Shown one piece after another: positions 1 through 64,000 of a stretch of 64,000 nucleotides of DNA. The position numbers were made by a program, and so were the translations under genes. Below the pieces are notes generated by a model, which saw nothing but the letters and a program-made list of their open reading frames with translations, did no database searches and was not told the DNA's origin. Numbering within the stretch: the first letter of the stretch is position 1; every line of letters begins with the position of its first letter. The DNA lies in assembly GCF_013623775.1 (NCBI RefSeq), contig NZ_JABFAM010000005.1:248001-312000 (forward strand), read 5' to 3'. This DNA comes from Rufibacter sp. XAAS-G3-1 (GTDB lineage: Bacteria; Bacteroidota; Bacteroidia; Cytophagales; Hymenobacteraceae).

Positions 1-776
1 CCAATGTTGGGAATGAACTCCATAAGCCCCGCAAACACCCCCAGCAGCAGAGGCATTGGCACACCAATGATCCACAAGCCCAGGGTGGTAAGCGTGCCAA
101 TCACGGCCATGGCCAATAAGGTGCCTTTAAGCCAGCCCCACAGGGTGTACCGCAGCACATGGACGACCTCCCGGGCCCGGGGGCGGCGGGGCTTTGGCAC
201 CAGCCGGACTAACCCATTGGCGGTTTCCTGCGGCGAGATGGCTAAATAAATGCCTATCACCAGCACAATCAAGATATTGGCTAATACCCCAAAAGTGGAG
301 TAGAAAACCGAAAAGACGTTTTTCATGACAGTGCCAGAGCCTTGCCCTTTCAAAAGTTGCTCCGGCGGCGGAATCTGTCTCAGTAACTGCTCTCCGTAAG
401 GCAAAGATGATATCTTCGCTTTTAGCCCCTCTAACGTAGCCGGAAGGTTCTGGCGCAACTCTTCCCCTTGCTTAGACAGGGTAGGGCCTAAATACATGAG
501 AAACCCTGCCAACAAGGCCACCAACAACAGACAGACCACCCCCAAAGACCACTTGTACGGCAACTTCAGGTGCCGGTGCAGGAAACTGCTGAGACCGTGC
601 AGAAGAATGCCAAACAAGATGGCGGCAAAGAAGACCAGAAACACCTGAAACGCCAGCTTGATTACGGTGTAACCCAGAAAGAGCACGATCACCAGGAGTG
701 CCACAACTAATACTTTGCGGAGGAACACCTGCAGGTGGTCTCGCGAGCCTGGGGTGGGAGAGACAGGAAGCGGCAT
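1..776 (-). CDS. AI-2E family transporter, N-terminal part (cut by window edge)
   Basis: Reading the minus strand from an ATG at 774-776 gives 258 open codons up to the window edge, so the C-terminus is missing. Two close hydrophobic segments (about residues 20-60), a third at 78-98, a polar stretch at 100-150 and further membrane segments at 160-180 and 217-250 match the layout of the AI-2E exporter/PerM family (PF01594). The last residues seen, MEFIPNIG, resemble the conserved E-x-IP-x-IG motif of this family. Members are inner-membrane permeases of mostly unknown substrate; few truly export autoinducer-2. No partner gene is visible. Family call is firm; substrate cannot be told. Confidence 0.85.
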   Translation of the reverse strand, partial: MPLPVSPTPGSRDHLQVFLRKVLVVALLVIVLFLGYTVIKLAFQVFLVFFAAILFGILLHGLSSFLHRHLKLPYKWSLGVVCLLLVALLAGFLMYLGPTLSKQGEELRQNLPATLEGLKAKISSLPYGEQLLRQIPPPEQLLKGQGSGTVMKNVFSVFYSTFGVLANILIVLVIGIYLAISPQETANGLVRLVPKPRRPRAREVVHVLRYTLWGWLKGTLLAMAVIGTLTTLGLWIIGVPMPLLLGVFAGLMEFIPNI

Positions 777-1045
777 AGGAATAGGGAATATGTATTTGGT
801 TGTTTCTAAGGTCTTTTACGGAATAAAAGTCTAAAACGGTATATACTATCTGTAATATATTAAGGCCGTTGGGCGGTGCCTTTCCAGAGAAGATGGATCT
901 GAAAAAATATAAGAAAAGTTAGAGGGGAACGCAACTATTCGGGCGCGTTTGCGATAAAATGAATTCGCCGCTCAAGCAAGACGGCGAGCCAGGGCGGTTT
1001 GCTTTGGGAACGAAACGATCTAAACATCTAACATCTTAAAAAATT

Positions 1046-1420
1046 ATGGAAAATCAATTTAACAATCAGCCAGGTTCTGCAGCGCAAGATGCCACTTCTT
1101 ACTCACAAGATTCAGCGCAGAACTCATCCAGCAACCAAGGAAAAGGCGGCATGATGGGGGCCCTTAGCAACATCCAGATGCCACAGTCTGTGAAAGACCT
1201 GGGAACTACCGTTTCCCGTTCATACAGCGGCATGAGCACTACCCAAAAAGTATTAGGTGGTGCGGCTCTTCTGGGTGCTTCTTACTGGGTAGCCAGCAAC
1301 CAAGGCTGGATTGGACAAGCCAAAATGCCGAAGCTTGGCAAAGCTGGCAAGAAAAACAAAGCTTCTAAAAACCAGTATGCCTCTACTGACCAACATACTT
1401 CTGGCCAGTACGATTCTTAA
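1046..1420 (+). CDS. Hypothetical small protein with one hydrophobic segment
   Basis: A 124-residue product I do not recognise. The first 45 residues are rich in Gln, Asn and Ser, residues about 68-83 (VLGGAALLGASYWVAS) are hydrophobic enough for one membrane segment, and the C-terminus is Lys-rich then Ser/Gln-rich. It stands alone on the plus strand and is followed by a strong bidirectional hairpin terminator shared with the convergent helicase gene, which supports it being a real transcribed gene. No signal cleavage site is visible. Function unknown. Confidence 0.6.
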   Translation: MENQFNNQPGSAAQDATSYSQDSAQNSSSNQGKGGMMGALSNIQMPQSVKDLGTTVSRSYSGMSTTQKVLGGAALLGASYWVASNQGWIGQAKMPKLGKAGKKNKASKNQYASTDQHTSGQYDS

Positions 1421-1505
1421 TCTTTTTAAGAATAGCTGACAACTAGCTAGAAAGAGGAGCACCGCTCTGAGAGTGGTTAACTCTTCTTAGAAACTAGTGT
1501 ATCAG

Positions 1506-1549
1506 AAACAGAAAAGCCGAGCACTTTTACGTGTTCGGCTTTTCTGTTT
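1506..1549. terminator. Bidirectional hairpin terminator
   Basis: Arms 1506-1524 and 1531-1549 are complementary apart from one wobble (AAAAGCCGAGCAC against GTGTTCGGCTTTT), with A- and T-tracts outside. It lies between two convergent genes and serves both. Confidence 0.85.
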
Positions 1550-1562
1550 TTAGAAGGAGCGT

Positions 1563-2897
1563 TTAGCTTCTGCCCCGGCCTCCGGATGGATTTCTGTTTC
1601 CGCCGCTGCTGCTCTGGCCGCCGGAAGAGGCCCGGCGCTGATCTGGGCGTCTGTTACCCTGGGCGCCGCCGCCTCTAGGGCCTCGGTTTTGCCCACCGTT
1701 GCCGCTGCCGTTTCGGGCTGCTTTATCCGTCGCTTTTCCGCCGGCCAGCGGAAGTTTGGCATAATCTACGTGGAAAGGCTGATCCTCTTCCACCGGAATC
1801 GTTTGTTTGGTGAGTCTCTCAATGTCCCGCAGGTAGGCCAGTTCGGTGTCATCGCAGAAAGAAAGGGCCATTCCCTCGGCACCCGCCCGCCCGGTACGGC
1901 CAATGCGGTGCACGTACGTCTCGGGTTCATTGGGTAGGTCTATGTTGATGACGTGCGTCAGGTCATCAACGTCAATGCCGCGGGCCGCAATGTCAGTGGC
2001 TACCAGGGCTTTCAGTTCATTGTTCTTGAATTGCGTCAATGCTTTCACGCGGGTGCTTTGGGCCTTGTCGCCGTGGATGGACTGCGCCGAGATACCTGCT
2101 TTGGAGAGTTCTTTGGCAATGCGGTCTGCGCCGTGTTTGGTGCGCGAGAAAACCAACGCCCGTTGAATCTCATCGCCCTTCAGAAGATGTTTCAACAACG
2201 CCCGCTTGGTGGTTTTATCCACGAAGTATATTTTTTGGGAAATTTTCTCAACGGTGCTGGATACCGGCGTCACCTCTACATACACCGGGTCGCGCAGAAT
2301 GCTGGCCGAAAGTTTCTGGATTTCCTGCGGCATGGTGGCCGAGAATAGAAGCGTCTGCCGATTAGAAGGTATCTGGGCAATCACTTTGCGCACATCATGG
2401 ATAAAGCCCATGTCCAGCATGCGGTCGGCCTCGTCCAGGATAAAAGTCTCTATGTGTTTCAGGGATAAAAGTCCCTGGTTCATTAAGTCCAGCAGACGGC
2501 CCGGGGTAGCCACCACAATGTCTACGCCGCGTTTAATCTGCTCTACCTGCGGTACCTGGCCCACGCCGCCAAAGACAACCGTGTATTTTATTTTGGTGTA
2601 GCGGCCGTAGGCCTGAATGCTGTCACCGATCTGCAGCGCCAACTCGCGGGTTGGGGTTAAGATAAGCGCTCTGATGGCTTTGGCCGGGTGTGCCGGGCCA
2701 GCCTCATGCAAACGCTGCAGCAACGGTAAGCTGAACGCCGCGGTTTTACCGGTTCCGGTCTGGGCGCAGCCCAACAAGTCATCGCCGTTCAATACCGGCG
2801 GAATGGCTTGTTCCTGAATGGGGGTGGGGTTGGTGTATCCCTCTTCCTGCAAGGCTTGCAAGAGAGGTTCAATCAAATTTAGTTCTGAAAAAGTCAT
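1563..2897 (-). CDS. DEAD-box ATP-dependent RNA helicase, RhlE-like
   Basis: 444 residues from the ATG at 2895-2897 ([13 protein letters not shown]). The open frame extends 21 codons upstream but those residues do not fit the family. Motifs in order: Q motif [10 protein letters not shown] (about 24-33), Walker A AQTGTGKT (45-52), PTRELA, DEAD (about 155), SAT, and HRIGRTGR near 330. The last ~55 residues are Gly/Arg/Ser-rich, as in RNA-binding tails of RhlE/CsdA-type helicases. Such proteins unwind RNA duplexes in ribosome assembly, decay or cold adaptation. It is a single-gene unit ending at the terminator it shares with the gene at 1046. Confidence 0.93.
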
Positions 2898-3004
2898 TAT
2901 AAAGAATAATGGCCGTAAAGTAGTGGCCAGGCATGAATAAAAAAGATACCAAGCTGGCACCTATCCTTAGAAGACACAAAGATAGGGAAAAAGATTCAGT
3001 CTCT

Positions 3005-3040
3005 GTTTTTGGCCTGTTTTGGGCAGACTAAGCCAGAAAC
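3005..3040. repeat. Hairpin repeat, degenerate copy 1
   Basis: A left arm like GTTTTTGGCCTGTTTT and a right half AGCCAGAAAC match the family described at 18225, but the centre is disrupted. It lies upstream of the helicase gene. Confidence 0.4.
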
Positions 3041-3141
3041 AAGCCTCTGGGTTTAAGCGGCGTTGGGGCAGGACAACCTTCGCGGCTAAAAACGGTTTAA
3101 ACCATGTAACAGAACAGGAGCACGCGTAAACTCAAAAGAAT

Positions 3142-3645
3142 ATGGAACGTGAAACTACCCCTAAGCGGAATAAAACTACCAGAAAGGCATCTAAGAAAAG
3201 GCTGAACAAATGGCTCCGGTCTGGCCTCAGCGGGTTGGCCGGGGCCGTTGCCGTTACCCTGGTGCATGAAAGTGTGCGCCGGTTTTACCCCAATGCCCCA
3301 CGTATGGACATTTTGGGCATGCGGGCCATTGCCAAGGGCTTGCGCTACGCGGGCCAGACTCCGCCAGACCATGGCAGACTGCACACCTGGTCTCTGGTTG
3401 GCGATATTGTCTCCAATAGCTTATACTACAGCTTAACCGGCACCGGTAAGAAAGCCTGGTGGCGCGGTACTATCCTGGGTGCGGCGGCGGGCGTAGGCGG
3501 CGTGATTTTACCAGGCCCCATGGGCTTAGGTGTGGCCCCCAGCGCCAGAACCAAACAGACCCAGGCGCTCACCATCGGCTATTACCTGCTGGCTGGTGTA
3601 GTGGCCGGTGGCGTGGCTAAGTGGCTGCGGAAGGTGAAAGTGTAA
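3142..3645 (+). CDS. Hypothetical membrane protein
   Basis: 167 residues with a very basic N-terminus (about 25 residues of Lys/Arg/Thr), a hydrophobic stretch at about 30-45 (GLSGLAGAVAVTLVH), a Gly-rich segment at about 108-135 and a last membrane segment near 145-158. I do not recognise the family. It is alone on the plus strand and convergent with the HTTM gene; hairpin repeat copy 2 sits in the gap and may terminate both. Confidence 0.65.
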   Translation: MERETTPKRNKTTRKASKKRLNKWLRSGLSGLAGAVAVTLVHESVRRFYPNAPRMDILGMRAIAKGLRYAGQTPPDHGRLHTWSLVGDIVSNSLYYSLTGTGKKAWWRGTILGAAAGVGGVILPGPMGLGVAPSARTKQTQALTIGYYLLAGVVAGGVAKWLRKVKV

Positions 3646-3668
3646 GTAGTGGATGACTTTCAATAAAA

Positions 3669-3710
3669 GCCGTTTAGGGGCTGTTTTTCCAAAAGTAGCC
3701 CCTAAACGGC
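3669..3710. repeat. Hairpin repeat, copy 2
   Basis: Arms GCCGTTTAGGGGCT and AGCCCCTAAACGGC are perfectly complementary around a T/A-rich centre. It fills the gap between two convergent genes and touches the HTTM stop codon. Confidence 0.9.
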
Positions 3711-5215
3711 TACGGCTTGCAATGACAGAGCACCTCGCGCTTTACGGGCTCTGTTTTGTAGTTTGGGAGCGAGACTTCCTTCATGTAGATCACTGACAGC
3801 TCGTTGATTTGTTCCTGGGGAGGGTGAGACTCATTCCAGCGGCGCAGCAGGTAAAAACAGTAGTAAGGCCGCATGTACTCATTGGGCACAAACAGGTAAT
3901 TCTCTGAGTATTTACGCCAGCGGTCGTTTTTGAAGAGGCTCACCACCGAGGCAGGTTTGGCGGTATCTGGTTCTTTGCCCTGTTGGTTTAGATCAACTTT
4001 ATGCTGGCTGTTGGTGATTCCTTCCAGCACGTACCAGCCATCTTCTTTGAAAACGTTGGGGGCGAACATGCTCCAGTTCTGGTCTAACCTGGGCATCAGG
4101 GTGGCCCAGTGCAGATTAGCCGGTACCTGGAAAGAAGGCTTGCCCAGGGTACTCAGGTTCCACCAAAAAGCCAGCACCAAGCAAGCCAGCACCAGACCCT
4201 CTCTCATGTATTTGAGGTGGTAATCTTCTGCCCAGCGCGGCTGATTCCACTTCACCTTCATCTGCAGTTCTACCGGGGAGCGCATGCCTTTCCCCAGCCT
4301 GGCCCAGCGTTTATGCAGCTTGTTGTACCCTGCCCGCAGATACCGGTCTACCGTGTCCATAACCGGAGTAGGCAGCAACCCTATCACCGCCGAGATACTG
4401 ATCAGGTAAAACAAACCCACAAACAAAGACAGACTGATGCCTATGTGCAGGCCCGCAATGACTACAAAGAACAGCATCCTGAACCACGTGGTACGCCACG
4501 GAATGAGCAACACAAAGGGCAGCCACAGCTCTGCAAAGTACGTGGCGTGCGTAAGCTGCTTCATGAGCAGCGGGAACTGGTAGAGAATTCGCCCCCCGGG
4601 CATCAGGATCTGGTCAATGCTGAGGGCGTAGTAAAGGGCGGTGCCGTCAGTAGTCCAGTCGGGCCCGCTTTTCAGTAATGCGGTGAACACGTACACCCAG
4701 GCCACCTGCAGAAGATAGGCCGCTGAGGCCATGCTGAGGTAGTGGGGCGATGTTTCTGAGGTAAGGGAACGGCGCGCATCTACGGAATAATGCCGGTGCC
4801 AGGGCAAAAACATTCCCCAGAAAAGCAGCATCCGGAGCAGGCTGTCGCCAGATTGGGTGATGAGCGGGTTGCGGTTGTGCAGCGAGACCAGCAGAATCCA
4901 GGAAATGAAGGTGGCCCAGCGGGTGTGATACCCCAGCAGAAGGCAAATGGCCGCCGCCGCCGCAAGAACAAAGAGAACCAGCTGAAACTGCCACAGGCCG
5001 CTTAGCGCATGCAAAGAGAAGAAGTACTGGTTCCAGGCATTGGCATGCAGCACATGCAAAGGCAACACGCCCATGTTGGAATAATGCGCCTCCATATCAG
5101 AAGCCCTGATGCCGATGTCCAATAACAAGACACTGGCTACCCATATCCGCATAAAAGAAAGTGCCCGGGTATCTGTATAGAATACGCGATGCAGATACTG
5201 TCTAAGTAGATGCAT
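3710..5215 (-). CDS. HTTM domain membrane protein
   Basis: 501 residues from the ATG at 5213-5215. The longer open frame would start upstream across a terminator hairpin, so the later ATG is preferred. It has many membrane segments and the motif SLHNRNPLI-x-GD-LLR typical of the HTTM domain, related to vitamin K-dependent gamma-carboxylase. After the last membrane helix (about 365) comes a ~130-residue polar C-terminal domain rich in Trp, Tyr and Asn. Bacterial HTTM proteins are membrane proteins of unknown reaction. It is downstream of, and separated by a terminator from, the Gly-Thr repeat lipoprotein gene. Confidence 0.85.
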   Translation of the reverse strand: MHLLRQYLHRVFYTDTRALSFMRIWVASVLLLDIGIRASDMEAHYSNMGVLPLHVLHANAWNQYFFSLHALSGLWQFQLVLFVLAAAAAICLLLGYHTRWATFISWILLVSLHNRNPLITQSGDSLLRMLLFWGMFLPWHRHYSVDARRSLTSETSPHYLSMASAAYLLQVAWVYVFTALLKSGPDWTTDGTALYYALSIDQILMPGGRILYQFPLLMKQLTHATYFAELWLPFVLLIPWRTTWFRMLFFVVIAGLHIGISLSLFVGLFYLISISAVIGLLPTPVMDTVDRYLRAGYNKLHKRWARLGKGMRSPVELQMKVKWNQPRWAEDYHLKYMREGLVLACLVLAFWWNLSTLGKPSFQVPANLHWATLMPRLDQNWSMFAPNVFKEDGWYVLEGITNSQHKVDLNQQGKEPDTAKPASVVSLFKNDRWRKYSENYLFVPNEYMRPYYCFYLLRRWNESHPPQEQINELSVIYMKEVSLPNYKTEPVKREVLCHCKP

Positions 5216-5245
5216 AGAGAGGAGGGTTGAAAAAAGAGGGAAAAC

Positions 5246-5279
5246 AGAAAAGGCAAAACCATTGGGCCTTGCCTTTTCT
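5246..5279 (-). terminator. Hairpin terminator after the Gly-Thr repeat gene
   Basis: Arms AGAAAAGGCAA (5246-5256) and TTGCCTTTTCT (5269-5279) are perfectly complementary. On the minus strand a T-rich tract follows. Its position argues that the HTTM gene starts after it. Confidence 0.75.
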
Positions 5280-5319
5280 TCCATATCACAACGCTTCTAA
5301 GAACGTTTATTCCAATTTA

Positions 5320-5745
5320 CTAGCGGCTGGTAGTACCACCTGTAGTTCCGGTAGTGGTGCCAGTGGTTCCACCAGTAGTACCAGTAGTTCCGGTAGTAGT
5401 ACCTGTAGTGGTGCCGGTTGTACCAGTAGTTCCAGTGGTGCCGGTAGTACCAGTGGTAGTACCTGTGGTTCCGGTTGTACCAGTTGTAGTACCTGTAGTT
5501 CCGGTTGTACCAGTTGTGCCAGTGGTAGTGCCCGTAGTTCCGGTAGTGGTACCAGTGGTGCCATAGGTAGTGCCTGTGGTGCCGCCGCCAGTGGTTCCGG
5601 TAGTACCGGTAGTAGTACCAGATTCGGTGCTCATGTCAGTAGAAGTGGTGTCTGTGGTGGTTTCACCGGTACCAGAGCATGACGTTAGTGCCGAAGCTGC
5701 TGTCATGGCGGCAACTGCGAACATGTTTACAAATGTCTTTTTCAT
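5320..5745 (-). CDS. Gly-Thr-Thr repeat lipoprotein
   Basis: 141 residues. A lipoprotein signal peptide ends in a lipobox ALTSC (Cys23), then a short Thr/Ser/Glu-rich spacer, then about 90 residues made almost only of Gly and Thr in GTT and GTTT units. The DNA here is a run of imperfect 9-12 bp repeats (GTACTACTG-like on one strand), so length may vary by slippage. Gly-X-Y proteins exist in bacteria, but the GTT register is broken by GTTT units, so a collagen triple helix is doubtful. The product should be a cell-envelope-anchored, extended, non-charged linker-like protein. No family recognised. Confidence 0.65.
   Translation of the reverse strand: MKKTFVNMFAVAAMTAASALTSCSGTGETTTDTTSTDMSTESGTTTGTTGTTGGGTTGTTYGTTGTTTGTTGTTTGTTGTTGTTGTTTGTTGTTGTTTGTTGTTGTTGTTGTTTGTTTGTTGTTGGTTGTTTGTTGGTTSR
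5340..5610. repeat. Low-complexity tandem repeat tract within the Gly-Thr gene
   Basis: Imperfect short units such as GGTAGTACC and GGTTGTACC alternate through the coding region. Spurious open frames in other phases (Val-Val-Pro runs) are by-products of this tract. Confidence 0.85.
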
Positions 5746-5926
5746 AGTTTTGACAGGTTAATGAATGGTGATAAATGGTTTACTTTTTCAAGTTCATCGT
5801 TTTACGCACAGTTCTTAGAAAGGTGCCATATTTGAATGAAAATTATTCATTTGCAGAGAAGTTCTTTAACGATTACGTACTTTTACGCGTACCAATACAG
5901 ACCTTCCTCTATAATCCAAAGGCTTT

Positions 5927-6331
5927 ATGCTTCCTTCTTCCCCTACTATCCTGTTTGATGGCGTCTGTAACCTTTGTAACGGATTTGTGCAGTTTGTGAT
6001 CAACCATGACCCTAAAAGTTATTTCCGGTTTGCGTCCTTGCAGTCTGAGGCAGGGCAGGAAGTACTAAGCACGCATGGCTTGCCAACTGGGCACTTCAAA
6101 AGTGTCTTGCTGGTGGAAAACGGACAGCTCTATACCCGTTCTGCCGCCGCGCTGCGCATTGTGCGCCGCCTAAGCGAAGGTTGGTCTTTGCTGTATGCGC
6201 TGGTGCTGGTACCTCCCTTCCTCCGCGACCCGCTCTACGACTGGGTTTCGCGTAACCGGTACCGGTGGTTTGGACGGCAGGAAAGCTGTATGCTGCCCAC
6301 CCCAGCCCTGAAAGCCCGGTTTCTCTCCTGA
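5927..6331 (+). CDS. DCC family (DUF393) thiol-disulfide oxidoreductase-like protein
   Basis: 134 residues beginning MLPSSPTILFDGVCNLC; the DGVCNLC motif with Cys14 and Cys17 is the hallmark of the DCC1/YuxK family (PF04134). The rest, including SAAALRIVRRL and a C-terminal RYRWFG, fits the family and the length is usual. These small proteins are predicted to hold a redox-active CxxC; in many genomes they lie next to HTTM genes. Here one HTTM gene lies 0.7 kb away on the other strand, which fits that association but is not an operon. Confidence 0.9.
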   Translation: MLPSSPTILFDGVCNLCNGFVQFVINHDPKSYFRFASLQSEAGQEVLSTHGLPTGHFKSVLLVENGQLYTRSAAALRIVRRLSEGWSLLYALVLVPPFLRDPLYDWVSRNRYRWFGRQESCMLPTPALKARFLS

Positions 6332-6660
6332 GATGCCACGCATAAAAGGCATTGAGTAGCTTGGGGCTTTACTCCAGACGGCTATCAATGTCCCAAATCT
6401 TGCCTTCCTGGCAGGGTGAATGCGCGGTAAGGTAAACCGATAAACTGTTTTGGGGCTCATTTCCTGAAAACAGGCCCAAAACAGAGCGTATCTTCCCCAA
6501 TAGAAACGGACGGAAACCATTTTGCCTACATTTTCTCTAGTTGATCTATAGAGATAACTGTTTTTAACCCGATTTTGTGAAAAGAAGTCAGAAACGGCAC
6601 TTACTTTTACGCCCTGCTTTGTGACGGCAGGCTTATTCATTTTAATTTGATAGAAACGTA
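6332..6660. other. Non-coding gap before the symporter gene
   Basis: No convincing gene. It holds hairpin repeat copy 3 and the upstream region of the symporter, which starts with GTG. A minus-strand open frame here runs through the neighbouring gene and is not supported. Confidence 0.6.
6445..6484. repeat. Hairpin repeat, copy 3
   Basis: CTGTTTTGGGGCT left arm and AGGCCCAAAACAG right arm, with a TTTCCTGAAAA centre. Confidence 0.85.
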
Positions 6661-8040
6661 GTGGAAAAAATAGATGCTTTTTTAGCCCAGGCCAGTAATT
6701 TGGCCTGGGGCATGCCGTTGCTACTCCTGCTCATGGGCGGTGGTTCCTTCCTGATGCTCTACTGCCGCCTTATCCCGTTCCGGATGATGGGGCATTCCCT
6801 CCATATTCTGCAGGGGAAATACCAAGACCCTAACGCAGCCGGGCAAATCACGCCGTTCCAGGCCATGGCCAGCGCGTTGGCTTCTACCATTGGCATGGGA
6901 AACATAAGTGGCGTGGCCGTGGGCATTGCCATGGGCGGCCCCGGCGTGCTGTTCTGGATGTGGGTGAGTGCCTTTGTGGGCATGGCCACCAAGTTCTTTA
7001 CCTGCACGCTCTCCATCATGTACCGGGGCCGCAACGAACTGGGCGCGGTGGAAGGCGGGCCCATGTACATGGTGACCGAAGGCTTGGGAAAGAAATGGAA
7101 GCCTTTGTCCGTTCTGTTCGCTTTTGCCGGTTTGTTCGGGACGTTGCCCATGTTTCAGGCCAACCAGCTTACCCAGATCATCACCGATGTGGTGCTGAGA
7201 CCCAGCGGCATGGTGGGCGAAGACGCCTTTCTGTCTAATTTGTTTATGGGCATGGCCATGGCACTTTTGGTGTCTATTATTCTATTTGGCGGCCTCAAGC
7301 GCATTGCTGCCGTGGCCACCAAGCTGGTGCCGCTCATGGTGGTGCTGTACACCGGCTCGGTGCTCTACATCATCTTCTCCAACATAGCCGCCGTGCCAGA
7401 TATGTTCGCGCTTATCTTTGAGGATGCGTTTACCGGTAACGCCGTTATGGGCGGGGCCGTCATGCAGGTCATTATCATGGGGGCCCGCCGCGCGTCCTTC
7501 TCCAACGAAGCCGGTATTGGTACCGCCGCCATGATGCACGGCGAGTCGCAGAACAACGAGCCGGTGCGCGAAGGCCTGGTGGCCATGTGGGAACCGTTCA
7601 TTGACACCATTGTGGTCTGCACCATGACGGGGCTGGCCATTCTGGTGACGGGCGTCTGGGAAACGAACAGCGGCAACGGGGTTTCCATGACAGCCCAGGC
7701 CTTCGGTGCCGCCATGCCGCACGTGGGCAAGTACCTGTTGGTGATCTGCGTGTTCATTTTCGCGTTCACCTCGTTGTTCTCGTACTGCTACTACGGTTCT
7801 AAGTGCTTTACCTACCTGTTCGGGTTCAAATACCGCCGCCTGTACGACTACTTCTACATCTTTACCATCATCATCGGATCCATTGTGACCATTACCTCGG
7901 TCATCAATCTGGTAGATACCGCCTTCGCCCTCATGGCCATTCCTACCATGGCCTGCGCGCTGGTGCTGTCGCCTAAAGTGATGGCCGCCTCCAAAGATTA
8001 CCTGGCGAGGTTGAAGGCGGGAAAGATCCAGCGGTTTTAG
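6661..8040 (+). CDS. Alanine/glycine:cation symporter (AGCS family)
   Basis: 459 residues from a GTG start. Family features are clear: ITPFQAMASALASTIGMGNISGV, GGPGVLFWMWVSAFVGMATKF, the GAVEGGPMYM motif, and SNEAGIGTAAMMHG in the second half. About ten membrane helices are predicted by eye. Members import small neutral amino acids with Na+ or H+. The length is usual. It is a single gene, convergent with carB, and ends at a hairpin repeat plus a classical terminator. Confidence 0.92.
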   Translation: MEKIDAFLAQASNLAWGMPLLLLLMGGGSFLMLYCRLIPFRMMGHSLHILQGKYQDPNAAGQITPFQAMASALASTIGMGNISGVAVGIAMGGPGVLFWMWVSAFVGMATKFFTCTLSIMYRGRNELGAVEGGPMYMVTEGLGKKWKPLSVLFAFAGLFGTLPMFQANQLTQIITDVVLRPSGMVGEDAFLSNLFMGMAMALLVSIILFGGLKRIAAVATKLVPLMVVLYTGSVLYIIFSNIAAVPDMFALIFEDAFTGNAVMGGAVMQVIIMGARRASFSNEAGIGTAAMMHGESQNNEPVREGLVAMWEPFIDTIVVCTMTGLAILVTGVWETNSGNGVSMTAQAFGAAMPHVGKYLLVICVFIFAFTSLFSYCYYGSKCFTYLFGFKYRRLYDYFYIFTIIIGSIVTITSVINLVDTAFALMAIPTMACALVLSPKVMAASKDYLARLKAGKIQRF

Positions 8041-8064
8041 AACTGCGCGGAAAGAAAATCAATG

Positions 8065-8109
8065 TTTGCGTTTCGGGGCTGTTTTTAGAAAAATAGCCCC
8101 GAAACGCAA
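8065..8109. repeat. Hairpin repeat, copy 4
   Basis: Arms TTTGCGTTTCGGGGCT and AGCCCCGAAACGCAAA are perfect over 16 bp. It lies 24 bp after the symporter stop. Confidence 0.92.
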
Positions 8110-8137
8110 AAGGCTGCTCCGCTTGGAACAGCCTTTT
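8108..8137. terminator. Bidirectional hairpin terminator between symporter and carB
   Basis: AAAAGGCTG (8108-8116) pairs with CAGCCTTTT (8129-8137). It lies directly after hairpin repeat copy 4, so the two form a tandem. Confidence 0.8.
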
Positions 8138-8162
8138 CTAGTACTCTAGTTTTGCTACCAAC

Positions 8163-10976
8163 TTACATACTCAGATACAGATTCCGCTCAGCGTAGATCT
8201 TGGTGAAGTAGTCGTCTTCCAGGTTGTCAATGAAGTAGATGGCCTCACCGGTAGATTTCATCTCCGGCCCCAGCTCCTTGTTCACCTCGGGGAACTTGCT
8301 GTGGGAGAACACCGGTACCTTAATGGCGTAGCCTTTCTTCACCGGGTTGAAGGTGAAATCGGTTACCTTTTTCTCGCCCAGCATTACTTTGGCGGCGTAG
8401 TTCACATACGGCTCCTGGTACGCTTTGGCAATGAACGGCACCGTGCGGCTGGCGCGTGGATTGGCTTCAATGATGTACACAATCTCATTCTTGATGGCGA
8501 ACTGGATGTTGATCAAACCCACAGTATTCAGCGCCAAGGCGATTTTCTTTGTGTACTCGTCAATCTGGTTCAGCACGTTCTCGCTCAAGTCAAACGGCGG
8601 CAACACCGCATACGAGTCCCCAGAGTGGATACCGGCCGGCTCAATATGCTCCATCACACCTAAAATGTGCACGTTTTCGCCGTCGCAGATGGCATCGGCT
8701 TCGGCTTCAATGGCGCGATCCAGGAAGTGATCCAAAAGTACGTGGTTGCCGGGGCTGTCCTTCAGGATGTCCAGCACCTGGGCTTCCAGTTCCTTCTCAT
8801 TGATCACAATCTTCATGTTCTGGCCCCCCAGTACGTAGCTGGGGCGCACCAGCAGCGGGAACTTCAGGTCTTTGCACACTTCCAAGGCTTCCTCGGCAGA
8901 AGTCACGCTCGCGAAGGGCGGGTACGGGATGTTGTTCTCCTTCAGGAGGGTAGAGAAGGCACCGCGGTCTTCGGCTAAGTCCAGGCTTTCATAGGTGGTT
9001 CCCATGATCTTGATGCCGTAACGGGTCAATTTCTCGGCCAGTTTCAGCGCGGTTTGTCCGCCTAGCTGCACAATAACGCCTTCGGGTTTCTCGTGCAGGA
9101 TAATGTCATAGATGTGTTCCCAGAACACCGGCTCAAAGTACAGCTTGTCTGAAATGTCAGAGTCTGTACTCACCGTTTCTGGGTTGCAGTTGATCATGAT
9201 GGTTTCGTACCCGCACTCACTGGCCGCCAGAACCCCGTGTACGCAGGAGTAGTCAAACTCAATGCCCTGCCCAATGCGGTTAGGGCCCGAGCCCAGTACC
9301 ACCACTTTTTTGCGGTCAGAGACTTTGCTCTCGTTCTCGCCGTCAAAGGTGCTGTAGTAGTACGGCGTAACGGCCTCAAACTCAGCGGCGCAGGTGTCTA
9401 CCATCTTGAACACGCGGTTGATGCCCATGCTGGTGCGTTTCTCATGCGCCTGGCTTTCTTTGCAACGCAGCAGGTACGCCAGCTGACGGTCGGCGAAGCC
9501 TTTTACTTTGGCGGTGCGCATCAATTCCACCGGAATGGTGTCAAGGGTGTATTTCAGGATCTCGCGCTCGGTGAGTTCCAGTTCCTCAATCTGCTGCAGA
9601 AACCAAGGGTCTATCTTGGTGACTTTCTGGATGGTGCTGGTGGCTACGCCGAATTTCATGGCGTCTTTGATGGTGAACAGACGATCCCAGCTAGGGTGCT
9701 CCAGGCTGTACATGAGCTGGTCATAGTTCGTTTTCTCCTTGCCATCGGCACCCAGGCCGTTCCGCTTGATCTCCAGGCTCTGGCAAGCCTTCTGCAGGGC
9801 TTCCTGGAACGTACGGCCAATGCCCATGACCTCGCCTACCGACTTCATCTGCAGACCAAGTTGTTTGTTTGCGCCTTTGAACTTGTCAAAGTTCCAGCGC
9901 GGTATTTTCACAATCACGTAGTCCAATGCGGGTTCAAAGAACGCCGACGTGGTTTTGGTGATGGAGTTTTTCAGTTCGTCTAAGTTGTAGCCAATGGCCA
10001 GTTTGGCGGCTACTTTGGCAATCGGGTACCCAGTCGCTTTAGAAGCCAGCGCCGAAGAGCGGCTCACGCGTGGGTTAATTTCAATGGCAATGATGGTGTC
10101 ATCCTCGGGGTTCACGGAGAACTGTACGTTACAGCCGCCGGCAAACTGCCCAATACCGTTCATCATCTTGATCGCCAAATCCCGCATCTGTTGGTAGATG
10201 GTGTCTGGCAACGTCATGGCCGGGGCTACGGTAATGGAGTCACCGGTGTGAATGCCCATGGGGTCAAAGTTCTCAATGGAGCAGATGATGATCACGTTGC
10301 CGATGTTATCGCGCAGCAGCTCCAGTTCGTACTCTTTCCAGCCCATGATGCTTTGCTCCACCAGTACCTCGTGGGTAGGGCTGGCGTGCAGACCGCGGGT
10401 AAGCGCCGCATCAAATTCTTCTGGAGTATTCACAAAACCACCACCGGTTCCCCCCAGGGTGAACGACGGACGGATCACGAGCGGGAAGCCGATTTCCTGG
10501 GCGATTTCCTTGCCTTCCAGGAATGAGGTAGCCGTGTTGCCTTTGCAGACGTTCACGCCCAGCTCAATCATTAACAGGCGGAATTTCTCGCGGTCTTCAG
10601 TGGTCTCAATGGCGGCAATGTCCACGCCAATGATCTTTACGCCGTATTTTTTCCAAATACCGGCTTTCTCGCAGTCAATGGCCAGGTTCAACGCCGTTTG
10701 TCCGCCCATGGTAGGCAGAACGGCGTCAATCTGGTGCTTCTCCAGAATCTCAATGATCGACTTTTTCTCCAGCGGCTTCAGGTACACGTTGTCCGCAGTG
10801 ATGGAATCGGTCATGATGGTGGCGGGGTTGGAGTTGATGAGGGTTACCTCAATCCCCTCTTCACGCAGGGAGCGGGAGGCTTGGGAGCCAGCGTAGTCAA
10901 ATTCACAGGCCTGCCCAATTACGATGGGGCCGGAACCAATGATTAAGACTGACTTAATGGAATTATCTTTCGGCAT
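8163..10976 (-). CDS. carB: Carbamoyl-phosphate synthase large subunit, short form
   Basis: 937 residues. It makes carbamoyl phosphate for pyrimidine and arginine synthesis together with CarA, which is not in this window. Two ATP-grasp halves are present: the first begins IIGSGPIVIGQACEFDYAG, the second near residue 555 with VLGSGPNRIGQGIEFDYS. The E. coli enzyme has ~1073 residues; the missing ~135 correspond to the C-terminal MGS-like domain that binds UMP and ornithine, so allosteric control of that type should be absent. To my recollection this short form is common in Bacteroidota. The chain ends cleanly after GPEMKSTGEAIYF, with no sign of a frameshift. A 13-bp palindrome GTGAATTATTCAC lies about 80 bp upstream (11054-11066). 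Confidence 0.95.
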   Translation of the reverse strand: MPKDNSIKSVLIIGSGPIVIGQACEFDYAGSQASRSLREEGIEVTLINSNPATIMTDSITADNVYLKPLEKKSIIEILEKHQIDAVLPTMGGQTALNLAIDCEKAGIWKKYGVKIIGVDIAAIETTEDREKFRLLMIELGVNVCKGNTATSFLEGKEIAQEIGFPLVIRPSFTLGGTGGGFVNTPEEFDAALTRGLHASPTHEVLVEQSIMGWKEYELELLRDNIGNVIIICSIENFDPMGIHTGDSITVAPAMTLPDTIYQQMRDLAIKMMNGIGQFAGGCNVQFSVNPEDDTIIAIEINPRVSRSSALASKATGYPIAKVAAKLAIGYNLDELKNSITKTTSAFFEPALDYVIVKIPRWNFDKFKGANKQLGLQMKSVGEVMGIGRTFQEALQKACQSLEIKRNGLGADGKEKTNYDQLMYSLEHPSWDRLFTIKDAMKFGVATSTIQKVTKIDPWFLQQIEELELTEREILKYTLDTIPVELMRTAKVKGFADRQLAYLLRCKESQAHEKRTSMGINRVFKMVDTCAAEFEAVTPYYYSTFDGENESKVSDRKKVVVLGSGPNRIGQGIEFDYSCVHGVLAASECGYETIMINCNPETVSTDSDISDKLYFEPVFWEHIYDIILHEKPEGVIVQLGGQTALKLAEKLTRYGIKIMGTTYESLDLAEDRGAFSTLLKENNIPYPPFASVTSAEEALEVCKDLKFPLLVRPSYVLGGQNMKIVINEKELEAQVLDILKDSPGNHVLLDHFLDRAIEAEADAICDGENVHILGVMEHIEPAGIHSGDSYAVLPPFDLSENVLNQIDEYTKKIALALNTVGLINIQFAIKNEIVYIIEANPRASRTVPFIAKAYQEPYVNYAAKVMLGEKKVTDFTFNPVKKGYAIKVPVFSHSKFPEVNKELGPEMKSTGEAIYFIDNLEDDYFTKIYAERNLYLSM

Positions 10977-11225
10977 TAGTAAAGCGGTATGTATAAATTG
11001 CCCAAAGTTAAAGTAGAAAGTTGAGAATTAGCCAATAATCTGCTTTGGGCGGGTGAATTATTCACTTCTTTGTCTAAACTGCTTGGAAATCAGCTTGAAC
11101 GCAGAAGCCGAATTGGAACAACAAGAGAGTAGGGGAGAGTTCACCCGAAGCAGAAGAATGAAGAGCTAGGCTGCTGAGATGTACTTAGGAGCGAATATTG
11201 AGAGGAAGCTTGCGGTTGAATAGGT

Positions 11226-11265
11226 GCGTTTCAGGGCTGGTTTCTGAAAAGCAGGCCCGAAACGG
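11226..11265. repeat. Hairpin repeat, copy 5
   Basis: GCGTTTCAGGGCTG left arm, CAGGCCCGAAACGG right arm. Confidence 0.85.
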
Positions 11266-11388
11266 TTAAGGTTACGAAAACGATACGCAGCACACTCGCG
11301 GGACGCGCGCGAGTGGAATCATTACTTTTTTGGGACAATTAAATTGATGTGAGGCTTCAATGGATAGAAAGCTTGAAGTTAATCAGGT

Positions 11389-11428
11389 GCGTTTCGGGAC
11401 TGTTTTCTGGAAAATAGCCCTGAAACGT
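11389..11428. repeat. Hairpin repeat, copy 6
   Basis: GCGTTTCGGGACTGTTTT left arm, AAAATAGCCCTGAAACGT right arm. Confidence 0.85.
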
Positions 11429-11435
11429 AACCGCT

Positions 11436-11553
11436 CTTCCGGAGTTCTACTCCGGAAGAAACCTGCCGGGGAGTTCTACTCCCCTTTCTTGCCCGTGGCT
11501 CCCGGCGGAGTGGAACTCCGCAGCAGACAAGTTCGGGAGTAGAACTCCCGAAC
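11436..11553 (-). repeat. Four-box palindrome element, copy 1
   Basis: Four perfect palindromes with 3-nt loops share the core GGAGT-NNN-ACTCC: 11436-11458 (10-bp arms CTTCCGGAGT/ACTCCGGAAG), 11468-11484 (GGGGAGT/ACTCCCC), 11505-11521 (GCGGAGT/ACTCCGC), 11531-11553 (GTTCGGGAGT/ACTCCCGAAC). A spacer with GCCCGTGGCTCCC lies between boxes 2 and 3. The reverse complement matches the cluster at 63672-63788 in order and spacing. Confidence 0.9.
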
Positions 11554-11626
11554 AGCAAGAACCATAGTAGCAGCACTAGCCGTCATCCCTTACCTCTTTA
11601 AAGGGGAGCGAACGTGCAATGCAGGT

Positions 11627-11666
11627 GCGTTTCAGACCCAATTTCCAGAAAATAGCCCTGAAACGC
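11627..11666. repeat. Hairpin repeat, copy 7
   Basis: GCGTTTCAG left end and CCCTGAAACGC right end; it abuts the stop codon of the helicase gene at 11668. Confidence 0.8.
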
Positions 11667-11667
11667 T

Positions 11668-14616
11668 TTACGATGGCGAGAACGATACTCCCCGGCGCTC
11701 CCGCTCAGAGGCCAATTCCAGCTTTGGTAAGAGCGTTTTCAAAAGCCAGTGCTCCATTTCCTCACCCGCATGGAAAGGCGTGATGTCTACCGGCAATTCG
11801 TCTTTAAGGTGCTGCATACGGGCCGTGTGGTGCACCCGAGAATCGAGAATCACAAAAGCGCCTTTGTCTTTCTCGCGCCGCACCAAACGCCCGAAGCCTT
11901 GCCGAAGCTTGTGTTGGCTGGCCGGATAGTAGAATTTACTCCAGAACAGTCCACCCTCTACTTCGCGGCGGTGCGCCACCAACGGATTCCCCAGCGATGG
12001 ATTAGGCAACCGGAACACAATTACCTGCGAGAGCGTGACGCCCGGGAAATCTACCCCCGACCACATGCGGTCAAGTCCCAGCAGCACCGAATGCTCTTCC
12101 TGCCGGAAACGTCTGATTTCCCATAGACTGGTTCCTTCCTGTTTGAGCAATTCAATGTCATAGGCGGGCAAGCGGGAGTGCAGCCAACGGTAAGCATCTT
12201 CCATGTCCCGTCGGCTGGTGAAAAGCACCAGCGTTCTGCCATTGAGGGCCACAATGCACTTGAACAGCGTTTCCATGGAGGTCTGCAACCAAGCCTGCTT
12301 CTGGTCTTGCGCCATCTTGTGTTCATAGCAGGGAATGAACGCGGGCACCACGGCGTGTACCTTTTCCTGCTGCTCATAGTTGAACGGCGAGAGGTAGCGT
12401 ACTTCCTGCGCAAACGGCTCCTGGCGGCCCAACTGGTTCCTGAAGTACTGCGTGTTGCCGCCCACGTACAGCGTGGCCGAGGTGAACAGCAGACTAGGAT
12501 AGACGTTCTGCAGCTTCTCCATCTCGTCCTGCAGGTAGTACGGCATCTTGCTCACCGACCAGTTCTGGCCGCTCTTTTCCAGTACATGAATCCACTTACG
12601 GGCCGGAAAATCGCTGGTGATTTTCTGGAGCGAATCAGCGAACTCGGCGGCTTTCTCTTTGTAGGTTTCCAGGCGGCTGAAGGTCTTGTCCTCGGGCTGT
12701 TTCAGGAGGCGCAGGATGCGGTCTATCTTACCGGCCACAAACTGGATGGCCGTGAGCAGCTCCTGCAACGCCTGTTCAATAGCGGCGCTGAATTCTCTCT
12801 TTACCCAACGGCCATTTTCCTCCAAGGCCACTTCTTCCTGCCAGCGCTGCTCGCCTTGAATAGGCAAGGCCTGAATGAGTTCACCGCTCGCTCTGATGGT
12901 GTCGCAGTCGCGGTGGATGGAATCAATCTCAGTTAATACCAGCTGGGCCGTTTCTGATTCCACGTGATTCACTACCCGTTCCGCCACAATGTCCAGGAAG
13001 CCTTTTCGGTAATCTTTGCCCAGCATTGGACGCAGCAACCGGGCTTCCACCACTCCCAGGCTGAAGTTCATGCTCAGGGCGCTTCGGGCGAAATCGGGGA
13101 ACTGGTCGGCCTCGTCAATGATGCAGTGCTTAATCAGCTCGGTGAGCTTGGGCGGCAACTGCAGCAATTTGTGGTGATTGGTCACGATGATATCGGCCGC
13201 GTAGGCCAACTCCATGTGGCGGGCGTACGTGCACTTGGCGGGTTCCAGGCAAAGCTTGGGCACGCAGACTTCCTGCGCGTTGGCCTCCATGAGCAGGCGG
13301 TAGGTGTCTGGTAGCAGCGCCCTGATGTTCTGCGGAATCTCCTCCACTTCGCCCTGGGTGTGGTGCACGCGCAGCACCAAGTAAAGCCAGCTCAGCCCCT
13401 CGCGGATGGTGCCTTTTTCCTGCACCACCAACTCGTCATACAAATCCAGCAGGGCGGATATACAGAGATAGTTGTTCTTGCCTTTCACAATGGCAGGCCT
13501 TAAGTGCGTGTGTAAACCACCCTTGAAACGCAGCCGCGGAATTTCGCCCTGCATCACCTGTTCCTGCAGGTTCTTGGTAGCCGTGGCCACCACTACTTTT
13601 CGGCCGGGGTTTAAGCGCAGCAATTCGGCGGCCGCCATGAGGTAGCCCATGGTTTTACCGGTGCCCGTTCCGGCTTCGGCCACAAACGTGCCTTTGTCGG
13701 TGAGGGCCTTGTTGCAGAACTGGGCGTACTGCATCTGGGCGTAGCGCTCCGGCAGGCTGTGTTGTTTGTACCAAGCGTGCAGGGCATCATGAATGAGCTG
13801 GTCAGAAGGTTGGGCGATGTCTACCCGGGGTTTTACCGCGGTGGTGTCTGTCACGGTAGGCAGCCAGGAGGAAAGCAGCTTCCGGAGATGGTAGGGCGCC
13901 ACCGGCACGGCTGAGGTAAGCGGCGGCGTGAGCCAGTGCAAGTCCAGCGGCTCCAGCGTTTCAATGTGTTCGGCGGCGGCTTGCAGGGTGCGCCAGGCGC
14001 TGCCCATGTACACGGTGCCCAAGTCCAGCACCTGCCGCAGGAGTTGGAGGAACAGAGGCGGGGCACCGAGTTCGTCTTCCGGGGTGCTGGGGATTTTATG
14101 CAACAGCACTTCTAGTAGTTTGAAAAGCTGGGTGTGCAAAGCCGCCAAGGCGACGTGCATGGGCTGCGAAGCGGGCTTTTTCTGGGCGGCACTGGAAAGC
14201 GCCACCACGTCTGCCAGCTCCATCAGGTTCAGGTGCGGCAGAAAGAACGAGGACAGCACGGCCAAATCGGCAAGGACGGGCGGCGTGGGCATGCCCGCCA
14301 GAATGTAATGTTTCAGCCAGGTTTGCTCATGCCGTTCCTGGAAGAAAAACACGTGCGTGAATGAACTCAGGTGTTCCTGCACCTCGGCTTTTACATCTTG
14401 CCAGAGGGGAGCGCTTTTCGCCTGTTCTTTGCTAATTTTGGACTGCTTCTGCACGCTGCGGCCAAACTCCACCTCGGGGTTGACGAACCATTCCTTCAGC
14501 ACCGCATTTCCTTTTTGCAAAGACAATACCCCCACCTGCAGCAGCCCATGTTTGGAGCCATAGGAGCCAGTGGCGAATAAATGCACCAGGGCAAAGGATG
14601 GGGAAGCAGCTTTCAT
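11668..14616 (-). CDS. DinG-like ATP-dependent helicase with N-terminal exonuclease-like domain
   Basis: 982 residues from the ATG at 14614-14616, chosen over an in-frame ATG 11 codons upstream because AAAGAGAT lies just before it. Residues about 1-150 resemble a DnaQ-like exonuclease fold, but the usual acidic DEDD motifs are not apparent, so the domain may be inactive. The helicase part has Walker A AEAGTGTGKT (about 313-322), Cys residues at NYLC and in VCVPKLCLEPAKC that fit an XPD/DinG iron-sulfur cluster, TNHH, DEAD in IIDEADQF, and SATLY. DinG-type enzymes unwind DNA 5' to 3' in repair and R-loop removal. Confidence 0.88.
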   Translation of the reverse strand: MKAASPSFALVHLFATGSYGSKHGLLQVGVLSLQKGNAVLKEWFVNPEVEFGRSVQKQSKISKEQAKSAPLWQDVKAEVQEHLSSFTHVFFFQERHEQTWLKHYILAGMPTPPVLADLAVLSSFFLPHLNLMELADVVALSSAAQKKPASQPMHVALAALHTQLFKLLEVLLHKIPSTPEDELGAPPLFLQLLRQVLDLGTVYMGSAWRTLQAAAEHIETLEPLDLHWLTPPLTSAVPVAPYHLRKLLSSWLPTVTDTTAVKPRVDIAQPSDQLIHDALHAWYKQHSLPERYAQMQYAQFCNKALTDKGTFVAEAGTGTGKTMGYLMAAAELLRLNPGRKVVVATATKNLQEQVMQGEIPRLRFKGGLHTHLRPAIVKGKNNYLCISALLDLYDELVVQEKGTIREGLSWLYLVLRVHHTQGEVEEIPQNIRALLPDTYRLLMEANAQEVCVPKLCLEPAKCTYARHMELAYAADIIVTNHHKLLQLPPKLTELIKHCIIDEADQFPDFARSALSMNFSLGVVEARLLRPMLGKDYRKGFLDIVAERVVNHVESETAQLVLTEIDSIHRDCDTIRASGELIQALPIQGEQRWQEEVALEENGRWVKREFSAAIEQALQELLTAIQFVAGKIDRILRLLKQPEDKTFSRLETYKEKAAEFADSLQKITSDFPARKWIHVLEKSGQNWSVSKMPYYLQDEMEKLQNVYPSLLFTSATLYVGGNTQYFRNQLGRQEPFAQEVRYLSPFNYEQQEKVHAVVPAFIPCYEHKMAQDQKQAWLQTSMETLFKCIVALNGRTLVLFTSRRDMEDAYRWLHSRLPAYDIELLKQEGTSLWEIRRFRQEEHSVLLGLDRMWSGVDFPGVTLSQVIVFRLPNPSLGNPLVAHRREVEGGLFWSKFYYPASQHKLRQGFGRLVRREKDKGAFVILDSRVHHTARMQHLKDELPVDITPFHAGEEMEHWLLKTLLPKLELASERERRGVSFSPS

Positions 14617-14713
14617 CAGGATCTCTTTCACACGTCTAGCAGAGGGCAAAGGTACTCTAAGCTAAGGGATTTGTGTCAAAATAGTACTGGATGCTAAGCT
14701 GGTTAGAGGGGAT

Positions 14714-14751
14714 TGTTTTGAGCCTGTTTTCTGGAAGTAGGCTGAAAACTG
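14714..14751. repeat. Hairpin repeat, copy 8
   Basis: TGTTTTGAGCCTGTTTT left arm, GTAGGCTGAAAACTG right arm. Confidence 0.75.
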
Positions 14752-14769
14752 ATAAAGACTTTGCCGGTA

Positions 14770-14841
14770 CTATGGCGCGGATTTACTTCCGTGACTCTCG
14801 CTGACGGTTCAGAAAGTCACGGAAGTAAATCCGCGCCATAG
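14770..14841. repeat. 26-bp perfect inverted repeat
   Basis: Arms 14770-14795 and 14816-14841 are fully complementary (outer end CTATGGCGCGG, inner end TTCCGTGAC) around a 20-nt spacer. A shorter related sequence, GCGCGGAAGTAACTTCC, occurs at about 23460. Confidence 0.9.
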
Positions 14842-14860
14842 AAAAGATAAGAAGGGGATT

Positions 14861-14900
14861 TGTTTCAAGCCTCATTTCTACAAAACACCCCTAAAACGAA
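14861..14900. repeat. Hairpin repeat, copy 9
   Basis: TGTTTCAAGCCTCATTTC left half and CACCCCTAAAACGA right half; pairing is imperfect. Confidence 0.6.
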
Positions 14901-14930
14901 AAAAGCCGCACATAACGCGCGGCCCTTTTC
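14899..14930 (-). terminator. Terminator of the old yellow enzyme gene
   Basis: AAAAAAGCCGC and GCGGCCCTTTT form a short GC stem with an A-tract that becomes a T-tract on the minus strand. Confidence 0.6.
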
Positions 14931-14959
14931 TATATATGCAGTTGTGTTGTTCCTGATGA

Positions 14960-16078
14960 TTAAACAGCCGAAACTTCCGCCAGGGTAGGGTAGTCGGTGT
15001 AGCCTACTGCGCCGGTGTTGCTGTAGAAGGTGTTATAATCCGGGGCGTTCAGCTCGGCGTTCTCCGCGATACGCTCTGCCAGGTCTGGGTTTGCGATGAA
15101 CGGTCTGCCGTAGGCCACCAGATCAGCGAAGCCATCTGCCAACACTTTGTTGCCGGTTTCCTGCGTGAAGCCGCCGTTGATGATGAGCGTGCCGTGGTAC
15201 AGCGGACGGAAGTGCTTCGCGATTTCCTTGATGGCGTAAGGCAACTCGGCTACTTTGGGAGAGGCCTCGGTGAGGTGCAGGTAGGCCAGGTTGTAGTCGT
15301 TCAGGCGCTGCACGATGTACTCAAACGTAGGGGCGGTTTCCTCGTCCACGGTGATGCCGAACTGCTCGTGCATGGACGGGTTTAGACGAACGCCTACGCG
15401 GCTCAGGTCAATCACTTCTTTCACCGCGTCCAGCACCTCAAAGAAGAAGCGGGCGCGGTTCTCAGCGGTTCCGCCGTAGGCATCGGTGCGCTGGTTAGAG
15501 CAGCGGCTGAAGAACTGGTGGAACAGGTAGCCGTTGGAAGAGTGAATCTCCACGCCGTCAAATCCGGCTTCTACCGCATTCACGGCAGCTTTCTTGAAGT
15601 CTTCTACAATGCCTTTGATTTCCTCGGTTTCCAACGCGCGCGGCGTCACGGTTGGTTTGAAACCATCGGCGGTGAACGCCTGGTCATTGGGATTGATGGC
15701 CGATGGAGCCACCGGTAAGGCGCCGTTGTGGAAATCTGGGTGCGACATGCGGCCCACGTGCCACAATTGCGCGAAGATTTTCCCGCCTTTTTCGTGGACG
15801 GCGGTAGTCACCCCTTTCCAGCCTTCTACCTGCGCGGCAGAATAGATGCCCGGGATGTTGATGTAACCGATGGCCTGCGGACTTACCGGCGTTCCTTCTG
15901 AGATGATCAAACCAGCACTGGCGCGTTGGGCGTAGTAGTGGGCGTTCAGCGCGGTAGGAACGTTCTCTGGGTTATTAGACCGGCTGCGCGTCATGGGGGC
16001 CATGACTAAACGATTGGTCAGTTGCAAAACGCCTTGGTGGTAAGGTTGCAGCAGCGGTTGATTCTCTATCTGATTCAT
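14960..16078 (-). CDS. Alkene reductase, old yellow enzyme family (NemA-like)
   Basis: 372 residues, usual for NemA/OYE flavoproteins, which reduce activated C=C bonds or nitro groups with NAD(P)H and FMN. Visible features are RLVMAPMTRSRS near the N-terminus, QLWHVGRMSHP, the substrate-binding motif EIHSSNGYLFHQFFS (His and Asn), RVGVRLNPS, and LVAYGRPFIANPDL near the C-terminus. It lies 58 bp downstream of a marR-type gene on the same strand. A perfect palindromic operator in that gap, matched upstream of marR, suggests joint repression that is relieved by electrophiles. Confidence 0.93.
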   Translation of the reverse strand: MNQIENQPLLQPYHQGVLQLTNRLVMAPMTRSRSNNPENVPTALNAHYYAQRASAGLIISEGTPVSPQAIGYINIPGIYSAAQVEGWKGVTTAVHEKGGKIFAQLWHVGRMSHPDFHNGALPVAPSAINPNDQAFTADGFKPTVTPRALETEEIKGIVEDFKKAAVNAVEAGFDGVEIHSSNGYLFHQFFSRCSNQRTDAYGGTAENRARFFFEVLDAVKEVIDLSRVGVRLNPSMHEQFGITVDEETAPTFEYIVQRLNDYNLAYLHLTEASPKVAELPYAIKEIAKHFRPLYHGTLIINGGFTQETGNKVLADGFADLVAYGRPFIANPDLAERIAENAELNAPDYNTFYSNTGAVGYTDYPTLAEVSAV

Positions 16079-16103
16079 CTTTTTATTTTGTGTTAAAACA
16101 TAG

Positions 16104-16117
16104 GTTGTATATACAAC
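16104..16117. promoter_or_regulatory. Probable MarR operator in front of the alkene reductase gene
   Basis: Perfect 14-bp palindrome GTTGTATATACAAC, 26 bp upstream of the start codon and just upstream of a TATGTTTT sequence that could be a -7 box. The same core recurs at 16636-16647. Confidence 0.75.
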
Positions 16118-16136
16118 TATCTAGGTAAAAAATATA

Positions 16137-16595
16137 TTAGCGCTCGCGTTCTCTCAGTTTGTCCATCAGCTCGCCAACCTGGATGGCTTCCTCTTCGCTG
16201 ATTTGGCTGTATTTCTCTTCCAGGTTCTGCATGATGGTGTCAGTCTGTTTCAGCAGTTCCAGGCCTTTTTCGGTGATCATGATGTCCACCTTGCGGCGGT
16301 TATCGGCGCACTGGCAACGGGTCACCAAGCCTTTCTCCAATAGTTTGTCTACCAGGCGGGTGGCGTTGGAGTCACGGTCTAGCATGCGCTCCTGAACCAA
16401 ACCCAACGTGGCCGGATTAGGGTATTGTCCGCGTAAGATGCCCAGCACGTTGTTCTGCTGCAACGATATCCCATACTGCTTCAGTTGGCAGGAAAATGCT
16501 TTTTGCAGCCAGTTGCCCGTGAACATGACGTTCACCACCATGCGGCGGTAAGGGCTGCCAAATGTCTTCTGCTTCAATTCGTCCTCTAATTTCAT
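16137..16595 (-). CDS. MarR family transcriptional regulator
   Basis: 152 residues with a MarR winged helix: SLQQNNVLGILRGQYPNPATLGLVQERM (recognition region about 45-75), DRDSNATRLVDKLLEKGLVTR, and the wing CADNRRKVDIMITEKG. It has several Cys (the first helical region SCQLKQYG and CQCADNRR), which could sense electrophiles; that is inference. It is transcribed with the alkene reductase gene, and both have a TTGTATATACAA operator, pointing to autoregulation plus control of the reductase. Confidence 0.92.
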   Translation of the reverse strand: MKLEDELKQKTFGSPYRRMVVNVMFTGNWLQKAFSCQLKQYGISLQQNNVLGILRGQYPNPATLGLVQERMLDRDSNATRLVDKLLEKGLVTRCQCADNRRKVDIMITEKGLELLKQTDTIMQNLEEKYSQISEEEAIQVGELMDKLRERER

Positions 16596-16617
16596 GGGCT
16601 TACTGCCGTTGGTTCAG

Positions 16618-16647
16618 CAAATATACAGTGCTCTGTTGTATATACAA
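16618..16647 (-). promoter_or_regulatory. Promoter and operator of the marR gene
   Basis: On the minus strand, TTG at 16645-16647 is followed after exactly 19 nt by TATATTTG (16618-16625), the Bacteroidota -33/-7 pattern. The palindrome TTGTATATACAA (16636-16647) covers the -33 box, so a bound repressor would block the polymerase. Confidence 0.75.
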
Positions 16648-16715
16648 TTATTGTAGGGGTATAGTTTCAGGAAGACCCAAAAAAGAGAAGCGTTTACATG
16701 CGCAAAATGGGAATT

Positions 16716-16756
16716 GCGTTTATGGCCTCTTTTAGGTAAAACAGCCTCAAAACAGC
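16716..16756. repeat. Hairpin repeat, copy 10
   Basis: GCGTTTATGGCCTCTTTT left arm, AAAACAGCCTCAAAACAGC right arm; upstream of marR. Confidence 0.65.
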
Positions 16757-16839
16757 CTTGTAAGCAGGCTTAAGCCTGTATAAGAGACCTCTCCTTACTC
16801 CGCTTTTACGGTATTTCTAAGGTAACCTGGTTTCTGCGC

Positions 16840-17079
16840 CTAAACCAGTTTTGGCCCTGCCGGAGGAGCTATGTAACCAGTGGTAGCCGGAGATTCCACG
16901 GTGCTGTCCGGGTCGGCGTCTTCGGTGATGTCGGTGGTGGCATCATCGCGGTCTTTCGCTTCCTGATCGGCGGGCTTGTTGGTTTCACAGGCGGTTAGCA
17001 GAAACAGGCCGAAAACGGCGGCAAACAAACTGTTTTTCCAAAGAGAGTGGCTTGCAACTGGTGTGGTTTCCTTTTTCAT
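16840..17079 (-). CDS. Small acidic lipoprotein, hypothetical
   Basis: 79 residues. A signal peptide with hydrophobic core SLFAAVFGLFLL ends in lipobox LLTAC (Cys31). The mature part is short, acidic and rich in Asp, Thr and Pro, with no recognisable domain. Stands alone between marR and the DsbA-like gene. The DNA coding for the signal peptide (about 16990-17025) resembles one arm of the hairpin repeat family (CGTTTTCGGCCTGTTTCTG), which may be chance. Confidence 0.6.
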   Translation of the reverse strand: MKKETTPVASHSLWKNSLFAAVFGLFLLTACETNKPADQEAKDRDDATTDITEDADPDSTVESPATTGYIAPPAGPKLV

Positions 17080-17192
17080 AGCGGTAGGTTACGTCGGTTC
17101 GTGTTTTTGCTCTACGGAAAACGCAGGAATGTTGCCAAGAAAGCGGGCAGCCAAAAGTTACATCGGCTGCCCGCGAGGAGTGAACTATCCAT

Positions 17193-17837
17193 TTATTGAG
17201 CCAATACCTGCTCCAGTGCCGGGGCAAGGTCTTCAAACTTGGCGTACCCTCGGGTGACCAGATACAGCTTGTCGCCGTTCTGCGCCACCATGGACGGGAA
17301 GCCCTGGATACCCCAAGCCTGCGCCTGGGCAAACTCCTGCTGGGCTATCAGGCGGTATCTCTCATCCGCAAAGCGCTCCCCGAACTGCTCTTCTGATAGG
17401 CCCGCTTCCTGCGCCAACGGCAAATAGGTTTCCATCTGGTTGAAGTCTTTGCCCTCTTTGAACTGCAGGTCTTGTATGGCTTTGGCGTATGGCACCTGTT
17501 GGTCTGGGTGCAGTTCTTTGAAGATGCTCAAGGCAATGGCGGGCGGCTCTGAGTTGGAGAGGTACGTGCCTTTGTCCAGCACCTCCCTGAAATAAGGTTC
17601 TCCCATTTTAACCCCGGTGATCTCACTGAGCCGGGGCAGGGCTTGTTTGATGTAGCTGGCCATGTTCCCCATGGGCCCCACGCGGTCACCTAGAATCATG
17701 CCGCCACTCAGCACCTCAAAATGAAATTTATCGGCGTACGCCGAATGCAGTTGCTCTATTTGTGGCCCCATGGCGAAGCACCATCCGCAAAGCGCGTCTG
17801 AGATGTAAAAGAGAGTGGGTTTGTTATTGGTAGTCAT
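17193..17837 (-). CDS. DsbA family thioredoxin-fold protein (FrnE-like)
   Basis: 214 residues from the ATG at 17835-17837 (MTTNNKPTLFYISDALCGWC). Upstream codons of the open frame run through a hairpin repeat and are unlikely. The active-site motif CGWC is at about 17-20 and a cis-Pro loop is in GIQGFPSM. There is no signal peptide, so it is cytoplasmic, like FrnE-type DsbA relatives that handle redox stress or isomerise disulfides. Single gene; redox substrate unknown. Confidence 0.88.
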   Translation of the reverse strand: MTTNNKPTLFYISDALCGWCFAMGPQIEQLHSAYADKFHFEVLSGGMILGDRVGPMGNMASYIKQALPRLSEITGVKMGEPYFREVLDKGTYLSNSEPPAIALSIFKELHPDQQVPYAKAIQDLQFKEGKDFNQMETYLPLAQEAGLSEEQFGERFADERYRLIAQQEFAQAQAWGIQGFPSMVAQNGDKLYLVTRGYAKFEDLAPALEQVLAQ

Positions 17838-17882
17838 GAGTTCTGAGTCTTGAGTCAATAGTTGAACGGAAGATATAGAGAA

Positions 17883-17921
17883 GCGTTTTCGAGCTGTTCT
17901 CAGGAAAAGAGGCCGAAAACA
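17883..17921. repeat. Hairpin repeat, copy 11
   Basis: GCGTTTTCGAGCTGTTCTC left arm, AAAAGAGGCCGAAAACAGG right arm. Confidence 0.7.
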
Positions 17922-18224
17922 GGCTTTGCAAAGGTACGGGGATGGAAACAACCGTCTTGTCCAGAGTCGGTTTCTGGAAGTAAACGGGTGTAACAGGACA
18001 AGTTGAACTATCTAGTTTCCAGGAGGGCAAGAAGAGATGTTGTTTGTGCCAGTCAATTGATAGTTGAGTTATTATATGAATTTTCTGGCGAAAGCGTAGG
18101 CTTGTGTCCACGTATATTCCAGAGCAGCCGGGAGTATGCTGGCGCCAGGGAATCTTCCTGCTTAGGGAAGGCTTTTCGTTCGGTTTGGGATACTTCCTAC
18201 CCAACCTGAGCAGGGTGCTACTTT

Positions 18225-18264
18225 CCGTTTAGGGGCTGTTTTTCCAAAAACAGCCCCTAAACGG
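18225..18264. repeat. Hairpin repeat, copy 12 (type copy)
   Basis: Perfect 19-bp arms: CCGTTTAGGGGCTGTTTTT, a 2-nt loop CC, then the exact complement. This is the reference for the family: an outer G/C end, GTTT, a variable paired block of 3-5 bp, GGCT or GCCT, then T4-5, a short loop, and the mirror image. About 35 copies were found by eye. Variable positions change in both arms together: TAGGGG/CCCCTA here, TCGGGG/CCCCGA at 8065, TCTGGG/CCCAGA at 23396, TCTGGC/GCCAGA at 57804 and 63883. The T/A-rich inner stem and position after stop codons fit a terminator role; the copy number fits a REP/BIME-like family. Confidence 0.95.
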
Positions 18265-18347
18265 CGGCATGAGCCCACGCTTTCGCCAGAGAGAATGGCT
18301 TTTTCAGATCAGGAAGGAAATACCACACGGGTTCAGTTTCAGGAACC

Positions 18348-19250
18348 TTACCCCATCACCCTGTTCCTGAATTCCTTGGGCGAAACGCCGCTGTTGCGCT
18401 TGAAGAACTTGCCGAAGGCGGACTGGTCTGAGAAGTTCAGTTCCTGGGCAATCTGCTGGATGGTAAGGCCGGGTTGCTGCAGCAGCAGTTTGGCTTCGCT
18501 GAATAGCAGTTGGAACAGCAGGTCTGCCACGGTCTGGCCGCACAGCCGCTTCACAATCTGGGTGAGGTAATGGGGCGTGATGTGCAGTTTCTCGGCGTAG
18601 AACTCCACGTGGTGCTGGGTCTTGTAGTGCAGCACCAGCAGTTCCAGAAACCGCTGGAAATACAGTTCGTCGCGGCTTGGTTTGGCGGTGGGGTCTGGCT
18701 GCTCTGCCTGCTCAATGATGTTGCTCAACTCCAGGAAGAAGATGTGCAGGGCGTTCAGCACCATTTCCTGGTAATAAAGATGGCGCTGCACGGTGACTAC
18801 CTCCTGGAGGAACGCTATGCGCTGGGCCAACAGCTCGCTTTGCTGGGGAGACAGCTGCAGCAAGGGGGTCTTGTGCATTTTTACCCCGTATTTCACCCGT
18901 TTGTACACCATCTCTGAGGAGAACATCGCCTCCACGTACTCTTGGCTCACATACAGTACCACGCCCTTAAAGTCAGGGCTTACCTCCAGTATCTTAAAGA
19001 AGTGCCCGAAGGAAAGCAGGATGATATTGTTCTGGCCCACGTCATGCGCCTTAAAATTAATCTCCAACGCGGCAGTTCCATTTAAAACCAGAATAAACAT
19101 GGAAGACCTGAGATAGACGCGGGTGCCCACGTGCTGGTGCAACGCCGCAGCGGTCAGCTGCATGATTTTGACATTGGAAGGTTCTTCTGTAGTTTCAGAG
19201 GCCCCTTGGAACAATTCTGCATCGGTCTTGATGGCGGAGTCTTCTTTCAT
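18348..19250 (-). CDS. AraC family transcriptional regulator
   Basis: 300 residues. The N-terminal ~170 residues fit an AraC ligand-binding cupin-like domain. The C-terminal ~100 residues hold two helix-turn-helix motifs (KLHITPHYLTQIVKRLCGQ and LTIQQIAQELNFSDQSAFGKFFKRNSGVSPKEFR). It is divergent from the TolC-HlyD-MFS operon with a 138-bp gap, so it probably controls that operon. Effector unknown. Confidence 0.92.
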   Translation of the reverse strand: MKEDSAIKTDAELFQGASETTEEPSNVKIMQLTAAALHQHVGTRVYLRSSMFILVLNGTAALEINFKAHDVGQNNIILLSFGHFFKILEVSPDFKGVVLYVSQEYVEAMFSSEMVYKRVKYGVKMHKTPLLQLSPQQSELLAQRIAFLQEVVTVQRHLYYQEMVLNALHIFFLELSNIIEQAEQPDPTAKPSRDELYFQRFLELLVLHYKTQHHVEFYAEKLHITPHYLTQIVKRLCGQTVADLLFQLLFSEAKLLLQQPGLTIQQIAQELNFSDQSAFGKFFKRNSGVSPKEFRNRVMG

Positions 19251-19388
19251 CTGGCCCAGGGTTAGGGGCTAAAGGTAAGCAAAATAGAAGGCGGTTGTTT
19301 CACTTTAAACCAATTTTGCCCAAGATGGGAAGAAGGGCGTGCGCCCCAAAAACCCGACCTTTGCCTTTAGATTTATTCCTGTAAATGT

Positions 19389-20708
19389 ATGCACAAGGTT
19401 CTTCCTTTTCTCTTTACTTTTTTCCTAATCTCCGGCCTTCAGGCAGCGGTGGCGCAAGAGCCGCAGAAGCGCCTAGTGAGTTTGCAAGACTTGTTTCGGC
19501 TAGCCGATGAAAACAACCGCACTCTGAGAGTGGGCACCTACAGGGAGCAACTGGCCGAGGAGCAGATTCAGCAGCAGAAAAACCAACGGCTGCCGTCTAT
19601 AGAAGCCTCGCTTTCCTTTACCTACAACGGCGACGGCTGGATTGCCGACCGCGATTTCTCCAACGGCATGCGCGCGCCCATCCCGTCTTTCGGGAACAAC
19701 TTCGCGCTGGAGGCCACGCAGGTGCTCTACGCCGGTGGGGCCATCAAAACCTCAATTGAAATGGCGAAGCTGAGTAAGGTGATGGCCCAGCTAGACAAAA
19801 CCCAAGACCGGCAAAACATCAGGTTCCTGCTGGCGGGGCACTACCTGGAACTGCAGAAGCTCCAGAACCAGAAGCAGATTCTGCGGCATAACCTGCAGCA
19901 GACCGACAAATTGCTGGCGCAGATTAAAAACAAGGCCAGTCAGGGAATTGCCCTCAAAACCGCCGTGACCCGTTTTGAGCTACAGAAGCAATCGTATGAA
20001 CTGGCGCTGCTCAAATTGGAGAACAACGAGAAAATCATCCACCATGAACTGGTAGAAACCCTGCAGCTGCCCAAAGGCACCACCCTAGAAATAAACCCGG
20101 CAGTGGAACCTGCCCAGATGGAGACCTCTATGCCCGCGCCCTGGCAAAGCCTGGCTCAGGAGAACGCCCCCGTTTTGCAGCAAATGCAGGTGCAGGTGCA
20201 GCAGGCCCAGCACCAGGAGACCTTGGCCCGCGCCGATAAAAAACCGCAGGTGGTGGCTTTTGCCGGTGACCAGCTCAACGGCCCCGTCATGATTGAAGTG
20301 CCGCCGCTAGACAAGAACTTCAACTACTGGTATGCGGGCGTGGGCCTCAAATACAACCTGGCCAATCTATACAAAGCCAAAACAAACCTCACCGCGTCTA
20401 AGCTGTCCACCCAGAAAACCAGGGAAACCCAAGCCTTGGCACAGGATAGACTCATGACCGAGGTGGAAACTACGCGCATTAGGCACCAAGAGGCGCAGGA
20501 AGTCTATGAAACCCAACTCAAGAGCGTGCAGCTGGCCACCGAGAATTACACCGTCGTCTATAACCGCTACCTCAGTGACCTGGTCTTGATTACCGAGATG
20601 CTGGATGCCAGAAATGCCAAGCTGGATGCTGAATTGCAGGCCGCCAACGCCCAAATCAACATCCTGTTCCACTACTACCAACTCAAAAAACTTACCGGAA
20701 CCCTTTAA
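19389..20708 (+). CDS. TolC family outer-membrane efflux protein
   Basis: 439 residues with a signal peptide (MHKVLPFLFTFFLISG, cleavage likely after AAVAQ) and the long periplasmic helices of TolC proteins, with two repeated halves (FALEATQVLYAGGAIKTSIE and YWYAGVGLKYNLANLYKAKT). It forms the outer-membrane duct of a tripartite pump with the next two genes. The stop is 19 bp before the HlyD-type ATG. CCCGACCTTTGCC, about 30 bp upstream of the start, also occurs before the EamA gene at 41697 and may be a promoter part. Confidence 0.92.
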   Translation: MHKVLPFLFTFFLISGLQAAVAQEPQKRLVSLQDLFRLADENNRTLRVGTYREQLAEEQIQQQKNQRLPSIEASLSFTYNGDGWIADRDFSNGMRAPIPSFGNNFALEATQVLYAGGAIKTSIEMAKLSKVMAQLDKTQDRQNIRFLLAGHYLELQKLQNQKQILRHNLQQTDKLLAQIKNKASQGIALKTAVTRFELQKQSYELALLKLENNEKIIHHELVETLQLPKGTTLEINPAVEPAQMETSMPAPWQSLAQENAPVLQQMQVQVQQAQHQETLARADKKPQVVAFAGDQLNGPVMIEVPPLDKNFNYWYAGVGLKYNLANLYKAKTNLTASKLSTQKTRETQALAQDRLMTEVETTRIRHQEAQEVYETQLKSVQLATENYTVVYNRYLSDLVLITEMLDARNAKLDAELQAANAQINILFHYYQLKKLTGTL

Positions 20709-20727
20709 TCATTACAGACTCTTTTTT

Positions 20728-21762
20728 ATGAATCGCAAAACCAAAAAGTTCATCTATAACCTGGCGGCGGTGGCCCTTATTGGGAGCGGTCTGGCCTACG
20801 TGGCGTCTAAGTTCATCCATTTGGGCAACGTAGCGTACACAGACAATGCCCAGGTGAAGCAGTTGATTGTACCGGTCAACGCCAGAGTGTCGGGGTTTGT
20901 GAAGGAAATCAGGTTTCAGGAGTACCAGGCCGTGCAGAAAGGCGATACCTTGGTTATACTAGAGGACGCCGAGTTCCGGTTCCGGTTGGCGCAGGCGCGG
21001 GCAGATTACCAGAACGCCTTGGCGGGCAAGCAGGTGGTGACCTCATCGGTGAACACCGCCCAGAACAATATCTCTGTCTCTAACGCTGGCCTGGCCGAGG
21101 TGAAAGCCCTGTTAACCCACGCCCAGAAAGAGCTCCAGCGTTACCAGAACCTGTTGGCCCAGGAATCTGTGACCCGGCAGGAGTATGACCGCGTGCACAC
21201 CCACTTCCTTTCCCTCAAAGCCAAATACCAGGCCCTGCAACGCCAGAAACAATCTACGGTCTTGGCCAAAGACGAGCAGCGTGTGCGCCTTTCCCAGAAT
21301 GATGCGGGCATTGCCTTAGCCGAAGCGGCTCTTGACCTGGCCAACCTGAATCTCTCCTACACCGTCATCACGGCCCCCACGGATGGCTACACCGGCAGAA
21401 AGAACCTGCAGGCGGGCCAACTCATTCAGCCCGGCCAAACCATTGTGGACGTAGTAGACCAGAACGAGAAATGGGTCATTGCTAATTACAAAGAAACCCA
21501 GACGCACCACATCAAAGAGGGCCAGGAGGTGGAATTGGTGGTAGACGCGTTGCCCAACGTGCGCTTAAAAGGCGTGGTGAAATCTATGGCCACGGCCACG
21601 GGAGCCAGCTTCTCAGTGATGCCGCAGGACAACTCGGCGGGCAACTTCGTGAAGGTGGAGCAGCGTATTCCGGTGCGCATTGAACTAACCCAGACTAACC
21701 GCCCAGAGCACTTACGGCAGCTGCGGGCGGGCATGAACGTGGAAAGTACCGTTAACTACTAG
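20728..21762 (+). CDS. HlyD/EmrA family periplasmic adaptor
   Basis: 344 residues from the ATG at 20728 (MNRKTKKFIYNLAAVALIGSG); the longer open frame upstream overlaps the TolC gene and is not needed. One N-terminal membrane anchor (about 10-28) is followed by a biotinyl-lipoyl-like half, a long coiled-coil hairpin with QARADYQNAL... and RQKQSTVLAKDEQRV, the second lipoyl half and a beta-barrel (VITAPTDGYTGRKN, QLIQPGQTIVDVVDQNEKWVIANYKETQ). These residues match EmrA-type adaptors, which link an MFS or ABC pump to TolC. Confidence 0.93.
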   Translation: MNRKTKKFIYNLAAVALIGSGLAYVASKFIHLGNVAYTDNAQVKQLIVPVNARVSGFVKEIRFQEYQAVQKGDTLVILEDAEFRFRLAQARADYQNALAGKQVVTSSVNTAQNNISVSNAGLAEVKALLTHAQKELQRYQNLLAQESVTRQEYDRVHTHFLSLKAKYQALQRQKQSTVLAKDEQRVRLSQNDAGIALAEAALDLANLNLSYTVITAPTDGYTGRKNLQAGQLIQPGQTIVDVVDQNEKWVIANYKETQTHHIKEGQEVELVVDALPNVRLKGVVKSMATATGASFSVMPQDNSAGNFVKVEQRIPVRIELTQTNRPEHLRQLRAGMNVESTVNY

Positions 21763-21765
21763 GCT

Positions 21766-23337
21766 ATGCACGCTCCTTCCGGCCCTTTTATTATTCCGGC
21801 CATCCACAACGTGGTGCCCGAGAGATGGAAGCCTTTTCTGCTGATTCTCTTTGTCATTGTATTCCAGTTTACGGGCGGCATCTACCTGGCTACGGCCAAC
21901 CAGATGGTGGGGGCCACCGCCTTGTTGCAGGAAGACATCTTAATGGCGGGCTACGCCTCCCTGGCGGGCATGGCGCTGGTGTTTACCTTCATGCTCAGGC
22001 TCAAGATGCGGTTCACCACCAAGCATGCCTTTTTGGTGTGCGGCGCGGCGCTTATTGTCTGCAACCTCATTTGCCTGTACACCCACAACGTGCCGGTGCT
22101 GGTGACCACCTGTTTCTTTGCCGGTATGTTCAGGATGTGGGCCACCTTTGAGTGCAATTCCACCATTCAGTTATGGCTTACGCCGAAGCGTGATTTGAGT
22201 ATTTTTTTCTGCTTTATTTACCTGTTGGTACAGGGCAGTATTCTGTTGTCTGGCATTACGCATCTGTACGTGGCGCTTTTCTCCAACTGGCAGTACATCC
22301 ATTGGTTTATTATGGGCGCGTTGCTGGTGGTCATGCTGGTGACGCTGCTGCTCTTCAACAGCAACCGGTTCATGCGGCCTTTCCCCTTGTTCGGGATTGA
22401 CTGGCTGGGCGGGGCCATGTGGGGCCTGATCCTGCTGTGCGTGAATTTCATCACCATCTACGGCGAGCATTATGACTGGTGGCAAAGCCAGGAGATTCAG
22501 ATAGCTACCCTTTTTCTGGCGGTGCTGCTGGCCTTGAATCTGTACCGGGCCTCGTTTATCCGGCATCCGTTCATCGCGCTGCAGACCTTTCAATACAAAG
22601 CGGTGTATTTGACGTTCTTCTTATACCTAGTGGTGGATATTCTTTTGGCCCCAGCCCATCTGGTGGAGTCTATATACTTTGAGAAGGTGTTGCAGTATGA
22701 CGCCCTGCACCTGATGCAGGTGAATTGGATTGGCTGGGCCGGGGTGCTGGCTGGCGCGGTGTTCACGTACTATTTCTTCGCGTTAGCCAAGAACTCCTAC
22801 AAATCCACGTTCCTGATTGGGTTTGCGGCAATTATGGCGTACCTGCTCTTGATGTACTTTTCTGTTGACTACCAAACCACGCAGCAAATGCTGGCGGTGC
22901 CTATTTTCCTCCGGAACTTCGGGTACGTGGTCATCGCCATCGTGCTCATCACCAACCTGACCAAAGTGCCTTTCCACCATTTCTTCCAGGCGGTGTCGGT
23001 GCAGGCGTTCATCAGCGCGGCCTGCGGCGGCGCGTTGGGTGCGGCGGTCTTGCACCACCTGTTCAACGGCATCGCGGCTAAGAACTTCCAGCTGCTGTCG
23101 GCTAATTTTGACCGCGTAAATCCGCAGCTGGCCAGTACCGCGCCCATACAGTTAGGTGCTTTGCTGCAGAATCAGGTGCTGATGGTTTCGTTTAAAGAAG
23201 TCTACGGCCTGCTGCTGATGGCCAGTATTGGGTGCTTTGTGGTTTTCCTGTTCTACAACTACCCATATGCCCCGGTAAAAGCCCTGTACCCCAGAATGCG
23301 CGCCATCAGGAGAATGCTGCGGCGGGAACTGGCGTAA
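21766..23337 (+). CDS. MFS permease of the efflux operon (EmrB/DHA2-like)
   Basis: 523 residues with about 14 membrane helices, starting 3 bp after the adaptor stop. Size, helix count and position after an EmrA-like adaptor match DHA2/EmrB drug exporters, but sequence motifs are weak and the usual motif A is not obvious, so it may belong to a Bacteroidota-specific branch. The charged loop RRMLRRELA ends the protein. It presumably exports a toxic compound or lipid-like substrate through the TolC duct. A hairpin terminator follows within a few bases. Confidence 0.85.
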   Translation: MHAPSGPFIIPAIHNVVPERWKPFLLILFVIVFQFTGGIYLATANQMVGATALLQEDILMAGYASLAGMALVFTFMLRLKMRFTTKHAFLVCGAALIVCNLICLYTHNVPVLVTTCFFAGMFRMWATFECNSTIQLWLTPKRDLSIFFCFIYLLVQGSILLSGITHLYVALFSNWQYIHWFIMGALLVVMLVTLLLFNSNRFMRPFPLFGIDWLGGAMWGLILLCVNFITIYGEHYDWWQSQEIQIATLFLAVLLALNLYRASFIRHPFIALQTFQYKAVYLTFFLYLVVDILLAPAHLVESIYFEKVLQYDALHLMQVNWIGWAGVLAGAVFTYYFFALAKNSYKSTFLIGFAAIMAYLLLMYFSVDYQTTQQMLAVPIFLRNFGYVVIAIVLITNLTKVPFHHFFQAVSVQAFISAACGGALGAAVLHHLFNGIAAKNFQLLSANFDRVNPQLASTAPIQLGALLQNQVLMVSFKEVYGLLLMASIGCFVVFLFYNYPYAPVKALYPRMRAIRRMLRRELA

Positions 23338-23340
23338 CGG

Positions 23341-23369
23341 AAAAGGAGAGCACACAGGCTCTCCTTTTT
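23341..23369 (+). terminator. Efflux operon terminator
   Basis: AAAAGGAGAGC pairs with GCTCTCCTTTT and is followed by more T residues; 4 bp after the permease stop. Confidence 0.9.
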
Positions 23370-23395
23370 TGTTTTGGAAGGTGAATGGATTGTTC

Positions 23396-23453
23396 AGCCA
23401 CCATGCGTTTCTGGGCTGTTTTCCGCAAAACAGCCCAGAAACGCATGGTGGCT
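23396..23453. repeat. Hairpin repeat, copy 13 (longest arms)
   Basis: Perfect 27-bp arms, 23396-23422 and 23427-23453, with a 4-nt loop CCGC. The core is GCGTTTCTGGGCTGTTTT and its complement; the outer AGCCACCAT/ATGGTGGCT extends the usual arm by 9 bp. Confidence 0.95.
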
Positions 23454-23552
23454 AACTATAGCGCGGAAGTAACTTCCATGAATTACGAACTGACCTTACG
23501 CACTGCTGGTGGTGGTTCCCGGCGAGTCTGGAGACTCGCTCCTTTGATTCTA

Positions 23553-23583
23553 AACCTGTGAGGTCTCCAAGACCTCACAGGTT
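23553..23583. repeat. Palindrome AACCTGTGAGGTC / GACCTCACAGGTT
   Basis: 13-bp perfect arms with a 5-nt loop TCCAA. From memory, similar dyads occur between genes in other Bacteroidota. Only one clear copy is seen in this window. Confidence 0.75.
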
Positions 23584-23586
23584 TCT

Positions 23587-23627
23587 GCGTTTCTGGCCCG
23601 TTTTCCGAAAAATAGCCCAAAAACGCA
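23587..23627. repeat. Hairpin repeat, copy 14
   Basis: GCGTTTCTGGCCCGTTTT left arm, AATAGCCCAAAAACGC right arm. Confidence 0.85.
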
Positions 23628-23706
23628 TCGGCGGGGCTCCCCTCTCCACGGGAGAGGGGCTGGGGGTGAGGTCTCTCTTTCAGATTGTTCTGGAGAAGGC
23701 AAGTGT

Positions 23707-23742
23707 GTTTTTTGGCTCAGTTCCAGAAAAGAGCCCGAAAAC
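23707..23742. repeat. Hairpin repeat, copy 15
   Basis: GTTTTTTGGCTCAG left arm, GAGCCCGAAAAC right arm. Confidence 0.75.
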
Positions 23743-23772
23743 AGAAAACAATCAGCAACCAACAATCAACAA

Positions 23773-25716
23773 TTATTTCACCGTCAACCGGTTTTCCAGC
23801 ATGCGGTTGTTGTACTGCTGAATGAAGGCTTTGAGCTTGTTCTCCATCGCGGTACGCACTTGGGGAAGTTCGTCTTTCAGGTTTTGCTTCAGCAATTTGT
23901 CTTGCTTGTAGTTGAACAGCCCCAGCGTTCTGGTGCCGTCAAACTGCAGGAAAAAGTCGTTCTCTGTCCACTGGTAGCCGCCCTGGTAACTGATGGCGAA
24001 ATTGCCTTCCTGGGGGTTGAGCATGTTCTTCCCGAAGGAAAAATACGGCTGGTCGTAGCCTAGGTAGCCCAGCACGGTGGGCATGATGTCCAGTTGCTGC
24101 ACCACGCGGTCTTGCTCCACGCCTTTGAAATTCGCATCGCCGGGGGCGTAGAAAAGGACGGGCACGGCAAAGTTCCCCAGCGCGGTCTGGTACTCGGGAT
24201 AATAGGTGTAGGTTGCGGAATGGTCGGCGGTAATCACGAAAAGCGTGTTCTTAAACCACGGGGCCTGGCTGGCTTTCTGGAAGAACTTTCGCAAAGCCAT
24301 GTCGGTGTACCCGATGGTCTCGAAGATCTCGTAGGGCCCTTTCTTGAATTTGCCCTGGTAGCGGGCCGGGAGCTTGAACGGATGGTGCGACGAGGTGGTG
24401 AACACCGCGCTCATAAATGGCTCCTTAAACGTGTTCAGCTTGCCGGCCATGAACTGCAGGAACTCCTCGTCCCAGATGCCCCACATGCCGTCAAAGTCAT
24501 CGGGGTTGCCGTACTCGGTCATGCCGTAGTATTCCTGCACGCCAATGAGGTTCATGAACGCGTCAAAGCCCATGGAGCCGTTGGGCGCGCCGTGGAAGAA
24601 AGAGGTGTGGTAGCCTTTGGCGCCCAAGGTGCGGGGCAGGCTGGGCAGGTTGTTGCTCACGTACTGCGTCAGGACAAACGGCTCCTGGATGCTGGGGATG
24701 CTGGTGAGCACGCTGGGCAGCGCGTCAATGGACTTGCGGCCGTTGGCGAAGGAGTTCCAGTACACTTTGCTGTGTTGCATGAGCGAGTCCAGAAACGGGG
24801 TGAAGCCCGTGTAGGTGCCGTTTTCCAGGTGCCGGTTGTAGCCGCCCACCGCCTCCTTGCTGAAACTCTCCAGCACAATGACCACCACGTTTTTAGGTCG
24901 GAACTTAGCAGAGTCAGCGGGCTGATGGATGGGGTTGTACAGCTGCGCGACTTCCTGCTCAGAAAAGTATTCCACCCGCTGGTAACTGGTCTTGTTGATG
25001 GTTCTGATGATGGAGAAAGGCGTGTTGAGCACGATGTACATTTCCTGCGGCCGCTCCACAAACTCGCCGGCGTTGCTCAACGTGATGGGCCGCGTGCTGT
25101 GCCGGAACCCGCCGCGCATGGCCCCAATGCTCAGCCCCACCGTAAGCACCAGCAGCACCGTATGCCACGGATAATAGAACCATGGGTTATAGGTAGGCGC
25201 TTTCTCCAGTTTGATGCGGTTGTACAGCCAGGCCAGCAAGGCCACCAGCCCCAACCAGATTAAGGCCACATACCAAAAATCGACTAAGAAACTGGAAGCG
25301 AACCCGCCCCAATCCTCGTTCGCGAATTCCTTCACCACGCTGCCGGTGGTGCGGCGCAGCGTAAAGCGGTAATAAATGAAATCAATGCAGTTAAGCGCCA
25401 AGCCCAGGCTATTGAACACAAGGAACACCCACTTCACCACGGTTCGGTACACTGGGTGGTGCCGGAACCGGAACGGCAACACCATGAGCGCGATGAACAG
25501 CAGATTGGTGTACAGCACCGCCGCCAGGTCAAAGCGCAGTCCGCCCCACATGAGGTAAAGCAGGTCAGAGAAGGAGGTTTCGGCAAAGAAGCCGCGGTTG
25601 AAAAAGTAAAAGAGAAGCCGACACACGGTATAAAGCAGCATCACCGCCCCCAAAGCCAGCAGCATCGCTAGGTGCACACTCCGCCGCAAGGCCCTCGGCT
25701 GAAAAGATTTTATCAT
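23773..25716 (-). CDS. LTA synthase family phosphoglycerol transferase-like sulfatase-fold protein
   Basis: 647 residues. About five N-terminal membrane helices (to residue ~210) are followed by a large extracytoplasmic sulfatase-fold domain. Metal and catalytic signs are VVIVLESFSKE (first metal site), NGRKSIDALPSV (the nucleophile position is Ser; LtaS of Gram-positives has Thr), FTTSSHHPF, and ITADHSATY (second metal site). In Gram-negatives such proteins transfer phosphoglycerol or phosphoethanolamine to surface glycans or lipids. Single gene, convergent with the efflux operon. Confidence 0.9.
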   Translation of the reverse strand: MIKSFQPRALRRSVHLAMLLALGAVMLLYTVCRLLFYFFNRGFFAETSFSDLLYLMWGGLRFDLAAVLYTNLLFIALMVLPFRFRHHPVYRTVVKWVFLVFNSLGLALNCIDFIYYRFTLRRTTGSVVKEFANEDWGGFASSFLVDFWYVALIWLGLVALLAWLYNRIKLEKAPTYNPWFYYPWHTVLLVLTVGLSIGAMRGGFRHSTRPITLSNAGEFVERPQEMYIVLNTPFSIIRTINKTSYQRVEYFSEQEVAQLYNPIHQPADSAKFRPKNVVVIVLESFSKEAVGGYNRHLENGTYTGFTPFLDSLMQHSKVYWNSFANGRKSIDALPSVLTSIPSIQEPFVLTQYVSNNLPSLPRTLGAKGYHTSFFHGAPNGSMGFDAFMNLIGVQEYYGMTEYGNPDDFDGMWGIWDEEFLQFMAGKLNTFKEPFMSAVFTTSSHHPFKLPARYQGKFKKGPYEIFETIGYTDMALRKFFQKASQAPWFKNTLFVITADHSATYTYYPEYQTALGNFAVPVLFYAPGDANFKGVEQDRVVQQLDIMPTVLGYLGYDQPYFSFGKNMLNPQEGNFAISYQGGYQWTENDFFLQFDGTRTLGLFNYKQDKLLKQNLKDELPQVRTAMENKLKAFIQQYNNRMLENRLTVK

Positions 25717-25985
25717 GTTCTAAGGTAAGAACCGCAAATTTACTGAACCTGACGCAGATATAGAAGCAAGGTGTAGAGGAGGGAAGCAACTTGTGAGGGA
25801 AGGCGAATTCTGGGGAAGATGTGAACCCAGGTAAGGGCTTTGCTTTCTGAGCGAAAGATTTGAGTTACAGGATGGGCTTTCTTGCCGCGTGCTGGTAACC
25901 ACCCCCAGCCCCTAAAGTAGGAGGGGAGCTTCTGTTCTGCCCCTCAAACTGATGTTGCGTAGACGCTCGCAGACCCTCCCGGGCG

Positions 25986-26088
25986 CTACGAGGTCTTTTG
26001 AGTAGGCGATATTCGTTAGTACCCGCAATACGTGGATCAGCAGGCGTCAACACTCCCCTTCGCCCCCTTCAAAGGGGGAGTATCTGCT
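25986..26088 (+). repeat. Mosaic repeat flanking structured element A
   Basis: A 23-bp exact match (25986-26008) to the complement of 40712-40734, and a 35-bp exact match (26054-26088, containing TTCGCCCCCTTCAAAGGG) to the complement of 40579-40613. Order differs between the two sites, so blocks have been shuffled. Confidence 0.85.
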
Positions 26089-26101
26089 AACGTAAGGGTA
26101 A

Positions 26102-26142
26102 CGTGTTCTAAAGGAGATTTAGGGAAAACAGGCTTGAAACGG
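26102..26142. repeat. Hairpin repeat, degenerate copy 16
   Basis: Only the right arm (AAAACAGGCTTGAAACGG) is well kept. Confidence 0.4.
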
Positions 26143-26319
26143 AATTGGCAGAGACACTCACAGGCTTGGTAGACGCTACGAGGTCACGGTATGGCGGAGC
26201 GAAACAGAACCCACCCCTCCCCCTCCAAGGAGGGGAATACGGCTTTACAGGGCAATAAGGACAATATAACTTGTACAACCAATAGCTGCCACTGCCCTTG
26301 CTGCAATGGCCTTTACTCC

Positions 26320-26540
26320 TTTCCCCAGTTCTAGTCTTCCCCGAGCGCGCCTCGCTTTTGGCCCTGGACAGACAGCTACTAAGAGAAGAGAACTTCCCAG
26401 GCCGAAAGGGCAGTGCGAGAGGGAAAGACGGGGCCTCGCGGCCGTGAGCGCATACCGCCAAAGCTGGAACAACACAGCACTTGCACCCACGAAACGAACG
26501 GACAAGCCAAGGGAACAGCAAACGGCGTGCACCTGCTAAT
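26320..26540 (-). repeat. ~220-bp structured repeat element, copy A
   Basis: Shares long blocks with copies B (40315-40535, other strand) and C (50885-51104). Plus-strand segments GTCTTCCCC (26334-26342) and GGGAAAGAC (26421-26429), CTCGC (26351) and GCGAG (26415), and GGCCCTGG (26360) and CCAGGCC form nested stems around a variable loop. The minus-strand transcript keeps all nine outer pairs (one as G-U); the plus-strand one would have a C-A mismatch. An open frame crosses all three copies, but copies differ mostly at first and second codon positions, which speaks against protein selection. Confidence 0.8.
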
Positions 26541-26671
26541 CAGCAGTTCCAGACAAATGCCAAAACGTAGAAACCAGCCAAGATACTTACCCGCAACGGT
26601 GACACCCTACTCCCTTGCCCCAAAGGCATGCTGAAGAGGACAGACAAAAACCGATCTTGCAACACCGGACA

Positions 26672-26708
26672 CCTTTTAAGGCTCATTCCAAAAAAGAAGG
26701 CAAAAAAC
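26672..26708. repeat. Hairpin repeat, degenerate copy 17
   Basis: CCTTTTAAGGCTCATTCC and GAAGGCAAAAAAC; partial pairing. Confidence 0.45.
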
Positions 26709-26943
26709 ACCTTATCCCCGAAGGAATTCTTAAAGATAGTATTCTGCCAGAAAGGGCTGGAAACCAGCTGTGGAGAAGAGGCGAAGCCTTGTAGCTAAAG
26801 GAAAACAGATTAACTTTGGCCTGCATTGGCATGCTTTTGGCGAGAGGGCTTTAGTATAGGACGGCATCCGCTTTTCTGAGGTTGAATTCCGTTTCACGCG
26901 CCAAATCATTCCCGTATTTTCTTTCTGGTTTCTTAAAACAGCT

Positions 26944-27879
26944 ATGCGTAGAGTTCTGAGTTTTAGTGGCTACTGGCAATTCTCTGCGGTAGTGTTGGTG
27001 GCGTTGCTGGCGGGTTGTACGGCCCCCAGGTCGGTGATCCATTCTGGACGGGTTACGCCGCATGGCGAGTTCAAAGTAGGAGCCAACTTCGGGGGGAATC
27101 TCTCTACGGAGCCCATTGGGCAGTTGAAAGACGTTACCGAAGATGCCATTGTGGCCCTGGCCAACCGCGATTCTGTGTATTATGACGGGTTGGTGCGGTC
27201 GGCCACCAAAGCCGCCATCGCCTATACCCTGGATCCGTTCGGGCCAACGTTTGATTTTTACGTGCGCTACGGGGTGCTGCCCCGGGTAGACGTGGGGTAT
27301 AAATACGCCTCTGGCGTGCACGTGCTAGATGCCATGTACCAGTTCATGGGCCCGGTGGCCGGAGTGTCTACCCGAAGCGCCAATGAAAGGTGGTACGGCA
27401 GCGTGGGACTGCAGTATGCCGGGCAGAGCTCAAACATCTTAGATAAACTTTTCCTGGACAAGCTTTCGCCGGTGCTGCAATTCACCGCCAAAAGAAGAGA
27501 CGTGCTGGTGCCGTTGGTGTTCAGTAGGTCGTTTGGGGCCGATGAGGAATTCGGGAATATCTCCTTCGGGGTGGCCTATAACCACACCTTTGTGGAATAC
27601 GGCTTGGTACCGGGCAAACTCTATGAGAAAGTAGGCGGCGGCAAAGCCGTGCAGATTGAAGGCCTCACCAGAACGCAGAGTTTTCCGTCTTACGGCCTGT
27701 TCGTGAACGCTAAAATTGGGGCGAAGCGCATTTACCTTCTGCCCGCCCTTTCTATGTTCTACCAGAGCTACGGCACCTATGAACTCCTGAAACAAGAAAA
27801 AGCCGACTTCTCCGGCATCACCATTGTGCCTTCCATTGGGGTGCAGATTGGGCTGGGGCAAGGCAAGACCGGCAGGTAA
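26944..27879 (+). CDS. Outer-membrane lipoprotein of unknown function, barrel-like
   Basis: 311 residues. The N-terminal signal ends in lipobox LLAGC (Cys25). The rest is rich in alternating aromatic and small residues with many Gly and Tyr (VDVGYKYASGVHVLDAMYQF, YGSVGLQYAG, ISFGVAYNHTFVEYG), like a small outer-membrane beta barrel. I do not recognise the family. Convergent with the pirin gene and followed at once by hairpin repeat copy 18. Confidence 0.7.
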   Translation: MRRVLSFSGYWQFSAVVLVALLAGCTAPRSVIHSGRVTPHGEFKVGANFGGNLSTEPIGQLKDVTEDAIVALANRDSVYYDGLVRSATKAAIAYTLDPFGPTFDFYVRYGVLPRVDVGYKYASGVHVLDAMYQFMGPVAGVSTRSANERWYGSVGLQYAGQSSNILDKLFLDKLSPVLQFTAKRRDVLVPLVFSRSFGADEEFGNISFGVAYNHTFVEYGLVPGKLYEKVGGGKAVQIEGLTRTQSFPSYGLFVNAKIGAKRIYLLPALSMFYQSYGTYELLKQEKADFSGITIVPSIGVQIGLGQGKTGR

Positions 27880-27887
27880 AGCGTTTC

Positions 27888-27926
27888 TGTTTTAAGGCTG
27901 ATTTCCTAAAAATAGGCCTAAAGCGG
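27888..27926. repeat. Hairpin repeat, copy 18
   Basis: TGTTTTAAGGCTGATTTCC left, AATAGGCCTAAAGCGG right; a few bases after a stop codon. Confidence 0.7.
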
Positions 27927-27959
27927 CTGCTTGTAGATGAAGTGAAATAACTTTTAAAT

Positions 27960-27998
27960 CCTGTGGTAATTGGCGCAAAGCAACAGTTACCACAGGAT
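27960..27998. repeat. Inverted repeat CCTGTGGTAA / TTACCACAGG
   Basis: AATCCTGTGGTAA and TTACCACAGGATT are 13-bp complementary arms around ~16 nt. A terminator role for the convergent neighbours is possible. Confidence 0.6.
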
Positions 27999-28062
27999 TT
28001 TTGCTTTGACAGGAAGTCTGCCGCAAAATATAATGTAAGGTTTGCCTTTTGGCCGAACTGCT

Positions 28063-28121
28063 GCGGAGTTCTACTCCACGGTGAACCACGGGCAGTTTGC
28101 TTCCGGAGTGGAACTCCGAAG
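28063..28121 (-). repeat. Four-box palindrome element, partial copy 2
   Basis: Two palindromes, TGCGGAGTTCTACTCCAC (28062-28079) and TTCCGGAGTGGAACTCCGAA (28101-28120), with the CCACGGG spacer between them. It looks like the full four-box element with the middle lost. Confidence 0.8.
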
Positions 28122-28133
28122 GAGCGGTGTTTC

Positions 28134-28171
28134 TGTTTTGAGGCTATTTTCCTGAAAATAGGCCTAAAACG
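28134..28171. repeat. Hairpin repeat, copy 19
   Basis: TGTTTTGAGGCTATTTTCC left, GAAAATAGGCCTAAAACG right. Confidence 0.85.
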
Positions 28172-28226
28172 CTTTCTGCTGTTCACCAGGCAGCTTCCTG
28201 AGCCAAGCCAGAAACGGTTTTCTCCC

Positions 28227-29141
28227 TCAGGAAAGAGCTTCGGGGGCGGGACTGCCGGCGGGGCGCGATTTGTCTTCGGGGAGCGGAATGAATTCCTGGT
28301 TGTCGGTGGGCGGTAACAGGATGCGGCCTTCCTTCCAGTCGGCTTTGGCCTGCTCAATGCGGTCTTTCCGGCTGGACACAAAATTCCACCAGATAAACCG
28401 TTGGCCCAGCGGCTCGCCGCCCAGCAGCATGAGCGTGGTGGGTTCTTTGGCTAAAATAATAGGGTCAACGCCTTTGCTGAAAACCAGCATCTGCCCCACG
28501 GTGTACGTATGTCCGGAAACCTCCACGCTGCCTTTGGCCACGTAAACGCCCCGTTCAGAATGCTCCTGCGGCAACCCGAAGCGCGCTCCCCGGTCCAGCA
28601 CCACGTGCAGGTAGAAAAGCGGCGAGTGCGTCTTCACCCCGTTTCTAAGGCCGTAGGCATCCCCGGCAATCAGGCGCATCCAGACGCCCGCATCGGTGTA
28701 GATGGGCAGTTGCTCGGGCTGGTAATTGTCGAAGGCCGGGGCGGCTTCCTCGTCTTTCTCGGGCAGGGCCACCCAGGTCTGGATCATCTCCAGGTTGCCG
28801 CCCGCCAGCAGGGCCGGGTCTTCAAACCGCTCAGAATGCGCGATGCCGCTGCCGGCCGTCATCCAGTTCACCTCGCCGGGCCTTATGATCTGCTCCACGC
28901 CCAGGCTATCGCGGTGCATGACCTGTCCGCCAAGCAGGTAGCTGACCGTAGACAACCCAATGTGCGGATGCGGCAACACATCCAGGTTCGTGGCCAGGGA
29001 AGGCTGCACGGCTACCGGGCCCGCGTGGTCCATGAAGATGAAAGGGCCCACCATCCGGCGCAGGCGGAACGGCAGAATCCGGCGCACGTCCATTCCGGGG
29101 GCCAGCGCTGCTTTACGGGCTTCTATGACAATGTCCAGCAT
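28227..29141 (-). CDS. Pirin family protein
   Basis: 304 residues with the bicupin pirin layout: VGPFIFMDHAGP, LPHPHIGLSTVSYLLGGQVMHRDSLG (metal-ligand His residues), PGEVNWMTAGSGIAHSER, and a second cupin with FYLHVVLDRGARF and AKEPTTLMLLGGEPLGQRFIWWNFVSS. Bacterial pirins bind iron and some oxidise quercetin-type flavonols; the cellular role here is unknown. Single gene, divergent from the flavin oxidoreductase. Family certain. Confidence 0.95.
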   Translation of the reverse strand: MLDIVIEARKAALAPGMDVRRILPFRLRRMVGPFIFMDHAGPVAVQPSLATNLDVLPHPHIGLSTVSYLLGGQVMHRDSLGVEQIIRPGEVNWMTAGSGIAHSERFEDPALLAGGNLEMIQTWVALPEKDEEAAPAFDNYQPEQLPIYTDAGVWMRLIAGDAYGLRNGVKTHSPLFYLHVVLDRGARFGLPQEHSERGVYVAKGSVEVSGHTYTVGQMLVFSKGVDPIILAKEPTTLMLLGGEPLGQRFIWWNFVSSRKDRIEQAKADWKEGRILLPPTDNQEFIPLPEDKSRPAGSPAPEALS

Positions 29142-29270
29142 AAATAAGAAAAGTGGTTCGTTGCCTTAAGGAACTAAATGTCAGGCAGAATGACAAGCGG
29201 CACACCCGTTCAGCGGGATATAAAAGCTTATTCTCAGACAGTTCCTCTGGGGCAGCGTACGCTGAAAGGT

Positions 29271-29311
29271 CTGTTTTAGGGCTGTTTTCCCGAAAACGGG
29301 CTCAAAACCGG
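29271..29311. repeat. Hairpin repeat, copy 20
   Basis: CTGTTTTAGGGCTGTTTTC left, GAAAACGGGCTCAAAACCGG right. Confidence 0.8.
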
Positions 29312-29388
29312 TTTTCCACGGCGGGCAGCCCCAGCAGACGCTTGCGCCGGAGAAACAAGCTCTGAGTTGGGGGGTACAGCGTTCCCCG

Positions 29389-29428
29389 CCGTTTCTGGGG
29401 CATTTTCTGAAAAACAGGCCCCAAACCG
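29389..29428. repeat. Hairpin repeat, copy 21
   Basis: CCGTTTCTGGGGCATTTTC left, AAAACAGGCCCCAAACCG right. Confidence 0.8.
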
Positions 29429-29503
29429 CAGCTTTTCCGTTTTTGTGCCGTTACAACAGTTTGTCTTCGTTCCTTTGCGCTACAAAAGAGAAGTAACCTC
29501 CCT

Positions 29504-30544
29504 ATGGAAATCGGCATCACCACCTTCGTAGAAAACACCCCAAATCCCGCCACCGGTCAACTGCTGCCCCCGCACGAGCGGATGCGCAACCTGATGGAGG
29601 AAATCGCCCTCGCCGACCAGGTGGGGCTGGATGTCTTCTCCATCGGGGAGCACCACCGGTCAGACTTCGTTGTTTCCTCCCCGGCCGTGGTGCTGGCCGC
29701 AGCCGCGGTGAAAACCAAGCGCATCAGGCTGTCCAGCGCCGTGACGGTGCTCAGTTCCGATGACCCGGTGCGGGTGTTCCAGGATTTCGCGCACGTGGAT
29801 CTGCTGTCTGAAGGCCGCGCCGAGATCATGGCGGGGCGGGGTTCCTTTATAGAGTCTTTCCCGCTGTTCGGCCAAGATATGAACGACTACAATGAACTGT
29901 TCTCTGAGAAACTGGAGCTGCTTATTGCCCTCAACAAAAGCGAGAAAGTAACCTGGTCTGGCCAGCACCGCCCCGCCATAGACAACCTGGGCGTGTACCC
30001 CAGGCCGTACCAGCCCGAGCTGCCCATTTGGGTAGCCGTGGGCGGCACCCCGGCCTCGGTGATTAGGGCCGCCCAGCGCGGCTTGCCCATGGCGCTGGCT
30101 ATTATTGGCGGCCTGCCCGAGCGGTTTGTGCCATTCACTGATCTGTACCGGAAAACTTACCTGCAGGCAGGCTTTCACGCAGATAAACTGCAACTGGCCA
30201 TCAACTCGCACGGCTACCTCGCCGATGACTCGCAGAAAGCCGCCGCTGAATTCTACGGGCCGTACGCCTACCTCATGGGCAAGATTGGGCGCGAGCGCGG
30301 CTGGTCTGGCATGAGCCGCGAGCAATTTGACCTCATGCGCGGCCCCGAGGGCTCCTTGCTGGTGGGCAGCCCGCAGCAGGTCATAGACAAGATACTCTGG
30401 GAATATGAGTTGTTCGGCAATACCCGTTATCTCTTCCATATAAGCGTGGGCACGTTGCCTCATGCCCAGGTCATGCACGCCATTGAATTGTTAGGAACCG
30501 TGGTAGCGCCAGCCGTGAAGAAAGCGGTGGGGAAACAGGGGTGA
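29504..30544 (+). CDS. LLM class flavin-dependent oxidoreductase
   Basis: 346 residues of bacterial luciferase-like monooxygenase fold: EIGITTFVENTPNP, QVGLDVFSIGEHHRSDFVVSSPAVVLAA (the EHH motif), RIRLSSAVTVLSSDDPVRVFQDFAHVDLLSEGRAEIMAGRGSF, and GTPASVIRAAQRGLPMALAII. It uses reduced FMN or F420-like flavin to oxidise an unknown substrate. Usual length, single gene. Confidence 0.93.
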   Translation: MEIGITTFVENTPNPATGQLLPPHERMRNLMEEIALADQVGLDVFSIGEHHRSDFVVSSPAVVLAAAAVKTKRIRLSSAVTVLSSDDPVRVFQDFAHVDLLSEGRAEIMAGRGSFIESFPLFGQDMNDYNELFSEKLELLIALNKSEKVTWSGQHRPAIDNLGVYPRPYQPELPIWVAVGGTPASVIRAAQRGLPMALAIIGGLPERFVPFTDLYRKTYLQAGFHADKLQLAINSHGYLADDSQKAAAEFYGPYAYLMGKIGRERGWSGMSREQFDLMRGPEGSLLVGSPQQVIDKILWEYELFGNTRYLFHISVGTLPHAQVMHAIELLGTVVAPAVKKAVGKQG

Positions 30545-30563
30545 TTTGCTGCGTTACCAGATC

Positions 30564-31790
30564 TTACAACCGCGCCGTAGCCGTATTCTGCTGGTTTAGG
30601 ATGCTATCTGCAGGGGCCGGATACAGGAATTTGCGTAGTTCCTGCAGGTAACTGAAGCTGCCGTTGGGCAGATTGCTGAGGATAATGAGGGCGCTGTGCT
30701 CTTTGGGGTTACGCAACAAGTAGGTAGAAAAGCCGTGCCACAAGCCGCCGTGGTACACGGCGGTGTCGCCGTTGTCCAACGGCCGTATGCGCCAACCGAA
30801 CCCGTAATCCTCCTCCTGTTTTTTCTTCTTTTTGAGAATAGAGCCGGTAAACGCCTCTTTCAGGGTTTCTTTGCTCACCAGTTTTTGGGTGTAGAGCGCC
30901 TGATCCCATTTGTAGAGGTCTTCTACGGTAGAGTAAATGCCTTTGTCGCCCAGCACGGTGTCTAGGTAATCTGAGGTGCGTTTCTGGCGGAAGCGGGTGT
31001 GGCCGGTGGCTATTTTGCCGGTAAGGGTGGCTACCTCTGGGCTGTAGGTGAAGGTCTGCTTCATCTCCAGGGGTTCAAAGATGCGCTCCCGCAGGAAAGT
31101 GGCGAAGGGCATTTCAGAGACTTTTTCCACAATAGAGGCCAAAAGGCTGTACCCGGTGTTGCTGTAGTCAAAGTGGGTGTTGGGCGGATAATACGGTTGG
31201 GGACGGTGCGCCACCATTAGGTTAATGACATCTTCGTTCGTAAGGTTCTTGTTGCGGTCTGGCCAGAGCTTGTCGCTGAAATACGTGTAGTTAGACAAGC
31301 CGCTCTGGTGGGTGAGCAGCTGCCGGATGGTAATGCCGTGGTACGGGAAGTTGGGGATGTACTGCTGCACGCTGTCCTTGTAGCTCAGTTTGCCCTCGTC
31401 TTTCAGCATCATGATGGCCATGGCCGTGAACTGCTTGGACACCGAGGCCAACTGAAAAGCGGTCTCCACGGTAAGGGAATCCTTCTTGTAAAAATCGGCA
31501 AGGCCGAAGGCATTTTTGTAGATGACCTGGTCATACTTGGTCACCAGCACCGTGCCGTTAAAGCCCCTTCTTTTGTGAAAATGCTTAAAAACGGAATCTA
31601 ACTGCTGGGTCAGTTTCCGGACACTATCAGGCGTAAACGAGGCCGGAATAGCGATCTGCTCCCTGGTGTCATCATCGCCTCCCCACAAGCTGTTCTTCTT
31701 GCCTGACTCCTGGCAGCCGACCAGGAACAGACAGAAAACGGATGCAGTGATGCCGCTAAGAAGCAAGTGTTTTGTTTTGAGAAAAGCCAT
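30564..31790 (-). CDS. Serine hydrolase (class C beta-lactamase-like), lipoprotein
   Basis: 408 residues from the ATG at 31788-31790, which gives a clean lipoprotein signal (MAFLKTKHLLLSGITASVFCLFLVGC). The beta-lactamase/penicillin-binding fold shows SVSK (the SxxK nucleophile), a YSN triad in FDYSNTGYSLL, and HGG in AVYHGGLWHGFS. It is likely envelope-anchored and acts as a D-aminopeptidase, esterase or carboxypeptidase; it is not necessarily an antibiotic resistance enzyme. Tail-to-tail with the oxidoreductase gene, 20 bp apart. Confidence 0.9.
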   Translation of the reverse strand: MAFLKTKHLLLSGITASVFCLFLVGCQESGKKNSLWGGDDDTREQIAIPASFTPDSVRKLTQQLDSVFKHFHKRRGFNGTVLVTKYDQVIYKNAFGLADFYKKDSLTVETAFQLASVSKQFTAMAIMMLKDEGKLSYKDSVQQYIPNFPYHGITIRQLLTHQSGLSNYTYFSDKLWPDRNKNLTNEDVINLMVAHRPQPYYPPNTHFDYSNTGYSLLASIVEKVSEMPFATFLRERIFEPLEMKQTFTYSPEVATLTGKIATGHTRFRQKRTSDYLDTVLGDKGIYSTVEDLYKWDQALYTQKLVSKETLKEAFTGSILKKKKKQEEDYGFGWRIRPLDNGDTAVYHGGLWHGFSTYLLRNPKEHSALIILSNLPNGSFSYLQELRKFLYPAPADSILNQQNTATARL

Positions 31791-31907
31791 ACCTGAAAAT
31801 GCCAACACGAAAACGGACTCTAAAGATAAGGCAATGAAAGAAAATTTTACTATAAAAATGTTTCGGTGGTGGGCCAGAGAGGGGGGCCTGGTAAGTAAAC
31901 TGGCAGA

Positions 31908-32141
31908 TTATGGGTTCGCCAGAACTTGATCATAGTTGGATCCAATAATCGCTTTCACATCTCCACCAGGCCCGGGCCGCAGCACCTTGATGCCCAACGG
32001 CTTCATCATGTGCTGATGATCCTGCTCTGCCGTGCAATTTATAGGAGCGGGATAGTTGGCGGCGGTAGTACCAGTGGAAGCCTGCTGCGCGGAGGCAGAA
32101 GAAATGGTGAAGGCAAGTAGGAGGTAGAGGACTTTTTTCAT
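31908..32141 (-). pseudogene. N-terminal stump of a glucuronoyl-esterase-like (CE15-like) gene
   Basis: 77 residues: a signal peptide (MKKVLYLLLAFTISSASAQ) then AEQDHQHMMKPLGIKVLRPGPGGD and NYDQVLANP. From memory, this is how secreted CE15-like acetylxylan/glucuronoyl esterases of ~420 residues begin, before their catalytic domain. Here the frame stops right after NYDQVLANP and the following ~115 bp before the next gene show no more of it. I infer a deletion remnant; a real small secreted protein is the alternative. Confidence 0.5.
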
Positions 32142-32163
32142 GAGAGCCGGTTATGTCTTCAAG

Positions 32164-33123
32164 TCAGCTAGAAATCTCCAACTGGCGTTGCTTCACCTCC
32201 AGCAATTCATGGTAGTTTGTCTTTAGGTCTTCTGGCAGAAAGCTGATGTCAATAAAGTTGTGCCAGGCAGGAAGAGCTTTTGAAAATCGTTTGAAGATGT
32301 TCTGCATGGCTCGTGCTTCAATTCCGGCGGCACCCATAGCAATCTCAAAGTCCTTCCGTTTCAGTTTTCGCTTCTTGCCATTGAGGGTTAAAGCCAGTTC
32401 TTCAGTATCACCTTCTACCACTAATTCAGAGGCAACTAAATCATAGGCGGGGCAAAGATGATACTGCTGGTTTGGGTCTTTGAGCAGAGAGAAGTTTTTC
32501 AGGTGCATGTCATTATTGCCGGTCAGGAAACTGAAGAGTACCTGTTCATAAAAACTGATGCTATCAAATCCAGGGTTGGCGGTGTGCTTTAAAATGACTT
32601 TGGCTATTTGCTCATAAGAACCTTTGTACTTGTGCTCGGTGAGCCGTTCCGTCAATTGGCACATGTCTTCCATGTGTAGTTTTAGGTTTTTAGACCGGTC
32701 CACTCTTTTGGTGATGTACGCCAACTGACCCGAGGCTAACCGGATAAGAGAATGATTCACCGTCTTTACTTTCGCCAGCGCGGCCAAGTGCATGGTAACA
32801 TCTTCAATCTCGGGAAGGTGGCGGTAATGCTGTGTCTGTGGTTTCAAGATATAGTCGCCCCACAAACCAACGATGGCAAATTTCTTAGAGGAGAAGTTAT
32901 CCCGTAAAGCTTCAATGCTTAACGACAGCTTGGGCTGAACACCCGTGATAGTAGTCTGATTCTTGATAATCTGCTCGGCCAGGGCAAACATATCGGTATC
33001 TGTGTAAGGAAGCTCGGGAGGAATTGGAGTGCCATAGATGCTCTTGCTGCATTTAGGGTGGTACTCTGTTTCTGTCACTTTGAGTTCCTGGTAACAATAC
33101 AAGCAACGGCTATTCTTCATCAT
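32164..33123 (-). CDS. hipT: HipT-type kinase toxin (HipA C-terminal part) of a HipBST system
   Basis: 319 residues. A CxxC...C element (Cys7, Cys10, Cys25) precedes the kinase fold, as in many split HipA proteins. GVQPKLSL (61-68) is the ATP-loop motif, K94 in YILKP the likely ATP lysine, NNDMHLKN (203-210) the catalytic Asp/Asn loop and AYDL (226-229) the metal site. HipA/HipT kinases stop translation by phosphorylating aminoacyl-tRNA synthetases (GltX for HipA, TrpS for HipT of E. coli O127). The usual Ser-x-Ser gatekeeper before GVQ reads Thr58-Ile-Thr60. The gene overlaps hipS by 14 bp, so the two are translationally coupled. Confidence 0.88.
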   Translation of the reverse strand: MMKNSRCLYCYQELKVTETEYHPKCSKSIYGTPIPPELPYTDTDMFALAEQIIKNQTTITGVQPKLSLSIEALRDNFSSKKFAIVGLWGDYILKPQTQHYRHLPEIEDVTMHLAALAKVKTVNHSLIRLASGQLAYITKRVDRSKNLKLHMEDMCQLTERLTEHKYKGSYEQIAKVILKHTANPGFDSISFYEQVLFSFLTGNNDMHLKNFSLLKDPNQQYHLCPAYDLVASELVVEGDTEELALTLNGKKRKLKRKDFEIAMGAAGIEARAMQNIFKRFSKALPAWHNFIDISFLPEDLKTNYHELLEVKQRQLEISS

Positions 33124-33445
33124 TCTTCTCCTCCATGGCTACTACAGAAACAGCCCCAATACAATCTCTGCAAGTAGCCATCAGAATGCCCATGCGGTCT
33201 CTGGGGTTGAGTTTCCAGTTCTTCTCAGCGATGTCTAAAAGCCAGCCTTCCGGAATGAGGCCGTCAAAAAAAGGGAACAGCATATTGTTAAGATAGGGCT
33301 TTTGAGCAAGCGGTAGGGTGAGACTGATGGGTTCTGCCTGCGGAAGTGCGAGATAGGCTGCTTCATACCTGAAGTGGTAGCCCTCACTGTCTTCGATAAG
33401 AGTGCCTGCCCAGTGTTGGTACATGTAGATATTAGCCTTCTTCAT
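33110..33445 (-). CDS. hipS: HipS-like protein (HipA N-terminal subdomain), probable antitoxin
   Basis: 111 residues matching the N-subdomain-1 of HipA: GTLIEDSEGYHFRYEAAYL, PISLTLPLAQKPY, LFPFFDGLIPEGWLLD, and DRMGILMATCRDCIGAVSVV. In full-length HipA this is fused to the kinase; here it is a separate gene between hipB and hipT, overlapping each by 14 bp. In the characterised E. coli O127 system the small HipS, not HipB, neutralises the kinase. The same role is inferred here. Confidence 0.87.
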   Translation of the reverse strand: MKKANIYMYQHWAGTLIEDSEGYHFRYEAAYLALPQAEPISLTLPLAQKPYLNNMLFPFFDGLIPEGWLLDIAEKNWKLNPRDRMGILMATCRDCIGAVSVVAMEEKNDEE

Positions 33446-33662
33446 GCAGTAAATCTTCTCTGTTGGCAGGCACTGCCCCTAGTTCATAGCCAAACAGCTT
33501 CAGTACTTGGTTTACTTTGTTCATTTGCAGCGATGATTTGCCTTGTTCCAAATCTCTCACAAACCGAAGGCCCACGCCCGCTTTAAAAGAAAGCTCCTCT
33601 TGGGTAAGACCTAAACGCTTCCTTCTTTCTTTGACAAAGCTTTGTAAGTTGTTTTCCTCCAT
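33432..33662 (-). CDS. hipB: HipB-like helix-turn-helix regulator
   Basis: 76 residues with a Cro/C1-type HTH (VKERRKRLGLTQEELSFKAG, then GLRFVRDLEQGKSSLQ). First gene of the hipB-hipS-hipT operon. It should dimerise on the TTTATACC-N6-GGTATAAA palindromes directly upstream and repress the operon. The ATG touches the first palindrome, so binding could also affect the transcript start or translation. Confidence 0.9.
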   Translation of the reverse strand: MEENNLQSFVKERRKRLGLTQEELSFKAGVGLRFVRDLEQGKSSLQMNKVNQVLKLFGYELGAVPANREDLLHEEG

Positions 33663-33766
33663 TTTATACCCGTTGAGGTATAAAGATACGTAAAGTGTTT
33701 GACTTTATACCTTAACGGGTATAAAATGACTGATTGAATAGGTGTTTATACCCTATTGGGTATAAA
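33663..33766 (-). promoter_or_regulatory. Three identical-arm hip operators at 41-bp spacing
   Basis: TTTATACC-N6-GGTATAAA occurs at 33663-33684, 33704-33725 and 33745-33766. All arms are perfect 8-mers and centres are exactly 41 bp apart (about four helical turns), so all three face the same side of the DNA. Spacers differ (CGTTGA, TTAACG, CTATTG). A TATCTTTA -7-like box overlaps the first operator. E. coli HipB sites (TATCC-N8-GGATA) are similar. Confidence 0.9.
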
Positions 33767-33786
33767 ATGAGAGTTCATTAGGAAAC

Positions 33787-34650
33787 TTAAATGTTTTTAA
33801 ACCAATCTGGTTTTATTTTTACCTCTTCCACTAATTCCACTATAACACCTAATCGTAGTTCTTTAAGTTTTTCAGCAAAGTCATTGCCGTCAATTAAATC
33901 TATAGGTATTGCTCCATCACGTTGGGCTTCTTTTTTTGCTTCACGTGTAAAACTACCTGTTGTCATAATCAAGCCTTTTTCAGCACGTCCGCTCATTGCT
34001 CCTCTAAAATCTCTGATAATAGATGAAGAAACAGAACCTTGATATCGTTTTGCTTGAAAGACAACGTGAAAAGAAAGTATGCCTCCTAATCGTATCATTC
34101 CTTTTCCATCAATTCCTCCATCATTAGTTTTTCCAGTTACTTCAACATTCACGAATCCTAATTCTCTCAATATTCTTTGACATAGCCTTTCAAACTGGTC
34201 AGGCTCAATACTTTTAATGGTATCTATTAATTTGCTTTGCCATGTAAATTCTTCAAGTTCTTCTGTCGTACCTTGAAGTTCTGTTGATTCTTTACCCTCT
34301 GTTTTCTTAGAAAGGCTTTCTTCACGGTCTTTCTTTATAACTGACCTTTTGACTTCCTCTTTATTAACTTCAGTTGTTCTTTGTCCTTCTTCAGTTAAAG
34401 CCCAAATTCCCCTTGAAGAATTCTCAAGTAACCCATATCTCTTAAGGTAATTTCTTGACCAAGCAAGGCGATAGGTTAGCTTGGTCGTGCTTTCTCTGTG
34501 GATTTCATTTGTAGCTTCTTCGGTTAGATTCAAAAGCCGTGCTACCTCTTCTTCAATTTCACTTACTGCTCCTGAACCTCCTAAATTCTTTAAAGCATTT
34601 AAAGTAGGGTTAAATAGGTCGTCGAACTTGTATTTAAAATGCTTGTCCAT
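33787..34650 (-). CDS. Mrr-type restriction endonuclease
   Basis: 287 residues. Residues ~1-90 are a winged-helix Mrr N-terminal domain (TYRLAWSRNYLKRYGLLENSSRGIWALTEEG). A charged linker (95-135) leads to a Mrr catalytic domain with DGGIDG (177-182) and FQAKRY (198-203), the D...QxK active site of PD-(D/E)XK nucleases. Mrr enzymes cut DNA with foreign methylation, so no methylase partner is needed. Base composition is clearly more AT-rich than the flanks, suggesting acquisition. It lies just upstream of the hip operators on the same strand. Confidence 0.9.
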   Translation of the reverse strand: MDKHFKYKFDDLFNPTLNALKNLGGSGAVSEIEEEVARLLNLTEEATNEIHRESTTKLTYRLAWSRNYLKRYGLLENSSRGIWALTEEGQRTTEVNKEEVKRSVIKKDREESLSKKTEGKESTELQGTTEELEEFTWQSKLIDTIKSIEPDQFERLCQRILRELGFVNVEVTGKTNDGGIDGKGMIRLGGILSFHVVFQAKRYQGSVSSSIIRDFRGAMSGRAEKGLIMTTGSFTREAKKEAQRDGAIPIDLIDGNDFAEKLKELRLGVIVELVEEVKIKPDWFKNI

Positions 34651-34790
34651 TAAATTCTGTATTTCTTCAAAGTCAGGTGATATATAGAAATTACTTTCTC
34701 TACATGTCTATCAGATTTTACTCATAAGTTTGATAGCTTTTCAAGTTACTGGATTAAGGTCAAGAAAGAAAAGAATCCAACTTCCATTTC

Positions 34791-34823
34791 CCGCCTCTTT
34801 CCTCAAAACAACCCCTAAAACGC
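34791..34823. repeat. Hairpin repeat, half copy 22
   Basis: Only the right half is clear (AAAACAACCCCTAAAACGC). It lies just before the methyltransferase gene and creates a longer spurious open frame there. Confidence 0.5.
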
Positions 34824-34864
34824 ACCCCTTTGTTTTCTCCCCCCAGATTCCTGAACTTTACCGC

Positions 34865-35617
34865 GTGAAACTTCTCCGCAAAATATTGGTCAAGGCGCTC
34901 GGGTTTGAGGGCTATCTGCGTCTGGTCAGCCGGATGTACATCATCATGGTGGGCTCGGGCCGGGGCCGTGAAAAGTACCCAGAGCTGTTCTTCCTGCGCA
35001 AAATCATCCGTCCGGGGTATACGTGCCTGGACATCGGCGCGAACCTGGGCTACTATTCCACTTTCCTGTCCAGACTGGCCGGGCCGAACGGGAAAGTGCT
35101 GGCCGTGGAGCCGGTGCCGTTGTTCGGGCGCATCTGGCGAGACAACGTGCGGGCCAGCGGGGTAGACAACCTCACGTTGCTGCCGTATGCGTTGGGCGGC
35201 GAGAACATCCCCATTGAGATGGGCACGCCCGTGCGCGACGGCCTGGTACACCACGGCATGACCAAAATCGCTAGTTCGGCGCAGGAGCAATACGCTCAGA
35301 CCTACCAGGTGGAAATGCGCGTCCCAGATGAACTGTTCGCCGATTTAGACCAACTGGATTTTATTAAATGCGACGTGGAAGGCTATGAACACCAGGTGTT
35401 TGCCTATTTGCAGGAAACTATAAAACGGCACAAGCCGTTGATTCAGACAGAGCTCAACGGCACAGAGAACCGCCGCGCCGTGGTAGACATACTCACCCGT
35501 TTAGGCTATGCCGTGTACACGTTATCGCCTAAACACACGTTATCTGCCTGTAGCCCCCAAGAAATTGACGCCTACCAGGGCGGCGACTTTTACTTTAAAC
35601 CAAACCCATACGCCTAG
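34865..35617 (+). CDS. FkbM family methyltransferase
   Basis: 250 residues from the GTG at 34865 (reading VKLLRKILVKALG); an upstream ATG at 34730 would add 45 residues coded by repeat DNA and is less likely. SAM-binding motif CLDIGANLGYYS, then KVLAVEPVP and DFIKCDVEGYEHQVF fit FkbM-type O-methyltransferases, often used on polysaccharides or secondary metabolites. Its stop overlaps the next start by one base (TAGTG), so the two are coupled. Confidence 0.87.
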   Translation: MKLLRKILVKALGFEGYLRLVSRMYIIMVGSGRGREKYPELFFLRKIIRPGYTCLDIGANLGYYSTFLSRLAGPNGKVLAVEPVPLFGRIWRDNVRASGVDNLTLLPYALGGENIPIEMGTPVRDGLVHHGMTKIASSAQEQYAQTYQVEMRVPDELFADLDQLDFIKCDVEGYEHQVFAYLQETIKRHKPLIQTELNGTENRRAVVDILTRLGYAVYTLSPKHTLSACSPQEIDAYQGGDFYFKPNPYA

Positions 35618-35916
35618 TGAAATTCTTTTTGATTATGCTGGCGGTGATGTTTCTGATGCGGTACTTGATGCCGTACATCATCCGCTTTCTTCTTAAAACG
35701 TTCGTGCAGAAACAAATGCGCAAAGCGCAGGAATACGCGGCTTTCCAAGGCCAGCCGCACGCGCAGCAAGCCTATAAACAGCAATACAGCCAGCAGAGTA
35801 GAAGCCAGTCTTCTGCCGATGGCGGCAAGGTGAAGGTAGCCTACGTGCCCGATGAGAAGCGAACGCCCAAAGACTTCCCCGGTGGCGAGTACGTAGAGTA
35901 TGAAGAAGTGAAATAA
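35617..35916 (+). CDS. DUF4834 family protein
   Basis: 99 residues from a GTG overlapping the previous stop. One N-terminal membrane segment (FFLIMLAVMFLMRYLMPYII), a Gln/Ser-rich middle and a C-terminal GKVKVAYVPDEK...FPGGEYVEYEE, as in DUF4834 proteins confined to Bacteroidota. Function unknown. A strong terminator follows. Confidence 0.85.
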   Translation: MKFFLIMLAVMFLMRYLMPYIIRFLLKTFVQKQMRKAQEYAAFQGQPHAQQAYKQQYSQQSRSQSSADGGKVKVAYVPDEKRTPKDFPGGEYVEYEEVK

Positions 35917-35930
35917 ACTGAGTATCTTTC

Positions 35931-35957
35931 AAGCCCGATGCCCAACGCATCGGGCTT
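35931..35957 (+). terminator. Rho-independent terminator
   Basis: AAGCCCGATGC and GCATCGGGCTT form a perfect 11-bp stem followed by TTTTATT. Confidence 0.92.
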
Positions 35958-35978
35958 TTTTATTGCAATCAAACCACA

Positions 35979-38396
35979 ATGGCCTCACCTAAACTAGATT
36001 TCAACCGCCACGTGTTGCCGCACCTGCTGGTGCTTCTGTTTTTCCTGCTACTCATTGTAGCCTATTTCTCGCCCATTTTCTTTGACGGCAAAACCCTCAT
36101 GCAGCACGACGTGGTGCAGTTCCAGGGCGGGGCCAAAGAGATAGCCGATTTCCGGGAACGCACCGGCGAGGAAGCCCTCTGGACGAACTCCATGTTCAGC
36201 GGCATGCCCGCCTACCTCATCAGCGTGCAGTTCTCCGGCGATTTGTTCCAGTACGTACACTCGCTTTTCACCGTCGGGTTGCCGCTGGTGGCCTCCAATA
36301 TCTTCATCACGCTGGTGTGCGCCTATATCATGTTCGTGGTCTTCGGCCTGCGGCCAATGCTGGCGGCAGTTGGCGCTATCGCCTACGCGTTTGTGTCTTA
36401 CAACTTCGCCATTCTGGAGGCCGGGCACAACACTAAATCACTCGCCATTGCCTACTTGCCGCTGGTGCTGGCGGGGCTCTGGTACGCGTACCGTAAAAAC
36501 CTGTGGCTGGGTGCCGCCTTGTTTGCCTTCGGGTTGACCATGCACATCCGCATGAACCACTTGCAAATCACGTATTACCTGCTCTTCATCGTGCTCATCT
36601 TCGGCATTGTGGAGCTGGTGACCTGGGCCAAAGAAGGCCGCGTGGCGGATTTCTTCAAGCGCACCCTCCTCCTGGCCCTCGGCGCAGCCTTGGCCGCGGG
36701 CGTGAGCTTCGGGCGTATTTACACCACCGCCGAGTACGGCAACTATTCCATCAGAGGCGCTTCTGAATTAACGCAGGGCAAAGATGCCTCTGAGATGGGT
36801 ACCGGCTTAGACCGCGAATACGCGTTCCAGTGGAGCTACGGCGTAGGCGAAACCATGACGCTTTTGGTGCCTAATTTCTACGGCGGAGCTTCGCAAAGTC
36901 CGTTGGAGAAAGACTCTGAGACCTATAAGCAATTAGCCCAAGGCGGCGTGCCCGAGGCGCAACTCCAGAACGCCACCATGCCGTTCTACTGGGGCGACCA
37001 ATCCTTCGTGGGTGGCCCGGTGTACATGGGCGCGATTATCTGCTTCCTGTTTGTACTGGGCTTATTGGTCACGCCGCGCCGTTTGTGGATATGGCTGTTG
37101 AGTGCTACTATTCTGTCGTTCTTCCTGAGCTGGGGCAAGAACTTTGAGGCCTTCAACTACTTCATGTTTGACTACTTCCCGGGGTACAACAAGTTTAGGG
37201 CGGTAAGCATGGCGCTGGTCATTGCGCAGGTGACCATGGTGCTGCTGGCGGTGCTGGCTTTGTGCCGGGTGCTCCAGAACCAGCCGGTGGAGAACCTCCA
37301 GAAGAAACTCTTCACCGCGCTGGGCATCACCGGCGGGCTCTGCCTTTTGCTAGTGCTGTTCAGCGGCATGTTTGATTACGTGGGTGCGGTAGATGAGCAA
37401 TTGGCCCAGTACCAGTACCCAATCCAGGCTATACGGGAAGACCGCGAATCTATGCTGCGCGGCGATGCCCTGCGTTCTTTGATTTTTATCTTGTTGGCCG
37501 CCGGCACGCTCTACCTGTACATCAACCGGAAAATGACGTCGTTCATGGCTACCGCCGTGATTGGCCTTCTCATTCTGGTAGACCTCTGGACGGTAGACAA
37601 ACGCTACCTCAACAACGACGATTTCCAGAAAGACTACAGCAAAACGTACTTCCAACCCACCCCCGCCGACGTAGCCATCCTGCAGGACAAACAGCTGAGT
37701 TACCGCGTGTACAACGTGGCCAACCCGTTCAACGATGCCCGCACCTCGTACTTCCACAAGTCCATTGGCGGGTACCACGGGGCCAAGCTGCGCCGCTACC
37801 AAGACGTGATTGAGCAGCACATCGCCCAAGGCAACATCCAGGTCTTGAACATGCTCAACGCCAAGTACGCCATCACGGGTCAGGCAGAACAGCCGGTGCA
37901 GCTGATTCCCGGTTATTTGGGCAACGCCTGGTTTGTGCAGGAAATACGCGCCGTAAACTCCCCAGACGAAGAACTAGCGGCTCTTAAAGGCATTGACGCC
38001 AAGAACGAGGCCATTGTAGATGTCTCTAAATTCCCGAACGTGAAGCCGCAGACGTATACCACCACCGGTTCTGTCATCACCTTGGTGGAATATCAGCCTA
38101 ATTACCTCAAATACGTGGTAAACGCCGCCCAGCCCGGCCCCGTGGTCTTCTCTGAGGTGTACTACAAAGACGGCTGGCAAGCGTACATAGACGGCAAACC
38201 GGTAGACCATTTCCGGGTGAACTACATTCTGCGCGCCATGAACGTACCGGCGGGTAACCACGCCATTGAGTTCAAGTTTGAACCGGAGGAATACGCGCTG
38301 GGCAATACCGTCGCCCTAATCTCCTCGCTGCTATTGATGGCAGGTCTGGTGGGTGCCGTGGTCTACGGCTTCAAAAGAAGACCGGCCAACGTTTAG
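35979..38396 (+). CDS. YfhO family membrane protein
   Basis: 805 residues. A dozen or more membrane helices span about residues 15-560, with an early extracytoplasmic loop (FFDGKTLMQHDVVQFQGGAKE, the DxxQ-type motif of YfhO proteins) and a soluble C-terminal part (about 570-770) before a last helix. YfhO proteins are GT-C-like; the B. subtilis and Listeria relatives glycosylate teichoic acids. In Bacteroidota the acceptor is unknown, probably a surface glycan. It stands just after the terminator of the FkbM-DUF4834 unit. Confidence 0.88.
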   Translation: MASPKLDFNRHVLPHLLVLLFFLLLIVAYFSPIFFDGKTLMQHDVVQFQGGAKEIADFRERTGEEALWTNSMFSGMPAYLISVQFSGDLFQYVHSLFTVGLPLVASNIFITLVCAYIMFVVFGLRPMLAAVGAIAYAFVSYNFAILEAGHNTKSLAIAYLPLVLAGLWYAYRKNLWLGAALFAFGLTMHIRMNHLQITYYLLFIVLIFGIVELVTWAKEGRVADFFKRTLLLALGAALAAGVSFGRIYTTAEYGNYSIRGASELTQGKDASEMGTGLDREYAFQWSYGVGETMTLLVPNFYGGASQSPLEKDSETYKQLAQGGVPEAQLQNATMPFYWGDQSFVGGPVYMGAIICFLFVLGLLVTPRRLWIWLLSATILSFFLSWGKNFEAFNYFMFDYFPGYNKFRAVSMALVIAQVTMVLLAVLALCRVLQNQPVENLQKKLFTALGITGGLCLLLVLFSGMFDYVGAVDEQLAQYQYPIQAIREDRESMLRGDALRSLIFILLAAGTLYLYINRKMTSFMATAVIGLLILVDLWTVDKRYLNNDDFQKDYSKTYFQPTPADVAILQDKQLSYRVYNVANPFNDARTSYFHKSIGGYHGAKLRRYQDVIEQHIAQGNIQVLNMLNAKYAITGQAEQPVQLIPGYLGNAWFVQEIRAVNSPDEELAALKGIDAKNEAIVDVSKFPNVKPQTYTTTGSVITLVEYQPNYLKYVVNAAQPGPVVFSEVYYKDGWQAYIDGKPVDHFRVNYILRAMNVPAGNHAIEFKFEPEEYALGNTVALISSLLLMAGLVGAVVYGFKRRPANV

Positions 38397-38413
38397 TTGA
38401 TTCAAGTGACAGT

Positions 38414-38457
38414 GCCCGTTTTGGGTTTGTTTTAGCAGAAACAGGTCAAAAACGGGC
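38414..38457. repeat. Hairpin repeat, copy 23
   Basis: GCCCGTTTTGGGTTTGTTTT left, AAACAGGTCAAAAACGGGC right; 17 bp after the yfhO stop. Confidence 0.75.
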
Positions 38458-38486
38458 CCTGCTGTTTTCACGCCAGACGCACCTGT

Positions 38487-39407
38487 ATGCCCGTTCTCCT
38501 GCAAGCTCTCTCTGACCCGCTCCTTACCCAAAAAGGAGTAGAACTTTCGGTGCTGCGCGAGGATCTGTTGCACCCAGGCATTCCCGGTAATAAGTGGCGT
38601 AAGCTGAAATACAACCTCCAGGCGGCGCGGGAACAAGGGTGTGAAATGCTGGTTACCTTCGGCGGGGCCTTCTCCAACCACATTGCCGCCGTAGCCGCTG
38701 CCGGAAAGGCGTTCGGGTTTGCCACCGTTGGCTACATCAGAGGCGAAGAAACGCTGCCTTTGAACCCCACGCTCCAGCAGGCTTCCGCTTGCGGCATGTA
38801 CCTCCGTTACCTCAGCCGCACCGAGTACCGCCTGCGGAATGAGGCCCGTTTCCAGGCCGAAATTCTGAAAACGGCCCCAAAACCGTACTTGCTCCCCGAA
38901 GGCGGCACCAACCTCCTGGCCGTCAAAGGTTGTACTGAGGTTGTGACGGAGTTAACAGAGCCTTGGGATGTACTTTGCGTCGCCGCAGGCACTGGCGGAA
39001 CATTGGCGGGAATGGTGGTGGGAGCCGGCGGGAACGGCAAAGTCATTGGTTTTCCTGCCCTCAAAGGCGGCGAGTTCCTGCAGGCAGAAGTCACCGATCT
39101 GGTGCAAACGTTCGCCGGACAGGCCTACCCAAACTGGGAACTGCAAACCAATTATGCCTTCGGCGGCTACGCCAAACACACGCCGGCACTGCTCACGTTT
39201 ATGCAGCAGTTTCACCAACACCACGGCATTCTGCTAGACCCGGTGTACACCGGCAAGATGCTGTACGGCGTGTTTGACCTGGTTCGGCAAGACTACTTTG
39301 CTGTTGGAACGAAGATCATAGCGGTGCACACGGGCGGGCAGCAGGGCTGGGCCGGGTACGCGCAGCGGTACGGTTTGGCGTGGCCTACGGCCGATATTAT
39401 CCAATAG
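38487..39407 (+). CDS. PLP-dependent ACC deaminase / D-cysteine desulfhydrase family protein
   Basis: 306 residues of the tryptophan-synthase-beta fold: LREDLLHPGIPGNKWRKLKYN holds the PLP lysine (NKWRK), then TFGGAFSNHIAA, LPEGGTN, VAAGTGGTLAGM and LDPVYTGKMLYG. Members deaminate 1-aminocyclopropane-1-carboxylate or desulfurate D-cysteine; the active-site differences between the two cannot be resolved by eye. Single gene. Confidence 0.9.
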   Translation: MPVLLQALSDPLLTQKGVELSVLREDLLHPGIPGNKWRKLKYNLQAAREQGCEMLVTFGGAFSNHIAAVAAAGKAFGFATVGYIRGEETLPLNPTLQQASACGMYLRYLSRTEYRLRNEARFQAEILKTAPKPYLLPEGGTNLLAVKGCTEVVTELTEPWDVLCVAAGTGGTLAGMVVGAGGNGKVIGFPALKGGEFLQAEVTDLVQTFAGQAYPNWELQTNYAFGGYAKHTPALLTFMQQFHQHHGILLDPVYTGKMLYGVFDLVRQDYFAVGTKIIAVHTGGQQGWAGYAQRYGLAWPTADIIQ

Positions 39408-39455
39408 CCGCAAGGTGCTTGTCCTCCCGTGAAAAGCAACTGACAAAACCGGAAC

Positions 39456-39496
39456 CTCTTTCTAGGCTACTTTCCTGAAAACTGCCATAAAACGAC
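39456..39496. repeat. Hairpin repeat, degenerate copy 24
   Basis: TTTCTAGGCTACTTTCCTG left and AAAACTGCCATAAAACG right; partial pairing. Confidence 0.5.
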
Positions 39497-39551
39497 AGGG
39501 CAACTTTCGGGGCGGTTTTTGCATATAAAAGAGGGTATCTACTTTTCTTCC

Positions 39552-40190
39552 ATGCGACTCCTCTTTGTTCTTCGTAAGCTTATTCCCTGGGTTCTGTTAT
39601 TGGTGGTGGGCGGTTTGGCCTGGCGTTTTTTGCTGGCGCCGGTCAAGAATTTCCTGAATCCTGAGAAGGAACCCGCCGTGGAAGTGACGCATAACACCAT
39701 CCTGACCAAGATTGAGGAAATGGGCAAGTTGGAGTTGGTGCGCTTCAACTTCAAAGACGTGGTGGAGTACAAGAAGGAAGTGTCGCAGTTTTTGCCAGAT
39801 TCCAAGGTGGCCTTGATTGTGGGCGGCGAGGCCGTGGGGTGTATTGACCTGCGGCAACTGCAAGCCAGTGACTTACAGTTTATTGGGGATTCTGTGCTAC
39901 ACGTGAGTCTGCCCGCCCCAGAAATCTGCTATTACAAGATAGACCATACGCAGTCCAAGGTGTTCGGGAAAGAGAATACGTACTTCCAGGATGCTGAGCT
40001 GGTGGACGAAGGCTACAAATACGCAGAAGCAAATGTAAAGCAAGCGGCCTTGAACAGCGGTATTCTACAGCAGACGTCGGTGAATGCAGAGAAGATTCTG
40101 AAACCGATGTTGGAGAGTATGACGGGGAGAAGGGTGTACTTGATGCCTCGGCAGAAGATGATTACCCCGCCGGTGCCGAAGAGAAGGTAA
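39552..40190 (+). CDS. DUF4230 family protein
   Basis: 212 residues from the ATG at 39552 (MRLLFVLRKLIPWVLLLVVGG), with one N-terminal membrane anchor. The extracytoplasmic domain carries NTILTKIEEMGKLELVRFNFKDV and YCYYKIDHTQ-like beta strands, ending in ...MTGRRVYLMP, as in DUF4230 proteins. Function unknown. Single gene. Confidence 0.85.
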   Translation: MRLLFVLRKLIPWVLLLVVGGLAWRFLLAPVKNFLNPEKEPAVEVTHNTILTKIEEMGKLELVRFNFKDVVEYKKEVSQFLPDSKVALIVGGEAVGCIDLRQLQASDLQFIGDSVLHVSLPAPEICYYKIDHTQSKVFGKENTYFQDAELVDEGYKYAEANVKQAALNSGILQQTSVNAEKILKPMLESMTGRRVYLMPRQKMITPPVPKRR

Positions 40191-40314
40191 GGCCTCTACA
40201 GGAGATGATTTGGTTCCTGCTTGTTAAGTCGTTCTAGGCTAAGAAGTGGTGCTTATGATTTGAATCTCTTTTGAGCAGGCAGTTTGCTGTTGCTTTGGCT
40301 GCTTCTTGTGTGGT

Positions 40315-40535
40315 ATTAGCTGGTGCACGCCTTCTATTATTCCCTTGGCTTATCTGCTTTTGCGTGGGTGCAGGTGCTGCATTGTTTCATCTTTTACGGT
40401 AAGCGCTCACGGCCGCGGGGCCCCGTCTTCCCCTCTCGCACTGCCCTTTCGGCCTGTGAAGCCTGTCTCTTTTAGTTGGTGTTTAGCTATGGCCAAAAGC
40501 GAGGCGCGCTCGGGGAAGACTGGAACTGGGGAAAG
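40315..40535 (+). repeat. ~220-bp structured repeat element, copy B
   Basis: Same element as at 26320 and 50885 but in opposite orientation. GTCTTCCCC and GGGGAAGAC, CTCGC and GCGAG, and GGCC on both sides of the variable loop are all kept. The segment before it (about 40276-40310) repeats part of the element end (CAGTTTGCTGT...CTTTGGCT), a partial duplication. Confidence 0.8.
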
Positions 40536-40578
40536 GAGCAGAAGCGATATCTATCCGTTTGGTACTTCTGACTTTTAA

Positions 40579-40734
40579 AGCAGATACTCCCCCTTTGAAG
40601 GGGGCGAAGGGGACTGTTTACACCTGCTGGTCACACGCATTCCTTTCAACCCTGCAAAGGCGCATTCCCCTCCTGGGAGGGGGGGTGAGTTCTGTTGCAA
40701 ACCGCAAAAACCGCCTACTCAAAAGACCTCGTAG
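40579..40734 (-). repeat. Mosaic repeat flanking structured element B
   Basis: Contains the 35-bp and 23-bp blocks that match 26054-26088 and 25986-26008 on the other strand. Confidence 0.85.
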
Positions 40735-40775
40735 TGTCTTTAGACCTACGAGTGTCTGTGCCAATGGCATTTCGT

Positions 40776-40808
<33 letters not shown>

Positions 40809-40927
40809 CAGACCTAATAACATAAAAACACTTACGGATACTGCTTAGGAAGTAAATCAGGGCCATGGAGAGCAATGCCCTAAACGCATCTTCACCTCTT
40901 CAAATTGGCACATCTCCACATTAAGAA

Positions 40928-41413
40928 TCACCCCAAGCCCAGCTCTTTCCAGGCATCCTGGACCAAGTCCAGTTCATAGCCTTTGCTTTGCAGGAAGTAC
41001 TGGATTTTCTGGCGGCGGGCTAAGGGGTTGCGTTCGCCTTCGGTGGCGTTTTTCTTCTCCAGCAGGTGCAGCAGGTTTTCCCAGTACACATCGGGGTCAA
41101 TTTCTTGCAAGCCCTTCCGGATGCAGTAGTCAGAGACACCTTTGGCTTTCAGGCCCAGCTGGATTTTACGGCGGCCCCAGCGCTTGAGCCCATACTTGCC
41201 GCGCACGAAGGATTGGGCGTAGCGTTCCTCGTCCAGCAGTTTTTCCTGGGTCAGGAGAATGATGAGTTCATCGGCTTCGTCTAAATCCAGGCCATAGTCC
41301 AGCAGTTTGGCGCGTACCTCGTTCTGGGTGCGTTCTTGGTAGGCGCAGTAAGCGGCAATCTTGGGCAGCGCCTCTTTCTTGGTGTAGACTTTCTTTTTCT
41401 GGGGGCTGAACAC
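40928..41413 (-). CDS. recX: RecX family regulatory protein
   Basis: 161 residues if started at the GTG at 41411-41413 (reading VFSPQKKKVYTKKEALPK). An in-frame ATG at 41524 would add 37 residues coded by intergenic repeat-like DNA. Three-helix RecX repeats are visible: AYCAYQERTQNEVRAKLLDYGL, LIILLTQEKLLDEERYAQSFVRGK and the GRRKIQLGLKAKGV stretch, then RQKIQYFLQSKGYELDLVQDAWKEL. RecX binds RecA filaments and limits recombination; recA is not in the window. Confidence 0.87.
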   Translation of the reverse strand: MFSPQKKKVYTKKEALPKIAAYCAYQERTQNEVRAKLLDYGLDLDEADELIILLTQEKLLDEERYAQSFVRGKYGLKRWGRRKIQLGLKAKGVSDYCIRKGLQEIDPDVYWENLLHLLEKKNATEGERNPLARRQKIQYFLQSKGYELDLVQDAWKELGLG

Positions 41414-41419
41414 AGGCGG

Positions 41420-41578
41420 AGTTTTATAGACACAGGATACAAGATTCAGGACACAAGGCTTCCACGTCCAGTTGAAAGAGTGAGCCAAACTACTTAGGAA
41501 ATACTTCTGGTTCTTGCAAACCAATCAAGACTTCCAAATCTTATGTCTTACGTCTTGAATCTTGCGTCTATCTATAAA
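41420..41578. repeat. Pair of inverted GTCTTGAATCTTG-type repeats
   Basis: 41540-41578 reads TCTTACGTCTTGAATCTTGC then GTCTATCTATAAA. The complement of 41420-41456 reads TGTCCTGAATCTTGTATCC then TGTGTCTATAAAA. The two imperfect copies face each other about 90 bp apart upstream of recX. Confidence 0.6.
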
Positions 41579-41696
41579 CCAAAAATAGGCAAAAACAGTT
41601 TGCCAAAACGCCGTTTCTGGGCCGAAAACCTAAAAGAAGGGCGAAATGCTACCGCTAAAACCCCGACCTTTGCGGCCTCATTCTCCGCTTACCGCC

Positions 41697-42560
41697 ATGA
41701 CCAAAGGGGTTCAGTACATGCTGCTTTCCACGTTCTTCTTCGCCCTTATGAACGTGTGCGTGAAGTTTCTGTCGCACTTGCCGCCCATGGAAGTGGTTTT
41801 GTTCAGGTCTGCCATCTCATTGATGCTGAGCTACGCCATGATTAGGCAAGCCAAGGTGTCGCCGTGGGGAAACCGGAAGCCTATTCTCATTGCCCGCGGG
41901 CTGGCCGGTGGCTTTTCGCTGCTCCTGTTCTATACCACGCTGCAGAACATTCCGCTGGCGGGCGCGGTGACCATCCAATATCTGGCGCCCATTTTCACGG
42001 CTTTGCTGGGCGTGTTCATTGCCAAAGAGAAAGTGGCACCCTGGCAGTGGGTGTTTTTCCTGATTTCCTTTTCGGGCGTGTTGGTGATTGAGGGGGTGGA
42101 TACGCGCATTTCATCGTATTACCTGCTCATTGGCATTGGCAGCGCGTTTCTGTCTGGGGTGGCGTACAACTCGGTGCGGAAACTGAGCGAGACGGAGCAT
42201 CCGTTGGTCATTGTCTTTTACTTTCCGCTGGTCTCGTTGCCGCTGTCGCTCCTGTTCTGCTTCTTTGACTGGGTGCCGCTGCGCGGAAATGACTGGCTGT
42301 GGCTCTCATTGACGGGAATTCTCACGCAGTTGGGGCAGTACTTCATGACACGGTCTTACCAGATAGAGAAACTGGCGCGGGTGGCCAACCTCAACTACCT
42401 AGGCATTCTGTACGCGTTGGGGCTGGGAATGGTATTCTTCGGGGAGACGTTTCATTTGTACGCCTATCTGGGTATTGCGCTGGTATTGCTGGGGGTGGTG
42501 CTGAACATGCAGTACAGCAGGAAATTACGGAAACAGGAAGCCGCGCAGGCAACCAGTTAG
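41697..42560 (+). CDS. EamA family (DMT) transporter
   Basis: 287 residues from the ATG at 41697 (MTKGVQYMLLSTFFFALMNV); an ATG 17 codons earlier is possible. Ten membrane helices in two EamA halves: NVCVKFLSHLPPMEVVLFRS, NIPLAGAVTIQYLAPIFTALLG in the first, and GNDWLWLSLTGILTQLGQYF, NLNYLGILYALGLG in the second. Exports or imports unknown metabolites. CCCGACCTTTGC about 35 bp upstream recalls the region before the TolC gene. Confidence 0.9.
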   Translation: MTKGVQYMLLSTFFFALMNVCVKFLSHLPPMEVVLFRSAISLMLSYAMIRQAKVSPWGNRKPILIARGLAGGFSLLLFYTTLQNIPLAGAVTIQYLAPIFTALLGVFIAKEKVAPWQWVFFLISFSGVLVIEGVDTRISSYYLLIGIGSAFLSGVAYNSVRKLSETEHPLVIVFYFPLVSLPLSLLFCFFDWVPLRGNDWLWLSLTGILTQLGQYFMTRSYQIEKLARVANLNYLGILYALGLGMVFFGETFHLYAYLGIALVLLGVVLNMQYSRKLRKQEAAQATS

Positions 42561-42600
42561 CTGTTTTAGGCATCTATTCTGAAAAACAGGCTTAAAACGG
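42561..42600. repeat. Hairpin repeat, copy 25
   Basis: CTGTTTTAGGCATCTATTC left, GAAAAACAGGCTTAAAACGG right; starts directly after a stop codon. Confidence 0.7.
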
Positions 42601-42760
42601 CCTGGCGCTTTTGCATCCTACCGCCTCTTCTCTTTACCTTTCGCATTCTTCCCTTCGGGTTTTCCTGATAGAGCACCTGGGGAATAGAAGATGAAGTATT
42701 TTGAATAAATGGTATGTGAGAAGGGAAGCCTGTTTCGTTATGCCGCCAAACGCCTCGTCC

Positions 42761-45400
42761 ATGTTTTCTTTAAAATTGAGTCTGTTTTCCGTGAAGCGTA
42801 AAAATCTTCTTTACGTCTTGTGCGGCTGGTTTTGCCTTCTAACCGCCGGGGCCGAGGCGGGCGTGCTGAAAGGAAAAGTGACCGATGAAAAAGGAGAGGG
42901 GCTGGCCTTCGCGACGGTGTATCTGCAGGGTTCTACCGTGGGCTCCACCACCAACGAGCAGGGCGATTATCAGTTGATGGTAGACCCGGGCAAGCATACG
43001 GTGGTGTTTCAGTATGTGGGCTACAAAAGCCAGACCCGGGCCATAGAAGTAGTAGAGGAGGAAACCCCGAAGCCACTGGTGCTAAACGTACAACTGCTCC
43101 CCGATGTCTACAACCTGAACGAGGTGCGCGTAAGCCTCAGCGGTAAGAATCCGGCGTACGGCATCATGGAGCAGGTCATCGCGAAGCGCGAGTACCATTT
43201 AAAGGAAGTGCAGGCGTTTACCGCGCAGGTGTACGTGAAAGGGTTGCAGCGGCTTATCAACGTGCCCAAGCGCGTGCTGGGCATCATGAAGGTTCCGGCG
43301 GGGCTGAAACCGGGCATTTTGTACCTGTCAGAGTCGGTGTCTGAGATGAGTTTCATGCAGCCGGGCAAGTACCGCGAGCGGATGATTTCGTCTAAGGTAA
43401 GCGGAAACAGCCGGGCCTTCAGCTTTAACCAGGCGTCTGAGTTTAACGTCAATTTTTACCAGAACCTGGTCAAAGCGCAAGGCGTGAACGAACGCGGGTT
43501 TGTCTCGCCGTTGGCCAACAATGCCCTATTCTTCTACAAGTATGAACTGGTGGGCAGCAGCCAGAACAACGGTCACCTCATCCACCGCATCAAGGTCATT
43601 CCCAAACGCAAAACCGACCCGGTGGTGACGGGCTACCTGTACATTGTGGACGGTTCCTGGCGCTTGCAGAGCCTGAACCTGTACGTGACCAAAGACCAGC
43701 AGATTGAGTTTGTAGACACCCTGCGCATCACGCAGCAGTTTACCCCGGCCGCCGGCAACGTGTGGGTGCTGCAATCCCAGAAATTCACGTTTGACGTGGA
43801 GGGCTACGGGTTTAAAGGCAACGGCTATTTTATGGCCGTTTACAGCAAATACCGCGTAAAACCGGCTCCGTTCGTGAAGCAGCCCCCAGTGCCTGCCACG
43901 CCCGCCGCCCCGGCCCCCGTGGTGAGTGCGCCCGTGGTAGCCGCCGCGCCCGCGCCCAAACCTACCCGAAAAGAACGGAAAGCCCTGCGCAATGCGCCTC
44001 CGCCCAACGGCGTACCCAATGCCGAGTTCTTCAAGAAAAAAGAGGTATTGCTCATTGAGAAAGACGCCAACACCCGCGATAGTGCTTATTGGTCCGAAAT
44101 TAGGCCCGTGCCCCTCACCGAGGAGGAGGTAGTAGATTACCACACCAAAGACAGCCTACAGGTCATCAAAGAATCCAAGCCCTACCAAGACTCGCTGGAC
44201 CAGAAAAACAACAAGTTCTCCGTCACGGGTCTGCTCCTCTCGGGCTATTCTTACCGGAATTCGTTTGAGCGCACCCGCTTCAGCATGGAGCCGGTCACGC
44301 GCATCTGGCAGTACAACACCGTAGAAGGCTTGGTGGCCAACCTGCGCATCGCCTACACCAAACAATTTGAAGACCGCCGCAGCTACACCATCGCGCCCAC
44401 GGTACGGTACGGGTTCAGCAACCAGAAAGCCCAGGCGAAACTACAGGGCACCTACAACTATGATTTGGTGAAGCGCCGGGCAGTGGGCTTTGAAGGCGGC
44501 CGGTTTGTAAGCCAGTTCAACGCGACAGAGCCGATTACCCCTTTTGTGAACACCGTGTACACGCTGCTGCTCAAAGAAAATTACCAAAAGCTGTACCAAC
44601 GGGAGTACCTGCGCCTGTGGCACAACCGCGAGCTGGTCAACGGCCTGTCGGCGACGTTCATGGTAGACTACGCCCAGCGCGAAATGCTATTCAACACCAC
44701 AGATTACGTGCTGCGCGACCGCGTTTCTAGGGTGTTTACGCCAAACGAGCCGCAAAACGCTGAGCTCGCCACTACCGCCTTCCCGCGGCACGAAGCGTTG
44801 ACCGCCACCGTTTCGCTTTCCTATCGGCCGGGGGCCGAATACATCTCCCACCCCGACCGCAAGATTAACCTCGGCTCCAAGTGGCCCACTTTCAACTTCT
44901 ATTACCGCAAAGGCCTTTCCAACGTGCTGGGCAGCGATGTAGACTATGATTTTGTGTCGGTGGGCATCAGCGATTACCTGCAATTAGGCCTGCTGGGCGC
45001 GAGCGAGTACTCGGCCAGCGTGGGTACTTTCTGGCGGAAAAACCAGCTATACTTCATGGATTTCAAGCATTTCTCGGGCAACCGCACCATTCTGTCCGGC
45101 GATTTCAGCGGCTTTCAGTTACTGGACTACTACCAGTACAGTACCCAGAAAACGTACATTGAAGCCCACTACAGCCATCATTTCAACGGCTTTATCCTGA
45201 ACAAAGTCCCGCTGCTGCGCAAACTGAAATGGCAGGAAGTTGGCAGCGTCAATTACCTGCACACCAATGTCGCCGGTCATTACCTGGAACTGGGCGTGGG
45301 GCTGGAGCACCTGTTCAAGGTATTCCGGGTAGATTTTGTGACCGGTTTCCAGGAGCGCCAGAAAGTAAGCTCCGGCATTAGGGTAGGGTACGGGTTTTAA
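42761..45400 (+). CDS. DUF5686 outer-membrane protein with carboxypeptidase-like regulatory domain
   Basis: 879 residues from the ATG at 42761 (MFSLKLSLFSVKRKNLLYVL); ATG 42740 and TTG 42701 are alternatives. After the signal peptide comes a CarboxypepD_reg-like fold (GVLKGKVTDEKGEGLAFATV to YVGYKSQTRAIEV), then a DUF5686 domain with an Ala/Pro-rich insert (about 385-410), and a C-terminal beta-barrel ending in aromatic GIRVGYGF, a signal for outer-membrane insertion. Similar proteins are common in Bacteroidota beside TonB-dependent systems; function unknown. Stop codon lies inside hairpin repeat copy 26. Confidence 0.88.
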   Translation: MFSLKLSLFSVKRKNLLYVLCGWFCLLTAGAEAGVLKGKVTDEKGEGLAFATVYLQGSTVGSTTNEQGDYQLMVDPGKHTVVFQYVGYKSQTRAIEVVEEETPKPLVLNVQLLPDVYNLNEVRVSLSGKNPAYGIMEQVIAKREYHLKEVQAFTAQVYVKGLQRLINVPKRVLGIMKVPAGLKPGILYLSESVSEMSFMQPGKYRERMISSKVSGNSRAFSFNQASEFNVNFYQNLVKAQGVNERGFVSPLANNALFFYKYELVGSSQNNGHLIHRIKVIPKRKTDPVVTGYLYIVDGSWRLQSLNLYVTKDQQIEFVDTLRITQQFTPAAGNVWVLQSQKFTFDVEGYGFKGNGYFMAVYSKYRVKPAPFVKQPPVPATPAAPAPVVSAPVVAAAPAPKPTRKERKALRNAPPPNGVPNAEFFKKKEVLLIEKDANTRDSAYWSEIRPVPLTEEEVVDYHTKDSLQVIKESKPYQDSLDQKNNKFSVTGLLLSGYSYRNSFERTRFSMEPVTRIWQYNTVEGLVANLRIAYTKQFEDRRSYTIAPTVRYGFSNQKAQAKLQGTYNYDLVKRRAVGFEGGRFVSQFNATEPITPFVNTVYTLLLKENYQKLYQREYLRLWHNRELVNGLSATFMVDYAQREMLFNTTDYVLRDRVSRVFTPNEPQNAELATTAFPRHEALTATVSLSYRPGAEYISHPDRKINLGSKWPTFNFYYRKGLSNVLGSDVDYDFVSVGISDYLQLGLLGASEYSASVGTFWRKNQLYFMDFKHFSGNRTILSGDFSGFQLLDYYQYSTQKTYIEAHYSHHFNGFILNKVPLLRKLKWQEVGSVNYLHTNVAGHYLELGVGLEHLFKVFRVDFVTGFQERQKVSSGIRVGYGF

Positions 45401-45431
45401 GCCTCTTTTCCTGGAAATAGGCCTAAAACAG
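45393..45431. repeat. Hairpin repeat, copy 26
   Basis: GGTTTTAAGCCTCTTTTCC left, GAAATAGGCCTAAAAC right. The left arm supplies the TAA stop of the gene before it. Confidence 0.8.
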
Positions 45432-45454
45432 ATTCAGAACTTGATTGACGCATC

Positions 45455-45844
45455 ATGCTGCAACTAAAAAGCATTCACCACATTGCTATCATCTGCACAG
45501 ATTACGCCTTTTCCAAAGCGTTTTACACGCAAGTGCTGGGACTTACCTTAGTGCAGGAAATCTATCGCGCGGAGCGGAACTCCTATAAAGCTGATTTGGC
45601 TTTGAACGGAACCTATGTGCTGGAGCTGTTCTCTTTCCCGGATGTGCCCGCCCGCCTGTCTTTTCCCGAGGCGGCCGGACTAAGGCATTTGGCATTTGAA
45701 GTGGAAGACGTAGAAGCTGCGCGTCAGGAACTGATTGGGCAACAGGTGGCCGTGCAGGAAATCAGAACAGATGAGCACACCGGCAAACGCTTCTGCTTCT
45801 TCACCGACCCCGATCACCTGCCGCTGGAACTGTATGAGCGGTAA
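45455..45844 (+). CDS. VOC family protein (YaeR-like glyoxalase fold)
   Basis: 129 residues with the two beta-alpha-beta-beta-beta halves of the vicinal oxygen chelate fold: IHHIAIICTDYAFSKAFYTQ, VLELFSFPD, LRHLAFEVEDVEAARQEL, FFTDPDHLPLELYE. Metal ligands fit His9, Glu at VLELF, His in LRHLAF and Glu at PLELYE. The closest described relative by pattern is YaeR; substrate unknown. Single gene. Confidence 0.88.
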   Translation: MLQLKSIHHIAIICTDYAFSKAFYTQVLGLTLVQEIYRAERNSYKADLALNGTYVLELFSFPDVPARLSFPEAAGLRHLAFEVEDVEAARQELIGQQVAVQEIRTDEHTGKRFCFFTDPDHLPLELYER

Positions 45845-45848
45845 TGCT

Positions 45849-45887
45849 ACCGTTTTAGCCCTGTTTTCGTGAAAAGAGCCGCAAAAC
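45849..45887. repeat. Hairpin repeat, copy 27
   Basis: CCGTTTTAGCCCTGTTTTC left, GAAAAGAGCCGCAAAAC right; 5 bp after the VOC stop, in a convergent gap. Confidence 0.75.
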
Positions 45888-45914
45888 AAAGCCGCAGCTT
45901 ACGCCGCGGGCTTT
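45888..45914. terminator. Terminator hairpin between convergent genes
   Basis: AAAGCCGC pairs with GCGGGCTTT with one bulge; in tandem with hairpin repeat copy 27. Confidence 0.6.
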
Positions 45915-45936
45915 CCCATTCCCTGTTAGTTGAAAA

Positions 45937-46389
45937 TTACAGGACGGCAACGGAGATTTTGGCTTCCTTCTCTACCAGGCTCAGGTTTGAGATTCTGGGA
46001 TAAGGCGAGACTTCCCGCAGGGTAAGCTGGTAGGTTTTACCGCCCAGCGGGACGTTGACCAGCCTGCCCAGCGACAAGGTTTTGGACACGCTGCCGCCGG
46101 TTGAATCCTGCACCTGAACCCCTGCGGCCGCGGCCCCGGCCCAGATACAGAGCGCATCTTTGGGGCACCGGCTGTCTTCTATCTTTTGCAGCGTGACGGT
46201 AAGGCCGCCTATGGCCACCGGTTTCTGCCAGTAAAGCGTCACCGCTTCGCCCGGCGGGAAAGCGGAAAGCGGCTGGAGCGAAGAAAGTGGTGGCACAAAG
46301 ACCCTCTGTTCAGCCGAAGCCGCGTTTTTTGTGCGGGCGCAGCCCATCAGGAGAACCAAACCAATAAGAAAGCTGCGGGTGCGTTTCAT
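45937..46389 (-). CDS. Lipoprotein with SRCPxDxxCIWxG motif, paralog 1
   Basis: 150 residues from the ATG at 46387-46389 (MKRTRSFLIGLVLLMGC, lipobox LLMGC). The mature part is beta-rich with DSRCPKDALCIWAGAAAAGVQV and a C-terminal YQLTLREVSPYPRI. I have seen this SRCP...CIWxG pattern in many small secreted bacterial proteins of unknown role; the two Cys may form a disulfide. The upstream neighbour is a paralog with the same plan. The start codon sits inside a hairpin-repeat-like sequence. Confidence 0.75.
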   Translation of the reverse strand: MKRTRSFLIGLVLLMGCARTKNAASAEQRVFVPPLSSLQPLSAFPPGEAVTLYWQKPVAIGGLTVTLQKIEDSRCPKDALCIWAGAAAAGVQVQDSTGGSVSKTLSLGRLVNVPLGGKTYQLTLREVSPYPRISNLSLVEKEAKISVAVL

Positions 46390-46412
46390 GGGCGTTTTCT
46401 GAAAAAGGGCAG
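46381..46412. repeat. Hairpin repeat, partial copy 28
   Basis: GCGTTTCATGGGCGTTTTC then GAAAAAGGGC; the complement of CAT within it is the lipoprotein start codon. Confidence 0.5.
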
Positions 46413-46498
46413 GTTTTCCTCTTCTAGTGATAAGAGCCCTCGGCTTAGCCGAAGGTTGCACCGGCCGGGGTAAATTCTCTAAAAAACTAGGCAAAGAC

Positions 46499-46966
46499 TT
46501 ACAAGGCCTGCACAGAGAGCATCGCCTTTTGCTTAGTGGGGGAAGGATTGTTGAAGTTGGGGTACGGTTGCACCTCGCTCAGGACAAGGCGGTACGGTTT
46601 GTTGCCGAGGTGCACCACCACGGTATCGGCTTCCCGGAAGCCGCGGTTGTTTGGGGCGGGCAAAGGGTTGCCCAGGTAAAGCTGCTGGCTCATAGAGACG
46701 CCCTGGGCATCTGTTAATTGGAACGTGGCGGCGGCGTACCCGTACCAGATGCACACTACGTCTTCTGGGCAGCGGCTGTCTCCAATAGCAAGCAAGTTGA
46801 CCAACAAACCACCCAAAAGCGTGGGTTGGTTGACCGTGAGCAGGGTGGCGCCTTTGGATCGGGCTTGCCGCAGGGCCTCTTCTTCCTCCGGCGAAAGCAA
46901 CTCAGGACGGGCGCACCCGAAAGCCAATCCCAACAGAAGTACAAACAAAAATCTGCTTTTCATCAT
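46499..46966 (-). CDS. Lipoprotein with SRCPxDxxCIWxG motif, paralog 2
   Basis: 155 residues from ATG 46964-46966 (two adjacent ATGs, MMKSRFLFVLLLGLAFGC). Lipobox AFGC. Same plan as the next gene: LTVNQPTLLGGLLVNLLAIG, DSRCPEDVVCIWYGYAAATF, and YRLVLSEVQPYPNF near the end. The two differ enough to be an old duplication. Together they look like a two-gene unit transcribed towards the VOC gene. Function unknown. Confidence 0.75.
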   Translation of the reverse strand: MMKSRFLFVLLLGLAFGCARPELLSPEEEEALRQARSKGATLLTVNQPTLLGGLLVNLLAIGDSRCPEDVVCIWYGYAAATFQLTDAQGVSMSQQLYLGNPLPAPNNRGFREADTVVVHLGNKPYRLVLSEVQPYPNFNNPSPTKQKAMLSVQAL

Positions 46967-47048
46967 AACGCGCGGTTTTGGGCCATGCCTTGGATTAACT
47001 GGAAGAGCCTTTTTCTGGCTTAAACGTTGTACGCAAGAAATAGAAATA

Positions 47049-47954
47049 TCAGGCCGAAGCCTGGGGTTCCTGCTTCTTCCCGATGGGCAGATTATACAGA
47101 ACCACTGACAGGAAAATAACGCCATACGCAATGACCTTCTGCTGACTGGCCACCTCACCGAAGTACAGAAACGCCATGGTGAAGTTGATGATGGGGTTGA
47201 GGTACATGAGCACGCCCACCGTGGCAGATTTCAGTTCTTTGAGCGCGTACAGGTTCAGAAACAGCGGAATCACGGTGAACAGCCAACTCAGCAGCACAAT
47301 CTGTCCCATAAAATGGGCTGTGACGGGCTGCGCGTCTGCGCCCACAAACCACGGGTAACTGGGCCCAATGAACGCAAACGCCAGCAGCAGTTGCAACGTG
47401 AGCAGCACAATCTTGTCGTACTCCTTCAGCAGCCGTTGCGTGATGAGGTAAAAGGCGTAAGACGCGGCAATGAGCAGACTGAACAGCAGGTTGTAAAGCG
47501 AATCGGTGCCCACCAATAGACAGCTCATCAAACTCAGCGCCACCGAAATCCACTGGTTCACCCGCAGGTGTTCGTGCAGAATAAGAAAGCCCAGCACCGC
47601 GGTTAAGATGGGGCACAGCAGGTAAGAGAAAGAGCCAGTCTGGATGTCTACATGGTTCACCACGTAAATGAACGCGAGCCAGTTAATGGTGAGCAACGCG
47701 CCGCCCAGCAAGGTGTAGATAATAAACCGCCGCTTTTCTACAGGCCCCTGTGCTTTGAATAGCCGGAACGTCTGTTGCCACTGCTCCCGGCGGGTGGTGC
47801 CCGAAATGACCAACAATGTGAGCACCGCCACCAAAATCCGAAAATACAGAATCTGGCTGCTGGGGAATGCCGTCAAGGCTTTCAGCGGAAACGGGATAAA
47901 GCCCCAAATGATGAAAGCGCTGATGGCCGCGCCGTGGTACCGGTTAAATTTCAC
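47049..47954 (-). CDS. EamA/RarD family permease
   Basis: 301 residues from a GTG at 47952-47954 (reading VKFNRYHGAAISAF); an ATG 15 codons upstream is the alternative. Ten membrane helices with RarD-like features: FIIWGFIPFPLKAL, QILYFRILVAVLTLL, NWLAFIYVVNHVDIQTGSFSYL-type loop, and LNPIINFTMAFLYFGE. RarD-type permeases (product of rarD, linked to chloramphenicol sensitivity in Pseudomonas) transport unknown metabolites. Single gene, 82 bp upstream of the lipoprotein pair. Confidence 0.9.
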   Translation of the reverse strand: MKFNRYHGAAISAFIIWGFIPFPLKALTAFPSSQILYFRILVAVLTLLVISGTTRREQWQQTFRLFKAQGPVEKRRFIIYTLLGGALLTINWLAFIYVVNHVDIQTGSFSYLLCPILTAVLGFLILHEHLRVNQWISVALSLMSCLLVGTDSLYNLLFSLLIAASYAFYLITQRLLKEYDKIVLLTLQLLLAFAFIGPSYPWFVGADAQPVTAHFMGQIVLLSWLFTVIPLFLNLYALKELKSATVGVLMYLNPIINFTMAFLYFGEVASQQKVIAYGVIFLSVVLYNLPIGKKQEPQASA

Positions 47955-48075
47955 AGGATTTTTTTTCAGAAGCGCAAAGGTAGAAGTTGCGCCGCGCACT
48001 GCCTAATACGCCGCATTGTCGGCTTAAAACAAACAAGTTGCGCTCAGAAACCAGACCAATGCGGCCGTTGGCTTC

Positions 48076-48113
48076 CTGTTTTGGCCGTGTTTTCCAGAAA
48101 ACAGCCCCAAATC
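48076..48113. repeat. Hairpin repeat, copy 29
   Basis: CTGTTTTGGCCGTGTTTTCC left, GAAAACAGCCCCAAATC right; in the divergent gap before murF-alr. Confidence 0.7.
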
Positions 48114-48173
48114 ATTTTCATTCCCCTTCGGCCCACGGCCGAAAGTCAGCGTCACGGACTAGGTCTTCTGTTG

Positions 48174-48181
48174 TATATTTG
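48174..48181 (+). promoter_or_regulatory. -7 box of murF-alr
   Basis: TATATTTG matches the Bacteroidota -7 consensus TAnnTTTG and lies 19 bp before the ATG, giving a very short leader. No clear -33 TTG was found. Confidence 0.5.
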
Positions 48182-48200
48182 ACTAACAGATGGAGTAATC

Positions 48201-50672
48201 ATGTTTAGTTTCAAAGAAATTGCCCAGGTAATGGGAGGCATGTTGGTGCAGCACACAGGAGAGTATCCCGTGCAGCACCTGGTCACCGACAGCCGTAAAA
48301 TCGCCAATGCCGCTTCTTCGGTGTTTTTCGCCATCCGGGGCGAATTCCATGACGGGCACCAGTACCTGTCTGAACTGTATGCGGCCGGGGTACGGCAGTT
48401 TGTGGTGGAAGACGCGTCGGGCATCATGGATTTGACCAGTTACCCGCAGGCCAACGTGTTGCTGGTGAGTGACAGCATTCAGGCCATGCAGCGGCTGGCG
48501 GCTTACCATCGGCGTAAGTTCAGCATTCCGGTCGTGGGCATTACGGGCAGCAACGCCAAAACCATTGTCAAAGAGTGGCTCTCGCAGTTGTTGAGCGTGT
48601 CTGAACGGGTGGTCAAAAGCCCCAGGAGCTACAATTCCCAGATTGGCGTGCCGCTCTCGGTGTGGCAAATGAACGAAAGCCATACCATTGGCGTGTTTGA
48701 GGCCGGTATCTCCCAGCCAGACGAGATGGAGCACCTGGCCAGCGTGCTGCAACCTACCCTAGGCGTGTTTACCAACCTGGGCTCGGCGCACGACGAGGGT
48801 TTTACGTCCCAAACCCAGAAACTGCACGAAAAGCTGAAGCTGTTCGCGCACGTGACCCAACTCATTTACTGTGCCGACCAACCCGTGGTGCGCGAAACCA
48901 TTCAGGCCGAAGGTTTGCCCGGTTTTGCCTGGAGTACGCAGGAACATCCGGCGGCGCAGGTGCAGTTGAAGGTGCTGGAAATGCACCACGGCAAAACCAA
49001 AGTCCGGTTCCGGTACAGAGGAAACGGTCAGGATTTGACACTGCCCTTCGCCGATGAGGCTTCCCTAGAAAACGCCCTCCATTGCCTAGCCGTGTTGCTC
49101 TACCTGGGCGTGAAGCCCGAAGAACTGGGCAGTCGGTTTGAACGCTTGATGCCCGTAGCCATGCGCCTGGAGCGCAAAGAAGCCATCAACGGTTGCTACG
49201 TCATTGATGACACGTATAACAATGACCTGGCCGGGCTGCGCATCGCGCTGGATGTACTGGGCCAACAGGCTCGGCGGGGTCGGAAAACCCTCATTGTCTC
49301 AGATTTACTGGAGGCCGGGCTGGAAGAACACGCGCTCTACCAGCAGGTGGCGCAGGAAATCACGGCCCGGGGCGTAGACCGCGTCATCGGGATTGGCGAC
49401 ATCATTACCCGCCACCAGGACTTTTTCCCGAAGGGCAGCGAGTTCTACCTCGGCACCGATTCCTTTCTGGGCCAGCTCCGCTCCGAGACCTTCCGGCAGG
49501 AAACCATTCTGGTGAAAGGCGCGCGCGTATTCCACTTTGAGAAAATTGTGGCCGCCCTGCAACAGCAGGTACACGGCACCATGCTGGAGGTGAACCTAGA
49601 TGCGCTGGTGCACAACCTCAATTATTACCGCGCCAAAGTGCCCGCCCCAACCAAAATCATGGTCATGGTCAAAGCCTTCGCCTACGGCGCAGGCGCGTAC
49701 GAGATTGCCAACCTGCTGCAGTTCCACCGCGTGGATTATTTGGCCGTGGCCTATGCCGATGAGGGCATTTCGCTGCGCGAGCACGGCATCACGCTGCCCA
49801 TCATGGTGATGAACCCCAGCCCAGACAGCTTCCTGAAAATGCAGCAGTACAACCTAGAGCCCGAGATTTACTCCTCAGATTTACTGCATCGGTTTTTAGA
49901 CTATTTTCCCCAAAAGAGCCCTAAAACGCCACCCATCCACCTGAAACTGGATACCGGCATGCACCGCCTGGGGTTTGACGCCGAAGAGTTGGAAGAGGCC
50001 TTGGCTGTATTAGACCAAATGCCCCACGTGCGGGTGCAAAGCGTCTTCAGCCATTTGGCTGGTGCCGATGAAGCTTTATACAATGATTTCACGCAGGAGC
50101 AGATAACCCAATTCCAGCAGATGGCCACGCGGGTAGAGAAAGAACTGGGCTATTCGGTGACCAAGCATATCCTTAACTCGGCGGGCATTGTGCGGTTTGG
50201 CGAGGAAGCCGCTTTTGACATGGTGCGGCTGGGCATCGGCTTGTACGGCATTGAATCGGCGGGGCAGGAGCAAAGCAGTTTGCAGACCGTGGGCCAGCTC
50301 AAAACCACCGTTTCTCAGGTGAAATCCGTCAAAGCGGGCGAAACCGTGGGCTACAGCCGGCGCGGAGTAGCCGCGCAGGACAAGTACACCGCCACCATCG
50401 CCATCGGCTACGCCGACGGGTACGACCGCCGCTTCGGGAACGGCGTGGGTGAGGTGCTCATCAACGGGCAGCGCGCGCCCATCATCGGAAACGTCTGCAT
50501 GGACATGTGTATGGTGGATGTAACTGGGTTAGACGTGCGGGCCGGAGATGAGGTGCTGGTATTTGGCGAAGGACTGCCGCTTACCGAACTGGCGGCCCGT
50601 ATAGGAACCATTCCGTATGAATTACTCACCAACGTGAGCACGCGGGTGAAGCGGGTGTTCTTTAATGAGTAG
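48201..50672 (+). CDS. Bifunctional MurF / alanine racemase fusion with an in-frame hairpin repeat
   Basis: 823 residues. The N-terminal half is MurF (UDP-MurNAc-tripeptide:D-Ala-D-Ala ligase; GITGSNAKTIVKEWL ATP loop near 115, KSPRSYNSQIGVPLS, VIDDTYNNDLAGL). The C-terminal half from ~460 is a PLP alanine racemase (MLEVNLDALVHNLNYYR, MVMVKAFAYGAG with the PLP lysine near 490, KLDTGMHRLGF, AIGYADGYDRR). The fusion couples D-alanine supply to peptidoglycan precursor assembly and is typical of Bacteroidota. Nucleotides 49890-49930 are a member of the hairpin repeat family read as RFLDYFPQKSPKTP between two conserved blocks, so a mobile repeat appears to code for a surface loop. Confidence 0.93.
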   Translation: MFSFKEIAQVMGGMLVQHTGEYPVQHLVTDSRKIANAASSVFFAIRGEFHDGHQYLSELYAAGVRQFVVEDASGIMDLTSYPQANVLLVSDSIQAMQRLAAYHRRKFSIPVVGITGSNAKTIVKEWLSQLLSVSERVVKSPRSYNSQIGVPLSVWQMNESHTIGVFEAGISQPDEMEHLASVLQPTLGVFTNLGSAHDEGFTSQTQKLHEKLKLFAHVTQLIYCADQPVVRETIQAEGLPGFAWSTQEHPAAQVQLKVLEMHHGKTKVRFRYRGNGQDLTLPFADEASLENALHCLAVLLYLGVKPEELGSRFERLMPVAMRLERKEAINGCYVIDDTYNNDLAGLRIALDVLGQQARRGRKTLIVSDLLEAGLEEHALYQQVAQEITARGVDRVIGIGDIITRHQDFFPKGSEFYLGTDSFLGQLRSETFRQETILVKGARVFHFEKIVAALQQQVHGTMLEVNLDALVHNLNYYRAKVPAPTKIMVMVKAFAYGAGAYEIANLLQFHRVDYLAVAYADEGISLREHGITLPIMVMNPSPDSFLKMQQYNLEPEIYSSDLLHRFLDYFPQKSPKTPPIHLKLDTGMHRLGFDAEELEEALAVLDQMPHVRVQSVFSHLAGADEALYNDFTQEQITQFQQMATRVEKELGYSVTKHILNSAGIVRFGEEAAFDMVRLGIGLYGIESAGQEQSSLQTVGQLKTTVSQVKSVKAGETVGYSRRGVAAQDKYTATIAIGYADGYDRRFGNGVGEVLINGQRAPIIGNVCMDMCMVDVTGLDVRAGDEVLVFGEGLPLTELAARIGTIPYELLTNVSTRVKRVFFNE
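49890..49930. repeat. Hairpin repeat, copy 30, inside the racemase coding region
   Basis: GGTTTTTAGACTATTTTCC left, AAAAGAGCCCTAAAACGCC right; the reading frame passes through and codes for about 14 residues. Confidence 0.8.
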
Positions 50673-50711
50673 CGTTTTAGGGCTCATTTGCGAAAACGAG
50701 CCCCAAAACGC
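50672..50711. repeat. Hairpin repeat, copy 31
   Basis: GCGTTTTAGGGCTC left and GAGCCCCAAAACGC right with one wobble; begins on the last base of the murF-alr stop codon. Confidence 0.9.
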
Positions 50712-50826
50712 GGAAAGTCTTTTCAACCATTCATCATAAGGAATGGGCCTAAGAAGAGATGGTGGAGAGTAAAACCCATCTCTACCTCCCAGGAGGGGAA
50801 TCAATCTTTGCAGGAGAAAGGATGCG

Positions 50827-50858
50827 TGGTAGAGACAAGGCCGTGGCTGGTCTCTACA
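50827..50858. repeat. Inverted repeat GTAGAGACAAGGC / GCTGGTCTCTAC
   Basis: 8-bp outer arms GTAGAGAC/GTCTCTAC and inner GGC/GCC-type pairing. A similar sequence occurs inverted near 63932-63975. Confidence 0.65.
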
Positions 50859-50884
50859 GGTACAATCATCACCGCTTTCGCTAC

Positions 50885-51104
50885 TTTCCCCAGTTCCAGT
50901 CTTCCCCGAGCGTGCCTCGCTTTTGGCCCTAGATAAGCATCTACTAAGGTAGACAAACAGTTCAGGCCGAAAGGGCAGTGCGAGAGGGGAAGACGGGGCC
51001 TCGCGGCCGTGAGCGCTTACCGTAAAAGATGAAACAATACAGCACCTGCACCCACGCAATAAACGGACAAGCCAAGGGGACAGCAAACTGCGTGCACCTG
51101 CTAA
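50885..51104 (-). repeat. ~220-bp structured repeat element, copy C
   Basis: Same orientation as copy A. Nested pairs: GTCTTCCCC (50899-50907) with GGGGAAGAC (50986-50994), CTCGC (50916-50920) with GCGAG (50980-50984), GGCCCT (50925-50930) with AGGCC (50964-50968), enclosing a variable 33-nt loop. The conserved part continues to GCACCTGCTAA at the right end. Confidence 0.8.
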
Positions 51105-51176
51105 CCTCCCCAAAGAAGCCAATTTTAAGCAAGTGCTAAACCGCAGCAATGAACCAATAAAGGTGTAAGTATAAAC

Positions 51177-51208
51177 AAAAATGCCACTGAATCTCCAGTG
51201 GCATTTTT
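51177..51208 (-). terminator. Terminator of the Bax inhibitor-like gene
   Basis: AAAATGCCACTG and CAGTGGCATTTT are perfect arms with A- and T-tracts outside. Confidence 0.9.
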
Positions 51209-51233
51209 GTTATGGGAAAGAACAAGGGAAAAC

Positions 51234-51983
51234 CTAGCTTCGGCTATTCAATTTAGAAAGCAACCGCAGGATTTCAATGTATAACCAAATCAAGGTGACG
51301 GTAAGGCCGAAGGCGGCGTACCATTCCATGTTTTTAGGAGCGCCATAAGCCACACCCTGTTCAATGGTATCAAAATCCAGAATCAGGTTCATGGCGGCAA
51401 TAATGACCACAAACACGCTAAAGATAATTCCGGCCACGCCACTGCTGTGAATCAAGGCCATCTCTACCCCAAAAAACTGCAGCACAAACGAAATCATGTA
51501 ATAACAGAAAATCCCGAAGGTGGCGGTCAGGATAATGGATTTAAAGCGTTCGGTGGCTCTGATCACGCGGGTGCTGTACAGAAGCAACATGCCGCCAAAT
51601 ACGGTGAACGTCAGCAGCATGGCCTGGTTCGCAATGCCGGGGAACTTCGTCTCCAGCAAACCAGAGACTCCGCCTAAAAACAGACCTTGCAGCGCACAGT
51701 AAAGCGGGGCAATATAGGCCGCCCACTGTTTTTTGAACGTAATCAGGAAAGCCAGACCCACGCCCACCAGCGGAATGGAGATCAGGAAGGGAAGGGGCAC
51801 GCCCACCATGCCGAACAAATCCCAGGCGAACACCGCGAACACCAGCACAATGCCCAGCAGCAAAGCAGATTTGCCAATGGTACCGTTCAAGGTCATCGCC
51901 GGCCCGTCTAACGCCTGCGGAACAGCCGCTTGGGTAAACGCTTCTTCTTTAAGAGCAGGGTTGTTTGAAGTGAAAAGTGACAT
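51234..51983 (-). CDS. Bax inhibitor-1 / YccA family membrane protein
   Basis: 249 residues with seven membrane helices after a polar N-terminus of ~35 residues. Family signs: GLFLGGVSGLLE, NQAMLLTFTVFGGMLLLYSTRVIRATERFKS, and near the C-terminus NLILDFDTIEQGVAYGAPKNMEWYAAFGLTVTLIWLYIEILRLL with the two Asp thought to gate Ca2+ leak in BsYetJ-type proteins. Role in bacteria: possible pH-gated Ca2+ leak or FtsH modulation. Single gene. Confidence 0.92.
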   Translation of the reverse strand: MSLFTSNNPALKEEAFTQAAVPQALDGPAMTLNGTIGKSALLLGIVLVFAVFAWDLFGMVGVPLPFLISIPLVGVGLAFLITFKKQWAAYIAPLYCALQGLFLGGVSGLLETKFPGIANQAMLLTFTVFGGMLLLYSTRVIRATERFKSIILTATFGIFCYYMISFVLQFFGVEMALIHSSGVAGIIFSVFVVIIAAMNLILDFDTIEQGVAYGAPKNMEWYAAFGLTVTLIWLYIEILRLLSKLNSRS

Positions 51984-52075
51984 GTTTTTTAGTTGGTTTT
52001 ACGAAATTTACGAGAAATCCTTCAGGCGCGCAAGCCTGGGTTAGCTAATGGATGTATTTATCTTCGGGTAAGTGG

Positions 52076-52774
52076 TTACTCCACAGATGAGCGGAAAAGG
52101 ATTTTTAGGAAACTGTAGCTTTCCTGCAACAAGATTTTAATATCCATCCTGGAAAAATTCACCTCGGGTTTCAGCATCACGGTAACAGGCTGAATGGACA
52201 GGCTGGTAGGCGCCTTTGATATAAGGTAAATGAATTCTAAGTCGAACAGGTAGCGATTGGTCTTGGTTTTCAGGAACACCTGTTTTCCTTTTTGGTTAAA
52301 ACCTTTCAGTCCACATTGGGTGTCATTGATGGGTAGGTGGAGCAAGTGTTTGGTGAGAAGTTGAAGAACTTGAGAGATTTTGATTCTAATAGGCGGCACC
52401 TGCGCGTAATATTCTGTTTCCCTAACCCCCACTAGTATATCTGCCTCGGCTTGCATTAACCAATTTATGATCTTAGCCATACTCTCTAGGGTGTAGGGGA
52501 AGTCAATATCAGTATACAGGCAAAATGGGTTCAAACTTGCCTGTACGCCTCTGCGCACGGAAAAGCCCTTTCCTTGGTTGACTTTATGGTGGAGATAAGA
52601 AAAATGGGTCAGGTTTTCTTGTAAGAACTTGATGTCAGCCGGGTGAATGCCACGGGTGGAGCCGTCATTCACTAAAATTAGATGAATTATTAAATTTGGA
52701 TGGCAAGCTTGCAACTGCCGAAGATTGTCAAATAAGTTATAAACCCAGCCGTCAGCGGGGTTATAACAGGGCAC
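52076..52774 (-). CDS. Glycosyltransferase family 2 protein
   Basis: 232 residues from a GTG at 52772-52774. The true start is unclear: codons upstream in frame read PALLDLVV before PCYNP, which looks like the first beta strand of a GT2, but no ATG, GTG or TTG precedes it before a stop at 52814; a CTG or ATA start is possible. GT-A features: ILVNDGST, NQGKGFSVRRG, and the metal motif DID in LYTDIDFPYTLE. QCGLKGFNQKG is the acceptor region. AT-richer than surrounding genes, like the next gene. Confidence 0.83.
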   Translation of the reverse strand: MPCYNPADGWVYNLFDNLRQLQACHPNLIIHLILVNDGSTRGIHPADIKFLQENLTHFSYLHHKVNQGKGFSVRRGVQASLNPFCLYTDIDFPYTLESMAKIINWLMQAEADILVGVRETEYYAQVPPIRIKISQVLQLLTKHLLHLPINDTQCGLKGFNQKGKQVFLKTKTNRYLFDLEFIYLISKAPTSLSIQPVTVMLKPEVNFSRMDIKILLQESYSFLKILFRSSVE

Positions 52775-52943
52775 TACTAGGTCAAGCAGAGCAGGGGCTA
52801 TGGGCGTGTGAGGTTAAGTTGTAGCAAATTTATGAAATTTTAGAGAGTTACTCGTATGCTAGAGGACTGGGTTGTGCATGAACTTGATAAATGCACATGG
52901 ATAGAAAGAACTCTTTTACCTTTGCCGGAAAGGAAAAGGAGGC

Positions 52944-55223
52944 ATGCCTAAAAAGTACGGTGACAAAATATACGCATTGATCAGTGCAGGGGCCATTTTA
53001 CTTGTCTTCATAGCTGTGGTGGGCATAGATGTGGTTCTGCATCCGGGGCGTTACCTTTTTGAGGTGCACGGGGATCATATAAAGAATTACTACGTGGTGG
53101 CGTACTACGTGAAATATAATTCTGGCCTCTGGTTCACGGGCATGAATTATCCGTTTGGGGAACTTGCGCTTTTCTCAGACAACCAGCCGCTTTTCTCCTT
53201 TCCGTTGGCCTTCATTCATCACTATGTCTGGCCTATTGCAAACTATGTCACGGCGGGTCAGAACCTATTTTCAATTTGCTCGCTCGCCATCGGGGCCTGG
53301 ATTATGCAACGGATTTTACTTAGATTCCATTTGCCGGGTTGGTACACGGTGCCCGTGGCGGTGATTATAGTGGCCATGAGTCCGCAGAACACGCAGTTTG
53401 ACTTTCAGTATGCGCTCAGTTATTCCTTCGCATTGCTGCTGCCCTGGCTTTTGGTGATGAAATATTTTGAGAACCAGGGTAGTTGGAAGTGGTGGGGGCA
53501 GTATGTTCTGGTCTCTTTGGCAATTGGATTTATACATGTTTATTTCCTGGCTATCAATGGGCTCTTTGGGGTAGGGGTAGCGGTAGTCTATGCCATGCAG
53601 GAGAAGCAATTCAAGGTATCAGCAAAGTTGCTCCTAGGGGTGGTGCTGCCCAGCGCGTTCTTCCTGCTGTTTATGGCCACTGTAGACCAAGTAACTGACA
53701 GGCCCCAGCACCCTGAAGGTTTTTTTGTGCACCGGGCAAACTTAGAAGGTATCTTTTGGCCCTATGATCTTTTCTACCTGCCTCTCCTGCAGAAGGTATT
53801 TCCTTCGTTGCAAGATTCCCGGCAGGTGAGTTATGCCTACGCTGGAGTACTGGGTACTTTTTGCGTGCTGTTTTTTGTGGTGAGAGGGCTGCGGTATGTG
53901 TTTAGGAAAAGATTTCAGCTTGTGTTAAAGCCTGTATTGCCACTTGCCTTACGGTGGAGTGTATGGCCAGCGGTAGGGACGCTTCTGTTTTCCATGGCCA
54001 TACCTCTTAAGTATGGTCTGGAGGAAGTAGTGGAAGGGTCTCCTCTTTTGGAGCAGTTCCGGGTTCTATACCGCTTTGCGTGGTCTTTCTATTATGTGTA
54101 TGCATCAGTGTTGGCTTTCACGTTGTATGCTTTGTACCGGCGGTTGCGGCGTTTAAATAAAAAGGTAGCCGTTCTCGTGCTGGCAGCCGCCTTATTCCTA
54201 TGGGCCCTTGATACCGTCTTTTTCCTCAGGAAGGAATTCCAGACGCTACGGGGTTTTCCGGTGGGATACTCCTTCAACGGGCAGCAAGACAACTTGGTAG
54301 AAGCTCTAGAAGCTAATGGATATGCTGTACATGAGTTTCAGGCAATAGTACCGTTGCCCTACTTCTGCATTGGTTCTGAGAAAATAGGCGTAGGGTATCT
54401 CTACAGGTCAGTGTACGAAGGCATGCGGGTGTCACTACAGACGGGGCTTCCGTTGGCTACCATGATGATGGCCCGTACGTCGCAATCACAGGCCTTGGCA
54501 CAGGCCCAGTTGCTGAGCAGTGCATTGATTGAGAAAACGCTTTTAAGAAAGTTGCCCAATCAAAAGCCTTTTTTGCTGGTGGTCGCCCCTGGGCAGAGAA
54601 CTCTGGCAGAGGAAGGGCTACGGCAGAAGGCCGCTCTCCTTTTCAAAACTGATAACCTAGAATTCTATAAGTTGCCATTAGAGGCTCTGCGTAAAAATGA
54701 TAGGTCGCGGATAGCGCAGGAATTTACTCAAGATTCAGCTTCGTTGCCTAAAAAAGGGAATTGGTACCTAAGCCAAGACAAGCCCTTTGTTTGGAAAGGA
54801 TTGGGAGCCAAAACTACGGGCGGCGTTTTTGGACAAGGTGCCCTACGGGTGGTAAAAGGGCCTCTGCCGCTTTTTGACGCTGTTTTTCCTTCTGGGGAAG
54901 ATACCCTTTGGGAAGCCTCTGTTTGGAGTAATGCCGCTGCTGACCGGCAGCTACCAACGCTTTACTATGAGCAATTAGATGCCCAAGGGAAAGTGCTGGC
55001 ACAGCACAAGGTGCTTGGGCATACATCCTTTGACGTGTATGGGAGTTGGGTAAAGCTTGATATCTCCTTCCCTAGGTTGGCTGCCGGGGAACATATTAAG
55101 ATTTGGTTAGAGGGAAGTGATATCTGGGCAAGTTCTTTCCTGCTTAAACCAGTTGAGACTGATGTGTATTGGCCTTTGCCCAATAACAAGTTGCTGTTTA
55201 ATAATTTTGCCATACAGGAGTAG
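52944..55223 (+). CDS. Large polytopic membrane protein, GT-C-like
   Basis: 759 residues. About eleven to thirteen membrane helices span residues 10-430, with an early loop DHIKNYYVVAYYVKYNSGLWFTGMNYPFGE that recalls the first extracytoplasmic loop of GT-C glycosyltransferases, then a soluble C-terminal domain (about 450-750) that ends with beta-rich WLEGSDIWASSFLLKP. I do not recognise a named family. With the divergent GT2 gene it suggests surface polysaccharide synthesis. Lower GC than the neighbours. Confidence 0.7.
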   Translation: MPKKYGDKIYALISAGAILLVFIAVVGIDVVLHPGRYLFEVHGDHIKNYYVVAYYVKYNSGLWFTGMNYPFGELALFSDNQPLFSFPLAFIHHYVWPIANYVTAGQNLFSICSLAIGAWIMQRILLRFHLPGWYTVPVAVIIVAMSPQNTQFDFQYALSYSFALLLPWLLVMKYFENQGSWKWWGQYVLVSLAIGFIHVYFLAINGLFGVGVAVVYAMQEKQFKVSAKLLLGVVLPSAFFLLFMATVDQVTDRPQHPEGFFVHRANLEGIFWPYDLFYLPLLQKVFPSLQDSRQVSYAYAGVLGTFCVLFFVVRGLRYVFRKRFQLVLKPVLPLALRWSVWPAVGTLLFSMAIPLKYGLEEVVEGSPLLEQFRVLYRFAWSFYYVYASVLAFTLYALYRRLRRLNKKVAVLVLAAALFLWALDTVFFLRKEFQTLRGFPVGYSFNGQQDNLVEALEANGYAVHEFQAIVPLPYFCIGSEKIGVGYLYRSVYEGMRVSLQTGLPLATMMMARTSQSQALAQAQLLSSALIEKTLLRKLPNQKPFLLVVAPGQRTLAEEGLRQKAALLFKTDNLEFYKLPLEALRKNDRSRIAQEFTQDSASLPKKGNWYLSQDKPFVWKGLGAKTTGGVFGQGALRVVKGPLPLFDAVFPSGEDTLWEASVWSNAAADRQLPTLYYEQLDAQGKVLAQHKVLGHTSFDVYGSWVKLDISFPRLAAGEHIKIWLEGSDIWASSFLLKPVETDVYWPLPNNKLLFNNFAIQE

Positions 55224-55399
55224 GGGATATCAAGCCAAAGAGTTCTCCCCATGCATATCCCTGAACTAATACTGGTTTCGCCCTAAAAATGCACCTATTA
55301 TGTATAGGCAAGAGGGAAAAGCACGTATCTTTTTGGATTCACCCGGAACACCTTGTACCTTGCAACTGTTTATAACAAGTCTAAATAAAGCAGAGACAG

Positions 55400-55633
55400 G
55401 TGCAAGAACAACAGAAAAGTGTGCGGGATTTGAAGATAGGGGAGAAGGGCATCATTTGTTGCTTAACTGACCCCGAGATGTCTTTGAAACTGCTGGAGAT
55501 GGGCTGTATTCCCGGCGAGGAGATCAAACTCAACAGCCGTGCCCCCCTTGGCGACCCCATTACCATTATTGTGAACGATTACACCCTTTCTTTGCGTTTA
55601 GACGAAGCTGCTACCATCAAGTTAAAGGCTTAG
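55400..55633 (+). CDS. feoA: Ferrous iron transport protein A
   Basis: 77 residues from a GTG start (VRDLKIGEKGIICCL region). SH3-like FeoA fold with LLEMGCIPGEEIKLNSRAPLGDPI and a C-terminal SLRLDEAATIKLKA. FeoA is a small cytoplasmic partner that supports FeoB. The gene ends 3 bp before feoB. Confidence 0.93.
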   Translation: MQEQQKSVRDLKIGEKGIICCLTDPEMSLKLLEMGCIPGEEIKLNSRAPLGDPITIIVNDYTLSLRLDEAATIKLKA

Positions 55634-55636
55634 TCT

Positions 55637-57799
55637 ATGTCAGAAGTTCTAGCGCCGGCCCCCGCCTCCGTTCCCCATACCTCCTCCGCTTCCGCCACCC
55701 GCAAGGTGGCCAGAGTGGCCCTCATCGGGAACCCTAACTCCGGTAAATCATCGTTGTTTAACCACTTAACCGGTCTGAACCAAAAGGTAGGGAACTTCCC
55801 GGGTGTCACCGTTGACAAGAAAACCGGCATCAGCCAACTCACGCCCAGCCTCAAGGCGCAGGTCATTGACATGCCCGGCACGTACAGCCTCTACCCCAAA
55901 TCCTTGGACGAAAAGGTCATCATCGACCTGCTCCATGACAAAAAGGCGGCCTCTTACCCAGACGTGCTCATCATCACCGCCGATGCCTCTAACCTGAAGC
56001 GGAATCTCCTTTTGTTCACCCAACTGGCAGACCTGAAGATTCCGGCGGTGCTGGCTTTGAATATGATGGACGTGGCCGAAAAGCACGGCGTCAAGATTGA
56101 CCTGGCCGAGTTGCAGCAGGAATTGGGCGTGCCCGTGATTCCGGTGAACGGCCGTACCGGTAGTGGTCTAGCGGCGCTTAAGATTTTGCTTTCGCAGGAG
56201 TTGGAGAAACCTAAATCCTCCTTCTTCCAAATCCCCGATGAGTTGCTGGTGATGGTGCGCCAGATTCGCTACTACTTTGAACTGAGCAACGATTACCTGG
56301 CCTGGCACTACGCCCACCAATACCAGAAGCTTTCCTTCCTCTCTGAGGATGATAGAGAATACATTGGAGAACTGGTAAAAAAGTACGGCTTCCATTCCAA
56401 CACGCTGCAGGCCGCAGAAACCATTGACCGGTACACCCGCATCAACGGCTTGCTGCTGGATGCCATGCGCGTGACCAAGGCCGAGAACAATGAGCAGTTC
56501 AGCAACAAGCTGGATCAGATTCTCACGCACAAAGTCTTTGGGTACCTCATCTTCTTTTTGGTGCTCTTTTTGTTATTTCAGGCCATTTTCGCGTGGGCGG
56601 CTTACCCCATGGAACTCATTGACACCGGCGTGGCCACCCTCAATGCCTGGATTCATACGCTGGCTGATGGCCCGCTCATTGATCTGCTCACCGAAGGCGT
56701 TCTGGCCGGGCTGGGCGGCGTGCTGATTTTCATTCCGCAGATTGCCTTGTTGTTTGCCTTCATAGCCGTGCTGGAAGAAACCGGCTACATGGCCCGCGTC
56801 ACGTTCCTGATGGACAAAATCATGCGCAAATTCGGGCTGAACGGTAAAAGTGTGGTGCCTTTGATTTCGGGCGTGGCCTGCGCGGTGCCGGCCATCATGG
56901 CAACCCGCACCATTGACAACTGGAAAGACCGCATGATCACCATCTTCGTGACCCCGCTCATGAGTTGCTCGGCGCGCTTGCCCATTTACACGGTCATGAT
57001 TGCGCTGGTGGTGCCGGAGAAGTATTACCTGGGGTTCATGAGTCTGCAGGGCTTGGTGCTGATGGGCTTGTACTTGATTGGTTTTCTGGCGGCTATTTTC
57101 TCGGCGGCCTTGCTCAAATGGGTGCTCAAAACCAAAGAGCGCAGCTACTTCATCATGGAGTTTCCTACCTACAAAATGCCGCGCTGGAAAAACGTGGGCC
57201 TTACCATTGTAGAAAAGGTAAAAGCGTTCGTGTTCCAAGCCGGTAAAGTGATTCTGGCCATCTCCGTTATCTTGTGGGTCATGTCTTCCTACGGCCCGGG
57301 CAACGCCATGCAACAGGCCGAGGAACGCGCCACCGCTGAACTTACCACGCTAAATCTAAACGAAGCGGATGCCGAGGCGCACATAGGCGGCCAGAAGTTG
57401 GAAGCTTCCTACGCCGGGCAGTTCGGGAAATTCATTGAACCCGCCATTCGTCCGTTGGGCTATGATTGGAAAATCGGGATTGCGTTGCTTACTTCCTTCG
57501 CGGCCCGCGAGGTGTTTGTAGGTACCATTTCCACCATCTACAGCGTAGGCGATTCTGAAAACATCTCCACCGTCAAAGAAAAACTGTTGGCTGAGAAAGA
57601 TGCGTTCGGTCAGCCGTTCTTCACCCCGGCCCGGGCGTTTTCACTGCTTATCTTCTACGTTTTCGCCATGCAGTGCATGAGCACCATTGCCGTGGTGTAC
57701 CGCGAAACCAAAGGCTGGAAATGGCCTATCTTGCAGATGCTCTACATGACCGGTTTGGCGTACGGTTCTGCGTTTCTGGTATTTAGATTGTTCTCCTGA
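55637..57799 (+). CDS. feoB: Ferrous iron transporter B
   Basis: 720 residues. The G domain has GNPNSGKSSLFN (G1, about 31-42), DMPGTYSLYP (G3) and LNMMDVAEK (G4), followed by a helical GDI-like region and the membrane part with two Gate motifs (GYMARVTFLMDKIMRKFGLNG and the CSARLPIY Cys-containing segment). FeoB imports Fe2+ across the inner membrane. Coupled to feoA. No Fur-like site was found. Hairpin repeat copy 32 starts 5 bp after the stop. Confidence 0.95.
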   Translation: MSEVLAPAPASVPHTSSASATRKVARVALIGNPNSGKSSLFNHLTGLNQKVGNFPGVTVDKKTGISQLTPSLKAQVIDMPGTYSLYPKSLDEKVIIDLLHDKKAASYPDVLIITADASNLKRNLLLFTQLADLKIPAVLALNMMDVAEKHGVKIDLAELQQELGVPVIPVNGRTGSGLAALKILLSQELEKPKSSFFQIPDELLVMVRQIRYYFELSNDYLAWHYAHQYQKLSFLSEDDREYIGELVKKYGFHSNTLQAAETIDRYTRINGLLLDAMRVTKAENNEQFSNKLDQILTHKVFGYLIFFLVLFLLFQAIFAWAAYPMELIDTGVATLNAWIHTLADGPLIDLLTEGVLAGLGGVLIFIPQIALLFAFIAVLEETGYMARVTFLMDKIMRKFGLNGKSVVPLISGVACAVPAIMATRTIDNWKDRMITIFVTPLMSCSARLPIYTVMIALVVPEKYYLGFMSLQGLVLMGLYLIGFLAAIFSAALLKWVLKTKERSYFIMEFPTYKMPRWKNVGLTIVEKVKAFVFQAGKVILAISVILWVMSSYGPGNAMQQAEERATAELTTLNLNEADAEAHIGGQKLEASYAGQFGKFIEPAIRPLGYDWKIGIALLTSFAAREVFVGTISTIYSVGDSENISTVKEKLLAEKDAFGQPFFTPARAFSLLIFYVFAMQCMSTIAVVYRETKGWKWPILQMLYMTGLAYGSAFLVFRLFS

Positions 57800-57803
57800 G
57801 CAA

Positions 57804-57843
57804 GCGTTTCTGGCCTGTTTTCCTGAAAACGGGCCAGAAACGT
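57804..57843. repeat. Hairpin repeat, copy 32
   Basis: GCGTTTCTGGCCTGTTTTC left, GAAAACGGGCCAGAAACGT right. Confidence 0.92.
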
Positions 57844-57883
57844 GATAACAAACTGGTAAGAGCAATCCCGTGTGGCTGCCCAG

Positions 57884-57917
57884 GCGTTTTCGGGCTGTTT
57901 TTTGGAAAGTAGCCTTA
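57884..57917. repeat. Hairpin repeat, truncated copy 33
   Basis: GCGTTTTCGGGCTGTTTTTT left arm intact; right arm stops after GTAGCCTT. Confidence 0.6.
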
Positions 57918-58073
57918 ATCAAGTCCCTTCCCGTTGAACTATTCACCTAACCAATAGGTTAATTCATATATAGAAAACCTTGCGTCCACGGGTTCTGTAG
58001 CTGCGGGTTTTGCGGATTTTCCTCCATGAAATTTCTATTGATAATATCTTAAAGCGCACATAATACGCTGTTG

Positions 58074-58105
58074 CTTGTGTTTCAGCGGATTTGTTTGTAC
58101 ATTTG
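58074..58105 (+). promoter_or_regulatory. Probable promoter of rimP-nusA-infB
   Basis: TACATTTG (58098-58105) matches TAnnTTTG, with CTTG at 58074-58077 about 20 nt upstream as -33. Start of transcription would be near 58112. Confidence 0.6.
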
Positions 58106-58122
58106 TGCGATTAAAGTGAAAT

Positions 58123-58146
58123 GGAGGGGACGAGAGAGTCCCCCTT
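58123..58146 (+). promoter_or_regulatory. Terminator-like leader hairpin before rimP
   Basis: GGGGAC (58126-58131) pairs with GTCCCC (58139-58144), followed by TTTTTATTTG, between the promoter and the rimP ATG. It looks like a leader attenuator; NusA itself is coded downstream, so autogenous control is conceivable. Confidence 0.55.
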
Positions 58147-58169
58147 TTTATTTGTTATCCAGAGTACCA

Positions 58170-58643
58170 ATGGCCTTAGAGGAAATAATAATACAAGGAT
58201 ATGCCCAGGCAGCCCTGCCCGAACCCGACCTGTTCATTGTGAGCGTAAAAGTGTCTGACAGCCCGGTGCGGCCCAAAATAACCATCCTGGCCGACGGTGA
58301 CCAAGGCATCAGCATTGACCAGTGCGCCAAGATCAGCCGCCGCGTGGCCAAGCAGATTGAGGAGGCTTACGGCGAGGAGATTTCCTATGTGCTGGAGGTG
58401 TCTTCGCCCGGCGTGGATTTCCCGTTGACCCAGCCCCGGCAGTACGCCAAAAATGTGGGCCGTCACGTAAAAATCAAGTTAGCCGACGGCGTGGAGAAAA
58501 CAGGCGAGATACGGGAAGTAACCCAAGACGGCTTTCTTTTTGCCGAAGAAGTGAAAGTAAAACATAAGATAGCGTTGCTGGAGCCCGTGCACGTGGCGTT
58601 CAGTGATATTGTGAAAGCGCAGATTGTAATCTCTTTTAAATAA
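58170..58643 (+). CDS. rimP: Ribosome maturation factor RimP
   Basis: 157 residues from the ATG at 58170 (MALEEIIIQGYAQ). N-terminal domain with VSDSPVRPKITILADGDQGISIDQCAKISRRVAKQIEE, the VSSPGVDFPLTQPRQYAKNVGRHVKI motif, and an SH3-like C-terminal domain. RimP assists 30S subunit maturation. First gene of rimP-nusA-infB; 7 bp before nusA. Confidence 0.94.
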   Translation: MALEEIIIQGYAQAALPEPDLFIVSVKVSDSPVRPKITILADGDQGISIDQCAKISRRVAKQIEEAYGEEISYVLEVSSPGVDFPLTQPRQYAKNVGRHVKIKLADGVEKTGEIREVTQDGFLFAEEVKVKHKIALLEPVHVAFSDIVKAQIVISFK

Positions 58644-58650
58644 GAAAGAC

Positions 58651-59910
58651 ATGGATAGTTCAATATTAATCGAGTCGTTTGCGGAGTTCGCTAAATTCAA
58701 GAACATTGACCGCCCTACCATGATGCGGATCTTGGAGGACGTGTTCCGCACTATGATCCGGAAGAAGTGGACGACAGATGAGAATTTTGACATCATCCTG
58801 AACGTAGAAAAAGGCGACCTGGAAATCTGGCGTAACCGCGAGATTGTGGATGATAACTCGGAAGACATCTGGGACGATGACAAGATTGCCCTGTCTGACG
58901 CCCGCAAGATTGAACCCGACTTTGAAGTGGGCGAGGAAGTGTCTGAACTGGTGAAACTGGAAGATTTCGGCCGCAGAGCCGTATTGACCGCCCGCCAGAC
59001 GCTGATCCAGCGCGTGAAGGATTTAGAGAAAGACCTGCTGTACCAAAAATACAAAGACCAAGTTGGGGAGATCATCTCTGGTGAGGTGTACCAGGTCTGG
59101 AACCGCGAGGTATTGATTCTGGACTCGGAAGACAACGAGCTGTTGATTCCTAAGTCTGAGCAGATCCCCAAAGACCGTTACCGCAAAGGTGACGTGGTGC
59201 GGGCGGTGGTGCAGCGCGTAGAGATCATCAACGGGAACCCTAAAATCATTCTTTCCCGTACTTCTCCTCAGTTCCTGGAGCGCTTGTTTGAAAACGAGGT
59301 GCCTGAGATTTTTGACGGTTTAATCACCATCAAGAAGATTGTGCGCGAGCCGGGTGAGCGGGCCAAGGTAGCCGTTGAGTCGTATGATGACCGCATTGAC
59401 CCGGTAGGAGCCTGCGTGGGCATGAAAGGCTCGCGTATCCATACCATTGTGCGGGAGTTGGAGAACGAGAACATTGACGTGATCAACTACACAGATAACG
59501 TAGAGCTGTACATCCAGCGGGCGTTGAGCCCCGCCAAGATCAGCAGCATCAAGATAAACGAAGAAACCGGACGCGCCTCCGTTTTCCTGAAACCAGACCA
59601 AGTGTCTCTGGCCATTGGCAAAGGCGGGCAGAACATCAAACTCGCCAGTAAGTTGGTGGGCTTGGAAATTGACGTGTTCCGTGAGACCGAGGAGTTTGAT
59701 GAAGACATCAGCCTGGAAGAATTCTCAGACGAGATTGAAAGCTGGGTAATTGACGAACTGAAACGCATTGGTCTGGACACAGCCCGCAGCGTGATGGCCG
59801 TTAGCAAGGAAGATCTGGTGCGCAGAACGGAACTGGAAGAAGAAACCGTGGAAGACCTGCTCAACATCATCCGCCAGGAGTTTGATTCAGAAGAAAGCAA
59901 CAACAACTAG
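58651..59910 (+). CDS. nusA: Transcription termination/antitermination factor NusA
   Basis: 419 residues. N-terminal RNA-polymerase-binding domain (to ~125), S1 domain (GEIISGEVYQVWNREVLILD...), two KH domains (VGACVGMKGSRIHTIVRELENENIDVI and SLAIGKGGQNIKLASKLVGLEIDV), then a helix-hairpin-like tail (LKRIGLDTARSVMAVSKEDL). It lacks the long C-terminal acidic repeats of E. coli NusA (495 residues). It binds paused polymerase and nascent RNA. Confidence 0.96.
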   Translation: MDSSILIESFAEFAKFKNIDRPTMMRILEDVFRTMIRKKWTTDENFDIILNVEKGDLEIWRNREIVDDNSEDIWDDDKIALSDARKIEPDFEVGEEVSELVKLEDFGRRAVLTARQTLIQRVKDLEKDLLYQKYKDQVGEIISGEVYQVWNREVLILDSEDNELLIPKSEQIPKDRYRKGDVVRAVVQRVEIINGNPKIILSRTSPQFLERLFENEVPEIFDGLITIKKIVREPGERAKVAVESYDDRIDPVGACVGMKGSRIHTIVRELENENIDVINYTDNVELYIQRALSPAKISSIKINEETGRASVFLKPDQVSLAIGKGGQNIKLASKLVGLEIDVFRETEEFDEDISLEEFSDEIESWVIDELKRIGLDTARSVMAVSKEDLVRRTELEEETVEDLLNIIRQEFDSEESNNN

Positions 59911-59961
59911 TGGTGCGCTTTATGTGCCGGGTTATTTGACCTTACTGGAGGGTGGGTGCCA

Positions 59962-59999
59962 TTTTTGGCCTATTTTCCGGGAAACAGGGCAAAAACGCG
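59962..59999. repeat. Hairpin repeat, copy 34
   Basis: TTTTTGGCCTATTTTCC left, GGAAACAGGGCAAAAACGCG right. It lies between nusA and infB inside the operon, so it must be read through or act as a partial terminator or processing site. Confidence 0.75.
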
Positions 60000-60082
60000 A
60001 AGTCGTCAAGGCCACCCCATCCTTTTTAAATGAGTAAGAAACAAGTAACTACTAAAAGTAAATTATAACAGCATATTTGAAC

Positions 60083-63000
60083 ATGTCAGAAGAAAGAACG
60101 ATGAGGCTTAAACAGGTCGCAACCACCCTAAACATCAGCCTGACCACGGTAGTGGACTTCCTGGGCAAGAAAGGGGTTGAGATCGAGAATAAACCTACTT
60201 CAAAAATTACCCCGGAGCAGTTCAATATGCTGTCGAAAGAGTTTGCTTCCTCTATGCAGGCCAAGGCCGAGGCGGCAGATCTGAACCTCCCCGGGAAGAA
60301 GCCCCAACCGGAGGAGCGCCCAGAGCCTAAGAAGCAGCCTGAGCCAGAGCCGGAGATGTTTATCAAATCCAGCCAGGTGAGAACCCAGCCAGAAGCACCC
60401 AAGCCAGCGGCCCCGGCAGCTCCTGCGCCCCAAGCCGCTCCGGCCCCGGCCGCCGCTGGTGGTTCTTCCTTGCCAGGAATCAAGATTCTGGGCAAGATAG
60501 ACCTGGATGCGAAAGGCAGACCAGTGCCGAAACCAGCACCCGCTCCCGCCCCAAAGCCAGCCGAAACCCCTGCCCCGGTAGCACAGGCCCTAGCAGCGCC
60601 TACTCCGGCTCCTGTAGCGGAAGCCCCTGCAAAACCAGCAGAAGCACCAAGAGCGGCTGAAAAACCTGCTCCGGTAGAAACACCGGCACCAGCTGTACCG
60701 GCTCCAACGCCAGCTGCACCTGCGCCTGTTGCAACTCCGGCCCCGGCGCCACAAGCCCCGGTGGAAGCCAAAGCACCTGCTGCTCCGGTTGTAACTGAAA
60801 AACCTCAAGCACCAGCACCAGCTGCCCCGGCCCCAACGCCTGCACCGGTTGTTGAAGCTCCTAAACCCGCAGCTCCTGTACCGCAAGCCCCAAGACCAGA
60901 GCCAACTGCCCCGGCTCCGGCCGCAGCAGCGCCCGCTCCAACTCCGGCCGATAAGCCAGAAGAGCCCGTTGCGCCAGAAGTAGCCCAGTCCACCATCAAA
61001 GCCCAGGCAGACCAGCTGAAAGGCTTGACTGTATTGGGTAAAATTGAATTACCAGTAAGCGGTGGTCGTGGCAAAGGCGGTAAACCAGTGGCGTCTTCAG
61101 ATGAGCGCCGCAAAGGAAACCAGCCAGGTGGTCAAGGCCAACCGGGTCAAGGCCAGGGCGGCGGAGACAAGAAAAAACGCAAGCGTATTGAAGTTCCTAA
61201 AACTGGAGCCCAAGGCAATGCGGGTGGTGGTAATACTACTGCCGCCTCCCAAGGTCACCGCGCCGGTGATAGAGCCACCAGTACCCGTCCGTTAGGGACA
61301 GGACAGGCGGCTAACCGCCAAGGCGGAGCGGGTGGGCCAGGCCAAGGACAACGTCCAGGCGGTGGCGGAGGCTACCAGGGCAATCGTCCAGGTGGCGGCC
61401 CAGGCCCGGGCCAACGTCCGGGAGGGCCAGGACAACGTGCCGGAGCACCCAACGCCCCACGCGCTGAATTGACCGATAAGGAAATCCAGGATCAGATCAA
61501 GGCTACCCTGGCCCGCTTGAGCGGAGGCAAAGGCGGAAACCAGGGAAATCGTGCCAAATACCGCCGTGAGAAACGCTCGGCCGTGGCAGATGCCGCTGAT
61601 GAGCGCAGAATGCAGGAGCAGCTGGAGTCCAAGATTCTACGCGTAACCGAATTCGTGTCGGCCAATGACCTGGCCGCCCTCATGGACGTGAGCGTGAACG
61701 ACGTGATCAAGGCTTGTATGAACCTTGGGATGTTCGTCTCCATAAACCAACGTCTGGATGCGGAGGCCATCACCATCATCGCCGATGAATTTGGCTATGA
61801 TGTACAGTTTGCCTCGGCCGAGGAAGAGGAAAACATTGGGGTGGAAGAGGATGATGCAGAAGAAGATCTGCAGCCCCGTGCGCCAATTGTAACCATCATG
61901 GGTCACGTTGACCACGGTAAAACCTCTTTGCTGGACTACATAAGAAGAACAAAGGTAACCGCCGGTGAGGCCGGAGGTATCACCCAGCACATTGGCGCCT
62001 ACCAGGTAACCACTGAGGCCGGAAAAGACATCACGTTCCTGGATACGCCGGGTCACGAGGCCTTTACCGCCATGCGTGCCCGCGGGGCCAAAGTAACGGA
62101 CGTAGTTATCATTGTGGTAGCCGCTGACGATAGTGTGATGCCGCAGACGAAAGAGGCCTTGAACCACGCCCAAGCGGCCGGTTCGCCAATTGTGATTGCC
62201 ATCAACAAAGTGGATAAGCCAACCGCTAACCCAGACAAGATCCGTGAGGAACTGGCCCAGTTGAACGTACTGGTGGAAGAGTGGGGTGGTAAATACCAAA
62301 GCCAGGAGATCTCGGCCAAGACCGGGCAAGGGATTGACGAGTTGCTGGAGAAAGTATTGCTGGAAGCCGAATTATTGGAGCTGAAAGCGAACCCAGACCG
62401 CCGTGCCGTGGGTACCGTGATTGAAGCCGCCCTGGACAAAGGACGTGGCTACGTGGCGACCGTACTGGTACAAACCGGAACGCTGAAAATTGGTGATATT
62501 CTGGTAGCAGGCTCGCATTACGGCCGTGTGAAAGCCATGACCGATGTGTTAGGCCGCCGCCATAAGAAAGCCGGTCCATCCATGCCAATCCAAGTATTGG
62601 GTATTGACGGGGCGCCGCAAGCCGGCGATAAGTTTGTGGTGATGGAGACAGAGCGTGAAGCCCGCGAGATTGCCGTAAGCCGTCAGCAATTGCAGCGTGA
62701 GCAGAGCATGCGAACCAAGAAACACATTACCCTGGATGAGATCGGTCGTCGTTTGGCCATCGGTACGTTCAAGGAACTGAATGTGATTGTACGCGGTGAC
62801 GTGGATGGTTCCGTAGAGGCCCTTTCAGACTCCTTACTGAAACTGTCTACCGAAGAGGTACAGGTGAACATCCTTTCCAAAGGCGTAGGTCAGATCTCTG
62901 AGTCAGACGTGCTGTTGGCTTCGGCCTCAGATGCGATCATCATTGGTTTCCAGGTGCGTCCGTCTGTGAATGCCCGTAAGCTGGCAGAGAACGAGCAAAT

Positions 63001-63382
63001 CGATATCCGTCTGTACTCCATCATCTACAACGCCATCAATGAGCTGAAAGACGCCATGGAAGGTATGTTGGCGCCAACCGTACAAGAGGTGGTAGTTGCC
63101 AACGTAGAAGTACGCGAGGTGTTCAAGATCACCAAGGTGGGAACCATTGCCGGCTGTATGGTCACAGATGGCACCATTACCCGTAACTCCAAGATACGTC
63201 TGGTGCGCGATGGTATTGTGGTACACTCCGGTGAGATCCTGGCCCTGAAACGCTTCAAAGACGATGCCTCAGAAGTGAGACAAGGCTACGAGTGCGGTGT
63301 CAGCATCAAGAACTTCAACGATCTTCAGCAGGGCGACATTATTGAAGCCTACGAAGAGCGTGAGATCAAACGGACGCTGTAA
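60083..63382 (+). CDS. infB: Translation initiation factor IF-2
   Basis: 1099 residues from the ATG at 60083. An N-terminal HTH-like IF2_N ([21 protein letters not shown]) is followed by a ~200-residue Ala/Pro-rich region (about 95-305), a Gly/Gln/Arg-rich region (about 325-465), a second IF2_N ([24 protein letters not shown]), and the G domain with [18 protein letters not shown] and NKVDKP. Domains II-IV follow to the end. The Ala/Pro and Gly linkers are long but of a kind common in Bacteroidota. It places initiator tRNA on the ribosome. The operon ends here at a terminator. Confidence 0.96.
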
Positions 63383-63418
63383 TCCAGAAGAGATCAACTG
63401 TTCCTATCAACCAAAGAG

Positions 63419-63442
63419 AGCCCCGCCTGAGAAGGTGGGGCT
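63419..63442 (+). terminator. rimP-nusA-infB operon terminator
   Basis: AGCCCCGCCT pairs with AGGTGGGGCT (one wobble) and is followed by TTTTTT. Confidence 0.92.
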
Positions 63443-63463
63443 TTTTTGTGCTTAGCACCTTAG

Positions 63464-63502
63464 CCTTTAAGGCTGATTTTCTGAAAAGAGGCCGAAAACA
63501 GC
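63464..63502. repeat. Hairpin repeat, copy 35
   Basis: CCTTTAAGGCTGATTTTC left, GAAAAGAGGCCGAAAACAGC right. Confidence 0.7.
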
Positions 63503-63671
63503 GTGGTGCGCCTTTGAAGAAGGTGGTGGAGAGCAGAACCTATCCTCCACGAGGGGAATTCTTCTACTAGCGTTCTACTACCAGTTCTCTATAGCACGGA
63601 TTTTCGCCGGAGACACCTCACCCCAGTTCCTCCTCCCATCTAAGCTTGTAGGGAAAATTTCTTTTCTTGCT

Positions 63672-63788
63672 GTTCGGGAGTTCTACTCCTGAACCTGCCT
63701 GCCGGGGAGTTCCACTCCGCGGGGAGCCACGGGTAAAAGAAGGGGAGTGGAACTCCCCGGCAATAGGCTTCTGGAGTGGAACTCCGAA
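63672..63788 (+). repeat. Four-box palindrome element, copy 3
   Basis: Boxes at 63672-63694 (GTTCGGGAGT / ACTCCTGAAC), 63704-63720 (GGGGAGT / ACTCCGC), 63742-63758 (GGGGAGT / ACTCCCC) and 63769-63788 (TTCTGGAGT / ACTCCGAA), with GAGCCACGGG between the second and third. Order and spacing match the complement of 11436-11553. Confidence 0.9.
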
Positions 63789-63882
63789 AGAACGGTTTGA
63801 TTCTCTGGAATCTTTTGGAAATAAATAACCGTTCCTTTTTCCTACAAGATGAGCCTCCCACGGAGAGGGGAGCCCCGCTGAT

Positions 63883-63922
63883 GCGTTTCTGGCCTGTTTT
63901 ACTTAAAACAGGCCAGAAACGC
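63883..63922. repeat. Hairpin repeat, copy 36
   Basis: Perfect 18-bp arms GCGTTTCTGGCCTGTTTT and complement with a 4-nt loop ACTT. Confidence 0.95.
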
Positions 63923-64000
63923 AGGAACCAAAAGGTAGAGACCAGCCACTGCCTTGTCTCCGGCACGCATTGCTTTCTACGGTTAGTTTTCCCTGCGAGG

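Follow-up and report, generated by a model that had tools for sequence, protein, structure and literature searches.

The 64-kb stretch of Rufibacter DNA analysed here (the window) carries a dense family of short inverted repeats, and the question that it raises is whether these repeats are kept for the hairpins that they could form or for their sequence as double-stranded DNA. A first-pass annotation had counted about 36 copies. Scanning with a template of the element and counting a copy at a score of at least 30 of 48, we found 38, at coordinates within a few bases of the earlier ones, compared with 1, 0 and 0 in three shuffled windows; at gathering scores, no Rfam model matched the window. 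The element is a dyad of exactly 40 bp, made of an 18-bp arm, a 4-bp centre and a second 18-bp arm, and its centre has four bases in 34 of the 38 window copies and three in the other four. The excess over chance, which the annotation had left to a wider scan, is borne out in 400 kb of the same contig, where 242 copies score at least 30 (5–8 in shuffles), with sharp 40-bp borders and a 4-base centre in 204; extrapolated from these 400 kb, the genome would hold about 2,600–3,100 copies. The half-site consensus is about SYGTTTTNGGNCTGTTTT (18 bp), and two half-sites stand head to head. Inverted half-sites at a spacer of 4 number 166 in this genome and 84 and 92 in two syntenic relatives, about 86% identical to each other (G017 and G022, respectively), whereas spacers of 3 and 5 account for no more than 12 and 17 and everted and direct arrangements occur 0–4 times per spacing. 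The position profile is symmetric, and conserved letters are absent beyond the 40 bp. Four T/A tracts are helically phased (phasor at 10.5 bp of 7.1–8.2, compared with 3.2–3.3 for block-shuffled elements; the phasor peaks at 9.5–10 bp).

In the window, 34 of the 38 copies are not inside predicted genes, in keeping with the annotation's description of a dense, mostly extragenic family biased to gene 3′ ends; the other four (at 35497, 38846, 44721 and 49890) may be chance matches. Many copies had been placed close to stop codons, and the gene context agrees: 27887..27926 (score 35) lies 7 bp after a stop, 42561..42600 (36) follows directly (0 bp), 45850..45889 (35; convergent) comes after 5 bp and 57804..57843 (44) after 4 bp, while 45392..45431 (36) overlaps a gene end by 9 bp and 50672..50711 (42) overlaps the last base of a stop codon. 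A further copy, 11627..11666 (39), is 1 bp from the 3′ end of a minus-strand gene, and 23705..23744 (35) is 28 bp from a gene 3′ end. Convergent gaps also hold 3670..3709 (42), which abuts the 3′ end of a minus-strand gene, 28133..28172 (38) and 8068..8107 (46), whose orthologous gap is occupied in 10 of the 11 relatives tabulated. Tandem gaps hold 6445..6484 (39), the weak copy 6558..6597 (31; CM 32.5 bits), 11226..11265 (41), 11389..11428 (42; followed by a dispersed repeat of ~130 bp), 38416..38455 (38; 19 bp after a stop) and 59959..59998 (38; gap of ~190 bp). Divergent gaps contain 3003..3042 (34; CM 38.3 bits), 48076..48115 (36) and, as had been claimed, 29271..29310 (37) and 29389..29428 (35). 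The copies with a 3-base centre are 14713..14751 (33), 63463..63501 (33) and the weak 39457..39495 (31) and 57884..57922 (31); further elements lie at 14860..14899 (34), 16716..16755 (37), 17883..17922 (37) and 23587..23626 (42). The three copies described as perfect, 18225..18264 (46), 23405..23444 (48) and 63883..63922 (48), each have 18/18 pairs, and the palindrome of the second extends ~9–11 bp into both flanks. Two weak copies, 26103..26142 (30; 9/18 pairs) and 34784..34823 (30; 8/18 pairs), are possibly due to chance.

The same placement holds on a larger scale. In the genome of the window, 174 of 194 elements (score of at least 32) lie wholly outside predicted genes. Elements within −15 to +20 bp of a stop codon number 47/155 in this genome, 29/72 in G017 and 27/79 in G022, where random placement would give 11, 18 and 15%, respectively. 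Gaps of at least 80 bp downstream of genes are occupied in 107/172, 68/97 and 70/101 cases (about a third are empty), and divergent gaps of that size in 12/41, 10/22 and 13/24; the deficit of divergent relative to 3′ gaps is not significant in G022 (p = 0.23). In the two relatives 66% of the gaps of at least 80 bp hold an element, mostly a single copy: the 82 elements of G017 are spread over 78 of 119 gaps (46.3 ± 3.5 occupied gaps expected), with two or more in only four (15.5 expected), and the 93 elements of G022 over 83 of 125 gaps (57.8 ± 3.4 expected), with two or more in nine (21.9 expected). The genome of the window shows no such depletion (43 gaps with at least two copies, 39.3 expected).

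The annotation had described the arms as covarying and concluded that structure is selected. As a count, the covariation is there: among 27 aligned window copies, 43 cells are changed on both sides, compared with 26.3 in shuffles (none of 500 reaches 43), and no shuffle attains the observed covariation score. Pairs that show one or more such two-sided changes are, on the other hand, not in excess (6 versus 6.8). We then measured arm complementarity on copies from a scan that uses no pairing, with swapped arms as the control. When detection ignores pairing, the two arms prove independent: complementarity is 5.48 in G017 (5.59 with arms swapped) and 5.64 in G022 (6.01, s.d. 0.10), i.e. slightly fewer pairs in the latter, and in the genome of the window the excess is confined to a near-perfect subset. 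Compensated changes in place, among 42 orthologue pairs, number 20 (16.3 ± 3.6 expected). Pairing kept by compensatory change, as expected of a functional RNA hairpin, is thus seen neither in the two relatives nor in the bulk of the copies here, and the claim of a selected structure does not stand.

The apparent covariation stems from this minority of copies. In many of the near-perfect ones complementarity continues into unrelated flanks, an indication of template switching during replication and not of selected pairing. After dropping all 16 elements whose flanks are also found elsewhere, an uninterrupted palindrome continues at least 5 bp beyond the element in 7 of 13 near-perfect copies, compared with 2/42 and 0/114 among the less perfect; when 10 of the 16 flank-repeated elements are dropped, 10 of 16 near-perfect copies are extended. 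Judging from their form, many near-perfect copies look as if one arm and its flank had been rewritten as the complement of the other arm. An extension at C25:7694 was discounted, since the copy concerned is part of a longer dispersed repeat. Quasipalindrome correction by template switching is known from work on Escherichia coli, and the present copies resemble it in their perfect palindromes extended into unrelated flanks and in a mirrored gene end. This mirrored coding end is a single locus, whose stop codon is not specific to the lineage; the remaining evidence there is one letter found only in the genome of the window. Such correction is a mutational process acting on the sites and is not why they are kept, but here it mimics family-wide covariation. 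If, as these copies suggest, template switching can yield covariation, a positive R-scape-type test of dispersed palindromes does not necessarily reveal an RNA structure under selection.

What is conserved can be seen at orthologous sites of G017 and G022, which were mapped whether or not the element was called in the second species. The T/A-tract columns diverge by only 6.8 and 7.6%, whereas the variable columns differ by 46% and the flanks by 49%; 44/45 and 47/58 orthologues align with at most eight gap columns. There are 44 elements in place, and 7 and 16 present in one species only; among the one-species cases listed, none shows a clean 40-bp empty site. The element thus consists of two like half-sites at a fixed spacing, conserved in place in this one species pair, as a dyad site should be. 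Selection acts on the letters of the element and on its spacing.

How does this bear on the view of the annotation, namely that an RNA hairpin in the 3′ UTR terminates transcription or protects the mRNA, with its pairing under selection? The excess within 20 bp behind stop codons, the foldable arms and the covariation in the window all speak for it, and the elements resemble intrinsic terminators as inverted repeats near stop codons. They are, however, symmetric dyads without a U-tract (T makes up 16–30% of positions 41–48, with no T-run at the borders), rigid in sequence and in a centre of four bases, and they coexist with canonical terminators. Indeed, they often lie within 20 bp of such terminators, 23 downstream (~7.3 expected) and 20 upstream (~6.7 expected), pooled over three genomes, two of them syntenic, with a bidirectional terminator entering both the data and the control once for each strand. 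Gene ends with an element have canonical terminators no less often than those without (37/139 versus 18/72 in the genome of the window, 33/89 versus 3/31 in G017 and 29/92 versus 4/32 in G022), and their rate in five sister genera is similar (24–42%), so that a replacement of terminators by the elements was rejected; the terminator role proposed earlier finds no support here. The arm profiles are identical whatever the direction of transcription, and GU and AC mispairs are balanced (230 versus 237), although terminators, the positive control, gave only a weak signal themselves (21:10 and 29:24), and this flat asymmetry leaves room for a role in RNA. With arms paired no better than swapped ones outside the near-perfect subset, we regard a selected RNA hairpin as distinctly unlikely. 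A cruciform or single-stranded DNA hairpin, recognized by its structure in the manner of REP/RAYT or of integron attC sites, which are structure-recognized hairpins, would fit the lack of strand bias, and the extended palindromes suggest that hairpins do form at times during replication; but it too predicts that pairing is conserved, which the bulk of the copies do not show, and in G022 pairing falls even slightly below that of swapped arms; we consider it very unlikely. Least of all do we expect the repeats to be uptake signals of natural transformation that biased uptake has enriched, despite the genome-wide occurrence, the bias to gene ends and the species ‘dialects’. Uptake signals, as in Haemophilus or Neisseria, act as single words, abundant in genes too, whereas here only 11 of 194 elements are more than half coding, and 172 of 184 half-sites (at most one mismatch) sit within dyads, with single non-palindromic copies nearly absent (12 of 184 outside the 40-mers); on these half-site counts a DNA uptake word was rejected.

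A more serious alternative is a REP-like mobile repeat, a hairpin whose copies were dispersed in the past by some enzyme, unknown or lost, and are now mostly relics without a cellular role. REPINs have lineage-specific consensus sequences, and the copy number, extragenic sites, genus restriction and lineage consensus of the present family all resemble REP/BIME/REPIN populations; a family of thousands of copies must also somehow have spread. According to PMC3733652 and PMC6006769, REPs are short extragenic palindromes in many copies, with hypothesized roles in supercoiling, termination and mRNA stability; the former defines them by an unpaired GTAG or CGTC tag at one end, and the latter describes atypical REPs of Bacteroidetes beside subclass 2.6 TnpA-Y1 genes, without the GT[AG]G tag and with copies elsewhere in the genome. 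The elements are short extragenic palindromes in high copy number, and the REP-like character claimed for them stands to that extent, but their 400-kb profile shows no GTAG or CGTC tag at one end, and the pairing in the bulk of the copies is not maintained by selection. They share with the atypical REPs the phylum, the tagless structure and the copies elsewhere. The annotation had called for a search for a RAYT/TnpA-REP gene, and we detected one Y1/RAYT-like gene in this genome; it is flanked by its own inverted repeats of 74 and 38 nt, not by the 40-mers. Of 45 Y1 places in the genus (15 of 16 genomes), the 30 examined have a mean of 1.03 elements within 700 bp, compared with 0.97–1.10 around control genes, and G017 has the family with no Y1 gene detected, so that a RAYT as the mobilizer was rejected. 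Some gaps are filled in only one of the two relatives (7 and 16), and at one boundary followed across the genus the element is present in 9 of 15 relatives and missing in 6, although its absence is not a clean 40-bp step. Neighbours sharing a gap also resemble each other more closely than random pairs do (mean distance 11.6 versus 13.4), and 3 of 13 pairs at an arm distance of 2 share the loop; otherwise similarity of the arms does not go with similarity of the loops. Among the loop-4 copies (score of at least 32) in the 400 kb no two have identical arms, and near-perfect copies occur as often in gaps with one copy (16/83) as in gaps with several (17/98), which speaks against recent copying. 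Relics should decay, yet the T/A tracts are conserved in place against strongly diverged surroundings, and occupied gaps mostly hold one copy, evenly spread, in two species. A population of mobile relics is therefore unlikely, although clearly less so than a selected RNA hairpin.

The family is found in all 16 Rufibacter genomes searched, whereas among 134 genomes from five other genera of the same bacterial family only three have a match, one each. A family of the same kind in the sister genera was not apparent in 80-kb samples of one genome each (n = 5), a sampling that is not exhaustive, which gave terminator-like palindromes and 0–1 scored 40-mers instead. Within the genus, the arm consensus drifts from species to species, so that a binder would need either to co-evolve with thousands of sites or to tolerate their variation. 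HU copy number does not differ between Rufibacter and its sister genera, which gives no hint of an HU expansion as the binder, and a likeness of the inner core to parS-type sites was dropped because positions 14 and 15 vary.

We favour, at about even odds (roughly 0.5), a reading of the element as a double-stranded dyad site for a putative protein, marking the ends of transcription units; the possibility of DNA-level roles, raised earlier, is supported. The four phased T/A tracts should curve the DNA, and the putative protein would bind the 40-bp dyad, most likely as a symmetric dimer or tetramer. Usually one site would be kept at most gene boundaries, beside stop codons and ordinary terminators, and the complex would be a transcription-unit boundary whichever side it is approached from, either as a roadblock to read-through or as a topological or nucleoid anchor. 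Weighing against this reading are the empty third of the 3′ gaps, the copies in divergent gaps, the undepleted multi-copy gaps in the genome of the window, the boundary where 6 of 15 relatives lack the element and the drifting arm consensus. Conservation in place and a spacing far evener than chance make a bacterial boundary mark at the level of DNA a hypothesis open to test.

On the tests run, what keeps a repeat that resembles textbook REP hairpins is thus its letters and spacing, not its ability to fold, and the near-perfect copies suggest template switching as a possible source of covariation within a repeat family. More tentatively, and with confidence well below even, one may wonder whether Rufibacter has a genome-wide boundary system in which a putative protein on a bent 40-bp dyad at most transcription-unit ends, as a rule one to a gap, insulates neighbouring units from both sides. 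If true, this would be a bacterial analogue of roadblock or insulator proteins, with thousands of sites drifting between species together with their binder.

The 40-bp dyad repeat proved denser and more orderly than the first-pass annotation had described. A symmetric-template scan (score ≥30) found 38 copies in the window, compared with 1, 0 and 0 in shuffled windows, bearing out the dense family claimed there; two 18-bp arms enclose a centre of 4 bp in 34 copies and of 3 bp in the remaining four. The excess over chance extends to 400 kb of the same contig, with 242 copies at this threshold and five to eight in shuffles. Among these 242 copies the centre has four bases in 204, the borders are sharp and no strongly conserved letters occur outside the 40 bp. 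Extrapolation to the 5.3-Mb genome gives about 2600 (score ≥32) to about 3100 copies. Rfam returned no match to the repeat in the window.

Each of the 16 genus genomes has the strict palindromic pattern, with 10 to 1006 matches, and three of the 134 genomes from the family's other genera have it once each; the reversed control pattern gave 0 matches in all 150. In an order-level scan of 291 genomes, many copies were found only in the four drawn from this genus; 11 non-genus genomes had one or two matches, and the reversed control matched eight genomes. Of the 80 named loci among the matches listed, 77 are from Rufibacter and three from Sabulibacter ruber. The arm consensus is species-dependent, for example ...GGGCTCATTT in one relative (G048) versus GTTTAGGGGCTC in another (G045).

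Two syntenic relatives, G017 and G022, are colinear across about 220 kb. Elements were called in one species and the other was measured regardless of score, with eight elements per direction falling outside the comparison in gaps too long to align. The T/A-tract columns differ by 6.8% and 7.6% in the two directions, compared with 46% for the most variable element columns and 49% for the flanks. Of the aligned orthologous elements, 44 of 45 and 47 of 58 need at most eight gap columns, and one and seven elements are wholly absent from the other species. Inverted half-sites at a spacer of 4 number 166 in XAAS-G3-1, 84 in G017 and 92 in G022; apart from spacers of 3 and 5, almost none occur at any other spacing or in another orientation. 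The T/A tracts are in helical phase. These features match what is expected of a double-stranded dyad site, and a putative protein would bind it.

The first-pass annotation had also held that the paired structure is selected. The window copies do covary, in a set for which the detection score itself rewards pairing. A scan free of pairing, using the conserved letters only, retrieved 166, 84 and 92 copies in XAAS-G3-1, G017 and G022, in which the nine other pairs could then be tested. Arm complementarity was not above that of swapped arms, the chance control, in G017 (5.48 versus 5.59) or in G022 (5.64 versus 6.01, s.d. 0.10). Complementarity in the G022 set (L046, L109–L118) falls a little short of the swapped control, as though perfect palindromes were disfavoured. 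In XAAS-G3-1 the value is 5.17 versus 4.28, but the bulk of copies (six or fewer of nine pairs) shows no excess (4.09 versus 4.04), the covariation beyond chance being limited to a near-perfect class of 48 copies with at least seven pairs, compared with 12.6 expected by swapping. Single clean compensations exist, such as one site in G063 versus G045, and across the 42 orthologous pairs there are 20 compensated double changes versus 16.3 ± 3.6 expected. Selection for structure is thus not supported. GU and AC mispairs on the sense strand are equal (170:162), as they are when pooled over tandem gaps (230:237), a measure by which the terminator controls are themselves weak (21:10 and 29:24). Arm independence, the symmetric profile and the rigid centre together argue for a reading at the DNA level.

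In near-perfect copies, complementarity continues beyond the element into the flanks. After dropping all 16 XAAS-G3-1 elements with flanks that match other places in the 400 kb, at least five further uninterrupted pairs were found in seven of 13 copies with at least 17 pairs, in two of 42 middling copies and in none of 114 imperfect ones; with only ten of the 16 dropped, the fractions are 10/16, 2/45 and 0/114. The corresponding fractions are 2/7, 1/39 and 0/46 in G017, 1/7, 0/44 and 1/47 in G022, and 5/22, 2/28 and 0/54 in 13 other relatives. At the site C25:150119, a gene's coding end forms one flank and a mirror copy of that end forms the other. Nine of 15 relatives have the element at this boundary, most with a full or partial mirror, though not G048 or G017; no mirror was seen in the six relatives without the element. 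The mirror is common to several species and therefore old or recurrent. One gene-end letter found only in XAAS-G3-1 is repeated in its mirror, a minor but direct indication that rewriting took place recently. Template switching during replication at a quasipalindrome yields such mirrored extensions, and the covariation would then be largely mutational.

The first-pass annotation had seen no REP-associated transposase in the window, such as the RAYT genes that mobilize REP palindromes. One Y1/RAYT-like gene was detected in XAAS-G3-1 (L009:1258–1824, minus strand, 188 aa), and inverted repeats of its own, 74 and 38 nt long, lie on either side. Among the 16 genus genomes, 15 have a Y1 match and G017 has none. 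Near 30 of 45 Y1 places the mean number of elements is 1.03, compared with 1.10, 0.97 and 1.03 near control genes, that is, no enrichment. We describe the family as REP-like, as had been proposed, but not as a REP, because two defining features tested, the tag and an associated RAYT gene (the latter at 30 of 45 Y1 places), were not found.

Other repeats were seen as well. Directly after the element at 11389, a dispersed repeat of about 130 bp (11431–11560) recurs in at least 12 other places in the genome at 88–92% identity, with copies in G060, G048 and others. A palindrome of about 75 bp with 32-bp arms (14768–14843) probably belongs to a second family of hairpin repeats in this genus; similar repeats occur in G032, G042 and G012, and a region at about L017:9989–10064 matches many places on both strands, some shared with this palindrome. 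Dispersed repeats at 25898–26400 and 23548–23672 have copies elsewhere in XAAS-G3-1 and in relatives, mostly about 77–88% identical. A composite repeat of about 130–150 bp (L010:7672–7826), present in at least 15 other places in the genome, contains a 40-mer with a 22-bp extended palindrome, and a repeat of about 85 bp (L010:8391–8480) occurs in at least 18 places in G048, at least 17 in G060 and others elsewhere.

Placement relative to genes was assessed with a simple custom gene caller, which may miss small genes and may get some 'divergent' gaps wrong. In gaps of at least 80 bp, element density is about 2.2 per kb in tandem and convergent gaps (XAAS-G3-1 and G017; about 2.7 in G022) versus 0.9, 1.0 and 1.6 per kb in divergent gaps of XAAS-G3-1, G017 and G022. 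The difference in occupancy is significant in XAAS-G3-1 (p = 0.0002) and G017 (p = 0.045), and not in G022 (p = 0.23). Between 30 and 40% of elements lie within −15 to +20 bp of a stop codon, compared with 11–18% under random placement. Elements also sit close to canonical terminators, on either side of them, and do not take their place. Of the 3′ gaps of at least 80 bp, 107/172, 68/97 and 70/101 are occupied in XAAS-G3-1, G017 and G022; tandem gaps below 80 bp rarely are (4/68, 4/47 and 2/44). Elements are spread over gaps far more evenly than chance in G017 and G022, mostly one per occupied gap. In XAAS-G3-1, 119 of all 213 gaps are occupied (95.6 ± 4.8 expected), multi-copy gaps are not rarer than chance and two or more copies per gap are frequent. 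We consider it about an even bet (probability roughly 0.5) that the element is a genus-specific DNA boundary site. A more novel proposal, that a genome-wide boundary protein acts at these elements, is rather unlikely.
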